Source: a virus. Taken from it: DNA of 47,539 nucleotides. Both the position numbers and the translations under genes were made by a program. Positions 1 through 47,539 of the stretch are shown here, piece after piece. Every line of letters begins with the position of its first letter. Positions within the stretch are counted from its first letter, which is position 1. A model generated the notes under the pieces. The model saw nothing but the letters and a program-made list of their open reading frames with translations, was not told the DNA's origin and ran no database searches. Location of the stretch: the IMG/VR virus record IMGVR_UViG_3300027779_002940, positions 1 through 47,539 of that record. One strand, 5' to 3'.

Positions 1-4
1 AGGT

Positions 5-211
5 ATGCTCATCACCAAGTTTGACGATGAGGAAGAACTGTACTTTAGCTACTGGCGTGAGGGCATCAACCCTATCAAATTATCTTGGTGGATGCGACTG
101 AAGCTGTGCTGGATGGTGCTGACGAAAGGCAATGTCTATAATGACCAAGTTATTCTAAATAAAGAAAAATCAAAAGAATTAGCGAATTGGATAAATGAAA
201 ATAACAATTGA
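5..211 (+). CDS. small phage protein, unknown function
   Basis: This 68-residue ORF is acidic at its N-terminus and has a Trp-rich middle (SWWMRLKLCW) and an Asn-rich tail. I do not recognise a domain with certainty, though short Trp/Leu-rich proteins of this form are common in tailed-phage accessory regions. It begins five bases into the window, so an upstream start in the flank cannot be excluded. Its end overlaps the next ORF by 17 bases, which suggests translational coupling in a small + strand operon that runs to about 2128. The function is unknown. Confidence 0.6.
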   Translation: MLITKFDDEEELYFSYWREGINPIKLSWWMRLKLCWMVLTKGNVYNDQVILNKEKSKELANWINENNN

Positions 212-461
212 ACCAACCGAAGACCAGTCTGGTAATAGCGCGGACACCATGCACTCAACGGTAAGCGTAAGCATTGCCAATGACGATTTGGATATTGGTG
301 ATACAATGGCGCAAGTAGTGAAAGCTCTGCAAGCGTGGGGATTTCACAACGAGAGCATCGCGGGATACCTCGATAAAGAACTTGCGTGGCAACTTGGGTT
401 AGGCGGAAGAGACGACCAAGCAACGATGCTTGAAGGCATTTATAAGACAAACGATGAGTAA
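195..461 (+). CDS. small phage protein, unknown function
   Basis: This 88-residue protein is acidic. Residues around 20-55 read as a beta-strand followed by a helix (STVSVSIANDDLDIGD, then QVVKALQAWGF), a pattern I associate with a family of short conserved phage proteins of unknown role. It starts inside the end of the preceding ORF and its TAA overlaps the ATG of the next gene at 454. It is therefore the middle member of a coupled set. No catalytic motif, signal peptide or membrane segment is visible. Confidence 0.65.
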   Translation: MKITIEPTEDQSGNSADTMHSTVSVSIANDDLDIGDTMAQVVKALQAWGFHNESIAGYLDKELAWQLGLGGRDDQATMLEGIYKTNDE

Positions 462-1056
462 AGAGGAAAGAACAATCGTAAAAGAAGAAATCGTTGAACG
501 ATTCATGGAAGATGTTTGGGGTAGGTCAAAAATTTCTTGGTATCAAAGAGCTTGGTGGCGATTGTGTTGGAAGTATAAAGCGATTGAGTATTGGTGGCGC
601 AAGAAACGCCAGACTTGGCAAACAGGCTTCCCGCATGAACAGGCATGGAACTTTCAGAGTTGGAATGCTAAGATGGTTGCGCCTCGCCTGAAGTACCTCC
701 GAAATAACCTTAACGGTTGCCCTACCGAGATGTTTGGAGAGGATTACGATCACAACGCCGACTCCGAATTATCCGAGCAGGAGAGAGAATTAGCTATGGA
801 TAGGGCTATGCGTAGCTGGGAGAAAACTTTAGACAAGATGATCTGGTCGTTTGAGCATTGGGAAGATTTGACTAGCCCAATTAAGCCCAAAGACTACGAC
901 CCAAGACACAAGAAGACTACATATAGCGACGGTAGCGTTGGGTACGAGGGCTTGGATGAGAGAAAATGGGACTGGACGCCATGCGAAAAACATAGCGAAA
1001 GGGTTCAAGAAGGGTTGGATTTGTTTTCTAAATATTATTTAAATTTGTGGGACTAA
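454..1056 (+). CDS. conserved phage hypothetical protein
   Basis: I place the start at the ATG at 454 (MSKEERTIVKEEI), not the ATG at 430, because it overlaps the stop of the upstream gene in the usual compact way. The 200-residue product is rich in Trp and charged residues. Its central segment, WNFQSWNAKMVAPRLKYLR, followed by a long acidic helix, resembles a phage family whose members carry a 'WNLD..IAKFILPRLK' type motif. That family has no established biochemical role that I know of. No enzyme motif is seen. Confidence 0.7.
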   Translation: MSKEERTIVKEEIVERFMEDVWGRSKISWYQRAWWRLCWKYKAIEYWWRKKRQTWQTGFPHEQAWNFQSWNAKMVAPRLKYLRNNLNGCPTEMFGEDYDHNADSELSEQERELAMDRAMRSWEKTLDKMIWSFEHWEDLTSPIKPKDYDPRHKKTTYSDGSVGYEGLDERKWDWTPCEKHSERVQEGLDLFSKYYLNLWD

Positions 1057-1059
1057 TAT

Positions 1060-1299
1060 ATGGGATCTCTTCAATTAAACCCGCCGATTCCAGTAGAGAC
1101 TCCGTTAGGAGAAGGATGGGCTCATATCGTGATAGATTATAGCCCTGACTTTAATACGGTGTGGGTTGTATTTCTAACCGAATCTGGAATGGTCAAGCAT
1201 TTTGATTCTAATGATTTAAGGGTATGTGGGAACGAGACATTCGGCATACCTTACCACAATAAACCTAAAACAAACCCAAGACCTTGGGTAAAAAAATGA
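1060..1299 (+). CDS. small beta-rich phage protein
   Basis: This is a 79-residue protein beginning three bases after the previous stop. It has a 'PVETPLGEGWAHIVIDY' opening followed by alternating hydrophobic strands (VWVVFLTESG), which suggests a small SH3/KOW-like beta barrel; this fold is an inference. Similar short proteins with the same opening occur in phage genomes, without known function. Its stop TGA is overlapped by the ATG of the 22-codon ORF at 1296. Confidence 0.65.
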   Translation: MGSLQLNPPIPVETPLGEGWAHIVIDYSPDFNTVWVVFLTESGMVKHFDSNDLRVCGNETFGIPYHNKPKTNPRPWVKK

Positions 1300-1364
1300 G
1301 TGATAAAACTTGTGACTGCGACAAAAAAAAGGGTGAGCAATGCCCTATGTGCTGCTCTAAATGA
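1296..1364 (+). CDS. 22-residue Cys-rich micro-ORF
   Basis: A 22-codon ORF fits exactly between its neighbours. Its ATG overlaps the stop of the upstream gene (ATGA at 1296-1299) and its stop overlaps the ATG of the downstream gene (ATGA at 1361-1364). The peptide has five Cys (positions 6, 8, 16, 19 and 20) in a C-x-C ... C-x-x-C-C arrangement, which could bind metal. The double ATGA coupling is the main evidence that it is translated. It may be a real small protein or a translation relay for the next gene. Confidence 0.5.
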   Translation: MSDKTCDCDKKKGEQCPMCCSK

Positions 1365-2128
1365 AGTTATTCTTCCAACACGTAACTGGGAGGATGACAG
1401 ACGCTACAGTTATATTCTGTAACGCATTAGCCAACTTTGAAGACAGCGAAGAAGATTATGCGTTAAAAAACGGCTGGGCGGTAGACGAATGGTCCGACCA
1501 AAGTCCAAGGCTCTGGTATCAAGCGAGGCAGACCAGACTGAAAGTATCAGAGCTAAAATACAATAAAAGCACCAGAAAGATGCTTACCCCCTGCAAAGGG
1601 ATAACTTCTATTTTCAAGCCACTACTAGAATGCGACCTTCAAGAACTTGAGGAAATATATCTCAAATATGTAGCACACAGGGGGTTCGAACCTGACATGC
1701 ATATTAAGGATTTATGCTTGGACCCGCAAAACAAATACGTATTAGAGCATAGAGAAGAGGGCGTACTTCACGCATTTACGATTTGTAGATTGTATGACAA
1801 CTGCAACTCAATGACTTCAATTCAGTTCTGCTGGGACTACCATAAGCCTAGAATATTCTTAGGAAAATACAGCATGATAAAAGAATTAGAGGTAGCGAGA
1901 GAAAAGGGGCTCGACTTCATATACATGATGCCGGGATATGAAGATGTGTGCGTTTATAAGAGTTACTTCCAAGGGTTTGAATTTTGGGACGGATGCGGAT
2001 GGAGTGACGATAGGAAAACATTCTCCGAAATGTGCCAGAGAGATTCCGAGGTAAACACAGTAAAAGACATGGACTCTCTTATGTGGGAGTACGATAAGGG
2101 CTACTTCTCGAAGTATAAGGCAACTTGA
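1361..2128 (+). CDS. GNAT-fold protein resembling aminoacyl-tRNA-protein transferase (ATE1/Bpt-like)
   Basis: This 255-residue protein aligns by eye with the two halves of arginyl/leucyl-tRNA-protein transferases, which add Arg or Leu to protein N-termini in the N-degron pathway. The N-terminal part has 'LKNGW', then 'WYQARQTRLKV' and 'YNKSTRKML', in the order of the Bpt/ATE 'GFRRSG...Y...C..C' block, but the Cys motif is reduced to one Cys. The C-terminal part (about 165-215) has 'GKYSMIKELEVAREKGLDF', then 'YMMPGYED' and 'YKSYFQGFEFWDGCGW', very like the Bpt/ATE acetyltransferase-fold core. Family membership is inferred. Transferase activity on tRNA-linked substrates is untested, and a generic GNAT role is possible. 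Confidence 0.6.
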   Translation: MKLFFQHVTGRMTDATVIFCNALANFEDSEEDYALKNGWAVDEWSDQSPRLWYQARQTRLKVSELKYNKSTRKMLTPCKGITSIFKPLLECDLQELEEIYLKYVAHRGFEPDMHIKDLCLDPQNKYVLEHREEGVLHAFTICRLYDNCNSMTSIQFCWDYHKPRIFLGKYSMIKELEVAREKGLDFIYMMPGYEDVCVYKSYFQGFEFWDGCGWSDDRKTFSEMCQRDSEVNTVKDMDSLMWEYDKGYFSKYKAT

Positions 2129-2142
2129 CTTCTAGCCACCCA

Positions 2143-2763
2143 TTACTTTCCGATAGTCACCCAACCCTCCAACTTATCAATCATTCTTAAACACCAATGA
2201 TAGAGTCTCCTGTTTAATCTACAGCCCCATCTGACGAGTTTATTCCAATACTTGAAACAGTATTTGTATCTCCATTTCTCCTTGTATTCTTTTCGGGCTT
2301 TTGCTTCTTCTTCCCACGTTGCATGATTGACCTTGCTCTCCGTATTATCTTCAAGCCTGTATTCCGTTAGCTCCACGTCACCTTGTGCTTCTCCATTTTT
2401 TACATGAACGCGGTAATCTACCCAAGCATCATGCTTACTGTCTACATCATGAATAAGATCGCAGAACGTAACGTAGCCTGTGAAATTGTCCTTTACCCAC
2501 TCATGGCTCCTTTCTTCCATAGTCCACATAGGACTCCAAAACCCGCCGCTGTCTCTATCCTTCTTTTCTTCTTCGGTTAGTTCCCTTTCCTCGTACTCTA
2601 CCTTCTTCTCGTAAAGAATTTTATCCTTACTAATCTTGTACTCTATAAGCGCGTTAGCCAAATCCTTTGTCTGGAATGAGTGATCGTGCCTAAAAGTAGG
2701 GGCAGTATTCGCCCCGCCTCGTGGCAGCGGCATTTCGCAACTTATATAATCAAACATCCCCAT
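2143..2763 (-). CDS. conserved phage hypothetical protein
   Basis: I choose the start MGMFDYISCEMPLP at 2763 rather than an upstream in-frame ATG at 2829. It leaves a three-base gap to the preceding gene, and 'MGMFDxIxCExPLP' is a typical opening for a widespread family of phage proteins of unknown function. The region 'FQTKDLANALIEYKIS' (about 28-43) is also characteristic of that family. The second half is an acidic and then strongly basic, Trp-rich tail. It is the last gene of the leftward cluster and converges on the gene ending at 2128, with only 14 bases between. Confidence 0.7.
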   Translation of the reverse strand: MGMFDYISCEMPLPRGGANTAPTFRHDHSFQTKDLANALIEYKISKDKILYEKKVEYEERELTEEEKKDRDSGGFWSPMWTMEERSHEWVKDNFTGYVTFCDLIHDVDSKHDAWVDYRVHVKNGEAQGDVELTEYRLEDNTESKVNHATWEEEAKARKEYKEKWRYKYCFKYWNKLVRWGCRLNRRLYHWCLRMIDKLEGWVTIGK

Positions 2764-2765
2764 AA

Positions 2766-2993
2766 TTAATATCCATTCTGTCTTATTATTGTCATCCCAA
2801 ATCCTAAAAATTTCAAAGTAAAGTGCCAATAATAATCATCTTCTACATACAAGCAACATTTCGTAGGAAAACTGAAGCCATATTCTATCCCAAAAAGGGA
2901 ACGCTCCGGTGCAAATCTTTTCCCCGCCCACGGGAAATTGATATGGATTTCCCAAAAGTCGTGCCACTGTTTTTCTTTTCTATAAAGTCTCAT
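2766..2993 (-). CDS. small phage protein, unknown function
   Basis: This 75-residue protein is aromatic-rich. The pattern 'EIHINFPWAG...IEYGFSF' and 'YYWHFTLKFLGFGMTI' reads as alternating beta strands, like small conserved phage proteins of unknown function that open with an 'iHI' strand. The stop lies three bases before the start chosen for the next gene. A 15-codon ORF beginning at 3037 overlaps its ATG (see the 3051-3179 entry), so translation may be coupled. Confidence 0.6.
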   Translation of the reverse strand: MRLYRKEKQWHDFWEIHINFPWAGKRFAPERSLFGIEYGFSFPTKCCLYVEDDYYWHFTLKFLGFGMTIIRQNGY

Positions 2994-3050
2994 TTTGTCC
3001 CAACTGTAAAGGAATCCTTGTCAGTTGCTAACCCCATAAATTCAAAACGG

Positions 3051-3179
3051 TTAGAATCGGATGACTTCTATAACAGCGAGGCGACCATCGACGTAACCAT
3101 GCCTATAGCAGATTCTGTTTCCGTACTCATCGTACCCCCTAGGCGGTTGCTTGTATTTTCTCTTCTTCTTAGTCTTCAT
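3051..3179 (-). CDS. 42-residue small protein, possibly frameshifted
   Basis: A 42-codon ORF starts at 3179, overlapping the stop of the oxygenase gene by 11 bases. It encodes a basic head (MKTKKKRKYKQPPRGYDEYG) and then 'RICYRHGYVDGRLAVIEV'. After its stop, the neighbouring frame stays open without its own good start and reads 'SSDSNRFEFMGLATDKDSF' before stopping on the ATG of the next gene (2990-3067). A single +1 shift near 3070 would join them into one longer protein. It is either a real small gene with a separate 15-codon ORF after it, or a frameshifted gene. Confidence 0.4.
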   Translation of the reverse strand: MKTKKKRKYKQPPRGYDEYGNRICYRHGYVDGRLAVIEVIRF

Positions 3180-3789
3180 CGAAGTAGTCGCAATCGTTAA
3201 ACGGTTTTTCTTCCCAAAGATTCACAGCTATGACTTTCCTTGTCCCAAACTCTATCTCCTTTACACCGTGGAGCTTAGACGAATCGAACAAAACGAGTCT
3301 ATTAAACAGAGGGGAGACGACCTTGTAATCAGAGGGCAATGGAACTTCTTCGCAGAGATCAAATGAGGTATCTATTTCGGGCCAAAAACAAAATTCCCCG
3401 CCTACGACATCTTCTATGTCCTTACTCCCATAGTAAACAATGCCAATTTTAGGGTGGTGGTATTTGTTCTTGTACTTTAGGAGGCTTTCATCTTTGTCGA
3501 AATGAGGCAACATTCCCCAAGTTTCGTCATAACTATTCTTGATGTTTTGTGGCCCTAAGCTGTTAGTCCAAAATTCATAAAATTTAACCCCTACGTTTTG
3601 GTTTTTGAGTCTGTCGTCCGTAAATATGTGCTTAATGAATTCGTGGACAAAGCATCCCGTCCCGACTTCTTCCCATCCTTTATATAAATCAAATTCACCT
3701 TGCCAAAAGTTTTTTTCGTCATGCGTTTGGGGGTCGTTGATCTTTCTTATGATGTTCTCATCTCTTACGAAGTCGTCGAATACAATCAT
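3169..3789 (-). CDS. 2-oxoglutarate/Fe(II)-dependent oxygenase
   Basis: This 206-residue protein has the double-stranded beta-helix signature of prolyl-4-hydroxylase-like 2OG-Fe(II) enzymes. The iron ligands are H96-x-D98 (LPHFDKDE) and H174 (KLHGV), and the 2-oxoglutarate Arg is R184 (GTRKVIAVNLW). 'GGEFCFWPE' (130-138) and 'FNRLVLFDSS' (162-171) are standard framework strands. Members hydroxylate proteins, nucleobases or sugars; the substrate here is unknown. The start at 3789 is the first codon after an A/T-rich stretch that contains the 9-mer AAACTTTAA. Confidence 0.85.
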   Translation of the reverse strand: MIVFDDFVRDENIIRKINDPQTHDEKNFWQGEFDLYKGWEEVGTGCFVHEFIKHIFTDDRLKNQNVGVKFYEFWTNSLGPQNIKNSYDETWGMLPHFDKDESLLKYKNKYHHPKIGIVYYGSKDIEDVVGGEFCFWPEIDTSFDLCEEVPLPSDYKVVSPLFNRLVLFDSSKLHGVKEIEFGTRKVIAVNLWEEKPFNDCDYFDED

Positions 3790-3824
3790 TTTAAAGTTTT
3801 TTTATTAGTGTTGTGTTGTGACTC

Positions 3825-4088
3825 TTAGAGCTTTAACTCTATTTTATCAGATGCACTTAATACAGCATCGATAATGGGCTGCGGAAGTTCGCTCGTTTGG
3901 TATGCCTCGACAAGACCTTCGAGAACCGCTTCCATAACTTCCAGTTTAGCTTCTTCCAAGCCGTGAGCGAATCCAACGCAGTAAGTAGTAACCTCGTCGT
4001 GGTTTACGCAATTACGCCTAAACTCACCATTGTGACTAATGTTCCACGAGAACTCATCTTCTCTCTCTATGCTTACGATACGATTCAT
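3825..4088 (-). CDS. small acidic hypothetical protein
   Basis: This 87-residue acidic protein has two parts: an N-terminal strand-rich piece (SIEREDEFSWNISHNGEF) and a helix-rich piece (LEEAKLEVMEAVLEGLVEAYQ). No known domain is recognised. It sits alone between two leftward genes with short gaps on either side. Its codon use matches its neighbours, and it has no competing ORF on the other strand with recognisable content. Confidence 0.6.
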   Translation of the reverse strand: MNRIVSIEREDEFSWNISHNGEFRRNCVNHDEVTTYCVGFAHGLEEAKLEVMEAVLEGLVEAYQTSELPQPIIDAVLSASDKIELKL

Positions 4089-4107
4089 TTCTATATATTC
4101 CTAACGC

Positions 4108-4482
4108 TTATACCCTTTTGTCGCCTTTTATGAATAAAGCATCTGGGGCTTTAGAATAGTACCTAAACAATGCTGGACATAGCCAAACATCTAATCCTTC
4201 ATATCCTTCATCGTCGTTATCGTCGCTAATAAGATCTGTCGCTAACTTATACCAAGTCCCGCTCATACAATCTTTTTCAACATTTTTTTTCAGATGGAAG
4301 TCCCACGCGGGTAAGACGCTGTCCGAGAAAACTGCATTGAAATCTCCGTACTCGCCATATAGTTTAGAGCATAGAGTATCGGCTCCGCAGACTAAAGGCT
4401 CTTTCTCAAGATTTTTTGAGGAATCATCGAAAACCCATTGGCCGCTAACCCGATAAGGCGATATTACATATAGTGCGTTCAT
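4108..4482 (-). CDS. conserved phage protein, possible DUF6717 family
   Basis: The motif 'MNALYVISPYRVSGQWVFDD' followed by 'KEPLVCGADTLCSKL' matches my recollection of DUF6717, a phage and bacterial family of unknown function. I treat that name as tentative. In-frame ATGs occur at 4509, 4500 and 4482. A good sigma-70 promoter has its -10 at 4508-4513, so transcription should begin near 4501. That rules out the ATG at 4509 and would make one at 4500 leaderless. The ATG at 4482 also fits the family's N-terminus. The rest is acidic and Trp/Tyr-rich. Confidence 0.6.
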   Translation of the reverse strand: MNALYVISPYRVSGQWVFDDSSKNLEKEPLVCGADTLCSKLYGEYGDFNAVFSDSVLPAWDFHLKKNVEKDCMSGTWYKLATDLISDDNDDEGYEGLDVWLCPALFRYYSKAPDALFIKGDKRV

Positions 4483-4507
4483 TAGTTGTTGATCTGACAT
4501 AGGGGGC

Positions 4508-4535
4508 ATTATAGGGAAAAGAATTTAATAGTCAA
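4508..4535 (-). promoter_or_regulatory. sigma-70 promoter (TTGACT-N16-TATAAT)
   Basis: On the minus strand TTGACT lies at 4530-4535, then a 16-base spacer, then a perfect TATAAT at 4508-4513. It points at the gene ending at 4108 and sits just after the stop of the 57-residue ORF. The -10 overlaps the furthest upstream in-frame ATG of that gene, which decides the start in favour of an internal ATG. Confidence 0.7.
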
Positions 4536-4705
4536 GAACTATTCTCGATTTTCTTTCTGCGTCTTTTATCTAAATCTCTCTGGTTGTACTCCGTCTGTCT
4601 TTTCGAGGGCATACTTTCTCTAAGAGCCAGTAGAGCTCTCTCTCCGTCCTCATCCGTTATCACTTTACGGGGAAAGGATAAACACCCAATGACCATTGTT
4701 CTCAT
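4532..4705 (-). CDS. 57-residue basic small protein
   Basis: A 57-codon ORF starts with an ATG that overlaps the stop of the upstream gene (ATGA at 4702-4705) and ends just before the promoter at 4530. The product begins MRTMVIGCLSFPRKVITDED and ends with a strongly basic helix (DLDKRRRKKIENSS). No domain is recognised. The exact ATGA coupling is the main support. Confidence 0.6.
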   Translation of the reverse strand: MRTMVIGCLSFPRKVITDEDGERALLALRESMPSKRQTEYNQRDLDKRRRKKIENSS

Positions 4706-4977
4706 GCAAGTTTCTTCTTCGGCTGCTCGAAAGTGTGTGGATCTTTTTCGGGTTGCATTTCTGATTTATACTCTGTGATCCACTTGTTTATCTGTCGAAC
4801 CGCTAACCTAGACCTCATTCTTTCCCTCTTTCGGTAGGACGGGTTTCCTTCTGCCTCTTGAAGATTATTATTTAAATGACTCAGGATATGTGTCAAGACA
4901 CAAGAATTAAGCCTCCGCTCCTCATCTGAAAAGTCATAGCTCTCCTCAATTATCTGTCGGTGAGTTTTCATATGCAT
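4702..4977 (-). CDS. small helical hypothetical protein
   Basis: This 91-residue protein (89 if the ATG at 4971 is used) is charged and helical, with a Lys-rich tail. Nothing in it points to a known family. Upstream lies a 152-base untranslated stretch holding the period-5 repeat and a TATAAATA element at 4999-5006. The gene may therefore have its own leader and promoter rather than depend only on read-through. Confidence 0.6.
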   Translation of the reverse strand: MHMKTHRQIIEESYDFSDEERRLNSCVLTHILSHLNNNLQEAEGNPSYRKRERMRSRLAVRQINKWITEYKSEMQPEKDPHTFEQPKKKLA

Positions 4978-4998
4978 ATAGTAACATTAATCATTCCG

Positions 4999-5006
4999 TA
5001 TTTATA
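4999..5006 (-). promoter_or_regulatory. possible T4-late-type promoter element TATAAATA
   Basis: The octamer TATAAATA on the minus strand, 22 bases before the gene starting at 4977, is identical to the late promoter element of T4-like phages. It is the only copy I found cleanly between genes and pointing at one. Other copies lie inside coding sequence, in the structured RNA region, or straddling a stop codon. The call rests on this one match and is weak. Confidence 0.3.
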
Positions 5007-5010
5007 AAAA

Positions 5011-5118
5011 ACCTCCTCAAACCTTAATAAACCAAACCAATTTTAAAGTTTAAAAATAACCAAACCAAACCCCACCGAGCCTAAGCGGACCCCGCCAAAC
5101 CAGATCGCACCCTACCTT
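5011..5118 (-). repeat. period-5 degenerate repeat array (NNGGY on the minus strand)
   Basis: From 5059 to 5118 the + strand is twelve back-to-back pentamers of form R-C-C-N-N. Position 1 is a purine in 12 of 12, position 3 is C in 12 of 12, and positions 2-3 are CC in 10 of 12. On the minus strand, the likely transcript, this reads NNGGY, so GGY triplets recur every five bases. A weaker six-unit block (GGY in 4 of 6) lies at 5011-5040, separated by an A/T-rich spacer. The tract is non-coding and sits between the genes starting at 5534 and 4977. Confidence 0.75.
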
Positions 5119-5129
5119 ATTTTCGACTA

Positions 5130-5534
5130 CTAAACTATCACGCCATCACCTTCACAGCTTTTGCACTTCGGATTAACCACCTGAGTCCCGTATTCGGGGT
5201 GGAGTATTCCGCAGTCATCACACCCATGAGTGTCTTTCCATATTCCATCGGCTTCATCCTCAACCGCTTGTTGCGCTTCCCAAAAAGAATCGATCTTAAA
5301 TGGGTACTTGAGAGTGATTGGAACTACATCCCAATCTACGCCTTCTACAATTGATCCTACTGTAATTCCAACAGTATCACCGTCTACGATTTCTTCCATA
5401 ATCCAAGCTCCGCAATTCGTATACTTATAAGTATTACGCTTAACAGCATCGAATGTCGTTTCACTGCATAGACGAGCCTTTAGGAAGTCATCTAAATTAT
5501 TAACAGTTCTTCCGGTAGCTTTAGTCGTAGACAT
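5130..5534 (-). CDS. conserved phage protein with C-terminal zinc-ribbon-like Cys pairs
   Basis: The start at 5534 (MSTTKATGRTV) follows an SD-like AGAAGGTGG. An upstream in-frame extension to 5633 would overlap the previous gene heavily. The 134-residue protein has 'TTFDAVKRNTYKYTNCGAW' and 'VGSIVEGVDWD', typical of a widespread phage family of unknown function. It ends with C-x-x-C-G ... C-x-x-C-x-G-x-G, a zinc-ribbon-like arrangement. The first part suggests a beta-rich core and the tail suggests nucleic-acid or metal binding, but neither is tested. Confidence 0.7.
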   Translation of the reverse strand: MSTTKATGRTVNNLDDFLKARLCSETTFDAVKRNTYKYTNCGAWIMEEIVDGDTVGITVGSIVEGVDWDVVPITLKYPFKIDSFWEAQQAVEDEADGIWKDTHGCDDCGILHPEYGTQVVNPKCKSCEGDGVIV

Positions 5535-5850
5535 TTTCCCACCTTCTCTGTTGTTCTTGGTACATACAATTCCACACAGCGAAGTACGCATCATGGCGAC
5601 CAGTCTCCACCACTGAGCTTTTAAAGTTGTCATAATCGATATTTAGAACTTTTTCTTTCATTACCTGAGCGACTTCGGCTCTCGAAACTACCGCACGATA
5701 TCCGTAATCACTAGTCGGAGTGTACATGACCTTTGCGCGTGGGAAGACGCTATCTATGTCTCCCTCTATCCTGCCTCTCACTAAAAGATGTTCTGGTTTA
5801 GACCTATGAGAAACTACGCTCAACATAGAGTCATTCAAGAAAATCCACAT
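5521..5850 (-). CDS. conserved hypothetical protein of phages and bacteria
   Basis: The 109-residue product begins MWIFLNDSMLSVVSHRS, followed by 'EHLLVRGRIEGDID', 'YRAVVSRAEVAQVM' and 'NIDYDNFKSSV'. This order of motifs is seen in a family found in many actinobacteria and phages, without known function. A clear Shine-Dalgarno (AAGGA) precedes the ATG at 5850. Its stop overlaps the next gene's start by 14 bases, so the two form a coupled pair downstream of the terminator at 5882. Confidence 0.75.
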   Translation of the reverse strand: MWIFLNDSMLSVVSHRSKPEHLLVRGRIEGDIDSVFPRAKVMYTPTSDYGYRAVVSRAEVAQVMKEKVLNIDYDNFKSSVVETGRHDAYFAVWNCMYQEQQRRWENVYD

Positions 5851-5881
5851 AATAGATCCTTTCTTTAGGGGATTAAAAGTT

Positions 5882-5899
5882 GGGGGGCTTTCGCCCCCC
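5882..5899 (-). terminator. GC-rich hairpin terminator
   Basis: A perfect 7-bp stem (GGGGGGC/GCCCCCC) closes a GAAA tetraloop on the minus strand and is followed by AACTTTTAA. It lies just after the stop of the gene ending at 5911 and before the SD of the gene starting at 5850. It should terminate or attenuate leftward transcription from the promoter at 6646-6673. Confidence 0.75.
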
Positions 5900-5910
5900 G
5901 TTGAGTTAGT

Positions 5911-6570
5911 CTAGCCTTGAGTATCGATATCGTACTGAGTGATAACGAATCTTCCGTATGAAGGCCGGAAATCTCCGACTCCGTTGAACTGACCAGCATC
6001 GCTCAAAACCTTGTAGAAGGTTGAGGGAGCAATATATTCCGGTTGCTGAATAAGAAACTCCATGTCTACCTTCCAGCCTTCTTTAACGGCAGGACGGCAA
6101 CGATTAACTCCAGCGCGTTGGATAACGACTCGACGCTTATCAACGTAATCCCAATCCTTAACGCCCAAGGAAGCGAGACGGGTAAGCCCAATCACGGATG
6201 CCTTGTAAAGGTCATGTCCAGACTTACGCGGACTACGAGGATCTTGAACCGACTTAGCAGCAGTCGCTACTGCCATCCGAACATACTCAGTAGGGATGCA
6301 AAGTTCGCCCTCGTCGTTTCGCCAAACATACGACTCTAGGTCATCTGTTTTTTTGGCCTTGCTGTTTTTCGCGGCATTTGATTTAGCCTCGACTGCCTCG
6401 CAATTCCACCTATGAAATAGCATATCTGCGACACCCATTAATTGTACTTTGACAATATAGGGCCTCTCCATTTCATGTATGTCCTTAGCTCCGTTTGTTG
6501 GGGATTCCCCGCCTACCACATCCAAGGCTTTTTTGGATGTGCCTCTGTTTACTTTAACTTTAGTCGCCAT
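5911..6570 (-). CDS. conserved phage protein, unknown function
   Basis: This 219-residue protein has a basic N-terminal tail, a central 'VKVQLMGVADMLFHRWNCE' segment, a Lys/Ala-rich linker and 'IPTEYVRMAVATAAKS'. It ends with a glycine-rich turn, 'AGQFNGVGDFRPSYGRF' (about 192-208). Proteins with this layout (an 'L.Hrw' strand early and 'G.GdfRP..G.F' late) are common in phages. The late glycine turn recalls RAMP/Cas7-type folds, but I cannot confirm that. It stands alone between a perfect sigma-70 promoter (6646-6673) and a strong terminator (5882-5899), so it is probably a separately and strongly expressed gene. Confidence 0.7.
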   Translation of the reverse strand: MATKVKVNRGTSKKALDVVGGESPTNGAKDIHEMERPYIVKVQLMGVADMLFHRWNCEAVEAKSNAAKNSKAKKTDDLESYVWRNDEGELCIPTEYVRMAVATAAKSVQDPRSPRKSGHDLYKASVIGLTRLASLGVKDWDYVDKRRVVIQRAGVNRCRPAVKEGWKVDMEFLIQQPEYIAPSTFYKVLSDAGQFNGVGDFRPSYGRFVITQYDIDTQG

Positions 6571-6645
6571 GATTTTAATAATAATATTTAATTTAACTAT
6601 CTGGATGATTTGTTAATGCACTCACAATAACCTCATCTGGAAACG

Positions 6646-6673
6646 ATTATATAGAAGATCGACAATATGTCAA
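6646..6673 (-). promoter_or_regulatory. perfect sigma-70 promoter (TTGACA-N16-TATAAT)
   Basis: On the minus strand TTGACA lies at 6668-6673 and TATAAT at 6646-6651, with a 16-base spacer. Transcription should start near 6639, leaving a leader of about 70 bases before the gene starting at 6570. Both hexamers match the bacterial housekeeping consensus exactly, which suggests immediate recognition by the host polymerase. Confidence 0.85.
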
Positions 6674-6681
6674 TACTTTTT

Positions 6682-7074
6682 TTAAAAAACTTTGAATGAC
6701 CCAGACTGGCAATACGTAGCAAAGTCTGTAATAGCTTCCTTTTTGTTCTTACCGCTGAATACCTCCAGAATTGACTTGTAAGCTATCTTTTCTCCCCTTT
6801 GGTACTTTGTTACCTCTTCGAGGTCCATAGGGTTTAAAGCGGTCTGGAGGGCTCGGGCTTCCCTATCTGGTATATCATCTAGAGCAGACAATAAAGCATC
6901 CCCGATACTATAAGCATCTTCTCTGTCTACTGTTTGCCCATCATTCGAGAAGTAATAATCCAACTCGTACTTTCGCTTCCATCCATATTTCTCAGCTAGT
7001 CTAAGAGCGTTGCAGTAAGCCCAAGTAGTGAATCTCCAATCTTGCCCATTTTCATTTACTAAATCCATCGACAT
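6682..7074 (-). CDS. conserved phage hypothetical protein
   Basis: I take the start at 7074 (MSMDLVNENGQDWRF). An upstream in-frame extension to 7149 reads through A/T-rich spacer and is unlikely. The N-terminal 'M.MDL.N..G..WRF..WAYC' resembles the opening of a broadly distributed phage family that begins 'MGMDV'. 'RLAEKYGWKRKYEL' is probably a helix-turn feeding into the rest of a 130-residue helical protein. The function is unknown. Confidence 0.65.
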   Translation of the reverse strand: MSMDLVNENGQDWRFTTWAYCNALRLAEKYGWKRKYELDYYFSNDGQTVDREDAYSIGDALLSALDDIPDREARALQTALNPMDLEEVTKYQRGEKIAYKSILEVFSGKNKKEAITDFATYCQSGSFKVF

Positions 7075-7145
7075 AACGTTTACTTTCTGAATAATATTAA
7101 AGTTTAAAAAAGCACACGCACTTATATTGAAAGCTAAACCTGAAG

Positions 7146-7445
7146 TCAACTAAATTTAGTACCATCATGATACGCTTTTGCCTCTTCGTAATCCGTGTAA
7201 TGACTCATTGGCTGACGGTCTTCTATGCGAGGCAGCATATACTTCATATACGCTTCTCTTTGCTTGGGGCAAGTAAGGTGCTCGTGAGTCTTTGTTCTCG
7301 GTCGGATACAAGCATCCATTTGGGCATCCTTGGCTGCTTGTATCCACTGCTGAAGTGAGTACTCTTTAAGATAAGAGCGGCGATCCTCCCGACCAATTAA
7401 CAGGGAAGCGATTTTTATTAGAAACTTGAAAGCCCAAAATTTCAT
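7146..7445 (-). CDS. small hypothetical protein
   Basis: This 99-residue protein has an N-terminal hydrophobic stretch (FWAFKFLIKIASLLI, residues 3-17) that could be a short membrane anchor. A charged helix with 'RSYLKEYSLQQWIQAAKDA' and a Tyr/His-rich tail follow. No known domain is visible. A 70-base untranslated gap containing the 9-mer AAACTTTAA separates it from the next gene. Confidence 0.55.
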   Translation of the reverse strand: MKFWAFKFLIKIASLLIGREDRRSYLKEYSLQQWIQAAKDAQMDACIRPRTKTHEHLTCPKQREAYMKYMLPRIEDRQPMSHYTDYEEAKAYHDGTKFS

Positions 7446-7506
7446 TTAGAAATATAATAAACTAGAGCACCGACAAAAGCTAAAAAAACTATAACTCATC
7501 GCAGTC

Positions 7507-7674
7507 TCACTCATCATTACTTTTGTTAGATGCATGACAACTACAGTCGCAATTCGGCTCGGAGCAATTCTCGCAATCACATTCGCATTTTTGGCCACCG
7601 CAACCACAGTCGCCGCAGTCACTGGAGTAAGCTTTCATTAAGTCTATGACGGTAATGCGTTTCATAGTAGACAT
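7507..7674 (-). CDS. Cys-rich metallothionein-like small protein
   Basis: This 55-residue ORF has ten Cys and one His packed into residues 20-47, in the pattern CxxCxC....CxCxCxxC....CxCxCH. Such repeated CxC and CxxC pairs are typical of metallothioneins and other metal-cluster peptides that chelate Zn, Cu or Cd. The first 19 residues (MSTMKRITVIDLMKAYSSD) are ordinary. It has no homology I can name and is assigned by composition only. A redox or zinc-buffering role during infection is an inference. Confidence 0.6.
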   Translation of the reverse strand: MSTMKRITVIDLMKAYSSDCGDCGCGGQKCECDCENCSEPNCDCSCHASNKSNDE

Positions 7675-7684
7675 TTACACTGTT

Positions 7685-8047
7685 TCATTGACTATTCTCG
7701 AAGTTATTGACTATCACGCCAATACACGGATGCACAGGCACTGAAGAGAGCTTCTTATCTATGCACTGAACAAGGGTTTCTGGGTCGTGAGCTACTAGCA
7801 TAGTCGTGGCTTGGGGCTGTCCAAAGGGATTACAGAAGTGTATCCTAGACAAAAGGTATGTTTTAGCTCCCGATTCTTCCGCGCCGACTGTAGCTATATC
7901 ATCGAATACTATGTACCTATCTTTTTCGTGTCCAATTATGCAATGCTCTCCTGTCACTGCGGTGATCCACTTCGGACGAATCCATACCTCGGCGTTGGGC
8001 GTGACTTTTCTGACTTTGACAAACTTACGATCAGCTAATGACTTCAT
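7685..8047 (-). CDS. small beta-rich hypothetical protein
   Basis: The start at 8047 (MKSLADRKFVKVRKV) is the first ATG. The upstream extension to 8083 would need a TTG start. The 120-residue product is rich in short strands ('EVWIRPKWITAVTGEHCIIG', 'KDRYIVFDD', 'KTYLLSRIHF') and has no recognised family. It lies directly upstream of the Cys-rich peptide gene with a ten-base gap, so the two are probably co-expressed. Confidence 0.6.
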   Translation of the reverse strand: MKSLADRKFVKVRKVTPNAEVWIRPKWITAVTGEHCIIGHEKDRYIVFDDIATVGAEESGAKTYLLSRIHFCNPFGQPQATTMLVAHDPETLVQCIDKKLSSVPVHPCIGVIVNNFENSQ

Positions 8048-8086
8048 GCGGATGAGGGTGACCCTATTACGATTTAACGTCAAGAC

Positions 8087-8260
8087 TTATCTAGAGAAAA
8101 CTCTTTTGGCCTGAGAAGGGAATTGATCTCTCATTCCTCTCAGGGCCGCTTTAGCAGTCTTAACTACTCTGTCGGATTTCTGACCTGTCAAAATTGTCCC
8201 TGAAACTTCAGTTAACAATCTCATTGTCTCTTCGATTGACTTTTTTTGCTCTCTCGTCAT
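8087..8260 (-). CDS. 57-residue basic helical protein
   Basis: This 57-codon ORF (MTREQKKSIEETMRLLTEV ... KAALRGMRDQFPSQAKRVFSR) has the look of a real helical, basic small protein. It overlaps the upstream ORF by 53 bases in another frame, more than usual here. An internal ATG at 8224 would shrink the overlap to 17 bases and leave 45 residues. Which start is used is unknown. Confidence 0.45.
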   Translation of the reverse strand: MTREQKKSIEETMRLLTEVSGTILTGQKSDRVVKTAKAALRGMRDQFPSQAKRVFSR

Positions 8261-8381
8261 TTTGAATAATACTTTCTAAATGTTTTATTGTTATTTTAAG
8301 ACTCTCCTGCTCTCCGAAAGGAAGTTCTCCTTTTAAAAGTACACCATTATACTTATCTACTAGCATCCGTAATCTACTCAT
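8208..8381 (-). CDS. 57-residue hypothetical protein
   Basis: I use the ATG at 8381 (MSRLRMLVDKYNGVLL), because the 8417 alternative lies inside a strong hairpin. The product is helical and charged. It is preceded within ten bases by the right arm of the 8391-8436 stem-loop, which could control access of ribosomes to this start. No family is recognised. Confidence 0.5.
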   Translation of the reverse strand: MSRLRMLVDKYNGVLLKGELPFGEQESLKITIKHLESIIQNDERAKKVNRRDNEIVN

Positions 8382-8390
8382 AAACTTAAA

Positions 8391-8477
8391 GGCCCCGTAA
8401 GGGAAAGCCAACTGCAAGAGCTCCTCTCACGGGGCCGAGTTGAATTATTGTAATCACAACTTGTCTCGAAAGAGACA
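8391..8477 (-). promoter_or_regulatory. structured leader with two hairpins
   Basis: The 142-base gap between the genes starting at 8381 and ending at 8524 holds two stems. One is an 8-bp perfect stem (GGCCCCGT at 8391-8398 with ACGGGGCC at 8429-8436) around a 30-base loop that contains a smaller AGAG/CTCT hairpin. The other is a 6-bp stem at 8462-8477. On the minus strand the large stem is followed by TTTAAGTTTATG, i.e. directly by the start codon. It may be an attenuator or a translation-control element. It lacks a proper U-run, so simple termination is less likely. Confidence 0.45.
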
Positions 8478-8523
8478 GGCGAAGGATATTGAAGTTGACG
8501 CAATTGGGAAGGAAAATCTTTAA

Positions 8524-8811
8524 TCATTTTACTTCCGAGCTCGGCAATGAATCTCTTAATTCCACCCACTTGTCCACGCCCATATCCGCCAACATGTTTT
8601 CGATAAAATCTATTCTTGATAGTTTGTCCATCATAACATTAGGTACGCCATCTACATCAGACCTCGATATAATAGTCTTACCGTCGTCTATGCCGCCCTG
8701 AATTTGATAAGAATTAATGCTGCACTTGTGGTCTACCTGAAGGATAACAAGCTGACTAAAGTAAAGCTCCCTTTTCGATTCTAAATATTTAATTAATGTG
8801 GTTGGTTCCAT
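8524..8811 (-). CDS. small hypothetical protein
   Basis: This 95-residue protein starts at the ATG at 8811 (the 8814 alternative is a GTG one codon upstream). It overlaps the end of the sigma factor gene by 23 bases and is therefore likely to be co-translated. The N-terminal half is an amphipathic helix (LIKYLESKRELYFSQLVILQ), and the C-terminal half is acidic. A role with the sigma factor, such as an anti-sigma or co-activator, is only a guess from position. Confidence 0.6.
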   Translation of the reverse strand: MEPTTLIKYLESKRELYFSQLVILQVDHKCSINSYQIQGGIDDGKTIISRSDVDGVPNVMMDKLSRIDFIENMLADMGVDKWVELRDSLPSSEVK

Positions 8812-9637
8812 CACTTAAAAAGACCATGTTTTTCTCTTTAAATAAAATTCTAAATTTGACTATGGCTGTGGTCTCGATTTGCCTAATTCTTTCTCTAGTG
8901 CATTTGAACTGCTTCCCTATTTCTTCTAAAGTGAGCCTTTCAAAGCCACATAACCCGAACCTATGTCTGATTATAGTAGCTTCCCTTTTCTTAAAACAAA
9001 ATAAAACTTCATTTATGACTTCTCTCAAGTTGGAAGTATCGAGAGCAGATGAAGAATTTCCCGCTCCTTCGTCTTCCATTAAGTCCCCAATTTTCTCGCC
9101 GTTTTGATCATCGACGCTCACTGGAGCATCTAAACTAACAGAGGGATTCTTGTGGCCTAAACAAACTTGAACTTGGACACTGTTAAGGCCAAATTTCTCG
9201 CCTATTTCTTCGCTATTTGGAAACCTGCCCTCACTGCCTTTGAAGTTATCCATAAACTCCCAAATTTTCAAGTAAAGCAAAACTCTATGGTCTGGTATCC
9301 TTACCGTCCTAGACTTGTTGCTTATCGCTTTGTAAATCGCTTGTTTAACCCAATGATAAGCATAAGTGGAGAACTTGTGCCCTCTGTCAATATCAAACTT
9401 TTCTACCGCCCTTAATAATCCAATGTTTCCTTCCGAGACTAGGTCATCAAAAGAAAGTATACCGTACGACCTGCCTTTAGTCACTTGATTGACTATTTTG
9501 ATGACCAGCCTAATATTGCTTTCTAAAAACCTGTTTCTAGCTTCTATAAATTTTTTCTTCGTTCCACCCTTTTTGATGATTGCACATAGCTCAATCTCTT
9601 CCTCTCTGGTGAGAAGGTCTGGAAGGTCGCGGTACAT
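8789..9637 (-). CDS. RNA polymerase sigma factor, sigma-70 family (regions 1.2-4)
   Basis: This 282-residue protein has a complete primary-type layout. Region 1.2 is 'LTREEEIELCAIIKKG'. Region 2 has 'SNIRLVIKIVNQVTKGR', 'FDDLVSEGNIGLLRAVEKFD' and 'HKFSTYAYHWVKQAIYKAI'. A region 3 follows around 'SLDAPVSVDDQ'. Region 4 is a helix-turn-helix, 'RLTLEEIGKQFKCTRERIRQ'. It would direct host RNA polymerase to phage promoters. Unlike the minimal T4 gp55 it keeps regions 2-4. A terminator-like hairpin stands three bases before the start codon (9640-9667), so expression may be attenuated or may come from a promoter inside the upstream gene. Confidence 0.95.
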   Translation of the reverse strand: MYRDLPDLLTREEEIELCAIIKKGGTKKKFIEARNRFLESNIRLVIKIVNQVTKGRSYGILSFDDLVSEGNIGLLRAVEKFDIDRGHKFSTYAYHWVKQAIYKAISNKSRTVRIPDHRVLLYLKIWEFMDNFKGSEGRFPNSEEIGEKFGLNSVQVQVCLGHKNPSVSLDAPVSVDDQNGEKIGDLMEDEGAGNSSSALDTSNLREVINEVLFCFKKREATIIRHRFGLCGFERLTLEEIGKQFKCTRERIRQIETTAIVKFRILFKEKNMVFLSDGTNHIN

Positions 9638-9639
9638 AG

Positions 9640-9667
9640 AAAAAGAGCGAGGTTTTTAATCTCGCTC
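9640..9667 (-). terminator. hairpin terminator just before the sigma factor start
   Basis: On the minus strand a 7-bp stem (GAGCGAG/CTCGCTC) with a nine-base loop is followed by TTTTTC. It lies after the stop of the gene ending at 9676 and three bases before the sigma factor ATG at 9637. It reads as an intrinsic terminator or attenuator. Confidence 0.65.
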
Positions 9668-9675
9668 AGTTTTGT

Positions 9676-10116
9676 TTAGCTTGTGGTGTTCGCCCGATGG
9701 GAGTCCGCTTCGGCTTTAAACTCGTTAACTAGATTATCGTATCTGAGTATTTTGTCAAGAAACTTGCTTTGGGCTTTGGTGTCCATTTTTTCATATTTAC
9801 TCCGAGTATCATCGACTATGTTTTTATCTCTACGCTTTCTCGCGTACTCTCTCTTATCGCTAAGGAACTGCCCTCTTTCGTCTGATGACATATTTTCTAG
9901 CTTCTTTTTTCTCTTTACGGACATTTTGTTAAGCATATCTTTTTTATCGTCCTTGTTTTGCATAGCGTATCTTTCTCTCTTCCTCTCTAATTTATTAGCC
10001 CTGTGATCAGCGTTTAAATAATACTTTTTTTTCTCCCAATTTGCTCTGTAATTTTTTCGGTACTCTTGGTATTCCTGTTCGTTTAGAACGTTCCCGTCTA
10101 TTTTGTGAGTTTTCAT
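9676..10116 (-). CDS. basic coiled-coil protein
   Basis: This 146-residue protein is almost all helical and very rich in Lys, Arg and Glu (NEQEYQEYRKNYRANWEKK, then KRKKKLENMSSDERGQF). It reads as an extended or coiled-coil nucleic-acid-binding protein of unknown role. Its first 36 codons overlap the end of the upstream gene by 110 bases in a different frame. Internal ATGs, for example at MQNKDDKKD, would remove the overlap, but the first part also looks coding. A terminator follows its stop. Confidence 0.6.
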   Translation of the reverse strand: MKTHKIDGNVLNEQEYQEYRKNYRANWEKKKYYLNADHRANKLERKRERYAMQNKDDKKDMLNKMSVKRKKKLENMSSDERGQFLSDKREYARKRRDKNIVDDTRSKYEKMDTKAQSKFLDKILRYDNLVNEFKAEADSHRANTTS

Positions 10117-10534
10117 TATTTAATTCTGATATGATTGCATCTATCTGATTTTCGTACGGGTCGTGAACAATATCTAAATATTTTTCTCCCCAAACGACTA
10201 TCCTTATTTCGTTTATTGTTTGAAGCACGGATGACAGCTTAACCCCGTCTGGGATTTTACCATTCATCGATATGCTTGATTGCCAGTTGTTCATTCTCAC
10301 CTCAACCTTCAAGAGCTCCTTTTCGTGCGTCTTGTCATTGAAGTAAAAAATTATGTTGGCCTTACTCGCTGTAAGATTATCCCCTTGACCCTTCTTCTTT
10401 ACGACTCTTACTAAGGCTAAATCCTGAGAAACATTATCCGCATTGAATTTACGATAGGATACCAAGTCCCCTGAAGGAATATAAGCACAGCTTTTCGTAA
10501 AGCTGGATTCTGCCCAAAGTATCTCGTGTTGCAT
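10007..10534 (-). CDS. hypothetical protein, unknown function
   Basis: I use the ATG at 10534 (MQHEILWAESSF), which has GAGAG upstream. A TTG at 10570 would add 12 residues. The 175-residue protein is a strand-rich core ('LALVRVVKKKG', 'ANIIFYFNDK', 'LLKVEVRMNNWQSSISMNG', 'IRIVVWGEKYLDIV') with a basic C-terminal tail. The tail lies in the 110-base overlap with the next gene. I do not recognise the fold, and the layout suggests a self-contained domain plus a flexible basic end. Confidence 0.6.
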   Translation of the reverse strand: MQHEILWAESSFTKSCAYIPSGDLVSYRKFNADNVSQDLALVRVVKKKGQGDNLTASKANIIFYFNDKTHEKELLKVEVRMNNWQSSISMNGKIPDGVKLSSVLQTINEIRIVVWGEKYLDIVHDPYENQIDAIISELNNENSQNRRERSKRTGIPRVPKKLQSKLGEKKVLFKR

Positions 10535-10644
10535 CTCTCGAAAGCTACTGAATAAAGGCGTCGATGTCAAGAGTTAAATAGGTTTTATTTATTAGAGAGT
10601 TACTGACCGAGATGTTATTAAAGTTTTTTAATTAGTTTTAAGCC

Positions 10645-10935
10645 TCACTCCATATTTATGAACATCGGGCCTTTTTCCCCAAGATACTGAGAAGTACGCA
10701 AGGTGTTGTACTCGAACCACTCTATAGCCTCCATATCTTCCATCCCGTCTCTCTCTTGATAGATCTTAATAATCTTAACAAAATCGTATATTGCTTTAGG
10801 TTCAGAGTCCCCAAAAGCTATGCCAACGTAAGCTTCAGCAAGATCCTCGAATAAAACAACATTTTCGAGTTCTGGATATTTTTCATGTATATCCTTACGT
10901 ATCTTTTCGTCGAGTATTTTCCAGTCTGTTGTCAT
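10645..10935 (-). CDS. conserved phage hypothetical protein
   Basis: This 96-residue acidic protein has 'LFEDLAEAYVGIAFGDSEPK' followed by 'YDFVKIIKIYQERDGM' and 'EAIEWFEYNTL'. This matches a family of small phage proteins with a conserved 'AvYd...cI..L...gm..eeAiE.feyN' region and no known function. It ends 74 bases before the next gene's first possible start. That gap contains the AAACTTTAA 9-mer. Confidence 0.65.
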   Translation of the reverse strand: MTTDWKILDEKIRKDIHEKYPELENVVLFEDLAEAYVGIAFGDSEPKAIYDFVKIIKIYQERDGMEDMEAIEWFEYNTLRTSQYLGEKGPMFINME

Positions 10936-10941
10936 GTTGTT

Positions 10942-11484
10942 TTATCTTTTGCTTTTTAAGAGTAACTTCCACCTAGAGGAATCAGAGTCTTTAGTCCCAT
11001 TGTCTATTTCTGAAATCACATCCAGTATCTCTGACACGCTATCATATATATATTGGTGAGGTATCTGGCCGAAATGCCATAAGGAAGCTTTTTTCTTTCC
11101 TCCTTTTACGGATATGAAAATAGGTTTTTTAGCTCTGTTAGCTACATCTATTTCTTCCTGACTGCCCCAAGACGCAACCTCGGGAATGAGGTGAGCAATT
11201 ATAAAATCAGACCTATCAACCAAGCTTAAATCGTACGATCTAATCTTTTTCATTTTTTCTCTAACTAAATCGTAGTCCTCGTTCTCTAGGTCTTTTAGCA
11301 TCTGCTCTCTAGAGAGGGGCCCTTCGTCTATTTTTTCAATAAATGGGTTCTTGTAGGGATTAAAGACCGTTACTCCTATGCTTTCCAAACGCTTTTGAGC
11401 GGCATCTCTCCAGATTTGTCCGTCCATATATTGCATGTGCCCGACTAAGTAACACTTAGTTGACTTTAGGAGGTTAGGACGCAT
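10942..11484 (-). CDS. nucleoside 2-deoxyribosyltransferase-like protein
   Basis: This 180-residue protein follows the nucleoside 2-deoxyribosyltransferase/DUF4406 layout. It has an N-terminal 'KCYLVGHMQYMDG' strand-loop, then 'WRDAAQKRLESIGVTVFNPY'. A central 'IRSYDLSLVDRSDFIIAHL' and 'SWGSQEEIDVANRAKKPIFI' carry the conserved Asp and Glu. Such enzymes exchange nucleobases on deoxyribose or cleave nucleosides. In phages they may salvage nucleotides or alter NAD-like molecules. The exact substrate is unknown. It overlaps the upstream gene by 11 bases. Confidence 0.75.
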   Translation of the reverse strand: MRPNLLKSTKCYLVGHMQYMDGQIWRDAAQKRLESIGVTVFNPYKNPFIEKIDEGPLSREQMLKDLENEDYDLVREKMKKIRSYDLSLVDRSDFIIAHLIPEVASWGSQEEIDVANRAKKPIFISVKGGKKKASLWHFGQIPHQYIYDSVSEILDVISEIDNGTKDSDSSRWKLLLKSKR

Positions 11485-12286
11485 TTCTTAGAATTTCCTT
11501 TCTCATCTCTGAATTCAAGAAAGTGATTTGCCCAAAGTTGCCCACCTTAGGATTGTAATATAATTTAGAGTTAACAATTCTTAGGGAAGCCTTGAGGGAG
11601 GGGTCGTAGTGAAAAGTAAGCGAAGTAATACCTCTCCAAGAAAAATAGGACATAGCTTTCCTTAGATTAGAGAGGGCAAAAATGCACTGAGTTAAGATCT
11701 TTAACTTATCTTTAGCGTGTTTAGATTGGTCTTTCCGAACGAGCCTTCTGTCTCTTATCTCGTCAACTACGCTTCCGAGAGAATTACTTTCTAGCCTTGT
11801 GTATCTAGTTTTAGTCTTCTTGTCGGCGTTGCTTCTTTGGACCGTATAATACAACGCCCCAGTTCTTGAAGAGTACACGTACGGGACGCATTCTAGCCTC
11901 TTGTATGCCCCTCCTTCTCTGGGCTGCTTTCCTCTTCCCGTCCTTGTCAACTGTCGAAGATGCCCTTGGCTAAAATTAGACCCTTTGTTTTCAACTTCAG
12001 CTAAAGCCCCATCGGAATTGTTGATTAATCTTTTTATATCCTCAGGTCTAAAAAAATTATTGATGTCTAAGTTCGTGTTAAATTTAGGGGTAAATTTTGC
12101 CTCTAGATAAGGGTCACTAACGGACAAAACGTTTCTTATTCTTACTCCTTTCTTGATCTCCCCTTTCTCGATCTGCCGATAAAACCAATCCTTTGCCTTC
12201 TGAACGGCTTCTGCCCTGCTTTCGGTTTTAACCTCAAGTACCTCGTTACCCTTTAAGAAAACAGCATATGCTTTGGCTCTAGACAT
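11474..12286 (-). CDS. hypothetical protein, unknown function
   Basis: This 270-residue basic protein is not recognised. The first 60 residues form a helix-strand unit (MSRAKAYAVFLKGNEVLEVK, ESRAEAVQKAKDWFYRQIEK). A low-complexity, Arg/Gly-rich middle (RQLTRTGRGKQPREGGAYKR) is followed by strands (VPYVYSSRTGALYYTVQR) and a helix-rich end. It sits between the deoxyribosyltransferase-like gene and the phosphomannomutase with almost no gap. Confidence 0.55.
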   Translation of the reverse strand: MSRAKAYAVFLKGNEVLEVKTESRAEAVQKAKDWFYRQIEKGEIKKGVRIRNVLSVSDPYLEAKFTPKFNTNLDINNFFRPEDIKRLINNSDGALAEVENKGSNFSQGHLRQLTRTGRGKQPREGGAYKRLECVPYVYSSRTGALYYTVQRSNADKKTKTRYTRLESNSLGSVVDEIRDRRLVRKDQSKHAKDKLKILTQCIFALSNLRKAMSYFSWRGITSLTFHYDPSLKASLRIVNSKLYYNPKVGNFGQITFLNSEMRKEILRNAS

Positions 12287-12288
12287 AA

Positions 12289-13002
12289 CTAAATAAAATC
12301 TAATAGTTCAAATGTTTCGTAATGATTTTTAACTTGGTAGTATTTACCATCCCCAACTGTTTCTATGTTGTGAGCAATGTCGTAATCATTTCCTCCTTTG
12401 AAACACTTGTCTCCTACAAAGTGAAGACTAGCGTCTCGGTGCAAATCTCTTATATAAACAAGAGACTGGGACTTATCCATGTACTTGGGGAAAATGTCAA
12501 CACTTTTTTCTCCACCGAGTCTCGCCTCAAAAGATGGGAATTTTCGAGAAAGCCTTTTAGCAAAAGATTGTCTCTGTCTGTTTTTCTTATCCCAGTAAAA
12601 ATACTTTTTCCTGAGCTTAACGTCTGAGGTCTCTCCCAAGAAGCTGAAATTAAGAAAGCCTGACCTGACGTCTATGTGTCCGCCAAGGCTATGCTCGTAA
12701 GAGTTTCGGCTTAATTCATTTTCTAAAAAATTGATCAAACTTTTGCTCGGGCTAAAGTCGTTCTTGTAAACTAACTCGTTACCTTTGTGGAATTCGTTTC
12801 CCATGCAACAAAAAATACCTTTTAGCTTTTTCGATACAGACTTGGGGAGTTGGGTTTTTACTTTATCGTAAGTCCCGCCGCAGACTACATATACGTCTTT
12901 ATTCTTAATCCAATGCATGAAACGCATTAAGAAGAACCTTGACATTCTCTGAGTCGGGGGAGTCAAGGTGTTGTCTACATCAAAGATATAAACCCTTTTC
13001 AT
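12289..13002 (-). CDS. phosphomannomutase, eukaryotic HAD type
   Basis: This 237-residue protein carries the HAD motif D8-V-D10-N-T-L-T and the order of blocks typical of the eukaryotic PMM1/2 family: 'YVVCGGTYDKVKTQL' (VGGSD-K block), 'IFCCMGNEFHKGNELVYKND' (ENG-Y block), 'GFLNFSFLGE' (the 'ERNGMLNVSPIGR' block), 'LGGEKSVDIFPKYMDKSQ' (the 'GGQISFDVFPKGWDK' block) and 'FVGDKCFKGGNDYDIA' (GDKT-PGGNDYE block). PMM converts mannose-6-phosphate to mannose-1-phosphate, the precursor of GDP-mannose. That fits the GDP-sugar genes on the other strand. Bacteria usually use a different phosphohexomutase, so this type in a phage is notable. Confidence 0.85.
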   Translation of the reverse strand: MKRVYIFDVDNTLTPPTQRMSRFFLMRFMHWIKNKDVYVVCGGTYDKVKTQLPKSVSKKLKGIFCCMGNEFHKGNELVYKNDFSPSKSLINFLENELSRNSYEHSLGGHIDVRSGFLNFSFLGETSDVKLRKKYFYWDKKNRQRQSFAKRLSRKFPSFEARLGGEKSVDIFPKYMDKSQSLVYIRDLHRDASLHFVGDKCFKGGNDYDIAHNIETVGDGKYYQVKNHYETFELLDFI

Positions 13003-13166
13003 TCGTCATTAATCAAGTCTTTAAGCATCTTTAAATGAAAAGTCATAAAGTCGTTACCTATTTTATCTGATGCTTTCGTTGAATTAGCATTTCTGTCCCT
13101 GTCTACATTTGCACTGTAGGATAAAAGCTGATCCATCAAACTAAGGATTTTTTCTTTATTCTTCAT
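12999..13166 (-). CDS. 55-residue hypothetical protein
   Basis: This 55-codon ORF has its stop overlapping the ATG of the phosphomannomutase (12999-13002). It is charged and helical (MKNKEKILSLMDQLLSYS ... FHLKMLKDLINDE), with no recognised family. It belongs to a chain of four short coupled ORFs at 12999-14034, where each start overlaps or abuts the previous stop. Confidence 0.5.
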   Translation of the reverse strand: MKNKEKILSLMDQLLSYSANVDRDRNANSTKASDKIGNDFMTFHLKMLKDLINDE

Positions 13167-13302
13167 CTTTTTGGGGGTCGTATATTAGACCATCAACCTC
13201 TTTCTTTATCTTTTTTACCTCTTCATCTAGACCAGCGGGATCAAGCGTTTGTAACCCTTTGGAAAGCTTGTATAAAAAATTTTCGTATGCTTCGTTTTTC
13301 AT
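13156..13302 (-). CDS. 48-residue acidic hypothetical protein
   Basis: This 48-codon ORF (MKNEAYENFLYKLSKGLQTL...EEVKKIKKEVDGLI) starts at an ATGA overlap with the upstream stop (13299-13302) and overlaps the next ORF by 11 bases. It is acidic and helical, and no function is evident. The ATGA junction is the main support. Confidence 0.5.
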   Translation of the reverse strand: MKNEAYENFLYKLSKGLQTLDPAGLDEEVKKIKKEVDGLIYDPQKDEE

Positions 13303-13547
13303 GGGTAGTAAAATTTAATGGTTTTAGTCTTGCCTTCTAAAGTGATAAGCTTCACCTCTTTCTCTCTCGTTTCCGCTGCTACTTTCGGTAAGCAGGTTAA
13401 GCAATAAGATTTTCTTTTGTACCTGACGTACATAATCTTTTTAGCTTCTTTAAGAATCCCATATTCTCTATGGGTGTAGGAAATACCGCAGCATTTGCAA
13501 GAAATGCGTCCGGTTCGCTTAGACTCAATGGCGAATGCTTTTAGCAT
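13299..13547 (-). CDS. small zinc-binding-type protein
   Basis: This 82-residue basic protein has two Cys clusters (C-K-C-C-G near residue 18 and C-L-T-C near residue 50), spaced as in a zinc ribbon. A nucleic-acid-binding role is plausible but unproven. It overlaps the nucleotidyltransferase gene by 23 bases and continues the leftward coupled chain. Confidence 0.6.
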   Translation of the reverse strand: MLKAFAIESKRTGRISCKCCGISYTHREYGILKEAKKIMYVRYKRKSYCLTCLPKVAAETREKEVKLITLEGKTKTIKFYYP

Positions 13548-14034
13548 TAGATTGATTTACACTTTTTAAAATTTTTGTGGTCGATATATCGACTTCGAAG
13601 TCTATGAACTCGCACTTCGCCCCAATACTTTCGAGTGTCCTTCTGTCTGAATTATCTATGCTGTTGATGTCGTAGTCTCCGCCTTTTACGTAAATATCCG
13701 GCTCAGACAAAGATATAAAACGATTTGCGGAAGCCCCCTCAAATACAGTTACAAAATCGACACAACTCAAAGCTGAAAGCACGTAAGCCCTGTGATCTTG
13801 ACTGTTTACTGGCCTATTCTCCCCCTTTAGTATACTCACGCCCAAATCATCATTAATCCCGACAACCAATACGTCCCCAAATGCTTTAGCCTTTTGCAAG
13901 TATAGGATATGACCAATATGAAGCATGTCGAAGCACCCATTAGTTACGACAACTCTACCCCCCTTCAAGCAATGTCTAAAAATGTCGAAGCAGTGAAATG
14001 GGACGATCTTGGAAGAAGTTACTGGGCTAGTCAT
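13525..14034 (-). CDS. rfaE2: cytidylyltransferase-fold nucleotidyltransferase, RfaE2/HldE C-terminal type
   Basis: This 169-residue protein is the stand-alone adenylyltransferase half of HldE, which makes ADP-heptose from heptose-1-phosphate. The HxGH motif is H39-x-G-H42 in 'TNGCFDMLHIGH'. Other marks are 'VGINDDLGVSILKGENRPVN', 'DHRAYVLSALSCVDFVTVF' and 'PDIYVKGGDYDI' near residue 115, and 'STTKIL' near the end. The kinase half is on the opposite strand at 33814-34551, about 20 kb away. A different nucleotidyl transfer, for example to glycerol phosphate, is possible but fits less well. The start overlaps the upstream stop (ATGA). Confidence 0.85.
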   Translation of the reverse strand: MTSPVTSSKIVPFHCFDIFRHCLKGGRVVVTNGCFDMLHIGHILYLQKAKAFGDVLVVGINDDLGVSILKGENRPVNSQDHRAYVLSALSCVDFVTVFEGASANRFISLSEPDIYVKGGDYDINSIDNSDRRTLESIGAKCEFIDFEVDISTTKILKSVNQSNAKSIRH

Positions 14035-14216
14035 TTTTCAACAATATAATATGACTCGCCGCCATTAAGCTTATTTTCTTCAAGCTTTTTGATGTAAAAC
14101 TCTGCCTGTTCTTTGCCGTATGCAGTCTTAGGAAAAACCCCGAAATTATAATCATTAGATTCACTTTTGACCATGTAATACCCCTTGTCTGTTTTTCTTC
14201 TAGGCATTTTTAGCAA
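14031..14216 (-). CDS. small hypothetical protein
   Basis: This 61-residue basic protein has an N-terminal Lys/Arg cluster and a helix (EQAEFYIKKLEENKLNGG). Its stop forms an ATGA overlap with the next gene at 14031-14034. The upstream gene's stop lies inside its first codons, so either ATG (14216 or 14207) could be used. There is no domain evidence. Confidence 0.55.
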   Translation of the reverse strand: MLKMPRRKTDKGYYMVKSESNDYNFGVFPKTAYGKEQAEFYIKKLEENKLNGGESYYIVEK

Positions 14217-14439
14217 TTTGTTTTAATTCCTCTAGGATTTTATCTTGGATATAGAGTTTCGCTAATAAATAGATAAGCTTTCTGCTAAGGTCTAGGACCG
14301 TTCTGTCTAGCTCCCTCTCATGGACCTCTTCTCTAGATAATCGAGCAGCCGTCCTAATTATCTTTTTCCACTCGTCCGCAACCCAAATAGCGTCCTGCTT
14401 TAAGGTATCCTTTTGCGAATTAAATTCTTTTATGCTCAC
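14200..14439 (-). CDS. small helical hypothetical protein
   Basis: This 79-residue protein is helical with an amphipathic second half (TVLDLSRKLIYLLAKLYIQDK). It is the first gene of the leftward block here and starts only 14 bases from the divergent signal peptidase gene. Its function is unknown. The promoter for this strand must lie inside or beyond the signal peptidase start. Confidence 0.55.
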   Translation of the reverse strand: MSIKEFNSQKDTLKQDAIWVADEWKKIIRTAARLSREEVHERELDRTVLDLSRKLIYLLAKLYIQDKILEELKQIAKNA

Positions 14440-14453
14440 GGGTGTAAAAGTCT

Positions 14454-14948
14454 GTGATGTTAATTACACTAAAAGAAGATATCAAAAAGATATGTTGGAT
14501 TTTGTATAAAAAAGATTACTGGCGTGTAACCGTGCTTCTTATTGTGTCGATATTTCTTATTAAATCAAATTTCAAAGTATACCTAGTGAAAGGGGACAGC
14601 ATGGAGCCCAATTTAAACAATCACGAAGTCTTTATCGTGAATTTTTTAGCGCACAAAATATTCGGGATTAAAAGATATGATGTGTTAGTGCTTATTGACG
14701 ACGAGGGAGATGGAGTAGTGAAAAGAGTAGTCGGTATGCCCAAGGAAAGAGTTAAGTTGACGAATGGAGTTATTTATATAGACGGCAAAAGGAAAGACTT
14801 TCCTCTAGCTGTTTATAGAGACGCAATGGCTATGACTACCGAAGAGATTACATTAAAAGAAGGAGAATACTTTTTTATAGGAGACAATAGAGGCAATACT
14901 TCTTTTGGGATAACGAGGGAAGAGAATATAATTGGACTCTTAAAGTAA
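14454..14948 (+). CDS. lepB: signal peptidase I
   Basis: This 164-residue protein has one N-terminal membrane segment (VTVLLIVSIFLIKSNF, about 25-40). The Ser-Lys dyad motifs follow: 'VKGDSMEP' with nucleophile S49, and 'VVKRVVGMP' with general base K90. It ends with box-E-like 'GDNRGNTSFG' (143-152). Type I signal peptidases cut secretory signal peptides at the outer face of the inner membrane. It is the only + strand gene between 2128 and 18632, has its own terminator (14949-14974), and its start is 14 bases from a divergent gene. It could process phage or host exported proteins. Confidence 0.9.
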   Translation: MMLITLKEDIKKICWILYKKDYWRVTVLLIVSIFLIKSNFKVYLVKGDSMEPNLNNHEVFIVNFLAHKIFGIKRYDVLVLIDDEGDGVVKRVVGMPKERVKLTNGVIYIDGKRKDFPLAVYRDAMAMTTEEITLKEGEYFFIGDNRGNTSFGITREENIIGLLK

Positions 14949-14974
14949 AAGGCGGGAGCGAAAGCCCCCGCCTT
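14949..14974 (+). terminator. bidirectional GNRA-loop terminator
   Basis: An 8-bp stem (AAGGCGGG/CCCGCCTT), one mismatch, then GC-GAAA-GC closes a GAAA tetraloop and is followed by AGTTTTA. It lies directly after the signal peptidase stop. On the minus strand the same hairpin is followed by TTTTAC and could terminate the gene ending at 14979. Confidence 0.8.
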
Positions 14975-14978
14975 AGTT

Positions 14979-15164
14979 TTACATGGTCAGTTTATTGACC
15001 AATCTTCTCGTACAAGCATCTATTTTATTTAGCTTGTCTATAGTTTGCTCATGCATTTCAGCGTGAGCTCGGGTAGTTTTAGGAAGCTTAGCTACTCGCC
15101 TTGCTTCCCAGCATTCTTTACCCACCAACACCGCCGTCCACACAGTTAATACTATGTATTCCAT
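14979..15164 (-). CDS. small membrane-anchored protein
   Basis: This 61-residue protein has a short N-terminal hydrophobic stretch (YIVLTVWTAVLVG, residues 3-15), then a charged helix to the end. A small inner-membrane or lysis-related role is possible but not shown. It lies between the terminator at 14949-14974 and the HNH endonuclease. Confidence 0.5.
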   Translation of the reverse strand: MEYIVLTVWTAVLVGKECWEARRVAKLPKTTRAHAEMHEQTIDKLNKIDACTRRLVNKLTM

Positions 15165-15183
15165 AGGTGGGTTTAATTACACC

Positions 15184-15834
15184 TTAAATACGCCTTTTCT
15201 TCTTTTGTTCTTTGCCTATTTTCTTAACATGATAGCCACGATTTATTAGTACCTGTTTGCACAAGGCCACGAACTGAGAGACAGTTAAGTCATTTTTAGC
15301 CATATTGGCATTACGAGTAGCTAACCCCATGTTTTCTAAATCGTTAGTACCGCCCTTTGAAATGGGGGTAACATGATCTAAGGAGTAAGTTTCAGATTTG
15401 GCAAGGTCTATTTGAGATCCCGTCAAATAACACCTAGGATTAGATCCAAGTTTGCCTAATACTTCTTTAATCCCATATGGCTTATTTATATTATTAACCC
15501 TGTCATACGAGGACGACCTGCTTCTCCTTCTATAAAGTTTCATTTTATGCCTTACTTGTTGTCTAGCTGTTTTTTTTCTCTTGAAAAATTCGCGCTTTTG
15601 TATCAGCTTGTAGATTCTTGATTTAAATGAATTGATTTTTTTCGACACGGCCCCTTCTCCGGTCAGCATGTAAGCTCGGTGCTGTGCTTGTTTTGCGGCC
15701 TTTTGGCCTCCCTTTAGATGATAACAAACCGTAGACTTACTACAGGGGATCGTCTTAGCTATTGCGCGGTAGCTTAACCCTTGCCTCCTCAGGAGAACGA
15801 TTTTTTTTCCAAGGATTGTAGGTTTAGTTCCCAA
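15184..15834 (-). CDS. HNH endonuclease with N-terminal helix-turn-helix
   Basis: This 216-residue basic protein begins with a helix-turn-helix ('RRQGLSYRAIAKTIPCSKST', about 16-35). A Lys/Arg-rich linker follows, then an HNH domain ('CYLTGSQIDLAKSETYSLDH', 'VTPISKGGTNDLENMGLA', 'NANMAKNDLT'). This is the layout of free-standing phage homing-type endonucleases, which cut DNA at one site and aid gene spread. No in-frame ATG precedes the N-terminal motif, so a TTG start at 15834 is used. It lies next to the tRNA gene, a common site for such mobile endonucleases. Confidence 0.8.
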   Translation of the reverse strand: MGTKPTILGKKIVLLRRQGLSYRAIAKTIPCSKSTVCYHLKGGQKAAKQAQHRAYMLTGEGAVSKKINSFKSRIYKLIQKREFFKRKKTARQQVRHKMKLYRRRSRSSSYDRVNNINKPYGIKEVLGKLGSNPRCYLTGSQIDLAKSETYSLDHVTPISKGGTNDLENMGLATRNANMAKNDLTVSQFVALCKQVLINRGYHVKKIGKEQKKKRRI

Positions 15835-15882
15835 AACAAGTGAATACTATTACACTCATTTAGGCTGTGGATATGAATTAAA

Positions 15883-15959
15883 TGGCAGATGAGATGGGAC
15901 TCGAACCCATAACCCTCGGTTTAGAAAACCGATGCTCTATCCAATTGAGCTACTCATCC
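15883..15959 (-). tRNA. tRNA-Arg (anticodon UCU), CCA encoded
   Basis: The minus strand folds as a 77-nt cloverleaf: a 7-bp acceptor stem (GGATGAG/CTCATCT, with a G-U at the end), D arm (GCTC/GAGC), a 5-bp anticodon stem with loop TTTCTAA (anticodon TCT), a 5-nt variable loop, T arm with TTCGAGT loop, discriminator G and genomic CCA. It reads AGA/AGG codons, which are frequent in this window's genes. The 5' acceptor stem overlaps the stop codon of the ORF at 15954-16109. Confidence 0.95.
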
Positions 15960-16109
15960 TTCTCTTTCTTTTTCTCTTACTCTCCTCATATAGTCCCTCT
16001 TTTGCATCCTTCTCCTTTCGGGATCTTTCTCGTCATAAACTCTTCTCGCTTTCTTAGCAGCAGACTTACCTTTGTCTGTTTTAAAATATGTTTCGTGTTT
16101 CTTCGACAT
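15954..16109 (-). CDS. 51-residue very basic protein overlapping the tRNA
   Basis: This 51-codon ORF encodes a strongly basic peptide (MSKKHETYFKTDKGKSAAKK ... RRMQKRDYMRRVREKERE). Its TGA stop lies inside the 5' acceptor stem of tRNA-Arg, overlapping it by six bases. It resembles other short Lys/Arg-rich phage ORFs in the window. It may be nucleic-acid-binding or simply the leader of a tRNA-containing transcript. Confidence 0.45.
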   Translation of the reverse strand: MSKKHETYFKTDKGKSAAKKARRVYDEKDPERRRMQKRDYMRRVREKEREG

Positions 16110-16181
16110 GGTATATCGTCCACTATAGAGGAAAAAACCTCGTCGGGAAAAAATCCGGTTTTTTTAAAACTCTAACATCGT

Positions 16182-17069
16182 TTACTCATCCAAAGTGACA
16201 GCCCTGCCTTTGTCCGATTCCCAATCATGTTCTGGCCTGTCTACTTTTTGGTTTCTCTCAACAACTGCTTTTAATACCAAGCTATTTTTCATCTGATGCA
16301 AGAGGGAGTTCGTATCCTTTGGGAAGCAAGTCCCACCGAACCCTGCTTTCCCGTCTGGGCCGGGTACGTCCGTGTGGCTTGATCCTATTCTGTCATCCAA
16401 GGAAACCATATCTACAACGGATCTATAATTTACATCGTGGCTTGAGCAGAATTGGTATATCTCGTTAAAGAAAGAGACCTTAGTGGCTAAGAAGCTGTTT
16501 CTCACGAGCTTAGATAGCTCTGCCTCTCTCGTCCGGCAAAAGATTAGAGTGTCATCAAGTATCTTCTTGTTCGTCTTCTTGTGCTTTCTTGCCGCCGAAT
16601 AAAGATCCCTGAAGTCTTCTATAAGTACCTGTTTCATAGAAAAATCATCCCCGTCTATCCCCATGATCCTATTATCGGCGTTCTTAAAATCATCTTCCCA
16701 ATTCGCCTCAGTTAAAAACTCAGGCATAAAACTCACCTTGTGTTCCGAACAGAAACCAACAGGCACGGTTGAACGAACGACAATTCTTTCCAAAGGATAG
16801 TCGTGGTCTGCCAAATCTGATATGACAGACGAAACGATTGATGTATTACAGGAGCCATCCTTATTCATCGGAGTCGGGACGCATACAAAAACAAAATTAC
16901 AATAGACAAGATCTTCTAGCTGCGTATTCGTAGGACTACATTTGTCGGGGTCAATATCGTAAACCAACGTACAGATCTCATCACACTCTAAAATACGAGT
17001 GGCTTTGCCAACATAACCATTCCCAATAATCCCTATTTTTAAGTCTTCGATTTGATTTACTGCTTTCAT
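16182..17069 (-). CDS. UDP-glucose/GDP-mannose dehydrogenase family, lacking the C-terminal domain
   Basis: This 295-residue protein has the nucleotide-sugar 6-dehydrogenase core: an NAD site 'GIIGNGYVG' (13-21), 'VCVPTP', 'RSTVPVG', 'PEFLTE', the central-domain 'SKLVRNSFLATKVSFFNE' with K187 and N191, and the catalytic Cys block 'GFGGTCFPKD' with C248. Full-length enzymes run about 390-450 residues and end with a sugar-nucleotide-binding domain. Here the chain stops about 45 residues after the catalytic Cys. It may be a minimal form or a remnant. It would make a UDP-uronic acid or a related sugar acid. Confidence 0.8.
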   Translation of the reverse strand: MKAVNQIEDLKIGIIGNGYVGKATRILECDEICTLVYDIDPDKCSPTNTQLEDLVYCNFVFVCVPTPMNKDGSCNTSIVSSVISDLADHDYPLERIVVRSTVPVGFCSEHKVSFMPEFLTEANWEDDFKNADNRIMGIDGDDFSMKQVLIEDFRDLYSAARKHKKTNKKILDDTLIFCRTREAELSKLVRNSFLATKVSFFNEIYQFCSSHDVNYRSVVDMVSLDDRIGSSHTDVPGPDGKAGFGGTCFPKDTNSLLHQMKNSLVLKAVVERNQKVDRPEHDWESDKGRAVTLDE

Positions 17070-17350
17070 ATCTCTAATATTATTTCCCCACTCTCCCCGT
17101 AGATGACAGCAATGGAATCGTCCCCTGCTGCTGAGAGGATTTTTCTCTTGCTCTCTTCGTCTATCTCTCCGCTCATAGTCTTTATGTAATCGACTAACTT
17201 GGATATACTTTTTTTTCTAATGCACTTGCAGCAATTTTTGACAAACATATATTTTGACATAAAAGTTTTATGCCAGTCGTAATTCTTGAAGAGAGAATCG
17301 TTGTCTATTAGAAAACGCCCAAACTGACTAATGTTTGAGAAAGTTTTCAT
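17066..17350 (-). CDS. small hypothetical protein
   Basis: This 94-residue basic protein includes a C-C-x-C cluster (VKNCCKCIRKK, about 38-48) and a helical second half. It joins both neighbours by ATGA overlaps (17066-17069 and 17347-17350), so it is part of the leftward nucleotide/sugar operon. No domain is recognised. Confidence 0.6.
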   Translation of the reverse strand: MKTFSNISQFGRFLIDNDSLFKNYDWHKTFMSKYMFVKNCCKCIRKKSISKLVDYIKTMSGEIDEESKRKILSAAGDDSIAVIYGESGEIILEI

Positions 17351-17703
17351 TTACCTAGCTTTTTAATTACTAACAAGGCGGCTAAAGATGTGAGGTAGAC
17401 AAAGGAGTAAAACCAAAGAGAAATAAAATCTTTTAGAGCCACGAACATAAGCGCACAGATGTAAAAGTTGATACAATAAGGACACGAAAGGATTTTATTG
17501 AAAAAGGTAGGGTTACTTTGTGCTAAGAAGTAAGGATACGTATCAGGGTCTAACTCTGATTCAGAATAATCTTCGAACTTATCTATCTTGAAAAACTTTT
17601 TTCCCACGCCCAGTAAACTAGCCCATTCACAAAATGCGTTTGTCTCAAACCATATAACCATTATACTCGCGGATATGCACGACAACAAAAGCGCGTCCAT
17701 CAT
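17347..17703 (-). CDS. membrane protein with CPYC motif
   Basis: This 118-residue protein has an N-terminal membrane segment (LLLSCISASIMVIWF) and a second region of two hydrophobic stretches (FYICALMFVALKDF, FYSFVYLTSLAALLVI), separated from the first by a soluble loop. 'ILSCPYCINFYI' contains a C-x-x-C next to the membrane, as in DUF1360-type small membrane proteins. That comparison is tentative. The ATG overlaps the dUTPase stop. Confidence 0.55.
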   Translation of the reverse strand: MMDALLLSCISASIMVIWFETNAFCEWASLLGVGKKFFKIDKFEDYSESELDPDTYPYFLAQSNPTFFNKILSCPYCINFYICALMFVALKDFISLWFYSFVYLTSLAALLVIKKLGK

Positions 17704-18173
17704 AAGCCTGTGCTCCCGAATCCAGATTCTCCCCTATCTGATTCTTCTAATTCCGATACCTCTTCGAATTCTACACTGTGGTATTTTTCTATAATCAATT
17801 GAGCGATCCTGTCTCCTTCGTTTATTTTAAAAGTATTAGAATCTCCCATTATGTTTTCGTAGCTGCCTACTTCGGAATTAGGCTTTTTATAATTTAAGTT
17901 TATCAAGACTACGCCAACGGGCCCTCTATAGCTAGGATCTACAACACCAGCTAAAACATCGATCCCCCTTTCGATGGCCAAGCCGCTTCTAGGAGCGATT
18001 CTACCGTAATAGCCTTCTGGTATAGCCACACACAGCGCAGTCGGCACTATGACTCTTTGCATGGGGGCGATTTCAGCGTAGGCCGAAGCGAATAAATCAT
18101 ACCCTGCGTCAGTCGGATGTGCCTTGAACGGGATTCTCGCACTACCGCTTAACTTCCTAAACTTAACATTCAT
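17700..18173 (-). CDS. dut: dUTPase
   Basis: This 157-residue protein has all five motifs of trimeric dUTPases: I 'TDAGYDLF' (21-28), II 'APRSGLA', III 'GVVDPSYRGPVGVVLIN', IV 'GDRIAQLII' and V 'RGESGFGSTG' (about 147-156). It hydrolyses dUTP to dUMP and PPi, keeping uracil out of phage DNA and supplying dUMP. The dCMP deaminase just upstream overlaps it by 11 bases and also makes dUMP, so the pair forms a pyrimidine module. Confidence 0.95.
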   Translation of the reverse strand: MNVKFRKLSGSARIPFKAHPTDAGYDLFASAYAEIAPMQRVIVPTALCVAIPEGYYGRIAPRSGLAIERGIDVLAGVVDPSYRGPVGVVLINLNYKKPNSEVGSYENIMGDSNTFKINEGDRIAQLIIEKYHSVEFEEVSELEESDRGESGFGSTGL

Positions 18174-18567
18174 ATTTGTTTATTATTATACCTAGTTCCT
18201 TTGCTATATCTAAAGAAGAGGCGTCTCTTTCGTATTCCTCTTCATAAATAACATTTTTTATTCCATACGAAGCAATGTTTCTCAGACAATCATTACACGG
18301 CAGTAAGGTACAGGCTAACAAGTAAGCCTCATTGGGTTGTATATATCTAAGCGCATTCGCCTCGGCGTGAACCACCCTCTGCCTTCTTTCGTCTCTATCA
18401 TCCCAGTTTATTTCTACTCCTTTGGGTGCTCCGTTGTACCCCAATGAAGCCACGGAATTATCCTGCCTTAGGATACATGCCCCGACTTGGACGTACGGGT
18501 CTTCACTCCTTAGTGAAGCCACTTTCGCTAATTTTAAAGCGTATATGTCCCAGTTGATCCTAGTCAC
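18163..18567 (-). CDS. dCMP deaminase
   Basis: This 134-residue protein has the zinc cytidine/deoxycytidylate deaminase motif: H67-A-E69 ('VVHAEANAL') and C91-x-x-C94 ('LPCNDCLRN'). The 'SEDPYVQVGACILRQDNSVA' strand and 'GYNGAPKG' loop are typical of dCMP deaminases. It converts dCMP to dUMP for thymidylate synthesis. The start is a GTG at 18567, immediately after an A/T-rich segment. The C-terminus overlaps dut. Confidence 0.9.
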   Translation of the reverse strand: MTRINWDIYALKLAKVASLRSEDPYVQVGACILRQDNSVASLGYNGAPKGVEINWDDRDERRQRVVHAEANALRYIQPNEAYLLACTLLPCNDCLRNIASYGIKNVIYEEEYERDASSLDIAKELGIIINKYEC

Positions 18568-18596
18568 AATTAAAAGTTTTTTTTACTCTTGTACGC

Positions 18597-18602
18597 TATA
18601 AT
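18597..18602 (+). promoter_or_regulatory. -10 box TATAAT of a rightward promoter
   Basis: A perfect TATAAT lies 30 bases before the start of the gene at 18632, in the 64-base divergent gap. No good -35 hexamer is found 16-18 bases upstream. The surrounding CTATAATAG is palindromic, so a -10-like element also faces the leftward dCMP deaminase gene. This gap is where transcription orientation switches. Confidence 0.5.
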
Positions 18603-18631
18603 AGAATTCAGATAGCAAAAATCTATTTATC

Positions 18632-19063
18632 ATGACAATCAACGAAGCTACAGTCAAAGTTATCGACTTTTTGGAAAAAACAAAAAAACCATATATCGTC
18701 GTAGATGATGACTTTTTGAATATAGTAACGATTTCTGGGGACGACTCAGACAAACCCGCTGTCATTTTGGCTCTGAAAGATATGGAGCAGAACAACGTGG
18801 TGAAATCTCTTTTTTTCGGCGAAAAACAATACTACATTTTGACCAGTGGGTTAGATTCTTTTACTCAGAATATAGACCTGTCTCCCTCTACTTGTAATGA
18901 AGTCTCTAAGGTAATTGCAAAATTCTGCAACGTCATAGATGACTATAAGGATGAGTGCGACCCGACAAACTTAACGGAAAAGGACATTTTTAACTTGACT
19001 GTTATCTGTAATTTCTTCTTTGATTCCGCATCTCCTTCTCAGGGGGGAGAAAAAGGCGAGTGA
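18632..19063 (+). CDS. hypothetical protein, unknown function
   Basis: This 143-residue acidic protein begins MTINEATVKVIDFLEKTKKP and may hold a small winged-helix-like unit (helix, 'YIVVDDDFLNIVTISGDDSD', helix, then 'KSLFFGEKQYYILTS'). That fold is a guess. It is the first gene of the long rightward block. Its last codons overlap the first stem of the structured RNA region that follows. Confidence 0.6.
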   Translation: MTINEATVKVIDFLEKTKKPYIVVDDDFLNIVTISGDDSDKPAVILALKDMEQNNVVKSLFFGEKQYYILTSGLDSFTQNIDLSPSTCNEVSKVIAKFCNVIDDYKDECDPTNLTEKDIFNLTVICNFFFDSASPSQGGEKGE

Positions 19064-19430
19064 AAATCTCCCTTCCTGCCGAGTTTAACAGCGGCAAGGT
19101 TTCCTAAGGTGAGACAATGATGAGGTTCGTTTGAACTGTCAGGCATTAGGGTAGTGCCACATCCAAAAGGAATGAATCCCTCAGAGTAGAACACGCTCTG
19201 TAAAAAACTGATAGGTAGCCCCTATCGTGATACCCTCCGTGTGACCATGCGTCAGGGATGATCGCTGTTAGTAGTTTTAAAGCACAGTTTCTGCGCCTTA
19301 TTTATAAGGTAAGCGATTCCGTTTTTACGGTGGTGTTAAGCCTGTGGAATGTCCCATCCACGTCAAAAAAACACAGGGCCGAAGAGAAAGTAGGCACACA
19401 CCAATCTCCCCCTTGTGGGGGGATTGTGTC
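19042..19430 (+). ncRNA. candidate large structured RNA, class unknown
   Basis: After the stop at 19063 there is no convincing gene until 19525, but the DNA folds into a run of hairpins. Stems I can pair by eye include 19045-19050/19067-19072, 19075-19081/19092-19099, 19113-19116/19137-19140 with inner 19125-19128/19133-19136, 19142-19145/19155-19158, 19182-19186/19196-19200, 19210-19215/19221-19226, 19233-19235/19255-19257 with inner 19242-19245/19251-19254, 19282-19287/19291-19296, 19341-19346/19372-19377, and a long stem at about 19398-19429. It is not a tmRNA, tRNA or RNase P RNA by motif. It may resemble phage giant RNAs such as GOLLD or ROOL in kind. The strand is inferred from the neighbours. 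Confidence 0.5.
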
Positions 19431-19524
19431 CTATATTTCCGAGAAAAAGTCATTCACACAACGGTTGTTCATAATTTACTTTTAATGCTTGACTTTCGTT
19501 ATCCTGCGTATATCTTTCCTCTTC

Positions 19525-20151
19525 ATGGAGGTTTTAAGCAGTCTTAGATCTAACGTCATTGGTATATCCGGTGTCGCTGGTAGCGGAAAAGATACATTCT
19601 ATAAGCTTTTGCTAGAACACTGTAATGCTAGGAATATTAAATGCGCTAGATTCTCTTTAGCGGATAATCTTAAAAAAGATTTAAAACCATTTTGCGTTTC
19701 TAATTACAAAATAAACCCCCTTAACTGCACGAGAAATGAGAAGGATACATTGAGACCCTTAATGGTATTTCACGGTGCTGCTATGAGGAGAATATCCAAT
19801 GGGCGTCATTGGATTAATAAGTCTCATAAGGAGATGAGCAATAAGAAGTATGAGAACCACTTGAAAGTCATTACAGATATAAGATATAACCAATATGACA
19901 AGGATGAGGTGCATTGGGTAAGGAAGGAGTTGGGGGGAGTTCTTGTTCACATAGGCCAATTTGGAGAATTCAAAAATTCAAAAACTGGAAAATTAGAAAA
20001 AGATTTTTTGTTTCCTGCTAATTTATACGAAGAAGTTTACGACCCTCAAATTAGTAAATTGGCTGATTACAATATCTCTTGGAAGACGGTATCCGATGTG
20101 ATTGCGTTGTCTCCTCATATAAGAAAGTTCATGGGATGGATGAGAGAATAG
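19525..20151 (+). CDS. deoxynucleoside monophosphate kinase-like P-loop protein
   Basis: From the ATG at 19525 this 208-residue protein begins MEVLSSLRSNVIGISGVAGS, with Walker A 'GVAGSGKDT' at residues 16-24. It resembles the phage dNMP kinase family (T4 gene 1), which phosphorylates dNMPs for DNA synthesis. The conserved 'FHGAAMRRISNGRHWI' and 'ITDIRYNQYDKDEV' are consistent with that family's substrate and lid regions. An upstream TTG at 19489 gives a longer form that is less likely. The end overlaps the next gene by 16 bases. Confidence 0.75.
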   Translation: MEVLSSLRSNVIGISGVAGSGKDTFYKLLLEHCNARNIKCARFSLADNLKKDLKPFCVSNYKINPLNCTRNEKDTLRPLMVFHGAAMRRISNGRHWINKSHKEMSNKKYENHLKVITDIRYNQYDKDEVHWVRKELGGVLVHIGQFGEFKNSKTGKLEKDFLFPANLYEEVYDPQISKLADYNISWKTVSDVIALSPHIRKFMGWMRE

Positions 20152-20801
20152 AAACACAACTAGAGTTATCTCTTAAAAAAGATAGCATACCTATAGAGAA
20201 GAAAACTAATTACGATGATGATTATGAATTGATATTACGAGTTAGGGACGAAGCTTGTTGTGAGAGTTTTGAGAAGTTAGTGGATAGACATACTGGGATA
20301 GTATATAAAATAATGGGTAAGTACAAAAGGTATATCCAGACCAATGGGCTTGACTTTGAGGAGATAAGAGAGGAAAAACAGTTTTTGCTGTACGAGTCCA
20401 TACGGTCTTTTAATCCAGATAAAGGAGTTAAATTTTCTACTTGGGCGGGGAATCAGACCAGATACTTCTGTTTAAACAGAGTGAGAAAAGAAGCACGGAA
20501 AATTTTGGTTCCCGACGAAAAGATTAATTATTTTTTAGACAACACCGAAAGGGAGTCTATAATAGACTTTGAAGAGATAAAGGAGTTGGTTTTTTTTCTC
20601 TTATCAAAACTTAAAGACCCTAGAATGAAAAGGGTGTTTGAGTTAAGATATTTTAGTGGTTCGAGGAAGGTAGTCCCTTTCCATAAAATCGCTAAAGTTA
20701 TGGAGGTCGCGCCCCAAACTGTGGTCAACCTTCATAACAAAGCAAAGAAAATGCTAGTGAGGAAAATTAAAACAGATAACCATAAAAGCGAAATACTATG
20801 A
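20136..20801 (+). CDS. second sigma-70-like factor (regions 2 and 4)
   Basis: The ATG at 20136 (MDERIETQLELS) is preferred over a TTG at 20079. The 221-residue protein has a region 2-like block ('FEKLVDRHTGIVYKIMGKYK', 'EEKQFLLYESIRSFNPDKGV', 'KFSTWAGNQTRYFCLNRVRK') and a C-terminal region 4-like helix-turn-helix ('VVPFHKIAKVMEVAPQTVVN'). Regions 1.2 and 3 are missing or weak. This makes it a shorter factor than the one at 8789-9637, and it may serve a different (late) promoter class. It couples to dNMP kinase by overlap. Confidence 0.8.
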   Translation: MDERIETQLELSLKKDSIPIEKKTNYDDDYELILRVRDEACCESFEKLVDRHTGIVYKIMGKYKRYIQTNGLDFEEIREEKQFLLYESIRSFNPDKGVKFSTWAGNQTRYFCLNRVRKEARKILVPDEKINYFLDNTERESIIDFEEIKELVFFLLSKLKDPRMKRVFELRYFSGSRKVVPFHKIAKVMEVAPQTVVNLHNKAKKMLVRKIKTDNHKSEIL

Positions 20802-21106
20802 GTGAACAAGGAAAAACTAACTGGGCAGATATCAAACTCGGAGCAGTCTGGGGACCTAAGCAAACTAAAAGCGGCAAAGAGCGTTTCGGCGGCACACTAA
20901 AAGTCTCTCAACTCAAGAAGTTTGTTTCCCAAATGACCGAAGAGGAAAAGGCGAAGGACGAACTCACGATTCAAATCTTCCCTAACACCAGCAAGAAACA
21001 GCAGAATCATCCAGACATGGAGATTTACCGGAGTGAACCGATGGCAAAAAAAGACACGGTTAAAACTACGGATAGCTGGGGATCAGAAGCTGACAACGTA
21101 ATGTAG
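20798..21106 (+). CDS. small phage protein, DUF736-like
   Basis: This 102-residue protein begins 'TNWADIKLGAVWGPKQTKSG' and continues 'ERFGGTLKVSQLKKFVSQM' and 'ELTIQIFPNTSKKQQNHPDM'. It reads as a small beta-sandwich with a C-terminal Asp/Ser tail. It resembles short phage proteins with a 'GalWk..skkGk.y.sG' opening (DUF736-like); that is tentative. It overlaps the sigma gene's stop (ATGA at 20798). Confidence 0.55.
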   Translation: MSEQGKTNWADIKLGAVWGPKQTKSGKERFGGTLKVSQLKKFVSQMTEEEKAKDELTIQIFPNTSKKQQNHPDMEIYRSEPMAKKDTVKTTDSWGSEADNVM

Positions 21107-21112
21107 TCCACA

Positions 21113-22225
21113 ATGGAATTCGCATTCAATGTACCCATAAATGGGGTTTCTTTTGGCCAAGTTTCTATGGGTCTCCTTCGGGAGGCTCATAGAAGGTCCA
21201 TGGAACCCTGCATCTTCCCTGTAAACCCTCAGAACGTAGATTTAGGTACGCAAAACACATCTCCTGAGTTCCAAAAGTGGCTCCAAGAATGCATAAATAA
21301 GTCTCTTGAGACCCATAAAAGGTCTACCCCAGTTTTTAAGCTGTGGCATTTAAACGGGTCAATGGAATCCGTAAGCGACAAACAGGTACTCTTCACTTTT
21401 TACGAGCTAGACCAACCCACGAAGACAGAGGTTAACATCGCTAGGAACTGCTCCAAAGTCCTTGTTAGTTCAAATCATACTAAATCTGTTTTTGAAAATA
21501 ATGGATTAAGCAACGCTTCCTATGTCCCTCTCTATTTTGATTCGGATAACTTCGAAAGGAAGAATAAGAAGTATTTCTCTGATGACAGGATAACCTTTAA
21601 CCTGATGGGTAAGCTAGAGAAAAGGAAGCATCACGGGAAAACCATTAAGGCTTGGGCTAAGCGTTTTGGTAGGGAGAAGTTCAAAAATGGAGAGCCCAAA
21701 TACTGGCTACAGTGCGCTATATTTAATAATTTTCTAAAGCCAGAGGATAATAACGCTTTAATCAATCAATACCTAGAAGGAAAATCTTACTTTAACATTA
21801 ACTTCTTGGGGTATATGGCTAAGAACGATTTGTATAATGACTATATAAACTCAGGAGACATAGCCATTGCTATGAGTGGGGGAGAAGGGTGGGGACTGCC
21901 AGAATTCCATTCGGTCGCGGTAGGAAAACATGCTGTCGTTCTTAACGCTCACTCTTATAAGGATTGGGCTAATGAATCTAATTCTGTTCTAGTAAACCCG
22001 AACGGAAACGAAGAAGTGTACGATGGGATGTTCTTCCACAAGGGGAATAATTTTAATCAAGGGAATATATACGACTTCGACGAAGATGAGTTTATCGACG
22101 CTTGTGAGAAAGCAATCAAAAGAGTGGAAACAAGCAGAGTTAACGAAGAAGGATTTAAGCTACAAAAGGAATTCACTCTAAAAAGAACTTTCGATTCAAT
22201 ATTGTCTGAAATTGAACAAGCCTAA
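21113..22225 (+). CDS. glycosyltransferase, GT-B fold (GT4-like)
   Basis: This 370-residue protein has an N-terminal Rossmann domain with a 'NVPINGVSFGQVSMGLLREA' opening and a C-terminal domain with 'NLMGKLEKRKHHGKTIKAW', 'FLGYMAKNDLYNDYINSGDI' and the nucleotide-sugar site 'GGEGWGLPEFHSVAVGKHAV'. The acidic E-x7-E-like element in that last motif is typical of GT4 retaining enzymes. The donor and acceptor are unknown. It precedes a second GT-B-like gene with a 14-base overlap and is separated from the main sugar cluster by nrdA/nrdB. Confidence 0.85.
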   Translation: MEFAFNVPINGVSFGQVSMGLLREAHRRSMEPCIFPVNPQNVDLGTQNTSPEFQKWLQECINKSLETHKRSTPVFKLWHLNGSMESVSDKQVLFTFYELDQPTKTEVNIARNCSKVLVSSNHTKSVFENNGLSNASYVPLYFDSDNFERKNKKYFSDDRITFNLMGKLEKRKHHGKTIKAWAKRFGREKFKNGEPKYWLQCAIFNNFLKPEDNNALINQYLEGKSYFNINFLGYMAKNDLYNDYINSGDIAIAMSGGEGWGLPEFHSVAVGKHAVVLNAHSYKDWANESNSVLVNPNGNEEVYDGMFFHKGNNFNQGNIYDFDEDEFIDACEKAIKRVETSRVNEEGFKLQKEFTLKRTFDSILSEIEQA

Positions 22226-23285
22226 TGCAATTTTCTGGCCATTCAGATATTCAGTACACACGACATCTGAACACTTAGGCAATCTCGATTACTCTTGGGA
22301 ACCTAGGTTTATGTGGGTAGCACAAGCTCTCTTATCTGAAGGCTTCGAAGTCCTCCAACATAAAGATTTCATTTGCAACTTAGGGGAGGGAGTAAATGCG
22401 TACGAACCTCCTTTTGAAAAAAAAGCAGATGTAATAATATACAATCACTGCGAGTCTTCCGAGATTGAAGGCAGAATCCTTGATTCAAAACGTACATGGT
22501 TTTTCAAGCCAACAGTGCCAGACGCTCATCAAACCACCTTAGATGATTTAGGCTATGGATCTTATTCTTCCATAACATACGAAAAGCCCGATTTCGAATT
22601 ATCAGAAAAAGAAAAGGTAGATTATTTTTTCGAGACTAGAGTATCCGAATGGATAAAATCTAATGGAACTAAATGGGGGACTCAGTATGCCCCCAAGGAA
22701 ATAGAAGCTAATGATTACATTTTGGTGCTCGGACAATGTGGAGGCGATGCTGTTTTAACTCGCCAAGACTTTGGGAGCTATTTCCAAAAGTTGGACCTGA
22801 TTGTTCGCAATATCCTTAGGTCCAGCGATAGGGACATAATTGTAAAACTCCACCCTTGGATGAATGGCCGAGACTGGAAAGAGGGGGACGCTGACCACAA
22901 GGCGGAAACAGTCAAGGATCTAGAAAATTTATCTGAAAGAGTAAAAGTATTCGGCGATTTTTCTAGCATCCATTCTTTTGCTGAGAAATGTCATTGTGCA
23001 TTTGTTGGCAATAGCGGGGCGGGTTTTGAGGTGATGATGCATAACAAACCTTTAATATCTTTTTGCCAACCTGAGTATCACTGGGTTACATATGACCTAA
23101 GGAAGCCTTGTGACGTTCGCATGTCCTTGCAGATTAATGATTGGTTCGACGAGGAGCTAAGCAGAAAGTTTCTTTACTGGTACATGGAAGAATACTGTTT
23201 TTACGATCAAAAAACCGCTCGACTGCAAGTAAAGCGTCTACTCCAAAAGCCTCCTAAGAAATACCCTTGGCATATAAAAAAATAG
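22212..23285 (+). CDS. glycosyltransferase, capsule-type GT-B
   Basis: This 357-residue protein starts with TTG at 22212 (MNKPNAIFWPFRYSVHTTSE), as no ATG precedes the conserved N-terminus and the TTG overlaps the upstream stop by 14 bases. The second half has 'DIIVKLHPWMNGRDWKEGDA', 'VKVFGDFSSIHSFAEKCHCA' and 'FVGNSGAGFEVMMHNKPLIS'. This is the layout of capsule polysaccharide transferases (KpsS/KpsC-like, GT-B). The acceptor is unknown. Unusual TTG initiation is a point to check. Confidence 0.8.
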   Translation: MNKPNAIFWPFRYSVHTTSEHLGNLDYSWEPRFMWVAQALLSEGFEVLQHKDFICNLGEGVNAYEPPFEKKADVIIYNHCESSEIEGRILDSKRTWFFKPTVPDAHQTTLDDLGYGSYSSITYEKPDFELSEKEKVDYFFETRVSEWIKSNGTKWGTQYAPKEIEANDYILVLGQCGGDAVLTRQDFGSYFQKLDLIVRNILRSSDRDIIVKLHPWMNGRDWKEGDADHKAETVKDLENLSERVKVFGDFSSIHSFAEKCHCAFVGNSGAGFEVMMHNKPLISFCQPEYHWVTYDLRKPCDVRMSLQINDWFDEELSRKFLYWYMEEYCFYDQKTARLQVKRLLQKPPKKYPWHIKK

Positions 23286-23319
23286 AAAAACTGACCCCTT
23301 AACCGATAATCAACTAGAT

Positions 23320-23664
23320 ATGCCAATTTACTTATTTGAAAATTCTGACACAGATGAGGTCATAGAGGTCGTCCAGAGAATGGGAGACGCGCATGAGTAC
23401 GTAGACGAAAACGGACTAAAGTGGGTGAGAGTTTGGACCAAGCCAACGGCCTCAACAGATTCGCACATTGATCCGTGGAACAAAAATCAATTTTTAGAAA
23501 AGACTAAAGCGACAGGAAAAGGAACGATGGGAGATATTTGGGATAGGTCGCAAGAGCTTAGTCAGAAAAGAGCGGAAAAAAATGGCGGGGTAGATCCCGT
23601 TAGGAAGAAATATGAGGGCAGATACTCTGAGGGTAGAAAAGGAAAGAGGAAAAGAGGTCGATAA
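23320..23664 (+). CDS. small phage protein with FmdB-like N-terminus
   Basis: This 114-residue protein begins MPIYLFENSDTDEVIEVVQR, the opening of a small phage family that resembles the FmdB-type zinc-ribbon start but without the Cys pairs. The C-terminal 30 residues are very basic (GRYSEGRKGKRKRGR). Similar proteins occur near virion and DNA-replication genes in T4-like phages, but their role is unknown. No SD is visible before the ATG. Confidence 0.6.
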   Translation: MPIYLFENSDTDEVIEVVQRMGDAHEYVDENGLKWVRVWTKPTASTDSHIDPWNKNQFLEKTKATGKGTMGDIWDRSQELSQKRAEKNGGVDPVRKKYEGRYSEGRKGKRKRGR

Positions 23665-23677
23665 GTAATCCTCTTTT

Positions 23678-23812
23678 TTGCTTGAAAGGTTTAATCTGTC
23701 TCACGTACACTTCAAGTCGTCTCAAGGAGGCAAAAAGTTCCATTCAGGAAATTTTAAGGCGAGACGGGTGTCTTTAAATGTAACTACTGGCAAAGATGAA
23801 CACGGAAATTAA
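23678..23812 (+). CDS. possible 44-residue ORF with TTG start
   Basis: The 130-base gap before nrdA stays open in one frame from 23669 to its stop at 23812, overlapping the nrdA start by 17 bases. From a TTG at 23678 it reads LERFNLSHVHFKSSQGGKKF and then HSGNFKARRVSLNVTTGKDE. The composition looks protein-like, but there is no ATG. A strong AAGGAGG at 23724-23730 has no start codon at the right spacing. It could be a fragment of a former gene. Confidence 0.35.
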   Translation: MLERFNLSHVHFKSSQGGKKFHSGNFKARRVSLNVTTGKDEHGN

Positions 23813-26231
23813 TCACGTAAAAAAACGGAACGGTAGACTAGAGGAACTAGATATCTCAAAAATCAATCTTTGTGCGGAACGAGCCTGTGAAGGGATCAAG
23901 GATGTATCGGCAAGTGAGGTAGTTTTAGATGCACACGTCCAGTTCTTTGATAAAATAACTACGAAGCAGATAGACGAATCCCTAATAATGTCTGCTAGGG
24001 CGAAGATAGAGAAGGAGCCAAATTATTCTTATGTCGCAGCAAGGCTACTCCTTGCGAATATCCATAAAGAAGTTTTCAAAGAGTCTAGAGACAAGGACAC
24101 ATTCGACTATCAATACAAAAAGAGTTTCATAAAAAACATTAAGCTTTTAGTGGAGAACGAAACCTTAGATCCGAGGCTCCTTGAGTTCGATCTTAAAAAA
24201 CTTTCAGAGAGCATAGAGACAGAGAGGGATTTAAATTTTAAGTTCTTGGGGGTTCAATCTCTATATGATCGATACCTAATTAAGATAGATGGACATACTT
24301 ACGAGTCGCCACAAGCGTTTTGGATGCGCGTGGCAATGGGATTATCGATAGATGAAGAGAAAAAAGAGGAGAGAGCAATTGAATTCTATAATGCCCTTTC
24401 GGAGTTTAGGCTGTGCTGCTCTACCCCTACTCTTTTTAATAGTGGCACTACGCACAGTCAGCTTTCTAGTTGCTATCTTAATACTTTTGACGATTCAATT
24501 GATGGAATTTTTGATGGGCTATGGCAGGAAGCTAGGAAGTCGAAATTCGCTGGTGGATTGGGTTTTGATGTCAGTAACTTTAGAGCTTCAAATTCTTATG
24601 TTAAAGGAACTAATGGCAAATCGTCTGGGTTGGTTCCTTGGCTAAAAATATACAACGACACTTTAATCGCAGTTGACCAAGGAGGAAAAAGACCGGGAGC
24701 AGGTTGCGCTTACCTTGAGCCTTGGCATTTGGACATCGAAGACTTCCTAGAGCTTAAAAAAAACACGGGGGACGAGCGCAGGAGATGCCACGACATGAAC
24801 ACGGCAAATTGGTTGCCCGACCTGTTCTTCAGGAGGATAAAAGAAAATGGTGATTGGTATTTATTCTCTCCTAGTGATGCTAGAGATCTTCACGAAAAGT
24901 ATGGAGTGGATTTTGATCGTGCATACAAAGGATACTGTAAGAGGGCAGAAAATGGCGAAATAGAAAACTTCAGAAAGCTAAAAGCAAGGGACTTATGGAA
25001 GAAAATGCTCAAGTCCTTGTTCGAAACGGGCCATCCTTGGATCACTTTTAAGGATAACTCTAATCTAAGATACTCGAACGCTCACGAAGGAGTCATTCAT
25101 AGCTCTAACTTATGCACAGAAATCTTCCTCCACACTAAACACTCGACGTATAAGGAAGGAAAAAAAACCGGAATCGGAGAAACTGCCGTATGTAATTTAA
25201 GCTCCGTTAATCTACGTACGCATCTGGATGAAAATGGTAAATTAAACTTCGATCAACTCGCTAATACAATAGTAACGCAAATGCGGATGCTCGATAACGT
25301 AATAGATATAAATTTCTACCCCACAGACGAGTCAAGAAACTCGAACCTAAGGCATCGTCCTGTTGGAGCGGGGACTATGGGATGGGCTGATGTTTTTCAT
25401 AGCTATAGAATAGACTTCTCCAGTGCGGACGCTGTTAAGTTTTCTGATGAGTTGTACGAGTTCATTTCGTATCACGCTATAATGAATTCGAGTAAGCTTT
25501 CAGAAGAAAGAGGAAGCTACTCGACTTACGAAGGTTCGCTGTGGAGCAAGGGCATTTTCCCAGCGGACACGTACAAAAGCTTAATGGAGTATCTCGGCGA
25601 AAAGCCTATATCCCACAGAGGGAAAAAGTTTTGCCCAGAACTAAATTGGAAGGATTTAAAAAACGATGTTAAACGACACGGAATGCGGAATAGTAATACT
25701 ATGGCAATTGCTCCAACTGCAACCATTTCATATATACAAGGGTGTGCTCCATGCATTGAGCCAGACTTCTCTACTCTATTTACATACGAAAATAAGAGTG
25801 GGAACTTTCATATAGTAAACGAGTGGTTCGTTAAAGAATGCAAAGAATTAGGGATTTGGGGGCAATCACTTGTGGATGCAATTAAAGCCTCTGACGGAGA
25901 CGTTAGCAATTTGCAATTACCGGACGAGTTGAAGAGTAGATTCAGGACATGCTTTGACCATGATCAACTCAAACTAATCGAATCGGCAGCGTGTAGACAA
26001 AAGTGGATAGATATGGGTCAGAGTTTAAATCTCTTCTATTCTGGCAATTCTCTTAAAGAAATTAATCAACTGTACATGTTTGCTAGGTCTTGCGGGTTAA
26101 AGGCTACATATTATTTACGCACAAAATCCGCATCAAAAATTGAAAAATCTACAGTAGACATAGGCGACCAAGAAAAAGAGGAAGTGAAAGCCTGTAGTAT
26201 CGTTGATCCTACATGCGAAAGCTGCCAGTAA
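23796..26231 (+). CDS. nrdA: ribonucleoside-diphosphate reductase, class I alpha subunit
   Basis: This 811-residue protein has an N-terminal ATP-cone (about 6-95), which allows dATP feedback, and the full R1 barrel. 'CCSTPTLFNSGTTHSQLSSC' carries an active-site Cys. 'SSNLCTEIF' is the N-x-C-x-E catalytic loop. 'ETAVCNLSSVNL' carries the partner Cys. 'KATYYLRTKSA' is the Tyr-Tyr radical relay, and 'DPTCESCQ' the C-terminal redox pair. It reduces NDPs to dNDPs with NrdB and needs a thioredoxin or glutaredoxin from elsewhere. nrdB follows after 14 bases. By eye it resembles chlamydial-type R1 more than enterobacterial R1. Confidence 0.95.
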   Translation: MNTEINHVKKRNGRLEELDISKINLCAERACEGIKDVSASEVVLDAHVQFFDKITTKQIDESLIMSARAKIEKEPNYSYVAARLLLANIHKEVFKESRDKDTFDYQYKKSFIKNIKLLVENETLDPRLLEFDLKKLSESIETERDLNFKFLGVQSLYDRYLIKIDGHTYESPQAFWMRVAMGLSIDEEKKEERAIEFYNALSEFRLCCSTPTLFNSGTTHSQLSSCYLNTFDDSIDGIFDGLWQEARKSKFAGGLGFDVSNFRASNSYVKGTNGKSSGLVPWLKIYNDTLIAVDQGGKRPGAGCAYLEPWHLDIEDFLELKKNTGDERRRCHDMNTANWLPDLFFRRIKENGDWYLFSPSDARDLHEKYGVDFDRAYKGYCKRAENGEIENFRKLKARDLWKKMLKSLFETGHPWITFKDNSNLRYSNAHEGVIHSSNLCTEIFLHTKHSTYKEGKKTGIGETAVCNLSSVNLRTHLDENGKLNFDQLANTIVTQMRMLDNVIDINFYPTDESRNSNLRHRPVGAGTMGWADVFHSYRIDFSSADAVKFSDELYEFISYHAIMNSSKLSEERGSYSTYEGSLWSKGIFPADTYKSLMEYLGEKPISHRGKKFCPELNWKDLKNDVKRHGMRNSNTMAIAPTATISYIQGCAPCIEPDFSTLFTYENKSGNFHIVNEWFVKECKELGIWGQSLVDAIKASDGDVSNLQLPDELKSRFRTCFDHDQLKLIESAACRQKWIDMGQSLNLFYSGNSLKEINQLYMFARSCGLKATYYLRTKSASKIEKSTVDIGDQEKEEVKACSIVDPTCESCQ

Positions 26232-26245
26232 TAAAAGGAAAAAAA

Positions 26246-27262
26246 ATGAGCAAGGATGGCATGTTATTCGGAGATGAGGTAGCTGGAGTTAACCAGATAT
26301 TACCACATAAGCACCCAAAGGTTTGGGATATGTTTTTAAAAGGCGTTGCCAATAGTTGGTCACCAGCGGAGGTGAACATGGGTAACGATATAAAACAATG
26401 GAAAGGAGAAGAGATTAGTCCTGATGAGAAGCTATTAGTAAGGAGGTGTTTGGGCTTTTTTGCTGGTAGCGAATCTTTAGTGGCTAATAATCTTCTTTTG
26501 ACGGTGGCCAAATGGGTTACGGACGCGGAATGTAGACAGTATATCCTAAGACAAGCCTACGAGGAATCCCTTCATAATTGGACCGTAGTCACATGCTGCG
26601 ATGCGTTCGGACTAAAAGAGTCGGAAGTTTTTGAGGCTTACATCAATATACCGTGCATAAAAGCAAAAGATGATTTTCTGATGCAAATAACAACGGACGT
26701 AAATAGAAGTGGCTTTACTACGAAAACGATAGAAGGGAAAAGAGAGTTCCTTAGGAATCTAATTTCTTACTACATAGTCTGCGAAGGGACGTTCTTCTTC
26801 AGCGGTTTTGCTATGCTCTTAGCCCTAGGTAGACAGAATAAATTAGTGGGGTTATCTGATCAAATCCGATATACGCTCAAGGATGAAAGCCTACATATTA
26901 AGTTCGGCACTTACTTGATCAACACCATTAAAGAGCAGTACCCATCGGTGTGGACAAAAAAATTCGCAGAAGAGACGACTGAACATATAATAAAAGCAGT
27001 AGATCTGGAAGTTCAATACGCTCACGATGTTTTACCGAATGGAATCCTAGGACTTAATGCGGACATGTTCGTAGAGTACATGGGGTACATAGGTAACAGG
27101 AGACTAGATGGAATCGGCCTAAAAAAGGTTTGGGGGGAATGCTCCAACCCCTTTCCGTGGTTGTCAGAAATAGTAGACACCGGAGCGATGACTAACTTCT
27201 TTGAGAGAAAAGTAAAAGATTACCAAAGCGTATCAGCATTGGAAGACGATCTTTTTGATTAG
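26246..27262 (+). CDS. nrdB: ribonucleoside-diphosphate reductase beta subunit, class Ic-like
   Basis: The start at 26246 follows AAAAGGA. The 338-residue protein has all six metal ligands: E76, E107, H110, E180, E214 and H217. The stretch 'FFAGSESLVANN', 'RQAYEESLHNWTVVTCC', 'ISYYIVCEGTFFFSGFAM' and 'LKDESLHIKFGTYLINTIKE' is close to chlamydial R2. The position four after H110, where class Ia enzymes have the radical Tyr and Chlamydia has Phe, is V114. It therefore looks like a tyrosine-free (class Ic, possibly Mn/Fe) radical subunit. The C-terminal tail (ALEDDLFD) fits R1 binding. Confidence 0.92.
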   Translation: MSKDGMLFGDEVAGVNQILPHKHPKVWDMFLKGVANSWSPAEVNMGNDIKQWKGEEISPDEKLLVRRCLGFFAGSESLVANNLLLTVAKWVTDAECRQYILRQAYEESLHNWTVVTCCDAFGLKESEVFEAYINIPCIKAKDDFLMQITTDVNRSGFTTKTIEGKREFLRNLISYYIVCEGTFFFSGFAMLLALGRQNKLVGLSDQIRYTLKDESLHIKFGTYLINTIKEQYPSVWTKKFAEETTEHIIKAVDLEVQYAHDVLPNGILGLNADMFVEYMGYIGNRRLDGIGLKKVWGECSNPFPWLSEIVDTGAMTNFFERKVKDYQSVSALEDDLFD

Positions 27263-27274
27263 CAGAGGATTAAA

Positions 27275-27568
27275 GTGAGAAAGCATTTAGAAAAACTGAA
27301 AAAAGATATTACAGAAGGCTGCAAAGATGTTACAATCGAGTCAATAGATGGGTACGATTGTTATATCTTCGTAAACGAGCCAAAAAAAAGAGCTTGTTTG
27401 ATCTTTTACAACGAGGGATTGAACACTTACGAGTGTCAAAAAATAGACATTCTTTATAATTTCTGGGCGAAAGAGGAAGGCTTTGCCCCCGAGCAGAGGG
27501 CAAGTAAGCTACAAAACGAAATATTTAAGCCAATGCAGATTTCTTTGGTAAAAGAGTATTTAAAATAG
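27275..27568 (+). CDS. small hypothetical protein
   Basis: This 97-residue protein starts with GTG at 27275, preceded by an AGAGG-type SD. The middle has alternating strands (YDCYIFVNEPKKRACLIFYN), and the end is a helical segment with 'KEEGFAPEQRASKLQNEI'. No domain is known. It follows nrdB by 12 bases and may be co-transcribed, but a link to nucleotide metabolism is not shown. Confidence 0.6.
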   Translation: MRKHLEKLKKDITEGCKDVTIESIDGYDCYIFVNEPKKRACLIFYNEGLNTYECQKIDILYNFWAKEEGFAPEQRASKLQNEIFKPMQISLVKEYLK

Positions 27569-27607
27569 TGTAAAGGCTTGTGGCGCGAACTTTAAATAAA
27601 ATTAAAT

Positions 27608-27943
27608 ATGGAAATTGACTTTCAATTCTTTGTTAATGTTTTAGTCGGGATCTTAACTGTCTTTTGTGGATATGTGCTAAGGACTATCAACGAAAAAGTA
27701 GCCTCTATAGACAAAAAACATTCTGGTTACAACGACTATCAAGAAAAAGAGATTCAGAAAATGGGTGACCAGACTAGATGCGATTTTAAAGAACTAAACA
27801 AGAGAGTAACCGACATGGCAGTTTCTTTGCCCGATAAATATGTTACCAAAAGTGATTTCAGGGAATTCGTAGACGGGATTTTCTCAAGACTAGACCGACT
27901 AGAAAATAAAATAGATTTTATCCACGACAAACATCACGACTAA
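27608..27943 (+). CDS. membrane-anchored coiled-coil protein
   Basis: This 111-residue protein has an N-terminal membrane segment (FFVNVLVGILTVFCGYVL, about 7-24) and then a long charged coiled coil (MGDQTRCDFKELNKRVTDMA, SRLDRLENKIDFIHDKHHD). Such layouts are common for small phage inner-membrane proteins next to lysis or structural genes. The exact role is unknown. It is the last gene before a strong terminator. Confidence 0.6.
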   Translation: MEIDFQFFVNVLVGILTVFCGYVLRTINEKVASIDKKHSGYNDYQEKEIQKMGDQTRCDFKELNKRVTDMAVSLPDKYVTKSDFREFVDGIFSRLDRLENKIDFIHDKHHD

Positions 27944-27983
27944 TAAGAATAATTTCTGAGGCGCAAATCCTTGTCACGCGCAA

Positions 27984-28021
27984 CCCCTCGTAAGGCTCCC
28001 TCTGGCTTTACGGGGGGTTTT
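27984..28021 (+). terminator. intrinsic terminator between convergent genes
   Basis: The stem CCCC-T-CGTAA (27984-27993) pairs with TTACG-GGGG (28008-28016), extended by GGC/GCT, and is followed by GGTTTT. It lies between the rightward coiled-coil gene and the leftward gene ending at 28021, so it can stop transcription from either side. Confidence 0.75.
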
Positions 28022-28359
28022 CAGTAACCATCTGTAGCTTTTATAATCTTTAATCCACTGATTAAGTCCGATACATTAGAAACAGTTATTCTATCGGTTA
28101 TTAAAGATCTTGGAAAATTGTGCTGCAAATCGACCCTTATTGCGTCCACATTGTCTTCTGGCGTGACAAAATCACATACAAAGTCTCTTGCCCCATGTTT
28201 TTTTAGATATTTATAGTACAAATCTCTAAAATCTCTCTGAGATTCGATTACGACATCAAATGATAAATTTACTTTCGCAACACCTGTAAAATACCTGAAG
28301 TAAAGGATTTCCGAAGGAGGTTCGGATAACTCAGCCACGATTAAGACAGTATCAATCAC
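28021..28359 (-). CDS. lone reverse-strand hypothetical protein
   Basis: This 112-residue ORF is on the minus strand within a rightward region. It has strand-rich sequence (MIDTVLIVAELSEPPSEIL, SFDVVIESQRDFRDLYYKYL) and no recognised domain. Its start is 32 bases from the divergent glycosyltransferase gene at 28392, and its end abuts the terminator. The layout suggests an inserted gene, but there is no homology evidence. Confidence 0.5.
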   Translation of the reverse strand: MIDTVLIVAELSEPPSEILYFRYFTGVAKVNLSFDVVIESQRDFRDLYYKYLKKHGARDFVCDFVTPEDNVDAIRVDLQHNFPRSLITDRITVSNVSDLISGLKIIKATDGY

Positions 28360-28391
28360 TCTTAAATTTACACCGATTAGAAAGCATATAA

Positions 28392-29360
28392 ATGAAAATT
28401 CTATGGCCCGACATTCATGCGACCCTGACTAAGAGTATGGGGTCAGCCTTAAACAGCCTAGATTATGAGCTCCAAGTGCCATCTAACGAATACGAAATCA
28501 AGCACTTTCCTGAGCCTCCCGTTAACCAATTCGTATGGAACACGTCTTGGAGCCAGAACAAAATAGACGAAGAGTTCCCGACCAAAAATGTAAAAGCTGT
28601 AAGCAAAGAGGAGATACTCGACTGCCCTCCAGATGTAGTCTTCGTAACCGCGTTTGAGAATCAATTTGAAATTTTAGATGAGCTTTGGCCCATCCTAAAA
28701 CAGAAAGGTACAAAACTTGCTTATTATAGTGGGAATGATTATTGGCCAGAAGCTTACCCTTGGTATTCGCTTGAAAATTACCTATGTGCCGACCAATTAG
28801 CCTTTCGACTTTGCCGACACCATAACAAACATTTTCTTTACTATTGCCCGTGGATAGACTATGACCAGTTTTCGTTCACTGGTGTCAGTGATGGGAACAA
28901 ATTTGGCTCGTACATAGCTGAATACAAGGAGAATTTTCCAAAGGAATACGAGTTTGTTACTGGCTTGTCTAGTAAGTTTGATTTTATAGATTTAGAAATA
29001 CACTCTCATTCTACTAAAGAAGAAACCTCTGAATGCATGTCGAATAGTATAGCCACCCTACACGTTAAGCATTTAGAGGGATACGGGTTCGCGATTATAG
29101 AAAGCATGGCCAGAGGGCGACCAGTAATACTACACAAAAAATTTGCACAAGACAAAAGCTACGTACAGTGGGCTATAGAAAATGTCACCGCTCTGTATTT
29201 CGAGTCCGAAGATGAAATACACGCTAAAATGAAATCCATAATTGAATGCCAAGAATACAGGCATTGGCTTCAAACAGTCTGCTCTCAAGCGATAAGGTCC
29301 TTAGTTAACAATCAGGAGCAAACCAATAATTTAAAAAAGTTTTTAAACGAGTTAAAATGA
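28392..29360 (+). CDS. glycosyltransferase, GT-B fold
   Basis: This 322-residue protein opens 'MKILWPDIHATLTKSMGSAL' and has a C-terminal donor site 'SIATLHVKHLEGYGFAIIES', then 'MARGRPVILHKKFAQDKSYV', typical of GT4-like enzymes. The N-terminal domain is a loose Rossmann fold (PPDVVFVTAFENQFEILDEL). The donor is unknown. Its stop overlaps the ATG of the GT25 gene (ATGA at 29357), beginning a coupled run of sugar genes. Confidence 0.8.
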   Translation: MKILWPDIHATLTKSMGSALNSLDYELQVPSNEYEIKHFPEPPVNQFVWNTSWSQNKIDEEFPTKNVKAVSKEEILDCPPDVVFVTAFENQFEILDELWPILKQKGTKLAYYSGNDYWPEAYPWYSLENYLCADQLAFRLCRHHNKHFLYYCPWIDYDQFSFTGVSDGNKFGSYIAEYKENFPKEYEFVTGLSSKFDFIDLEIHSHSTKEETSECMSNSIATLHVKHLEGYGFAIIESMARGRPVILHKKFAQDKSYVQWAIENVTALYFESEDEIHAKMKSIIECQEYRHWLQTVCSQAIRSLVNNQEQTNNLKKFLNELK

Positions 29361-30112
29361 CTAACCCTTTTGACCATTTTGATATAATATTCTGCGTTAA
29401 CCTTGACTCTAGGCCCGAAAGGTGGGGCGAGAGCCTTGAGGAGTTTGAGAAGGTAGGAATAGCGAACAAGGTGAGAAGGTTTTCTGGGCACAAATATAAT
29501 ATTGACCATTGGATGAGGGGCAGGATGGGATGCTTTTCTTCATTTCGTGAATGCGTGAAGATAGCGAACGACGAGGGAGCGGAAAATGTGCTCGTTTTCG
29601 AAGACGATGTTAGGTTCGTAAACGATACAAATGAGGTTTTAAGTAAAAGCATAGAAGATTTAAAAAAGCGGGAGTGGGATATGTTCCACTTAGGGACTAA
29701 TCCTCAAGGGAAGGGCTCCTTGGAGCGAAGAACAGATAACCTGTTGAGACTAAAGTCAGGGCTTTGCTTACATGCGGCAGCTTATAATAAAAGATTTTTT
29801 GAAGAAGTTTTAGTCACAGTTCCCGAGGGGGCTAAGATATTAGAGTGGTTGCTTAGTGAGCATAATCGAACCGGACATGGGAGCATGGATGGCTGGGTAA
29901 TGACGCATGTGTGCCCTAACAGGGAGGTTTACTGCACTAACCCTATGATAGCGACACAGAGGCCAAGCTTTTCCGATATAGATAACAAAATGTCAAATTT
30001 TGGAGAAGACTTGCTGAAAGCTTTTAGCGAATTAGCCGAAGAACTAGAAAAGGAAATGATAGTCGCTGATGATGCTGGTGTTGATTTAAAAACTGGAAAA
30101 CTTACAGTATAA
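29357..30112 (+). CDS. glycosyltransferase family 25
   Basis: This 251-residue protein has the GT25 layout. 'IIFCVNLDSRPERWGESLEE' is the first strand-helix with a donor-binding Asp/Arg. 'RGRMGCFSSFRECVKIANDE' matches the 'GC..SH' block. 'ENVLVFEDDVRF' carries the ED(D) metal-binding motif. GT25 enzymes add Gal or Glc to LPS or proteins. The 'ERRTDNLLRLKSGLCLHAAA' segment is also characteristic. It is coupled to the upstream GT and lies five bases before the carbamoyltransferase. Confidence 0.85.
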   Translation: MTNPFDHFDIIFCVNLDSRPERWGESLEEFEKVGIANKVRRFSGHKYNIDHWMRGRMGCFSSFRECVKIANDEGAENVLVFEDDVRFVNDTNEVLSKSIEDLKKREWDMFHLGTNPQGKGSLERRTDNLLRLKSGLCLHAAAYNKRFFEEVLVTVPEGAKILEWLLSEHNRTGHGSMDGWVMTHVCPNREVYCTNPMIATQRPSFSDIDNKMSNFGEDLLKAFSELAEELEKEMIVADDAGVDLKTGKLTV

Positions 30113-30117
30113 ATAAA

Positions 30118-31698
30118 ATGAAAATATGTGGATTACATGCAGGGCACGATTGCTCGTTCGCTGTTCTAGACGAAGGAAGACCAGTCGTTCATCTCGAACT
30201 AGAAAGGTTCATACGTAAAAAGGAGCCCAAGGACGATGCTTACAAATTTTTCCAAGAAAAGTATGCGGATCACGAAAACATACACTACTACGCTCATACT
30301 TTAGACATATGGGAGCAGACTTACAAAAGCTCATACGACTCAATGATGTCCCACATCAAGGGCAAAGGGACATACCAGATACCGGGTCACCACGAATCTC
30401 ACGCAGCTAATGCCTTTTTCTCCAGTAACTTTGATCAAGCATTGATCATAACAATAGACGGAGGCGGAAGAGACTACGTTAACAAAAACCATGTAGTCAC
30501 CGCTTTTACTGCATGGGAAGGAATCGGCAACAAGATATATCCAATAGAAATATTAAAAGAGCAAGAAAGCAATATTGGCTACACTTGGAGGAATTTCACA
30601 GAGTGGTCTTTCGGATTGTCTACTGGGTATCCTAAAGGCTCTCAAATGGGGACCATAATGGCTATGGCCGCATTTGGTGATCCGGTATACGAAAATGAAA
30701 TGGAGTCCATGATTAGGAACTTCGAGCTTGGGTGTCAGCCCAATGAGAGGTTTGGATACTACAAGGCAATAGTGGAAAGAAGCGAGAAAGACAAATTCGA
30801 CGTTGCAGCATCTCTCCAATCGGCTACTGAAAAAGTAATAAGAGAAATGATTCAGGGGTACTTAGATAAAAATCCTGATCTCAGATACTTGTGCTTCTCT
30901 GGAGGAGTAGTTCTAAACTCTCTCATGATGGGCAAAATGTGGGATTGGTTCAAAGGGAGAATAGACGATATTTATGTCTGCCCTGTTCCTTATGATTCTG
31001 GACTGGCTATTGGTTCCGCACAATGGCTATGGCATCAACACCTAGATAATCCGAGAATTAAGTGGGAGGATAATTTTACTCCTTATCTCGGGGAGCCTTA
31101 TGATCAAGATCGAGTTCTGGACGCGATTTTAAAGTATACAGATAAAGTGAATTACGATTTCGTAAATGATATGGATGTCCTTGGTCTTTTAGCAGACCAA
31201 AAAATTATCTCTATTTTCGGAGGAGGCGCAGAGTCCGGCAGAAGAGCTTTGGGTAATAGAAGCATACTCGCTGACCCGAGAAGCCCAGACATGAAGGACT
31301 TGATTAACGATAAGGTTAAGCACAGGCAATGGTTTAGACCGTTCGCTCCGTCTATCCTAAGAGACAGAGTGGGGGATTACTTTAAGCATGATGTAGACAG
31401 CCCTTACATGACATATTGCCTAGAGTTCAAAGAGAGCGTCAGGGCTCAAGTCCCAGCGGTAGTACATAAAGATGGAACGGCCAGACTTCAAACGGTGTCG
31501 CAAAACGATAACTATAGATACCACCAGCTTCTGAAGAAATGGGATGAGCTTACTGGATGCCCCATATTTTTGAATACAAGCTTTAATGATACTGAGCCCA
31601 TAGTCGAGACTCCCGAGCACGGGATCAATTGCTTCTTGGGGACTAACATAGACAACTTGTTCTTTTTCGATCACAACATACTCCTATCTAAAAAATGA
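30118..31698 (+). CDS. carbamoyltransferase, NodU/TobZ family
   Basis: This 526-residue protein has the Kae1-like N-domain opening 'KICGLHAGHDCSFAVLDEGR' and 'GHHESHAANAF' (metal and carbamoyl-phosphate site, residues 90-100). 'TIDGGGRD' and 'CFSGGVVLNS' are nucleotide sites. The C-domain has 'GGGAESGRRALGNRSILADP', 'FRPFAPSI' and 'LNTSFND'. Such enzymes carbamoylate sugar hydroxyls (as in Nod factors or tobramycin). In this cluster the target is probably the phage-directed glycan. Its stop overlaps the ATG of the fucosyltransferase gene. Confidence 0.9.
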   Translation: MKICGLHAGHDCSFAVLDEGRPVVHLELERFIRKKEPKDDAYKFFQEKYADHENIHYYAHTLDIWEQTYKSSYDSMMSHIKGKGTYQIPGHHESHAANAFFSSNFDQALIITIDGGGRDYVNKNHVVTAFTAWEGIGNKIYPIEILKEQESNIGYTWRNFTEWSFGLSTGYPKGSQMGTIMAMAAFGDPVYENEMESMIRNFELGCQPNERFGYYKAIVERSEKDKFDVAASLQSATEKVIREMIQGYLDKNPDLRYLCFSGGVVLNSLMMGKMWDWFKGRIDDIYVCPVPYDSGLAIGSAQWLWHQHLDNPRIKWEDNFTPYLGEPYDQDRVLDAILKYTDKVNYDFVNDMDVLGLLADQKIISIFGGGAESGRRALGNRSILADPRSPDMKDLINDKVKHRQWFRPFAPSILRDRVGDYFKHDVDSPYMTYCLEFKESVRAQVPAVVHKDGTARLQTVSQNDNYRYHQLLKKWDELTGCPIFLNTSFNDTEPIVETPEHGINCFLGTNIDNLFFFDHNILLSKK

Positions 31699-32522
31699 TA
31701 ACTACAGAACTACAGGGAGGTTTAGGCAATCAATTATTTCAAATGTCTGCTGCTATCGGAGTCGCGCTAGACAACGATGATGTAGCAGGATTCGACATAA
31801 GCAAATTCGGACATACTGTACAGGGATTCAACCCTCGTAAATATGTAGATAATGTTTTCAGGAACACGATCTTCGACGAGGATATGCAGGTCGCGTTTAA
31901 CTGCACCGCAGATCCAAGTCGATTCGACTACGAAAAGATCCCGTACGTAGAGGCTATGAAATTGATTGGTTATTTCCAATCTTATAAATATTTCGATGAC
32001 CACAAAGACAAAATTATAGAAATGTTTTCCGCTACAGAAGAAGTCGAGCAGAAATTCAAAGAAGAAGTTTTGCAAAAAAGCGCAGCATTACATGACGAGA
32101 CACTTCGGCCTACTTGTTCCATTCATGTACGAAGAGGCTCGTATGTAAAGGACGCGTCTCATCACCCTCCCTGTAGTGCTGAATACTACGAAAAAGCAAT
32201 GGAGAGCATAGACTCTTCTCAGCAAGGGATGTCTTATCTGGTTTTTAGCGACGACAAACAGTGGTGTGAGGAAAACATTCTCCCCTTAGCGAATGGAGAT
32301 AGAAGTGTTGAGTTTCATAGCAGATATCAAGATTGGGAAGAAATGTGGTTTATGTCTTTGTGCGACAATAACATCATAGCTAATAGTTCATTTAGCTGGT
32401 GGTCCGCTTACTTAAACAAGAACGATACGAAACAAGTCGTTTATCCTTCTATATGGTTTGGCCCCGCATATGCGTATTTCGACACTAAAGATCTATGCCC
32501 AGAGAAGTGGAAATCGATTTGA
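31695..32522 (+). CDS. alpha-1,2-fucosyltransferase, GT11
   Basis: This 275-residue protein has 'LQGGLGNQLFQMSAAIGVAL' at the N-terminus, 'CSIHVRRGSYVKDAS' (residues 141-155; the GT11 HxRRxD/G motif) and 'IIANSSFSWWSAYLN' near the end. GT11 transfers fucose from GDP-L-fucose in alpha-1,2 linkage, or related deoxysugars. It pairs with the GT10 enzyme that follows. A GDP-fucose-like donor could come from the GMD and SDR genes here. The start overlaps the carbamoyltransferase stop. Confidence 0.9.
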   Translation: MITTELQGGLGNQLFQMSAAIGVALDNDDVAGFDISKFGHTVQGFNPRKYVDNVFRNTIFDEDMQVAFNCTADPSRFDYEKIPYVEAMKLIGYFQSYKYFDDHKDKIIEMFSATEEVEQKFKEEVLQKSAALHDETLRPTCSIHVRRGSYVKDASHHPPCSAEYYEKAMESIDSSQQGMSYLVFSDDKQWCEENILPLANGDRSVEFHSRYQDWEEMWFMSLCDNNIIANSSFSWWSAYLNKNDTKQVVYPSIWFGPAYAYFDTKDLCPEKWKSI

Positions 32523-33397
32523 CAAAAAAATCTAGCATTAACTTGTTTGACAAACAGGCTTCCCACACACCGGAGAGACTTGGGTATTACTCCTTTTCTC
32601 ATAACAGAAGGCCGAAATACTTCGATTACCTCCCAAATGGGGATGACCCCGAAAACGTAGCATTGTTTACGAGCGGTTTTTTCGATGCGGATTACGTGGA
32701 AACCATAAAGGCTAAGTTAAAAATCGCTTGGATAGTGGAAACCAGATGCGTTGATTTTTGGGCTTACTCTAAAATACTAGAAACAGAGAGGGTGTTTGAT
32801 TACATATTCACATTCGACGAGATCCTTCTCTCAAGAAGCGACAAGTACATCAAAAACTTGATCGCTAGTTCCAGAGTTCTGGATGAAGACTGTGGAGTTA
32901 AGGAAAAAAGCAAAAATATATCCATGATCGACAGTGGCAAGAGGTTTTGCTCTGGTCATATTTTCAGAGGCGAAGTCTACGATAAAGTGGTTAGGGACAA
33001 GCCAGTGGATATGTGGGGACGTACTCATAAGCCCTTCGCTTTAGACGAACTGCACAAGGAAAAGGAGGAGCCCTTAGGCGATTACAGGTTCTCAGTGACC
33101 ATAGAGAATGAATCTGCAACTAATTATTTTACCGAGAAAATCATAGACTGCTTCATGTACGGGACTGTTCCGATTTATTGGGGATGCCCTAACATTCTAG
33201 ATTTTTTCAACACAAAAGGGATAGTCACATTTAGTACGCTAGATGAGCTCGATGCTTTGTTAGATAACATGACCCCAGAATACTATAATTCAATACTCGA
33301 TGCCGTTCGGGATAATCATGAAAGGTGCAAGGAATATTTATCCATGGACGATACATTAGCTAAAAACTTAGACCTTACTTTAAATCGTAAGAAGTGA
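32495..33397 (+). CDS. fucosyltransferase, GT10 family
   Basis: This 300-residue protein has the GT10 C-terminal donor block: 'YRFSVTIENESATNYFTEKI', then 'IDCFMYGTVPIYWGCPNI'. This is the alpha-1,3/4-fucosyltransferase signature with the conserved Glu, Tyr and Lys. The N-terminal half includes 'KIAWIVETRCVDFW' and an acceptor-type domain. It overlaps the GT11 gene by 28 bases. A TTG at 32519 is an alternative start that would almost remove this overlap. Confidence 0.85.
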   Translation: MPREVEIDLTKKSSINLFDKQASHTPERLGYYSFSHNRRPKYFDYLPNGDDPENVALFTSGFFDADYVETIKAKLKIAWIVETRCVDFWAYSKILETERVFDYIFTFDEILLSRSDKYIKNLIASSRVLDEDCGVKEKSKNISMIDSGKRFCSGHIFRGEVYDKVVRDKPVDMWGRTHKPFALDELHKEKEEPLGDYRFSVTIENESATNYFTEKIIDCFMYGTVPIYWGCPNILDFFNTKGIVTFSTLDELDALLDNMTPEYYNSILDAVRDNHERCKEYLSMDDTLAKNLDLTLNRKK

Positions 33398-33400
33398 ATA

Positions 33401-33817
33401 ATGAACAGGAAATACTTACCCACATTCGCTGAGTTAGTTGATAGGATGACAATTTGTCAACTGAAAGCTATTTTTATCCCCGAGAATAAGGAGCCTTACG
33501 ACCAAGAGATAAGTGACATTAAGCACGATCTTAACGAAATAATTAAAGAGAAGGATATAAAGTTAACGGGCGAATTGCTAAGGGCAACCACGCTGGTAAT
33601 GTTGACGAATAGATACATTTGGGAAAACGAAAGCAAATGTAGAAACGGAGACGCCCAAAGTCTAGAGCTTCTTAAACTAACTCATTCTATCAACGGAGTA
33701 AGGAACACTGCTAAAAATGTCATCTCTAAGGAGTTAGGGGAAAGAGTAGACTTAAAGACTGATTGCTTAGCTGCCGAATTAAAATCCGATTTTCAAAATT
33801 GGGATATTTTCGAATGA
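33401..33817 (+). CDS. conserved protein of phage/LPS sugar clusters, unknown function
   Basis: This 138-residue helical protein has 'LPTFAELVDRMTICQLKAIF' at the start and 'NRYIWENESKCRNGDAQ' later. I associate this type with LPS-cluster genes in marine phages, possibly related to DUF4254. I cannot assign a function. It sits between fucosyltransferase and heptose kinase genes and overlaps the next ATG (ATGA at 33814). Confidence 0.6.
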   Translation: MNRKYLPTFAELVDRMTICQLKAIFIPENKEPYDQEISDIKHDLNEIIKEKDIKLTGELLRATTLVMLTNRYIWENESKCRNGDAQSLELLKLTHSINGVRNTAKNVISKELGERVDLKTDCLAAELKSDFQNWDIFE

Positions 33818-34551
33818 GAGTTTTAGTTGTAGGAGATATTTGCGAAGACGTATTCCACTATGTCAAGTGTGATCGACTTTGCCCAGAGGCTCCAGTCCCC
33901 GTGGTAGTAGTAAAGAATACTAAAGAAAGCTACGGCATGGCTGGAAATGTCTCTCGAAACCTAGAGTCTTTAGGATGCAGTGTTGATCTTATATCGAATC
34001 AAGAAAGAATACGAAAAGTAAGATATGTAGATGACAACACTAACCAAATGTTCATAAGGGTAGACGACGATAAAGATGTCCAAAGAATACGAGGTATAGA
34101 AGATGTGAACTTTAAAGACTATGCGTGTGTCGTAATATCCGATTACGATAAGGGGTTCCTAAGTGAGGAAGACATAAAGAAGATAAGTGAAAAACATCAT
34201 GTTACTTTTTTGGATTCTAAAAAATACATTGGATCTTGGTGTGAGAATATAACTTATATCAAAATAAACTCCTTTGAGTACGAGAGGACACTTCACACGA
34301 TTAAGGGCATGGACAGTATTTTAAATAAGATGATTATCACGGCAGGATCTAATGGCTGCACGTACAAAGATAAGGTATACCCAGTTTCAAAGGTAGATGT
34401 AAAAGATCTCAGTGGTGCTGGTGATAGTTTTTTGGCTGGTTTGGTTAAAAAATACATAACGACAAGGAATATCAAAGACTCGATAGAGTTCGCTAATCAT
34501 TGCGCTACGCAGGTAGTTCAGCAAAGGGGCGTCTCAACAATAACACGATAA
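33814..34551 (+). CDS. rfaE1: PfkB-family sugar kinase, RfaE1/HldE N-terminal type
   Basis: This 245-residue kinase has the HldE kinase opening: 'VLVVGDICEDVFHYVKCDRL', then 'CPEAPVPVV' and 'SYGMAGNVSRNLESLGCSVD'. The C-terminal PfkB site 'DLSGAGDSFLAGLV' has the catalytic Asp at 204. HldE kinase phosphorylates D-glycero-manno-heptose-7-phosphate. Canonical domains are about 310-320 residues, so this one is short. The matching nucleotidyltransferase is at 13525-14034. Neither a GmhA-type isomerase nor a GmhB phosphatase is in the window, so the host may provide them. Confidence 0.85.
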   Translation: MRVLVVGDICEDVFHYVKCDRLCPEAPVPVVVVKNTKESYGMAGNVSRNLESLGCSVDLISNQERIRKVRYVDDNTNQMFIRVDDDKDVQRIRGIEDVNFKDYACVVISDYDKGFLSEEDIKKISEKHHVTFLDSKKYIGSWCENITYIKINSFEYERTLHTIKGMDSILNKMIITAGSNGCTYKDKVYPVSKVDVKDLSGAGDSFLAGLVKKYITTRNIKDSIEFANHCATQVVQQRGVSTITR

Positions 34552-35558
34552 TGAAAAGAGTATTAGTAACTGGAGCCACAGGGTTTGTGGGTAGCCACAT
34601 GATAGACTTCCTTTTAGAGAAGGAACCCGAATGTCGAATCTACGCCACTAAAAGGTGGAGGAGCAGAACCGACAACATAAAGCATTTGATTGATAACCCG
34701 AGAGTCGAGTTTTTAGAGTTTGACCTTACCGATAGATCTTCGATTGCAACGGCACTTACTAAATCTTATCCCGATACTATATATCATTTCGCAGCGCAAA
34801 GCTTTCCGGGTACATCTTTTAATACGCCTATTCAAACGCTAACAACCAATGTTCTAGGGACGAGCAACTTGTTCGAGGAAATAAGACTTTTAAAAGCATA
34901 CGATTCTGACTGCGATTTCGATCCTATAGTAGTAAGCATCTCTTCAAGCGAAGTGTATGGGAACCCGAACGAAGACGAAGTTCCCATAAAAGAAACCAAC
35001 CCAATTAGGGCCGCTAACCCATATTCGATAAGTAAGGTTGGTCACGACTTGATGTCTCAGTATTATCACACAGCTTACGGGATAAGAGTTGTCATAACTC
35101 GTATGTTCAGTCACGAAGGGAAACGAAGGGGCAAAGAGTTTGCGTTATCTTCTTTTGCTCATCAAATAGTCCAGCATGAGAAGTCCCCGAACTTCCCTAA
35201 TGAAGGACCTTACGAGATAAAGGTAGGCAACTTGAATTCCACCAGAACTTATAATCATATTGAAGACGCGGTAAACGCATACTATTTAGCCGCCACAAAA
35301 GCCACTTCCGGCGAAGTTTACAACATCGGCGGTGATGAGACCTGCTTGGTCGGGGAAGCGTTAGAGATGCTGTTAGAGCAGTCCAAGGCCCCAAGAGATA
35401 AGTGGACCATAGTGGTTGACAAAGAAAGGTTGAGACCCACGGATATTACGCTTCAAATACCCGACAGCACAAAGTTCAGAGAAGAAACAGGGTGGACTTT
35501 AACGAGGACGCTCAAGGATATATGTGAAGACCTATTGGATTACTGGAGAAATGTCTAA
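34551..35558 (+). CDS. GDP-mannose 4,6-dehydratase-like SDR
   Basis: From the ATG at 34551 the 335-residue protein has the NAD(P) site 'VTGATGFVGSHMIDFLLEKE', 'SISSSEVYGNPNEDEVPIKE' and the catalytic 'ANPYSISKVGHD' (Y-x-x-x-K). 'HEGKRRGKEFALSSF' is the GMD-type RRG signature. It likely makes GDP-4-keto-6-deoxymannose or acts on a related sugar such as GDP-heptose. Lying next to the heptose kinase, the latter is possible. A second GMD-like gene lies at 42597. Confidence 0.85.
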   Translation: MKRVLVTGATGFVGSHMIDFLLEKEPECRIYATKRWRSRTDNIKHLIDNPRVEFLEFDLTDRSSIATALTKSYPDTIYHFAAQSFPGTSFNTPIQTLTTNVLGTSNLFEEIRLLKAYDSDCDFDPIVVSISSSEVYGNPNEDEVPIKETNPIRAANPYSISKVGHDLMSQYYHTAYGIRVVITRMFSHEGKRRGKEFALSSFAHQIVQHEKSPNFPNEGPYEIKVGNLNSTRTYNHIEDAVNAYYLAATKATSGEVYNIGGDETCLVGEALEMLLEQSKAPRDKWTIVVDKERLRPTDITLQIPDSTKFREETGWTLTRTLKDICEDLLDYWRNV

Positions 35559-36555
35559 CAAAATACTTATCATTTACAATACTTGCGCTTTATATGAGAA
35601 GGAAGCGAAAGTGGACTCTTGGATAGATCAGATAAAAGCTATCCTATCTCAAAATTCTATTTCAAGCTGCAAAGTAGTCCACTCCGATTGCGGGACTCAC
35701 ACAAGACATAGGTCTAAAATTAAAGAGTATTTTGGGTCTGATTTATCTTATTATCACACTGCGGAAGCTTTACCTATACAAACGACCTGTAATCATGCAG
35801 CAAAAAAAATGGTGAATGAGTTTGGGAATTTTGAAACTTATTTGTATTTAGGTGCAGGAGTCAAATTTACGCACAATGCCCAACTAGAAATAGCTCATGA
35901 GACATTGACGACTTCAAGGAGATTATCGAAATTAGATTTCCACGTTATTAGACCTCCTGAGTTGCCCCCTGCGGAAGAGATGCACCCCCCTTTTGATTTC
36001 TACGACAACATGGACAGGGGAAGCGATCACTTTTATGCCTTAAAGCCCGGACAAAGAGTCAATAATCATACTGCGATGTTTACTCATTCTCATTTTGAAA
36101 GTTACGGCGACAGGCTGCTCCCCGATGCGTACAACGGAAACGGAGCAGAGTCTATATATCCGTTTTTAGCTTCAGCACTTGGCAAACAACATGGAATACT
36201 AAGTTTTAAATACGCAGGTAGCCTATTCCATATACCAGACCATGACGGAGCTAATCAGTTTTTACCATTAACGAGCGGAGAAAACAGACTCAGCTACTTC
36301 TACAATTGGGCATTTAGAAACGAACGTAATCATTTCGACGAGCTAAACGAAAAGGGAGCGGAGTACGGCATACAAACGGATGTGCCAGAGAAAGAATATT
36401 GCCAGAGGCAAATGCCTATCAAGGCGTTTACTGAAGATGGGCTTCCTAAATCCGAAGAACAAAGGAAGAAAATCTACGAGCTCCTTTGCGAGTACGCTTT
36501 TCTCGATATAAATAAACTTAATTACGACGAAATCGAACACACTTTTGAGCCATGA
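35551..36555 (+). CDS. hypothetical protein of sugar cluster
   Basis: From the ATG at 35551 (MSNKILIIYNTCALYEKEAK) this 334-residue protein has an alpha/beta N-terminal half with 'SSCKVVHSDCGTHTRHRSKI' and 'YLYLGAGVKFTHNAQLEIAH'. A Tyr/His-rich C-terminal half follows. It might be a glycosyltransferase-like (GT-A) protein, but I see no clear DxD or other catalytic motif. It is tightly coupled between the GMD-like and RmlC-like genes. Confidence 0.6.
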   Translation: MSNKILIIYNTCALYEKEAKVDSWIDQIKAILSQNSISSCKVVHSDCGTHTRHRSKIKEYFGSDLSYYHTAEALPIQTTCNHAAKKMVNEFGNFETYLYLGAGVKFTHNAQLEIAHETLTTSRRLSKLDFHVIRPPELPPAEEMHPPFDFYDNMDRGSDHFYALKPGQRVNNHTAMFTHSHFESYGDRLLPDAYNGNGAESIYPFLASALGKQHGILSFKYAGSLFHIPDHDGANQFLPLTSGENRLSYFYNWAFRNERNHFDELNEKGAEYGIQTDVPEKEYCQRQMPIKAFTEDGLPKSEEQRKKIYELLCEYAFLDINKLNYDEIEHTFEP

Positions 36556-37070
36556 TTTTTGACAATGAAATTAAAACGTTCCGCCCTGACATTCATAAGG
36601 ACTACAGGGGAGATTTATGGACCACACACAAACGAGACTCCTTTAAGCCAGAGCTTGACTTTAAGCATGACAAATATTCTACTTCTGGCAAGGGAGTATT
36701 GAGGGGTCTGCATGGAGACTTCGAAACCTACAAGTTAGTGTCTTGCTTGTCTGGAAGCATGTACTTTGTAGTCGTAGATAATAGAGAAGATTCCGTTACC
36801 TACTTAGCTTGGGATTCTTTGATACTAGATGACAAGGAGAGGAAACAAGTGCTTATACCACCGGGTTTTGCTAATGGCTTTTATGTTTTGGAGGGACCAG
36901 CCCTGTTTAGTTATAAGCTTAGTTACCCTACGGACTATGTTGATGCAGACAAGCAATTCACCTTGAAATGGGACGATCCTAATCTGGGAATAGATTGGCC
37001 AGATAATAACCCAATTTTGTCAGAAAGAGATAAATCATGTCAGAACTTACATCTAAAGCCAATAGCTTAA
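36552..37070 (+). CDS. dTDP-4-dehydrorhamnose 3,5-epimerase-like (RmlC family)
   Basis: This 172-residue cupin protein has the RmlC order: 'DYRGDLWTTHKRDSF', 'KGVLRGLHGDFETYKLVSCL' (with the catalytic His), 'YFVVVDNREDSVTY', 'PPGFANGFYVLEGPALFSYK' and 'WDDPNLGIDWPDNNPILSER'. RmlC-type enzymes epimerise C3 and/or C5 of 4-keto-6-deoxy nucleotide sugars. Here it may act on a GDP-4-keto sugar. It overlaps both neighbours. Confidence 0.85.
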   Translation: MIFDNEIKTFRPDIHKDYRGDLWTTHKRDSFKPELDFKHDKYSTSGKGVLRGLHGDFETYKLVSCLSGSMYFVVVDNREDSVTYLAWDSLILDDKERKQVLIPPGFANGFYVLEGPALFSYKLSYPTDYVDADKQFTLKWDDPNLGIDWPDNNPILSERDKSCQNLHLKPIA

Positions 37071-37711
37071 AAGGAATCAGGTGCTCTCTACCGGAGGTAA
37101 GTGAGCCCAAAATGAGCCCACAGGAGCTCGTCGCTTTCGAAAGAGACATAGCTACTACTTTCGATGACGCTAAAATAAGAGCCCCAGTTCATCTTTATAG
37201 CAATAACGAAGAGAAGATGGTGGAGGTATTCAAGAGGATATCTGATAAAGACTGGGTTCTATGCACTTGGAGAAGTCACTACCAATGCTTATTGAAGGGT
37301 GTTGATCCCAAACTCTTAAAGGAAGAGATAATGAAAGGTAAATCAATTGCACTTAACTTTAAGGAACAAAAAGTTTTGTCTTCCGCGATTGTAACTGGAG
37401 TCCTTCCTATATCGGTAGGGTTGGGGAAAGCTATCAAAATGAGAGGCTCCGATGAAAAAGTATTCTGTTTTGTAGGTGACATGACAAGCATGACGGGTTC
37501 TTTTTTGGAGTGCTTTAATTACTGCAAGAATCACAACCTTCCTGTTTATTGGGTCATAGAAGATAATAACAAATCCGTATGCACGGATACCCGAAAAACT
37601 TGGAACACAGACTTACTTGAAATGGAGAAAAATTCAGATGAGCATATAATCTATTATTACTACAGTAGCATGTATCCCCATGCTGGTGCGGGTAAAAGGG
37701 TTCAATTCTAA
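37037..37711 (+). CDS. TPP-dependent enzyme, E1-alpha-like subunit
   Basis: This 224-residue protein has the E1-alpha layout: 'VLCTWRSHYQCLLKGVDPKL', 'GKSIALNFKEQKVLSSAIVT', 'LPISVGLGKAIKMRG', 'VFCFVGDMTSMTGSFLECFN' and 'VYWVIEDNNKSVCTDTRKTW'. The 'GDM...DNN' pair is the TPP-Mg motif. It ends naturally at 'YPHAGAGKRVQF'. Pyruvate dehydrogenase-type alpha subunits are about 320-370 residues, so this is a minimal form. With the beta partner it could transfer an acyl or ketol unit to a keto-sugar, as proposed for avilamycin AviB1/B2-type proteins. That role is inferred. Confidence 0.8.
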   Translation: MSELTSKANSLKGIRCSLPEVSEPKMSPQELVAFERDIATTFDDAKIRAPVHLYSNNEEKMVEVFKRISDKDWVLCTWRSHYQCLLKGVDPKLLKEEIMKGKSIALNFKEQKVLSSAIVTGVLPISVGLGKAIKMRGSDEKVFCFVGDMTSMTGSFLECFNYCKNHNLPVYWVIEDNNKSVCTDTRKTWNTDLLEMEKNSDEHIIYYYYSSMYPHAGAGKRVQF

Positions 37712-38247
37712 TGAAGTACTCAGATGAACTAAAGAGATCGATGGAGCTCCTTGCTCAAAACGACAAGGTAGTCTTTCTCGGACAAGCAGTAGCAGACAAG
37801 GGAACAGCTATGTCGAATAGCTTAGCGGATATATCCGATGAAAGAAAAATCGAGTGGACCGTCACAGAGGACATGCAAATGGGAGCGAGTATCGGAATGG
37901 CACTCGAAGGGTTAATCCCCGTCTCTCTTTACCCAAGGTGGAATTTCCTTTGCCTAGCTACGAATCAGATCGTAAATCACTTGGATAAGCTTCCTGCAAT
38001 GTCAGACGGCCAATATTCTCCTAGAGTTATAATCCGAACTAGTATCGGAGCTCAAAGGCCACTTCATCCGCAACATCAACACGTTGATGATTTTACCGAA
38101 GCATATAGGCTTATGTGCCCCAACGTGAATATAGTAAGACTAGACGAACCAGAGGAAATTTACCCAGCCTATGAAAAGGCACTAACCAGAGAAGACAGCA
38201 AAAGCACTATTCTTGTAGAATGGGGCGACTACCACGGAGAAAAATGA
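37711..38247 (+). CDS. TPP-dependent enzyme, E1-beta-like subunit, short form
   Basis: This 178-residue protein corresponds to the pyrimidine domain of E1-beta/transketolase-type enzymes. 'IEWTVTEDMQMGASIGMALE' contains the conserved Glu that activates TPP, and 'GLIPVSLYPRWNFLCLATNQ' and 'SIGAQRPLHPQHQHVDDFTE' follow. The C-terminal transketolase domain (about 130 residues) present in canonical E1-beta is absent. Its start overlaps the E1-alpha stop (TAATG) and its end overlaps the ColD-like gene. Confidence 0.8.
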   Translation: MKYSDELKRSMELLAQNDKVVFLGQAVADKGTAMSNSLADISDERKIEWTVTEDMQMGASIGMALEGLIPVSLYPRWNFLCLATNQIVNHLDKLPAMSDGQYSPRVIIRTSIGAQRPLHPQHQHVDDFTEAYRLMCPNVNIVRLDEPEEIYPAYEKALTREDSKSTILVEWGDYHGEK

Positions 38248-39458
38248 GTTTCAATTGGCCATTAATAAATGACAATTTTTCTGAAGTAGACAGAGAGGAA
38301 GTTATCTCTTGGCTCAGAAAAAATCCTAGGCTTACCCAAGGCCCCAAAGTGGCCGAATTCGAAGAAGTTTGGAGTAAGTGGCAAGGAGTGAAGCATTCTG
38401 TTTTCGTTAACTCTGGGGCCAGTGCTAACTTCATAATGTTCTCCATAGTCAATGAGCTTATAGGGAGAAATCACTTTTTAAAAACAGGCAGACAGGCAGA
38501 AGTAATTACCTCTCCCTTGGGTTGGGTGTCAGACGTAAGCCCTGTGGTTATGATGGGGATGAAGCCAGTTTTCGTTGACGTAAATCTGCAAAATATGTCG
38601 ATGAACACTGAAAAAATAATAGAAGCGGTGACAGAAGACACGGTGGCTATAAATTTGGTTCATGTTCTTGGGTTTAACGCTGTTGACTCGGGTCTAGTTC
38701 AGTATTGCGACGAGAAAGGCATCCTGCTCATAGAGGACTGCTGCGAATCGCATGGGGCAACTTACCTTGATAACAAAATAGGGACTTACGGAGATATGTC
38801 TAATTTCTCTTTTTACTTTGGTCATCATATGACGACTATTGAGGGAGGCATGGTTTGCACTAACGATGACGAACTGTACGAATACATGAAACTATTTAGA
38901 TCTCACGGCATGACAAGAGAGACCTCCCCGAAGTTTAGGGAGCGTTACGAGAAAGAATACCCCGAGCTTAACCCCTTATTTACTTTTGCTGTCCCCGCAA
39001 TAAATATGAGGAATACGGAATTTAATGCTGTGGTGGGGTTGTCTCAAATTAAAAGACTGGACACAAACATAAGTTTAAGGCAGCACAATCTAAATGTTTG
39101 GCTAGACAACTTAGATCCTAAAATCTTTTATACGAACTTCGACTCTAAAGGGAGCAGCAACTTTTCTCTGCCTTTAATAGTCAGGCCCGATATGACAGAA
39201 GAGGACAAAGAAGGCTTGATGGGTGAGGTTTGTGAAGTGCTAGAAGAAGAAAAAATAGAGTACAGGGTGGGCACTGCTGGTGGAGGCAATCAGACATTAC
39301 AGCCCTATCTAAAGTCAGGAAAATACGAATACAGAATACACGACCATTTAGATAATACTAATCATATACATGATTATGGACTGTACATAGGCAATCACAC
39401 AGAGCTAACAGAACAACAAGTGATTAATCTATGTGACCAGTTAGCATCTACACCTTAG
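38244..39458 (+). CDS. DegT-fold PLP enzyme with His at the Lys position (ColD/E1-like 3-dehydratase)
   Basis: From the ATG at 38244 (404 residues) it has the DegT/DnrJ fold: 'VNSGASANFIMFSIVNELIG', 'VITSPLGWVSDVSPVVMMGM' and 'IEDCCESHGATYLDNKIGTY'. At the usual PLP lysine it reads 'FYFGHHMTTIEGGMV', so H194 replaces Lys. The same swap occurs in ColD (GDP-4-keto-6-deoxymannose 3-dehydratase) and in E1 (CDP-sugar 3-dehydrase), which remove the C3 hydroxyl instead of transaminating. With the GMD genes this predicts GDP-4-keto-3,6-dideoxymannose as product. Confidence 0.85.
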   Translation: MSFNWPLINDNFSEVDREEVISWLRKNPRLTQGPKVAEFEEVWSKWQGVKHSVFVNSGASANFIMFSIVNELIGRNHFLKTGRQAEVITSPLGWVSDVSPVVMMGMKPVFVDVNLQNMSMNTEKIIEAVTEDTVAINLVHVLGFNAVDSGLVQYCDEKGILLIEDCCESHGATYLDNKIGTYGDMSNFSFYFGHHMTTIEGGMVCTNDDELYEYMKLFRSHGMTRETSPKFRERYEKEYPELNPLFTFAVPAINMRNTEFNAVVGLSQIKRLDTNISLRQHNLNVWLDNLDPKIFYTNFDSKGSSNFSLPLIVRPDMTEEDKEGLMGEVCEVLEEEKIEYRVGTAGGGNQTLQPYLKSGKYEYRIHDHLDNTNHIHDYGLYIGNHTELTEQQVINLCDQLASTP

Positions 39459-39472
39459 AAATTAAATATACT

Positions 39473-40438
39473 ATGTTTGAAAATAAAAAAATTCTTGTTA
39501 CAGGCGGTTCTGGGATGATTGGCAGAGAGCTCGTAACGATGCTTCTAGATAGGGGAGCAGAAATAACAGTCGCATCTCTGGATAGCCCAAGAGATATGGA
39601 CGAAAGGGTAAATTTCAAACCAGCGAACTTAACTTTAAAGCATAACTGTGAAATTATGGTAAAGGGTATGGATATGGTATTCCATCTAGCTGGGATTAAG
39701 GGGTCACCTTTAATGTGCCAGAAAAAACCAGCATCCTTCAGCGTCCCAATGCAGCAATTCAACTTAAACATGATGGAGGCTGCTGTGAACGAAGATGTTG
39801 AATGGTATTTGTATACGAGTTCTGTTGGGGTATACAAACCAGCAGAGGTTTTTTACGAAGATGATGTTTGGAAAACTTTCCCATCGGAAAATGATAGATT
39901 CGCAGGGTGGGCTAAGAGAATGGGGGAACTACAAGCTCAAGCTTATTCGATAGAGAATGACTGGAACAGAGTATCCATAGTTAGACCCGCCAACGTATAC
40001 GGAAATTATGATAACTTCGATCCTGAGACGGCAATGGTTATCCCGTCTTTGATATGCAAAGCTAGTTCATCACCTGTGCTAGACGTATGGGGTGATGGAT
40101 CGCCAATTAGGGATTTCATTCACGCCAGAGATGTCGCTAGAGGCATGATGCATATGGTAGAAAACAAAGTGATCGTCCCTGTCAATTTAGGATCAGGAAA
40201 GGGCGTTACGATTAAAGAGATCGCAGAAAGCGTTGCTAAATCTTTTGGCTCTGAAAGAGAGATAAATTGGCAAGTTGACAAACCTACTGGTGACGCAAAA
40301 AGACTTCTCTCTATGGAGAGAGCGAACAGCCTAGGATTTTATCCTGAGATTAGTCTAGAAGATGGCATTTCAGAGACGGTAGACTGGTTCCTGAATAATC
40401 CATCCTTAGTCGGAAACAGACATAATGCATTTAAATAA
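39473..40438 (+). CDS. NAD(P)-dependent SDR epimerase/reductase
   Basis: This 321-residue protein has the extended-SDR site 'VTGGSGMIGRELVTMLLDRG', 'SSVGVYKPAEVF' and 'WGDGSPIRDFIHARDVARGM'. It resembles GDP-fucose synthase/ColC-type reductases. At the catalytic YxxxK the sequence is 'FAGWAKRMGE': with K148 as the lysine, the residue four before is Ala144, not Tyr. It may have shifted its catalytic residue or altered its chemistry. It starts 14 bases after the ColD-like gene. Confidence 0.75.
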   Translation: MFENKKILVTGGSGMIGRELVTMLLDRGAEITVASLDSPRDMDERVNFKPANLTLKHNCEIMVKGMDMVFHLAGIKGSPLMCQKKPASFSVPMQQFNLNMMEAAVNEDVEWYLYTSSVGVYKPAEVFYEDDVWKTFPSENDRFAGWAKRMGELQAQAYSIENDWNRVSIVRPANVYGNYDNFDPETAMVIPSLICKASSSPVLDVWGDGSPIRDFIHARDVARGMMHMVENKVIVPVNLGSGKGVTIKEIAESVAKSFGSEREINWQVDKPTGDAKRLLSMERANSLGFYPEISLEDGISETVDWFLNNPSLVGNRHNAFK

Positions 40439-41147
40439 AACACTTGTAACAGGAATAAGCAGCGGACTTGGCAAATACATACACGAAAACACCAAGGACT
40501 CCATCGGTGTTAACAGGGATAACTCTGAAAAAATAGTCCGAGATCATAAGGACGATTTCTTTGAGACGATTATCCATTGTGCCTTCAACTCTTCAAGCGA
40601 TGTTTCTGATTACAAATCTTACGTAGAAGACAACGTTTTCTTTACCGCTAAACTGGCGGACATAAAGTGCCGAAAATTTATTTACATAAGTTCCGTTAAT
40701 GTATACAGCGAAGAAGATAATTACTATAGCCTATCGAAAAGAATAGGCGAATACATAGTGAAGTCAAGGCAACCAGACAGCCATCTAATTATTAGATGTT
40801 CTGCAATTTTAGGGCCCACGATAAGACCAAATAGCTTAGTCAAGATACTGAAACATAAAGCTCCGAAGCTTACTCTTTCAGGCGACTCCACGTTCAACTA
40901 TGTGCTTCAAAAAGATATATTAAAATTTATAAAACATAGCGATGAAGCGTCTTTGTTCGGCACATTGGACTTTACTTCCGAATCAGATGTAGACCTAAAA
41001 TACGTAGCCGAAAAATACAATAAGGAAACAATATTCGGAGAATATAAATACGAGACCCCGAGAAGCAATACAGTAAAGGTTTATCAAGTTAGTCGGCAGT
41101 TCAAGAAAAGCAGCAAGGATATCATAGAGGAGTACATAAATGACTAA
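40425..41147 (+). CDS. SDR family protein
   Basis: This 240-residue protein has a glycine motif 'TLVTGISSGLGKYIHE' and 'KFIYISSVNVYSEEDNYYSL', with a good YxxxK (YSLSKR). It is shorter than typical epimerases (about 300) and may be a reductase for a keto-sugar. It overlaps both neighbours by 8-14 bases and is probably part of the same pathway as the ColD-like enzyme. Confidence 0.75.
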   Translation: MHLNKTLVTGISSGLGKYIHENTKDSIGVNRDNSEKIVRDHKDDFFETIIHCAFNSSSDVSDYKSYVEDNVFFTAKLADIKCRKFIYISSVNVYSEEDNYYSLSKRIGEYIVKSRQPDSHLIIRCSAILGPTIRPNSLVKILKHKAPKLTLSGDSTFNYVLQKDILKFIKHSDEASLFGTLDFTSESDVDLKYVAEKYNKETIFGEYKYETPRSNTVKVYQVSRQFKKSSKDIIEEYIND

Positions 41148-42600
41148 AAAAATATTGATTTGTGGCGCGTCAGGATTCATAGGTAGAAACCTGACAGAGT
41201 ATTATCTTAATAAAAAAAATGAGTACGAAGTAAGAGTAGTAGAGCATGAAACGCCTATAGATTTTGTAGGCGACTTAGCCGAGATTGTAAAAGGCGATCT
41301 TAGGGATCAATCTTTCGTAAAAAAAGCATTGAAAGATGTGGATATAATATTGCAATTCGCAGCAACTACCTCTGGCTCGAAAGTAATTATAAATACCCCG
41401 CATGTTCATGTGACGGACAACGCGGTTATGAATTCTCTGATTCTAAGAGAAGCATACGAACAATCAATTGATCATGTGATATTTCCCAGTTGCACGGTTA
41501 TGTATCAGCCTAGTGAAACCGCAGTTAAGGAGACCGACTTCAATGGTAACCAAAGAATTTATGACAGATACTTCGGGGTAGGTAATACTAAAGTCTATAT
41601 AGAAAAAATGTGCGAGTTCTATTCTGGGTTACTCAAGAAAACAGGATTAGGCAGAACTAAGCATACAGTTATAAGGCACTCTAATATATATGGGCCGCAT
41701 GATAAATTCGATATTGAAAACGGACATGTGTGCGGTGCTACGATTTGGAAAGCATTTCATCAGGATAAAATTGTTGTCTGGGGAGACGGGAAAGAGAAGA
41801 GAGACCTTCTTTACATTAGTGACTTGGTAGACTTCGTCGATAAGGCGATAGAAAATCAAGTGACGCCTTTCGGCCTGTATAATGTCGGGTTAGGCGAAGC
41901 GACGAGCGTAAGCGAACTCGTCGAAACGATAATGGCTTTAGCTACATGCGGTCCACCGACAAAGCATATTGAGTACGACACATCTAAGCCTACGATTCCG
42001 ACTAGTCTGTTCCTCGATTGCACAAAGGCGAAAGAAGAGCTTTGCTGGGAACCAACGACCTCTCTTGAGAGTGGACTTATGAAAACGATAGATTGGTACA
42101 GGGAAAGCTCGAATGAGAATAAGGTCAAATACTTCGGGAGAAGGGGAGCAGGGACTTTTATAGTTTGCAGGAATACCAAAAGAGTTTTAATGGCCAAAAG
42201 GTCTGATAAAGTAAATATGCCTCTAACTTGGGCTTCGATTGGGGGAGGAATAGAAGGCGAGGAGCTTAACAATGAAGAAGAAATTGATATCGATTCAGCT
42301 AAGAAATGCGCTTGGATGGAGATAGTAGAGGAGACGGGCCATGAAGGGGAATTAGATTTAAACCTACTCGGGTTGATAAGGTACAACAATGGAATGAAAT
42401 GGGAGAAAGGGTTCGAGAATTTTACCACTTACATGTTTATTGGGTTTGTGGAAGAGGAATTCGAGCCCCAAAAGAACTGGGAGACAGAAGAATTTAGATG
42501 GGTTGACTATAAAGATATAGAATCATTAGGAGAGATGCATCCATGCACTAGAAGAGCGTTAAAAGAAACAGCATTTGTAGAAATTGTAAAAAGCTTATGA
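41140..42600 (+). CDS. fusion of SDR nucleotide-sugar enzyme and Nudix hydrolase
   Basis: Residues about 1-325 form an extended SDR ('ICGASGFIGRNLTEYYLNKK', 'FPSCTVMYQPSETAVKETDF', 'VVWGDGKEKRDLLYISDLVD'). Residues about 330-486 form a Nudix domain with 'MPLTWASIGGGIEGEE', then 'CAWMEIVEETGHEGE'. The Nudix box has an insert between its first Gly-Glu part and its Glu-rich helix, and Met where the Arg of RE..EE is usual. It resembles GDP-mannose mannosyl hydrolase domains found in fucose and colanic-acid clusters. The fusion could couple sugar conversion to nucleotide-sugar hydrolysis. It overlaps both neighbours. Confidence 0.8.
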   Translation: MTKKILICGASGFIGRNLTEYYLNKKNEYEVRVVEHETPIDFVGDLAEIVKGDLRDQSFVKKALKDVDIILQFAATTSGSKVIINTPHVHVTDNAVMNSLILREAYEQSIDHVIFPSCTVMYQPSETAVKETDFNGNQRIYDRYFGVGNTKVYIEKMCEFYSGLLKKTGLGRTKHTVIRHSNIYGPHDKFDIENGHVCGATIWKAFHQDKIVVWGDGKEKRDLLYISDLVDFVDKAIENQVTPFGLYNVGLGEATSVSELVETIMALATCGPPTKHIEYDTSKPTIPTSLFLDCTKAKEELCWEPTTSLESGLMKTIDWYRESSNENKVKYFGRRGAGTFIVCRNTKRVLMAKRSDKVNMPLTWASIGGGIEGEELNNEEEIDIDSAKKCAWMEIVEETGHEGELDLNLLGLIRYNNGMKWEKGFENFTTYMFIGFVEEEFEPQKNWETEEFRWVDYKDIESLGEMHPCTRRALKETAFVEIVKSL

Positions 42601-43703
42601 AAAAAATTTTAATAACAGGTATCCTTGGGCAAGACGGATCAAACATGGCCGAATATCTCTTGTCTCTCGATGAAGAGCTAGAGGTCTATGGTAGTATGCG
42701 AAGGATTTCTAATCCCAACTATTCGAACATAGAATCATTTAGGGATCACCCGAGGTTCCATCTGAAATACATGGACTTATCCGATGATGTAAGCGTAAAC
42801 AATTGCTTCAACAAAATACTCCCTGACTGCATGATAAATTTCGGGGCTAATTCGTTTGTAGGGGTTAGCTGGGACATGCCAACGCTTATGTTTAATGTTA
42901 ACACATTGGGCGTTGTGAGATGTTTAGAGGCAATTAAAAATTATAAACCAGAGTGTAGATTTTACAGTGCTGGGTCTAGCGAGGAATTTGGAGATGTCCA
43001 GTATACGCCTCAAGACTTAGAGCACCCACCTAAGCCCAGAAGCCCTTACGGGGCCTCTAAAGTAGCAGCACGAGCCGTAGTGAAGGTTTACAGAGAGTCT
43101 TATGACCTTTACGCTGTACACGCTACGCTGTTCAATCACGAAGGAACACGAAGGGGAGAAGAATTTGTTACTAGAAAAATTACTATGGGAGCAGCAAAAG
43201 CTTATTGCGATTCCATCAAGGATGAATCAAATATTACCTCTATATATTTAGGAAATGTAGACGCGAAAAGAGATTGGAGTGATAGCGAAGATTTCGTAAA
43301 AGCTATTTGGCTAATGCTTCAGAAAGACAGCCCTCAAGACTATTTGTTAGCTAGTGGGGAAGCTCATACGGTTAGGGAATTCGTAGAACTGGCCTACGGA
43401 GAAGCTGGATTCCACGACACGTCTTGGAGAGGAAGCGGAGTAGAAGAGTCGTTTGGGTTTGAAACCGAAACCGGAAAATGGATACCGCTAGTTCAAATTT
43501 CTGAAGATTTCTATAGACCCGCCGAAGTGAATATCTTGTTAGGCGATTCTAGCAAAACAAGGCTTGACCTGAATTGGCAACCAAAGGTAAGCTTCGCTGA
43601 GTTGGTGACCAAAATGGTCAAGTGGGACATTGAAAAAGCCAAGGAAAAAGAAAACATCAGTACATGGCCAGTGTCTTTTCCTGATAAAGAAACTGTGCGC
43701 TAA
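42597..43703 (+). CDS. gmd: GDP-mannose 4,6-dehydratase
   Basis: This 368-residue protein is a typical GMD. It has 'ITGILGQDGSNMAEYLLSLD' at the NADP site, 'INFGANSFVGVSWDMP', 'YSAGSSEEFGDVQYTPQD', 'SPYGASKVAARAVVK' (catalytic Y-x-x-x-K) and 'FNHEGTRRGEEFVTRKITMG'. It converts GDP-D-mannose to GDP-4-keto-6-deoxy-D-mannose, the branch point to fucose, rhamnose, perosamine or colitose. The start overlaps the Nudix fusion's stop (ATGA at 42597). It is the last sugar gene before the recombination genes. Confidence 0.92.
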   Translation: MKKILITGILGQDGSNMAEYLLSLDEELEVYGSMRRISNPNYSNIESFRDHPRFHLKYMDLSDDVSVNNCFNKILPDCMINFGANSFVGVSWDMPTLMFNVNTLGVVRCLEAIKNYKPECRFYSAGSSEEFGDVQYTPQDLEHPPKPRSPYGASKVAARAVVKVYRESYDLYAVHATLFNHEGTRRGEEFVTRKITMGAAKAYCDSIKDESNITSIYLGNVDAKRDWSDSEDFVKAIWLMLQKDSPQDYLLASGEAHTVREFVELAYGEAGFHDTSWRGSGVEESFGFETETGKWIPLVQISEDFYRPAEVNILLGDSSKTRLDLNWQPKVSFAELVTKMVKWDIEKAKEKENISTWPVSFPDKETVR

Positions 43704-43713
43704 CCCTGAGGCT

Positions 43714-44025
43714 TTGGCTCAGAAAAAATTGTACGGCAGGGAGGTCGTTGCTTGTAAAAAGCTTTTAAAGAAATACTCATTTGAAAAATTAAAATCCATA
43801 CAAATATTGCAGCAAGACAAACCTAACAGCATACTGGGTTTTCTTTCGAAAGAGGGAGAAAAACTTCTTAATATTTTACTTTTAAAAAGCAATATCAAAG
43901 AGTCTGAAATTAAAGAGCTAAACAAATCAAAAGAAATTTTTGGAGAGGATGTAGAGTACAAGAAGAAGCCTAAAACATTGTTAGGATTTATGAATTATGA
44001 GCCCGAAAGTAAAAGAAAAAACTGA
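43714..44025 (+). CDS. hypothetical protein with non-ATG start
   Basis: An open frame from 43630 to 44025 contains no ATG. TTG codons occur at 43630, 43714 and 43729, and I use 43714 to limit overlap with gmd. The product is basic and helical ('LYGREVVACKKLLKKYSFEK', 'LGFLSKEGEKLLNILLLKSN', 'KKKPKTLLGFM'), with no known domain. It overlaps the UvsX start by 29 bases. It may be a real gene with a rare start or a degraded copy. Confidence 0.45.
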   Translation: MAQKKLYGREVVACKKLLKKYSFEKLKSIQILQQDKPNSILGFLSKEGEKLLNILLLKSNIKESEIKELNKSKEIFGEDVEYKKKPKTLLGFMNYEPESKRKN

Positions 44026-45130
44026 TCAAGGATTTGGACAGGTTGTGGATACGTTCCTGAAAGGGAAGGAATACAAAAACTATCATTACGCCTTTGAAGA
44101 CCACGTATCGTATAAAATTTCAACAGGCAGTCTCTTGTTTGATATGGCTACCGATGGGGGGATAGGACCAGGAATAGTTAGGTTTATTGGCCAATATGCT
44201 GGTGGCAAAACATCTGAAGCACTTGAGTTGATTAGGAATTTTCAGAGTACGATTGAAAGGCCATTTATAGTATACTTCAACGCAGAAGGGAGAGTGAACT
44301 CTGAAACGTTAGAAAACGCTGGTGTCAAGTATGATGATCCAGATCAATTTAAAGTAGTGTCCACTCAAACACTCCATGTCGTGTACGACACTATGACCCA
44401 AGTCATCAGAGAAAACATGTCTTTCCCTAAAGCAGAGAGAAAACAATTCGCGTTTGTCGTAGACTCTTTAGATTCTCTTTCTTCTGCGGACGACCAATTG
44501 AAAACTTCTCAAGATTCGGCTAGGGTTGCTGGTGGGGCAGTTACAGCTTCTGCCTTTTTGAAAAAAATGGGACTGTCCTTAAATACCCAAGGGCATCTTT
44601 GCATAATGATTAGCCAAAGAAGAGATACCGTTTCTGCTGATAGATATAAAGCTACGCCTTATAAAAATCACAACGCTTCTGGTGGACACGCTTTAGACCA
44701 TCATGCCAACTGGATATTTGAGTTTGGTGGTAGGTACAAATCCGATAGGATACCAGCAAATCCATCAGCAGCACTAGATGACGAAAAAAATCCCGCCATA
44801 GGTCACTATTGTAAATTAAGAGTTAAAAAGTGCCCTAATGAAAAAGAAGACTTGCTAGTTAAATATCCAGTTAAGTATAAAGAAAAAGGAGGGAGTAGCA
44901 TTTGGGTATCCAAAGAGATAGTAGATACTATGGAGAAAATAGGATGGTACGACTCAAGGGGAGCTTGGATTTACATCGAAGAAGAGATTATCGAACAATG
45001 TAAGAAGAAAAAAATAGAAGTACCTGAAAAGTTTCAAGGAAAAAAGGAATTATTTAAGTTCGTAGATGAGAGTAAAGAGTTTAAAAAATATGCTTACGAT
45101 AGGATGAGGGAAGCTTTCAGTGGGTTATGA
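43997..45130 (+). CDS. uvsX: UvsX/RecA-like recombinase
   Basis: This 377-residue protein has the RecA core: 'YKISTGSLLFDMATDGGIG', Walker A 'GQYAGGKT' (65-72), 'IVYFNAEGRVNSETLENAGV', Walker B-like 'FAFVVDSLDSLSSADDQ', and 'ASAFLKKMGLSLNTQGHLCI' followed by 'ISQRRD'. It corresponds to phage UvsX, which forms filaments on ssDNA for recombination-dependent replication. The C-terminal tail is charged and helical. It is followed by a nuclease gene (ATGA at 45127) and lies near DnaB, as in T4-like replication regions. Confidence 0.9.
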   Translation: MSPKVKEKTDQGFGQVVDTFLKGKEYKNYHYAFEDHVSYKISTGSLLFDMATDGGIGPGIVRFIGQYAGGKTSEALELIRNFQSTIERPFIVYFNAEGRVNSETLENAGVKYDDPDQFKVVSTQTLHVVYDTMTQVIRENMSFPKAERKQFAFVVDSLDSLSSADDQLKTSQDSARVAGGAVTASAFLKKMGLSLNTQGHLCIMISQRRDTVSADRYKATPYKNHNASGGHALDHHANWIFEFGGRYKSDRIPANPSAALDDEKNPAIGHYCKLRVKKCPNEKEDLLVKYPVKYKEKGGSSIWVSKEIVDTMEKIGWYDSRGAWIYIEEEIIEQCKKKKIEVPEKFQGKKELFKFVDESKEFKKYAYDRMREAFSGL

Positions 45131-45549
45131 GACTCAAGAACATACATGGTAAATTAGTATACAAAAACGTTAAATCTAAGTTAATAGATTGGCGAGGTAA
45201 AAGTAGAAGTAAAATACAAAGAAAGGTAAAACTCTTCTTAAAGGATTATTGGGAGAATTGCATAGTGTACGAGGAGTTTCCTGTCTACGGGAGTAGAATG
45301 ACAGTCGATATTTTTAATGCAACAAAGAAGATAGCTATTGAAGTACAGGGCAAACAGCACAATGAATTTAACAAATTTTTCCACAAAAATAAGCTGAACT
45401 ATCTGTATTCGATGGAGAGGGATCTGAATAAAAAGAAATGGCTTGAGGATAATGATATACAGTTGGTTGAGGTGCTGGAAAACGAGGTAGAAGGGCTAAA
45501 AGAGTCTTTTTTTTATGAAAAATACGGTATAAAGCTTCGCAAAGTGTAA
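45127..45549 (+). CDS. PD-(D/E)XK-type endonuclease
   Basis: This 140-residue basic protein has 'VYEEFPVYGSRMTVDIF' followed by 'KKIAIEVQGKQHNEFNKF', which gives the D...E-x-Q/K motif of Vsr/DUF559-like restriction-fold nucleases. The end, 'KKWLEDNDIQLVEVLENEVE', fits the family's last strand. It is common near uvsX in phages and may resolve or nick DNA. The active-site Asp and Glu are visible. The start overlaps the uvsX stop. Confidence 0.75.
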   Translation: MRLKNIHGKLVYKNVKSKLIDWRGKSRSKIQRKVKLFLKDYWENCIVYEEFPVYGSRMTVDIFNATKKIAIEVQGKQHNEFNKFFHKNKLNYLYSMERDLNKKKWLEDNDIQLVEVLENEVEGLKESFFYEKYGIKLRKV

Positions 45550-45577
45550 TAATATATACAGATGCGTATGTGCCTTC

Positions 45578-46855
45578 ATGAACTACAAAGAATACATGAA
45601 TGGACCGGGAGGCCCGAAAAAAAGAACCATTAATACTATGAGTGACCAAGACGTAAATCCAGAGAATCCAGAGCAGCAAAACACCCCCGCTCCTGAACCG
45701 CAGCCAGAAGAACAGCCCGAGGTCTTGGGTTCCGACATGGATCTAGACATAGACATTCCAGATATCCCAATGCCGTCTGACGTCCCTGAGAAGCAAGTGG
45801 TCGAAGACACATTTAAGAGCGCATTTAGTGTTGCCGTTGTGGGAGTCGGACAAGGCGGAGGCAGACTAGCGGAGACTTTTTGGGAAGTGGGCTACAGGAA
45901 AGTAATTTGTATTAATACCGCAAAACAAGATTTGAATTCTTGTAAGATACCAGAGGAAAACAAGCTGTTAATCGGTGGTGAAGGAGCAGGTAAGAACCCA
46001 TTAAAAGCGAAGGAAATTTTTGAAGCAAATTATGAGGACGTGCTAGACTTTTGTCGTAAAAGCTTCTCTGACGGTTTTGACCGCGTCCTCGTATGTATAG
46101 GTGCTGGGGGAGGCACTGGTGCTGGGGGTGGAACAGTCGTGATAAACGCTCTTCATGATTTGGCTCAATCTCTAGGGATAGAAAAAGATTCAAAAGACGC
46201 GAAGGTGGGAGCCATTGTAGCCTTGCCTACTAGGGCTGAAGGCTCAAGGGTACAAGACAACGCCGAGAATGCTGCTGGAGATATAGTCCAGATGGTTAGG
46301 GATAAGACCCTCTCTCCTTTGATCTTGCTCGACAACGAAAAGATCAAACAGATTTATCCTGGGCTTTCCATTAATAAATTTTGGAAGACAGCAAACGGAA
46401 GTATCGTCAAGCTATTCCACTTGTTTAATCAGGTGTCAGCCCAAGACAGCGCATATACTACTTTTGACAAGGCGGATTTAGACACCGTCCTCTCTAGCGG
46501 AATTATTACTTTTGGTGCTATGCCGATTAAGGACGACAACATTTCTGAAGCCGAAATTAGTTCGGCCATAAGAGATAACTTGCGTCGAAACATTTTAGCT
46601 GGTATAGATCTGAAGACAGGCAGCATTGCCGCCTGTATTCTTATGGGAGGTAGAGACAATTTGGACAACGTTCCTCAGGACAGCATAGAAACAGCCTTTG
46701 ATCAATTGAACCGATTGCTTGGGGATGGATCTACCGTTCATAGAGGCATATACTCGATGTCCAGACCGGGACTTGTCGTTTACACAGCGATTGGTGGGCT
46801 GCAATGCCCCGATCACTTGTTCGATATGTTCTTTAAAACCGATAGGAAATACTAA
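45578..46855 (+). CDS. FtsZ/tubulin-family GTPase with acidic N-terminal extension
   Basis: This 425-residue protein has a Pro/Glu/Asp-rich, probably unfolded first 80 residues and then a tubulin-superfamily GTPase: G-loop 'VVGVGQGGGRLAETF' (about 88-101), 'CINTAKQDL', 'GGEGAGKNP', tubulin signature 'GAGGGTGAGGGT' (175-186), 'VALPTRAEG' and 'PLILLDNEKI'. The T7-like loop 'TFDKADLDTVL' (295-305) has the Asp pair needed for GTP hydrolysis in a neighbour. Phage tubulins (PhuZ, TubZ-like) position or segregate DNA. An alternative ATG at residue 21 is possible. Confidence 0.85.
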   Translation: MNYKEYMNGPGGPKKRTINTMSDQDVNPENPEQQNTPAPEPQPEEQPEVLGSDMDLDIDIPDIPMPSDVPEKQVVEDTFKSAFSVAVVGVGQGGGRLAETFWEVGYRKVICINTAKQDLNSCKIPEENKLLIGGEGAGKNPLKAKEIFEANYEDVLDFCRKSFSDGFDRVLVCIGAGGGTGAGGGTVVINALHDLAQSLGIEKDSKDAKVGAIVALPTRAEGSRVQDNAENAAGDIVQMVRDKTLSPLILLDNEKIKQIYPGLSINKFWKTANGSIVKLFHLFNQVSAQDSAYTTFDKADLDTVLSSGIITFGAMPIKDDNISEAEISSAIRDNLRRNILAGIDLKTGSIAACILMGGRDNLDNVPQDSIETAFDQLNRLLGDGSTVHRGIYSMSRPGLVVYTAIGGLQCPDHLFDMFFKTDRKY

Positions 46856-46880
46856 TCCTATCTAATTAGATAAAGTAGTT

Positions 46881-46898
46881 ACTCCCTCAGTGGGGAGT
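46881..46898 (+). terminator. weak hairpin terminator
   Basis: A 6-bp stem (ACTCCC/GGGAGT) with a six-base loop (TCAGTG) is followed by TGTTAAAATATTT. It lies between the tubulin-like gene and the DnaB gene. The U-run is interrupted, so it may only attenuate. Confidence 0.5.
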
Positions 46899-46916
46899 TG
46901 TTAAAATATTTGTATT

Positions 46917-47539
46917 ATGTCCGAAGATTATTTTGCCAAGTCGCTAGATTCTATAACACATTGCCCCGAAGTCGAGAGAGTCGTTCTCCGTGGAATTTTA
47001 AAAAACGAGGATGTGTTCCCAGACGTTGATGTAAGTCTCAAAGACGATGACTTTACTGTTGATCTTCATCAAACCATATATTCTGTAATCAGAAAATTCA
47101 AATCCAGCGGAGACCCAATCGAAACGACTATATTGGCTAGTTACATAAACTCTCTGACTATATCCTTTGATGATGTTCCTGACGTAAGCATATTCGACTA
47201 CATTAAGGATCTGTTTTTCGGAAACGTCAGCGAACACGCTACAATAAAAGCCGCTCAAGACTTGGTCTTCATGAGGGTCCGCAGGGAAGACTTGTCTAGA
47301 CTGAAAAAAGCCAACAAATATGTTAAAGAGAGTGGAGGAGACAAGTTTACAGAGTACGTCTCCGAAATGGATAAGATACTAAACGATAACGTTTACGCTT
47401 TCGACTCGGAGAAAACTCCCAAATGGATTTTCGAGGGACTAGAAGAAAGAAATGAAGAGCGAGGGCTGCAAGAAGATAAAGGCCAAGCTGGACTCCAAAC
47501 TCCGTTTCAGAATTACAACGATTACTTTAGCGGACTAGA
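46917..47539 (+). CDS. dnaB: replicative DNA helicase, DnaB type (partial, runs off the end)
   Basis: The first 207 codons are present from the ATG at 46917; the gene continues past the window. The N-terminal domain reads 'CPEVERVVLRGILKNEDVFP', 'DDFTVDLHQTIYSVIRKFKS' and 'DPIETTILASYINSL', which is the DnaB/gp41 N-domain pattern. The linker leads to 'LQTPFQNYNDYFSGL', the approach to the RecA-like core. Walker motifs would lie beyond the edge. It likely unwinds the replication fork with the phage primase and polymerase. Confidence 0.85.
   Translation, partial: MSEDYFAKSLDSITHCPEVERVVLRGILKNEDVFPDVDVSLKDDDFTVDLHQTIYSVIRKFKSSGDPIETTILASYINSLTISFDDVPDVSIFDYIKDLFFGNVSEHATIKAAQDLVFMRVRREDLSRLKKANKYVKESGGDKFTEYVSEMDKILNDNVYAFDSEKTPKWIFEGLEERNEERGLQEDKGQAGLQTPFQNYNDYFSGL

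Follow-up and report, generated by a model that had tools for sequence, protein, structure and literature searches.

Which sugar does the dense glycan cluster at positions 28392-43703 of a viral DNA stretch make, and what does the ThDP enzyme pair in its midst contribute? The stretch analysed here (the window, 47,539 nucleotides) is an IMG/VR record and a linear fragment of 47.5 kb. Its cluster holds 17 intact, tightly packed ORFs, all on the plus strand (Table 1), whose 16 junctions range from -34 to +14 bases; 13 of these overlap, at least five by 4 bases (ATGA) and two by 1 base (TAATG). The initial annotation had read the region as an overlap-coupled cluster for a GDP-linked branched 3,6-dideoxy sugar, and both the ATGA/TAATG coupling and the genes that it named are recovered, the latter all as intact plus-strand ORFs in ORF calls, Pfam and NCBIfam. 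The two family databases support GT1/GT4-type, GT25, carbamoyltransferase (N- and C-terminal), GT11, GT10 and PfkB proteins, together with two GDP_Man_Dehyd proteins, RmlC, E1_dh, Transket_pyr, DegT and SDRs. One SDR additionally carries, at its C-terminus, a NUDIX domain that the annotation had not mentioned. Megablast of the entire region against phages returned no match. From homology, we consider that the core genes (hyp6, PfkB, GMD1, RmlC, TPPa, TPPb, the ColD-like gene, SDR1 and SDR2/SDRnud) on balance probably encode a nucleotide-heptose pathway that ends, via ThDP-dependent branching, in a 4-C-acyl-3,6-dideoxyheptose. We favor this reading because a 4,6-dehydratase, a PLP C3-dehydratase, an RmlC-type epimerase and a reductase together make up the set of Campylobacter jejuni HS:5.

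Table 1. Features of the cluster and the separately located nucleotidyltransferase gene (window coordinates)
Feature	Position	Strand	Evidence and remarks
Glycosyltransferase (Glycos_transf_1)	28392..29360	+	Pfam PF00534, E 3.8e-7; without counterpart in related cassettes
GT25-type glycosyltransferase	29357..30112	+	Pfam PF01755
NodU/CmcH-type O-carbamoyltransferase	30118..31698	+	Pfam PF16861 + PF02543; L195 orthologue 581 bits
GT11 glycosyltransferase (fucosyltransferase-like)	31695..32522	+	Pfam PF01531; L195 176 bits
GT10 glycosyltransferase (fucosyltransferase-like)	32495..33397	+	Pfam PF00852
hyp6, conserved partner, predicted four-helix bundle	33401..33817	+	In 30/41 ColD clusters
PfkB, heptose-kinase-like	33814..34551	+	TIGR02198 top match, far below curated cut-off; 25/41 ColD clusters
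GMD1, predicted GDP-heptose 4,6-dehydratase	34551..35558	+	Best PDB 7us5, 228 bits
hyp9, possibly glycosyltransferase	35551..36555	+	Homologues in cassettes L006-L011, L103
RmlC-like, predicted GDP-4-keto-heptose C3/C5 epimerase	36552..37070	+	Best PDB 7m14, 8db5, others
TPPa, minimal E1-alpha-like ThDP subunit, GDM motif	37037..37711	+	PF00676; true start possibly 37112
TPPb, minimal E1-beta-like, PYR domain only	37711..38247	+	PF02779 only; predicted catalytic Glu53, His124
ColD-like PLP C3-dehydratase, His replacing PLP lysine	38244..39458	+	Best PDB ColD, E 1e-51
SDR1, GDP-fucose-synthase-like reductase, core	39473..40438	+	Best PDB GDP-L-fucose synthase; 31/41 ColD clusters
SDR2, short SDR-like	40425..41147	+	PF01370 weak; same slot in marine operons, up to 192 bits
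SDRnud, SDR reductase/epimerase + NUDIX fusion	41140..42600	+	PF01370, PF00293
GMD2, bona fide GDP-mannose 4,6-dehydratase type	42597..43703	+	Best PDB GDP-mannose dehydratases, 278 bits
RfaE domain-II-like heptose-1-phosphate nucleotidyltransferase	13528..14034	-	TIGR02199 163 bits (cut-off 181.5); PF01467

The sugar-modifying enzymes of the core resemble those of heptose metabolism. GMD1 scores 228 bits against the GDP-D-glycero-D-manno-heptose 4,6-dehydratase 7us5 but 100 bits against the GMD 1db3, and its family profile gives 394 for the heptose type versus 183 for GMD. Likewise, the RmlC-like protein reaches 147–155 bits with Campylobacter GDP-4-keto-heptose epimerases versus 97 for dTDP RmlC. 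In the DegT-type enzyme, His202 (412-aa ORF numbering; likely start 38244) aligns with ColD His188, presumably the residue altered in the ColD N and K mutants 3b8x and 2r0t, and all DegT neighbors of the ThDP pair carry His; this His type and the best match to ColD support the annotation's proposal of a ColD-type C3 dehydratase yielding a 3-deoxy-4-keto nucleotide sugar. SDR1 could, from its sequence, be a C4- or side-chain ketoreductase. Since GMD1, RmlC, the ColD-like enzyme and SDR1 match the solved GDP-3,6-dideoxyheptose route, the core probably starts from heptose.

The annotation had instead started from GDP-mannose, with GMD and ColD acting as in the colitose route and the ThDP pair branching a hexose, GDP-4-keto-3,6-dideoxymannose, which we now regard as quite unlikely. 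Its two GMD-like dehydratases part company: GMD2 is a true GMD type (78 bits only against 7us5) and, together with the nearest PDB relative of the DegT enzyme being ColD, speaks for a hexose, whereas GMD1 and RmlC are of heptose type. Genes of the GMD2 type occur in 1 of 41 ColD clusters, and GMD2 lies outside the conserved core, where it probably serves GDP-fucose supply; the core itself travels with heptose-kinase and heptose-1-phosphate nucleotidyltransferase genes. In L006-L011, TPP and ColD do have a GMD2-type gene nearby, but these cassettes bear Cj1427-like and HddA-like genes too, and two loci with a colitose-cassette-like GMD2-SDR-ColD arrangement (L005, L252) show no ThDP pair in the range that was fetched.

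Heptose supply points in the same direction but leaves room in the choice of nucleotide. The window has PfkB and RfaE-II-like genes and neither HddA nor HddC; GmhA was looked for and not found, and a small gene of cyanophage S-SM2 annotated as GmhA was rejected, as it has no SIS domain and gives weak HAD-phosphatase matches. While the RfaE-II-like gene of the window sits in a separate operon, in related phages it lies within the core operon, with homologues directly after PfkB in L183, L191, L194, L195, L211 and L212, loci that also keep GT10 adjoining hyp6. Because the PfkB and the RfaE-II genes both look like those for ADP-heptose (HldE) enzymes, ADP is a possible nucleotide.

The ThDP pair is best read as attaching an acyl group, as a branch, to C4 of a GDP-4-keto(-3,6-dideoxy)heptose, a putative new, minimal, heptose-linked variant of AviB1/B2- or YerE-like chemistry. 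TPPa (224 aa) and TPPb (178 aa) lack the transketolase C-terminal domain, and their homologues are mostly of similar size. The predicted fold of TPPa is nearest to PDH E1-alpha, its ThDP residues are conserved in a homologue alignment, and E53 and H124 of TPPb are kept in 149/149 homologues. A transketolase function was dropped, sequence and predicted fold both being those of a PDH-type E1. In 14/16 clusters, GDM-type TPPa lies beside a gene for a GDP-heptose C4-oxidising enzyme, either GMD1 or a Cj1427-like GDP-heptose 4-dehydrogenase but not the two together, versus 0/18 clusters of other alphas (P = 9e-8, Fisher's exact test). Judged by gene neighborhood, the pair tracks predicted GDP-4-keto-heptose supply by either route, and the comparison sustains the annotation's view that it acts within this one pathway; a branching carboligase is its most plausible role.

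The cluster might also make plain 3,6-dideoxyheptose as in Campylobacter, with the ThDP pair acting elsewhere (e.g., supplying some other decoration with an aldehyde or acyl group) or sharing the locus only loosely. GDP-3,6-dideoxyheptose needs no more than the four Campylobacter-type enzymes (PMC10440746), SDR1 could serve as C4-reductase, and several ColD-GMD1 loci are without TPPa. We nevertheless think this unlikely: the colinear operons place TPPa/TPPb after RmlC and before ColD, in bacteria HddA and ColD flank them, they follow Cj1427-like genes in cassettes that have no ColD, and the window proteins that were searched include no recognisable E2/E3 or acyl-carrier partner. Moreover, the TPP pair of the window belongs to a lineage unlike the remainder of the operon yet occupies the identical slot, which suggests replacement in place by an equivalent pair. 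TPPa is present in 46 of 69 ColD-anchored loci of at least 12 kb, and other genes occupy its place in L203, L217 and L223; loci of this kind indicate that the ThDP step is optional. One phage class has the ThDP pair without a ColD-like gene. A hidden distant ColD gene was considered for the L013-L031 loci and rejected, 18 records having given one weak match (55 bits, E 3e-16).

Recurrence of the gene set in one order is far above chance. The core RmlC-TPPa-TPPb-ColD-SDR1-SDR2-SDRnud-GMD1-PfkB is found with its order kept in many unrelated IMG/VR contigs, so that the comparison of gene order with other phages proposed in the initial annotation upholds its single linked pathway. Among 41 clusters in a ColD-anchored viral scan, 32 have GMD1-type genes and 28 each have TPPa, TPPb and RmlC; most colinear operons add an RfaE-II NTase and a small HAD-like protein, and they keep the SDR part of SDRnud. 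Detection depended on the query: a viral contig scan for TPPa succeeded with an alignment and gave nothing with a single sequence, and a single-sequence ColD scan found two loci only. hyp6 is 49–56% identical to its relatives, and its structure model (pLDDT 82) gave no significant match in a fold search. Like TPPa/b, hyp6 differs in phylogenetic affinity from the remaining genes; the GT4, GT25 and GMD2 genes are not conserved across related cassettes, and phage glycan islands are mosaic. These observations would suit a chance gathering, in a hypervariable island, of independent pathways (GMD2 fucose, an ADP-heptose remnant, an unrelated ThDP and PLP pair), which we judge very improbable given the recurrence of one gene order in many contigs and in bacteria and the strong association with GDP-heptose first-step enzymes.

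The system is not confined to phages, since Verrucomicrobiae chromosomes carry HddA-TPPa-TPPb-ColD. Bacterial operons are ordered LhgO-Cj1427-HddC-HddA-TPPa-TPPb-ColD, and a bacterial operon with the ThDP pair adjoins flagellin genes. Cj1427 produces L-2-hydroxyglutarate (PMC10680097), which the neighboring LhgO would oxidise. A survey of 385 Alphaproteobacteria genomes found only the SAR116 genome already known. We put at about even the chance that a widespread new family of minimal ThDP carboligases (GDM, no transketolase C-terminal domain) makes C4-branched heptoses from GDP-4-keto-heptoses of 4,6-dehydratase or Cj1427-type origin, used by phages on virions or hosts and perhaps on flagellin in Verrucomicrobiae.

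From the observed gene content, homology, catalytic residues and conserved linkage, we infer the reactions, their order, donor, nucleotide, product and destination as follows. PfkB would phosphorylate heptose-phosphate, and the RfaE-II-like protein would activate it to NDP-D-glycero-D-manno-heptose. GMD1 would then yield a 6-deoxy-4-keto-heptose, from which the ColD-like enzyme would strip the C3 hydroxyl and whose C5 (and/or C3) the RmlC-like enzyme would epimerise. The TPPa/TPPb heterodimer would decarboxylate a 2-oxo acid, most likely pyruvate, and the C4 ketone would accept the resulting acyl carbanion, which yields 4-C-acyl-3,6-dideoxyheptose; one SDR may reduce the side-chain ketone so formed. 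The branched sugar would then be used by the glycosyltransferases and the carbamoyltransferase to build a glycan of the surface or the virion, and this glycan may also hold fucose-type sugars via GMD2. hyp9, a further candidate glycosyltransferase, has no match in Pfam and PHROG searches.

Confirmation of this reading would add a new sugar pathway, common to phages and bacteria. It would also give a concrete function to a common unnamed phage gene block (phrog_34187 kin, hyp6) and link it to a bacterial operon near flagellin genes. Because the cassette points to a defined acceptor and its enzyme pair is compact, the chemistry is directly testable with the GDP-heptose substrates that exist for the Campylobacter enzymes.

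Literature searches turned up no branched heptose pathway, and the known systems each share part of the proposed one. The pyruvate dehydrogenase complex E1 has a beta C-terminal domain, which the window pair is without, and E2/E3 partners, of which the searched window proteins gave no sign. The colitose pathway (GMD, ColD, ColC) has, in its His-type PLP 3-dehydratase, the nearest solved relative of the ColD-like enzyme, but the window couples the latter with a heptose-type dehydratase and an RmlC-like epimerase. The fused "transketolase central region" protein of cyanophages S-SM2 and P-TIM68 (phrog_34187) is a homologous ThDP protein (alpha-beta) whose phage glycan islands likewise hold a PfkB kinase; it differs in being GDG-type and beside a Zn-alcohol dehydrogenase, with no tie to GDP-heptose dehydratase or dehydrogenase genes. 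C. jejuni HS:5/HS:11 have a GDP-heptose 4,6-dehydratase, a ColD-type PLP C3-dehydratase, an RmlC-type C5 epimerase and an SDR C4-reductase (PMC10440746, PMC10680097), the first three with likely counterparts in the window and the fourth with a candidate in SDR1; the HS:5 GDP-3,6-dideoxyheptose pathway is proven in vitro (PMC10440746). The Campylobacter enzymes are distant in sequence, supply there runs via HddA/HddC rather than PfkB/RfaE-II-like genes, and the ThDP pair, SDR2, SDRnud and hyp6 are not described. For yersiniose A, YerE branches a nucleotide-linked 4-keto-3,6-dideoxy sugar, as proposed here, but this single flavoprotein, of acetolactate-synthase type, uses a CDP-hexose, whereas the window has an E1-type pair of Pfam E1_dh and Transket_pyr rather than the three-domain TPP_enzyme architecture. 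By 2023, E1-like branching enzymes had yet to be proven in vitro (PMC10338323), and in paulomycin such a pair is genetically tied to C4 two-carbon branching. Compared by description, the AviB/Pau systems have a GDG motif and a dTDP-hexose/pentose context versus GDM and heptose in the window, and Pau11/Pau12 measure 325 and 345 aa, larger than the pair studied here. AviB1/AviB2 (avilamycin), Pau11/Pau12 = Plm8/Plm9 (paulomycin) and EvdU5/EvdS3 (everninomicin) are nonetheless all E1-alpha/E1-beta-like ThDP pairs tied to a C4 two-carbon branch, the role that we propose for TPPa/TPPb.

The window record, an IMG/VR virus sequence of 47,539 bases, is linear and therefore a fragment. Its glycan cluster, positions 28392-43703, comprises 17 intact plus-strand genes with junctions ranging from -34 to +14 bases. 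The tight coupling described in the initial annotation is borne out, as 13 of the 16 junctions overlap, the majority being 4-base ATGA or 1-base TAATG overlaps. Domain searches likewise recover its gene list, including a minimal E1-alpha/beta pair (TPPa, E1_dh; TPPb, Transket_pyr, lacking the transketolase C-terminal domain in Pfam) and a His-for-Lys DegT protein (ColD-like), whose His202 aligns with the catalytic His188 of ColD. They add a NUDIX domain fused to the third SDR (SDRnud); its 948-base counterpart in a related operon, L195, has none. No flippase or polymerase was recognized in the window, and the glycan may be destined for either the virion or the host surface.

Homology argues against the GDP-mannose (colitose-type) start proposed for this pathway. 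Both GMD-like dehydratases are present, and GMD2 is by its matches of the true GDP-mannose dehydratase type (278 bits vs. 78 to the heptose enzyme), but GMD1 is heptose-type, with 228 bits to GDP-D-glycero-D-manno-heptose 4,6-dehydratase (7us5) vs. 100 to GMD, and 394 vs. 183 for a six-member family profile. The RmlC-like protein matches GDP-4-keto-heptose epimerases (147-155 bits vs. 97 to dTDP-RmlC), and the nearest match of PfkB is heptose-7-phosphate kinase. The substrate is probably a heptose; its nucleotide may be GDP, judged by the downstream enzymes, or ADP, judged by the HldE-like kinase and nucleotidyltransferase (NTase). The presence of GMD2, GT10, and GT11 suggests that this glycan also contains sugars of the fucose type.

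Gene neighborhoods in other phages agree. Scanning viral contigs for the ColD-like family yielded 41 clusters at 85% identity, from the 80 best-matching loci and thus tilted toward close kin. GMD1-type genes occur in 32 clusters, SDR1 in 31, the conserved protein hyp6 in 30, RmlC, TPPa, and TPPb in 28 each, and PfkB in 25, vs. a hexose GMD in one. Comparing gene order, we found the core colinear: L191, L194, L195, and L212 read GT10-hyp6-RmlC-TPPa-TPPb-ColD-SDR1-SDR2-SDRnud-GMD1-PfkB-NTase-small HAD-like protein, and L183, L211, and L143 are near-identical. L195 carries a carbamoyltransferase and GT11 upstream. The operon NTase is RfaE-II-like, and the small protein, with weak HAD-phosphatase matches, could fill the GmhB role. 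A cyanophage S-SM2 gene annotated as phosphoheptose isomerase (SSM2_207) has as its sole match a weak HAD-phosphatase domain, and its relative in L195 weakly matches the capsule phosphatase EcbF/BcbF; the label is possibly a misannotation. Some GMD1-ColD loci lack the ThDP pair and some ThDP loci lack ColD, so the ThDP step is optional.

Coordinates and strands of features in the window and in two related loci
Feature	Sequence	Position	Strand	Details
PMM-like HAD protein	window	12292-13002	-	near RfaE-II-like gene
RfaE-domain-II-like heptose-1-phosphate nucleotidyltransferase (NTase)	window	13528-14034	-	163 bits, cut-off 181.5
UDP-glucose/GDP-mannose dehydrogenase	window	16182-17069	-	near RfaE-II-like gene; without its C-terminal domain
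hyp6	window	33401-33817	+	conserved helical-bundle family
GMD1	window	34551-35558	+	
SDRnud	window	41140-42600	+	
GMD2	window	42597-43703	+	
FtsZ/tubulin-family GTPase	window	45578-46852	+	425 aa; PF00091 E 1e-15; phrog_17961
Cobalamin-binding radical SAM	L086	12361-13926		HpnJ/BchE/AprD4-like
SSM2_207	L002 (S-SM2)	19980-20291		

The main argument concerns the acceptor of the ThDP pair. An alignment scan of viral contigs with TPPa found 268 relatives, of which 80 were kept, and one genome scan added 13 bacterial or archaeal loci; TPPa proteins were sorted by one internal ThDP-motif residue into GDM and GDG/GDA groups. A GMD1 or Cj1427-like gene accompanies 14/16 GDM clusters vs. 0/18 others (Fisher's exact test, P = 9e-8, treating clusters as independent, though they are not fully so), and the two never co-occur in GDM clusters. 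The Cj1427-like protein of L013 scores 362 bits against PDB 6vo6 (Cj1427). Cj1427 is a GDP-heptose 4-dehydrogenase that converts 2-oxoglutarate to L-2-hydroxyglutarate (PMC10680097). Because two distinct routes to GDP-4-keto-heptose adjoin the same pair, this ketone is the predicted acceptor. A second, GDG-motif ThDP clade (L002, L003, L058, and kin), often fused, is partnered by a Zn-alcohol dehydrogenase and a PfkB kinase.

The pair retains the residues that ThDP chemistry would require: TPPb Glu53 and His124 are kept in 149/149 homologues, and TPPa His52, Gly147, and Glu175 in 202/202 (Asn177 in 201, Asp148 in 194). The TPPa AlphaFold model (pLDDT 86) has pyruvate dehydrogenase E1-alpha as its closest fold (E 1e-10). 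In pyruvate dehydrogenase complexes the C-terminal domain of E1-beta is the E2-binding site; its absence from TPPb suits acyl transfer to a soluble ketone, and the pair would place an acyl group on the ketone of the GDP-4-keto-heptose acceptor. An E1-like pair is genetically tied to the C4 two-carbon branch of paulomycin (pau11 knockout and complementation), where Plm8/Plm9 are flexible toward substrates; biochemical proof for the everninomicin pair was still pending in 2023, and sugar-branching enzymes with donors besides pyruvate are known.

The cassette is mosaic. GMD1, RmlC, ColD-like, SDR1, SDR2, SDRnud, GT10, GT11, and the carbamoyltransferase have their closest kin in the marine operon group, and TPPa, TPPb, and hyp6 in the group with Cj1427-like genes (for TPPa also by tree), with the TPPa/TPPb slot unchanged between RmlC and ColD. 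Such in-place exchange suggests that the pairs of both lineages share one function.

TPPa of this kind occurs in 15/384 Verrucomicrobiae genomes searched and, among 385 Alphaproteobacteria, only in the SAR116 genome found earlier. Most Verrucomicrobiae loci read HddA-TPPa-TPPb-ColD-B12 radical SAM, and several add LhgO, Cj1427-like, and HddC genes, as in the LhgO-Cj1427-HddC-HddA-TPPa-TPPb-ColD-B12 radical SAM operon of L086, L279, and L280, where the predicted role of LhgO is to recycle the L-2-hydroxyglutarate that Cj1427 forms. Flagellin genes adjoin these three loci, whose operon perhaps acts in flagellin glycosylation. The cobalamin-binding radical SAM protein is found with the ThDP pair in most of the versions from bacteria and in many of those from phages; the window lacks it.

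Other window genes merit mention. The RfaE-II-like, PMM-like HAD, and dehydrogenase genes form a putative second sugar-nucleotide operon of the phage. The hyp6 family (535 relatives in viral contigs, e.g., L102-L181) has invariant charged residues and is a frequent partner of these sugar cassettes; a fold search with hyp6 gave no match. The FtsZ/tubulin-family gene, a possible phage cytoskeletal protein, adjoins a divergent UvsX-like recombinase gene.

ColD is the best solved relative of the ColD-like protein (179 bits vs. 137 to the Fe-S enzyme RfbH/E1), and all DegT-family genes recognized near ThDP pairs are of the His type, none Lys. Phage cassettes L005 (cyanophage ACG-2014f) and L252 hold a true GMD, an SDR, and a His-type ColD, with no ThDP pair in range, and are candidate colitose-type pathways. 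In Campylobacter jejuni HS:5, conversion of GDP-manno-heptose to GDP-3,6-dideoxyheptose has been proven in vitro; it takes a 4,6-dehydratase, a PLP C3-dehydratase that shares 62-67% identity with enzymes of the ColD type, a C5 epimerase of the RmlC type, and a C4-reductase (PMC10440746). By homology, this set is mirrored in the window by GMD1, ColD-like, RmlC-like, and SDR1, the last with only a general GDP-fucose-synthase likeness.
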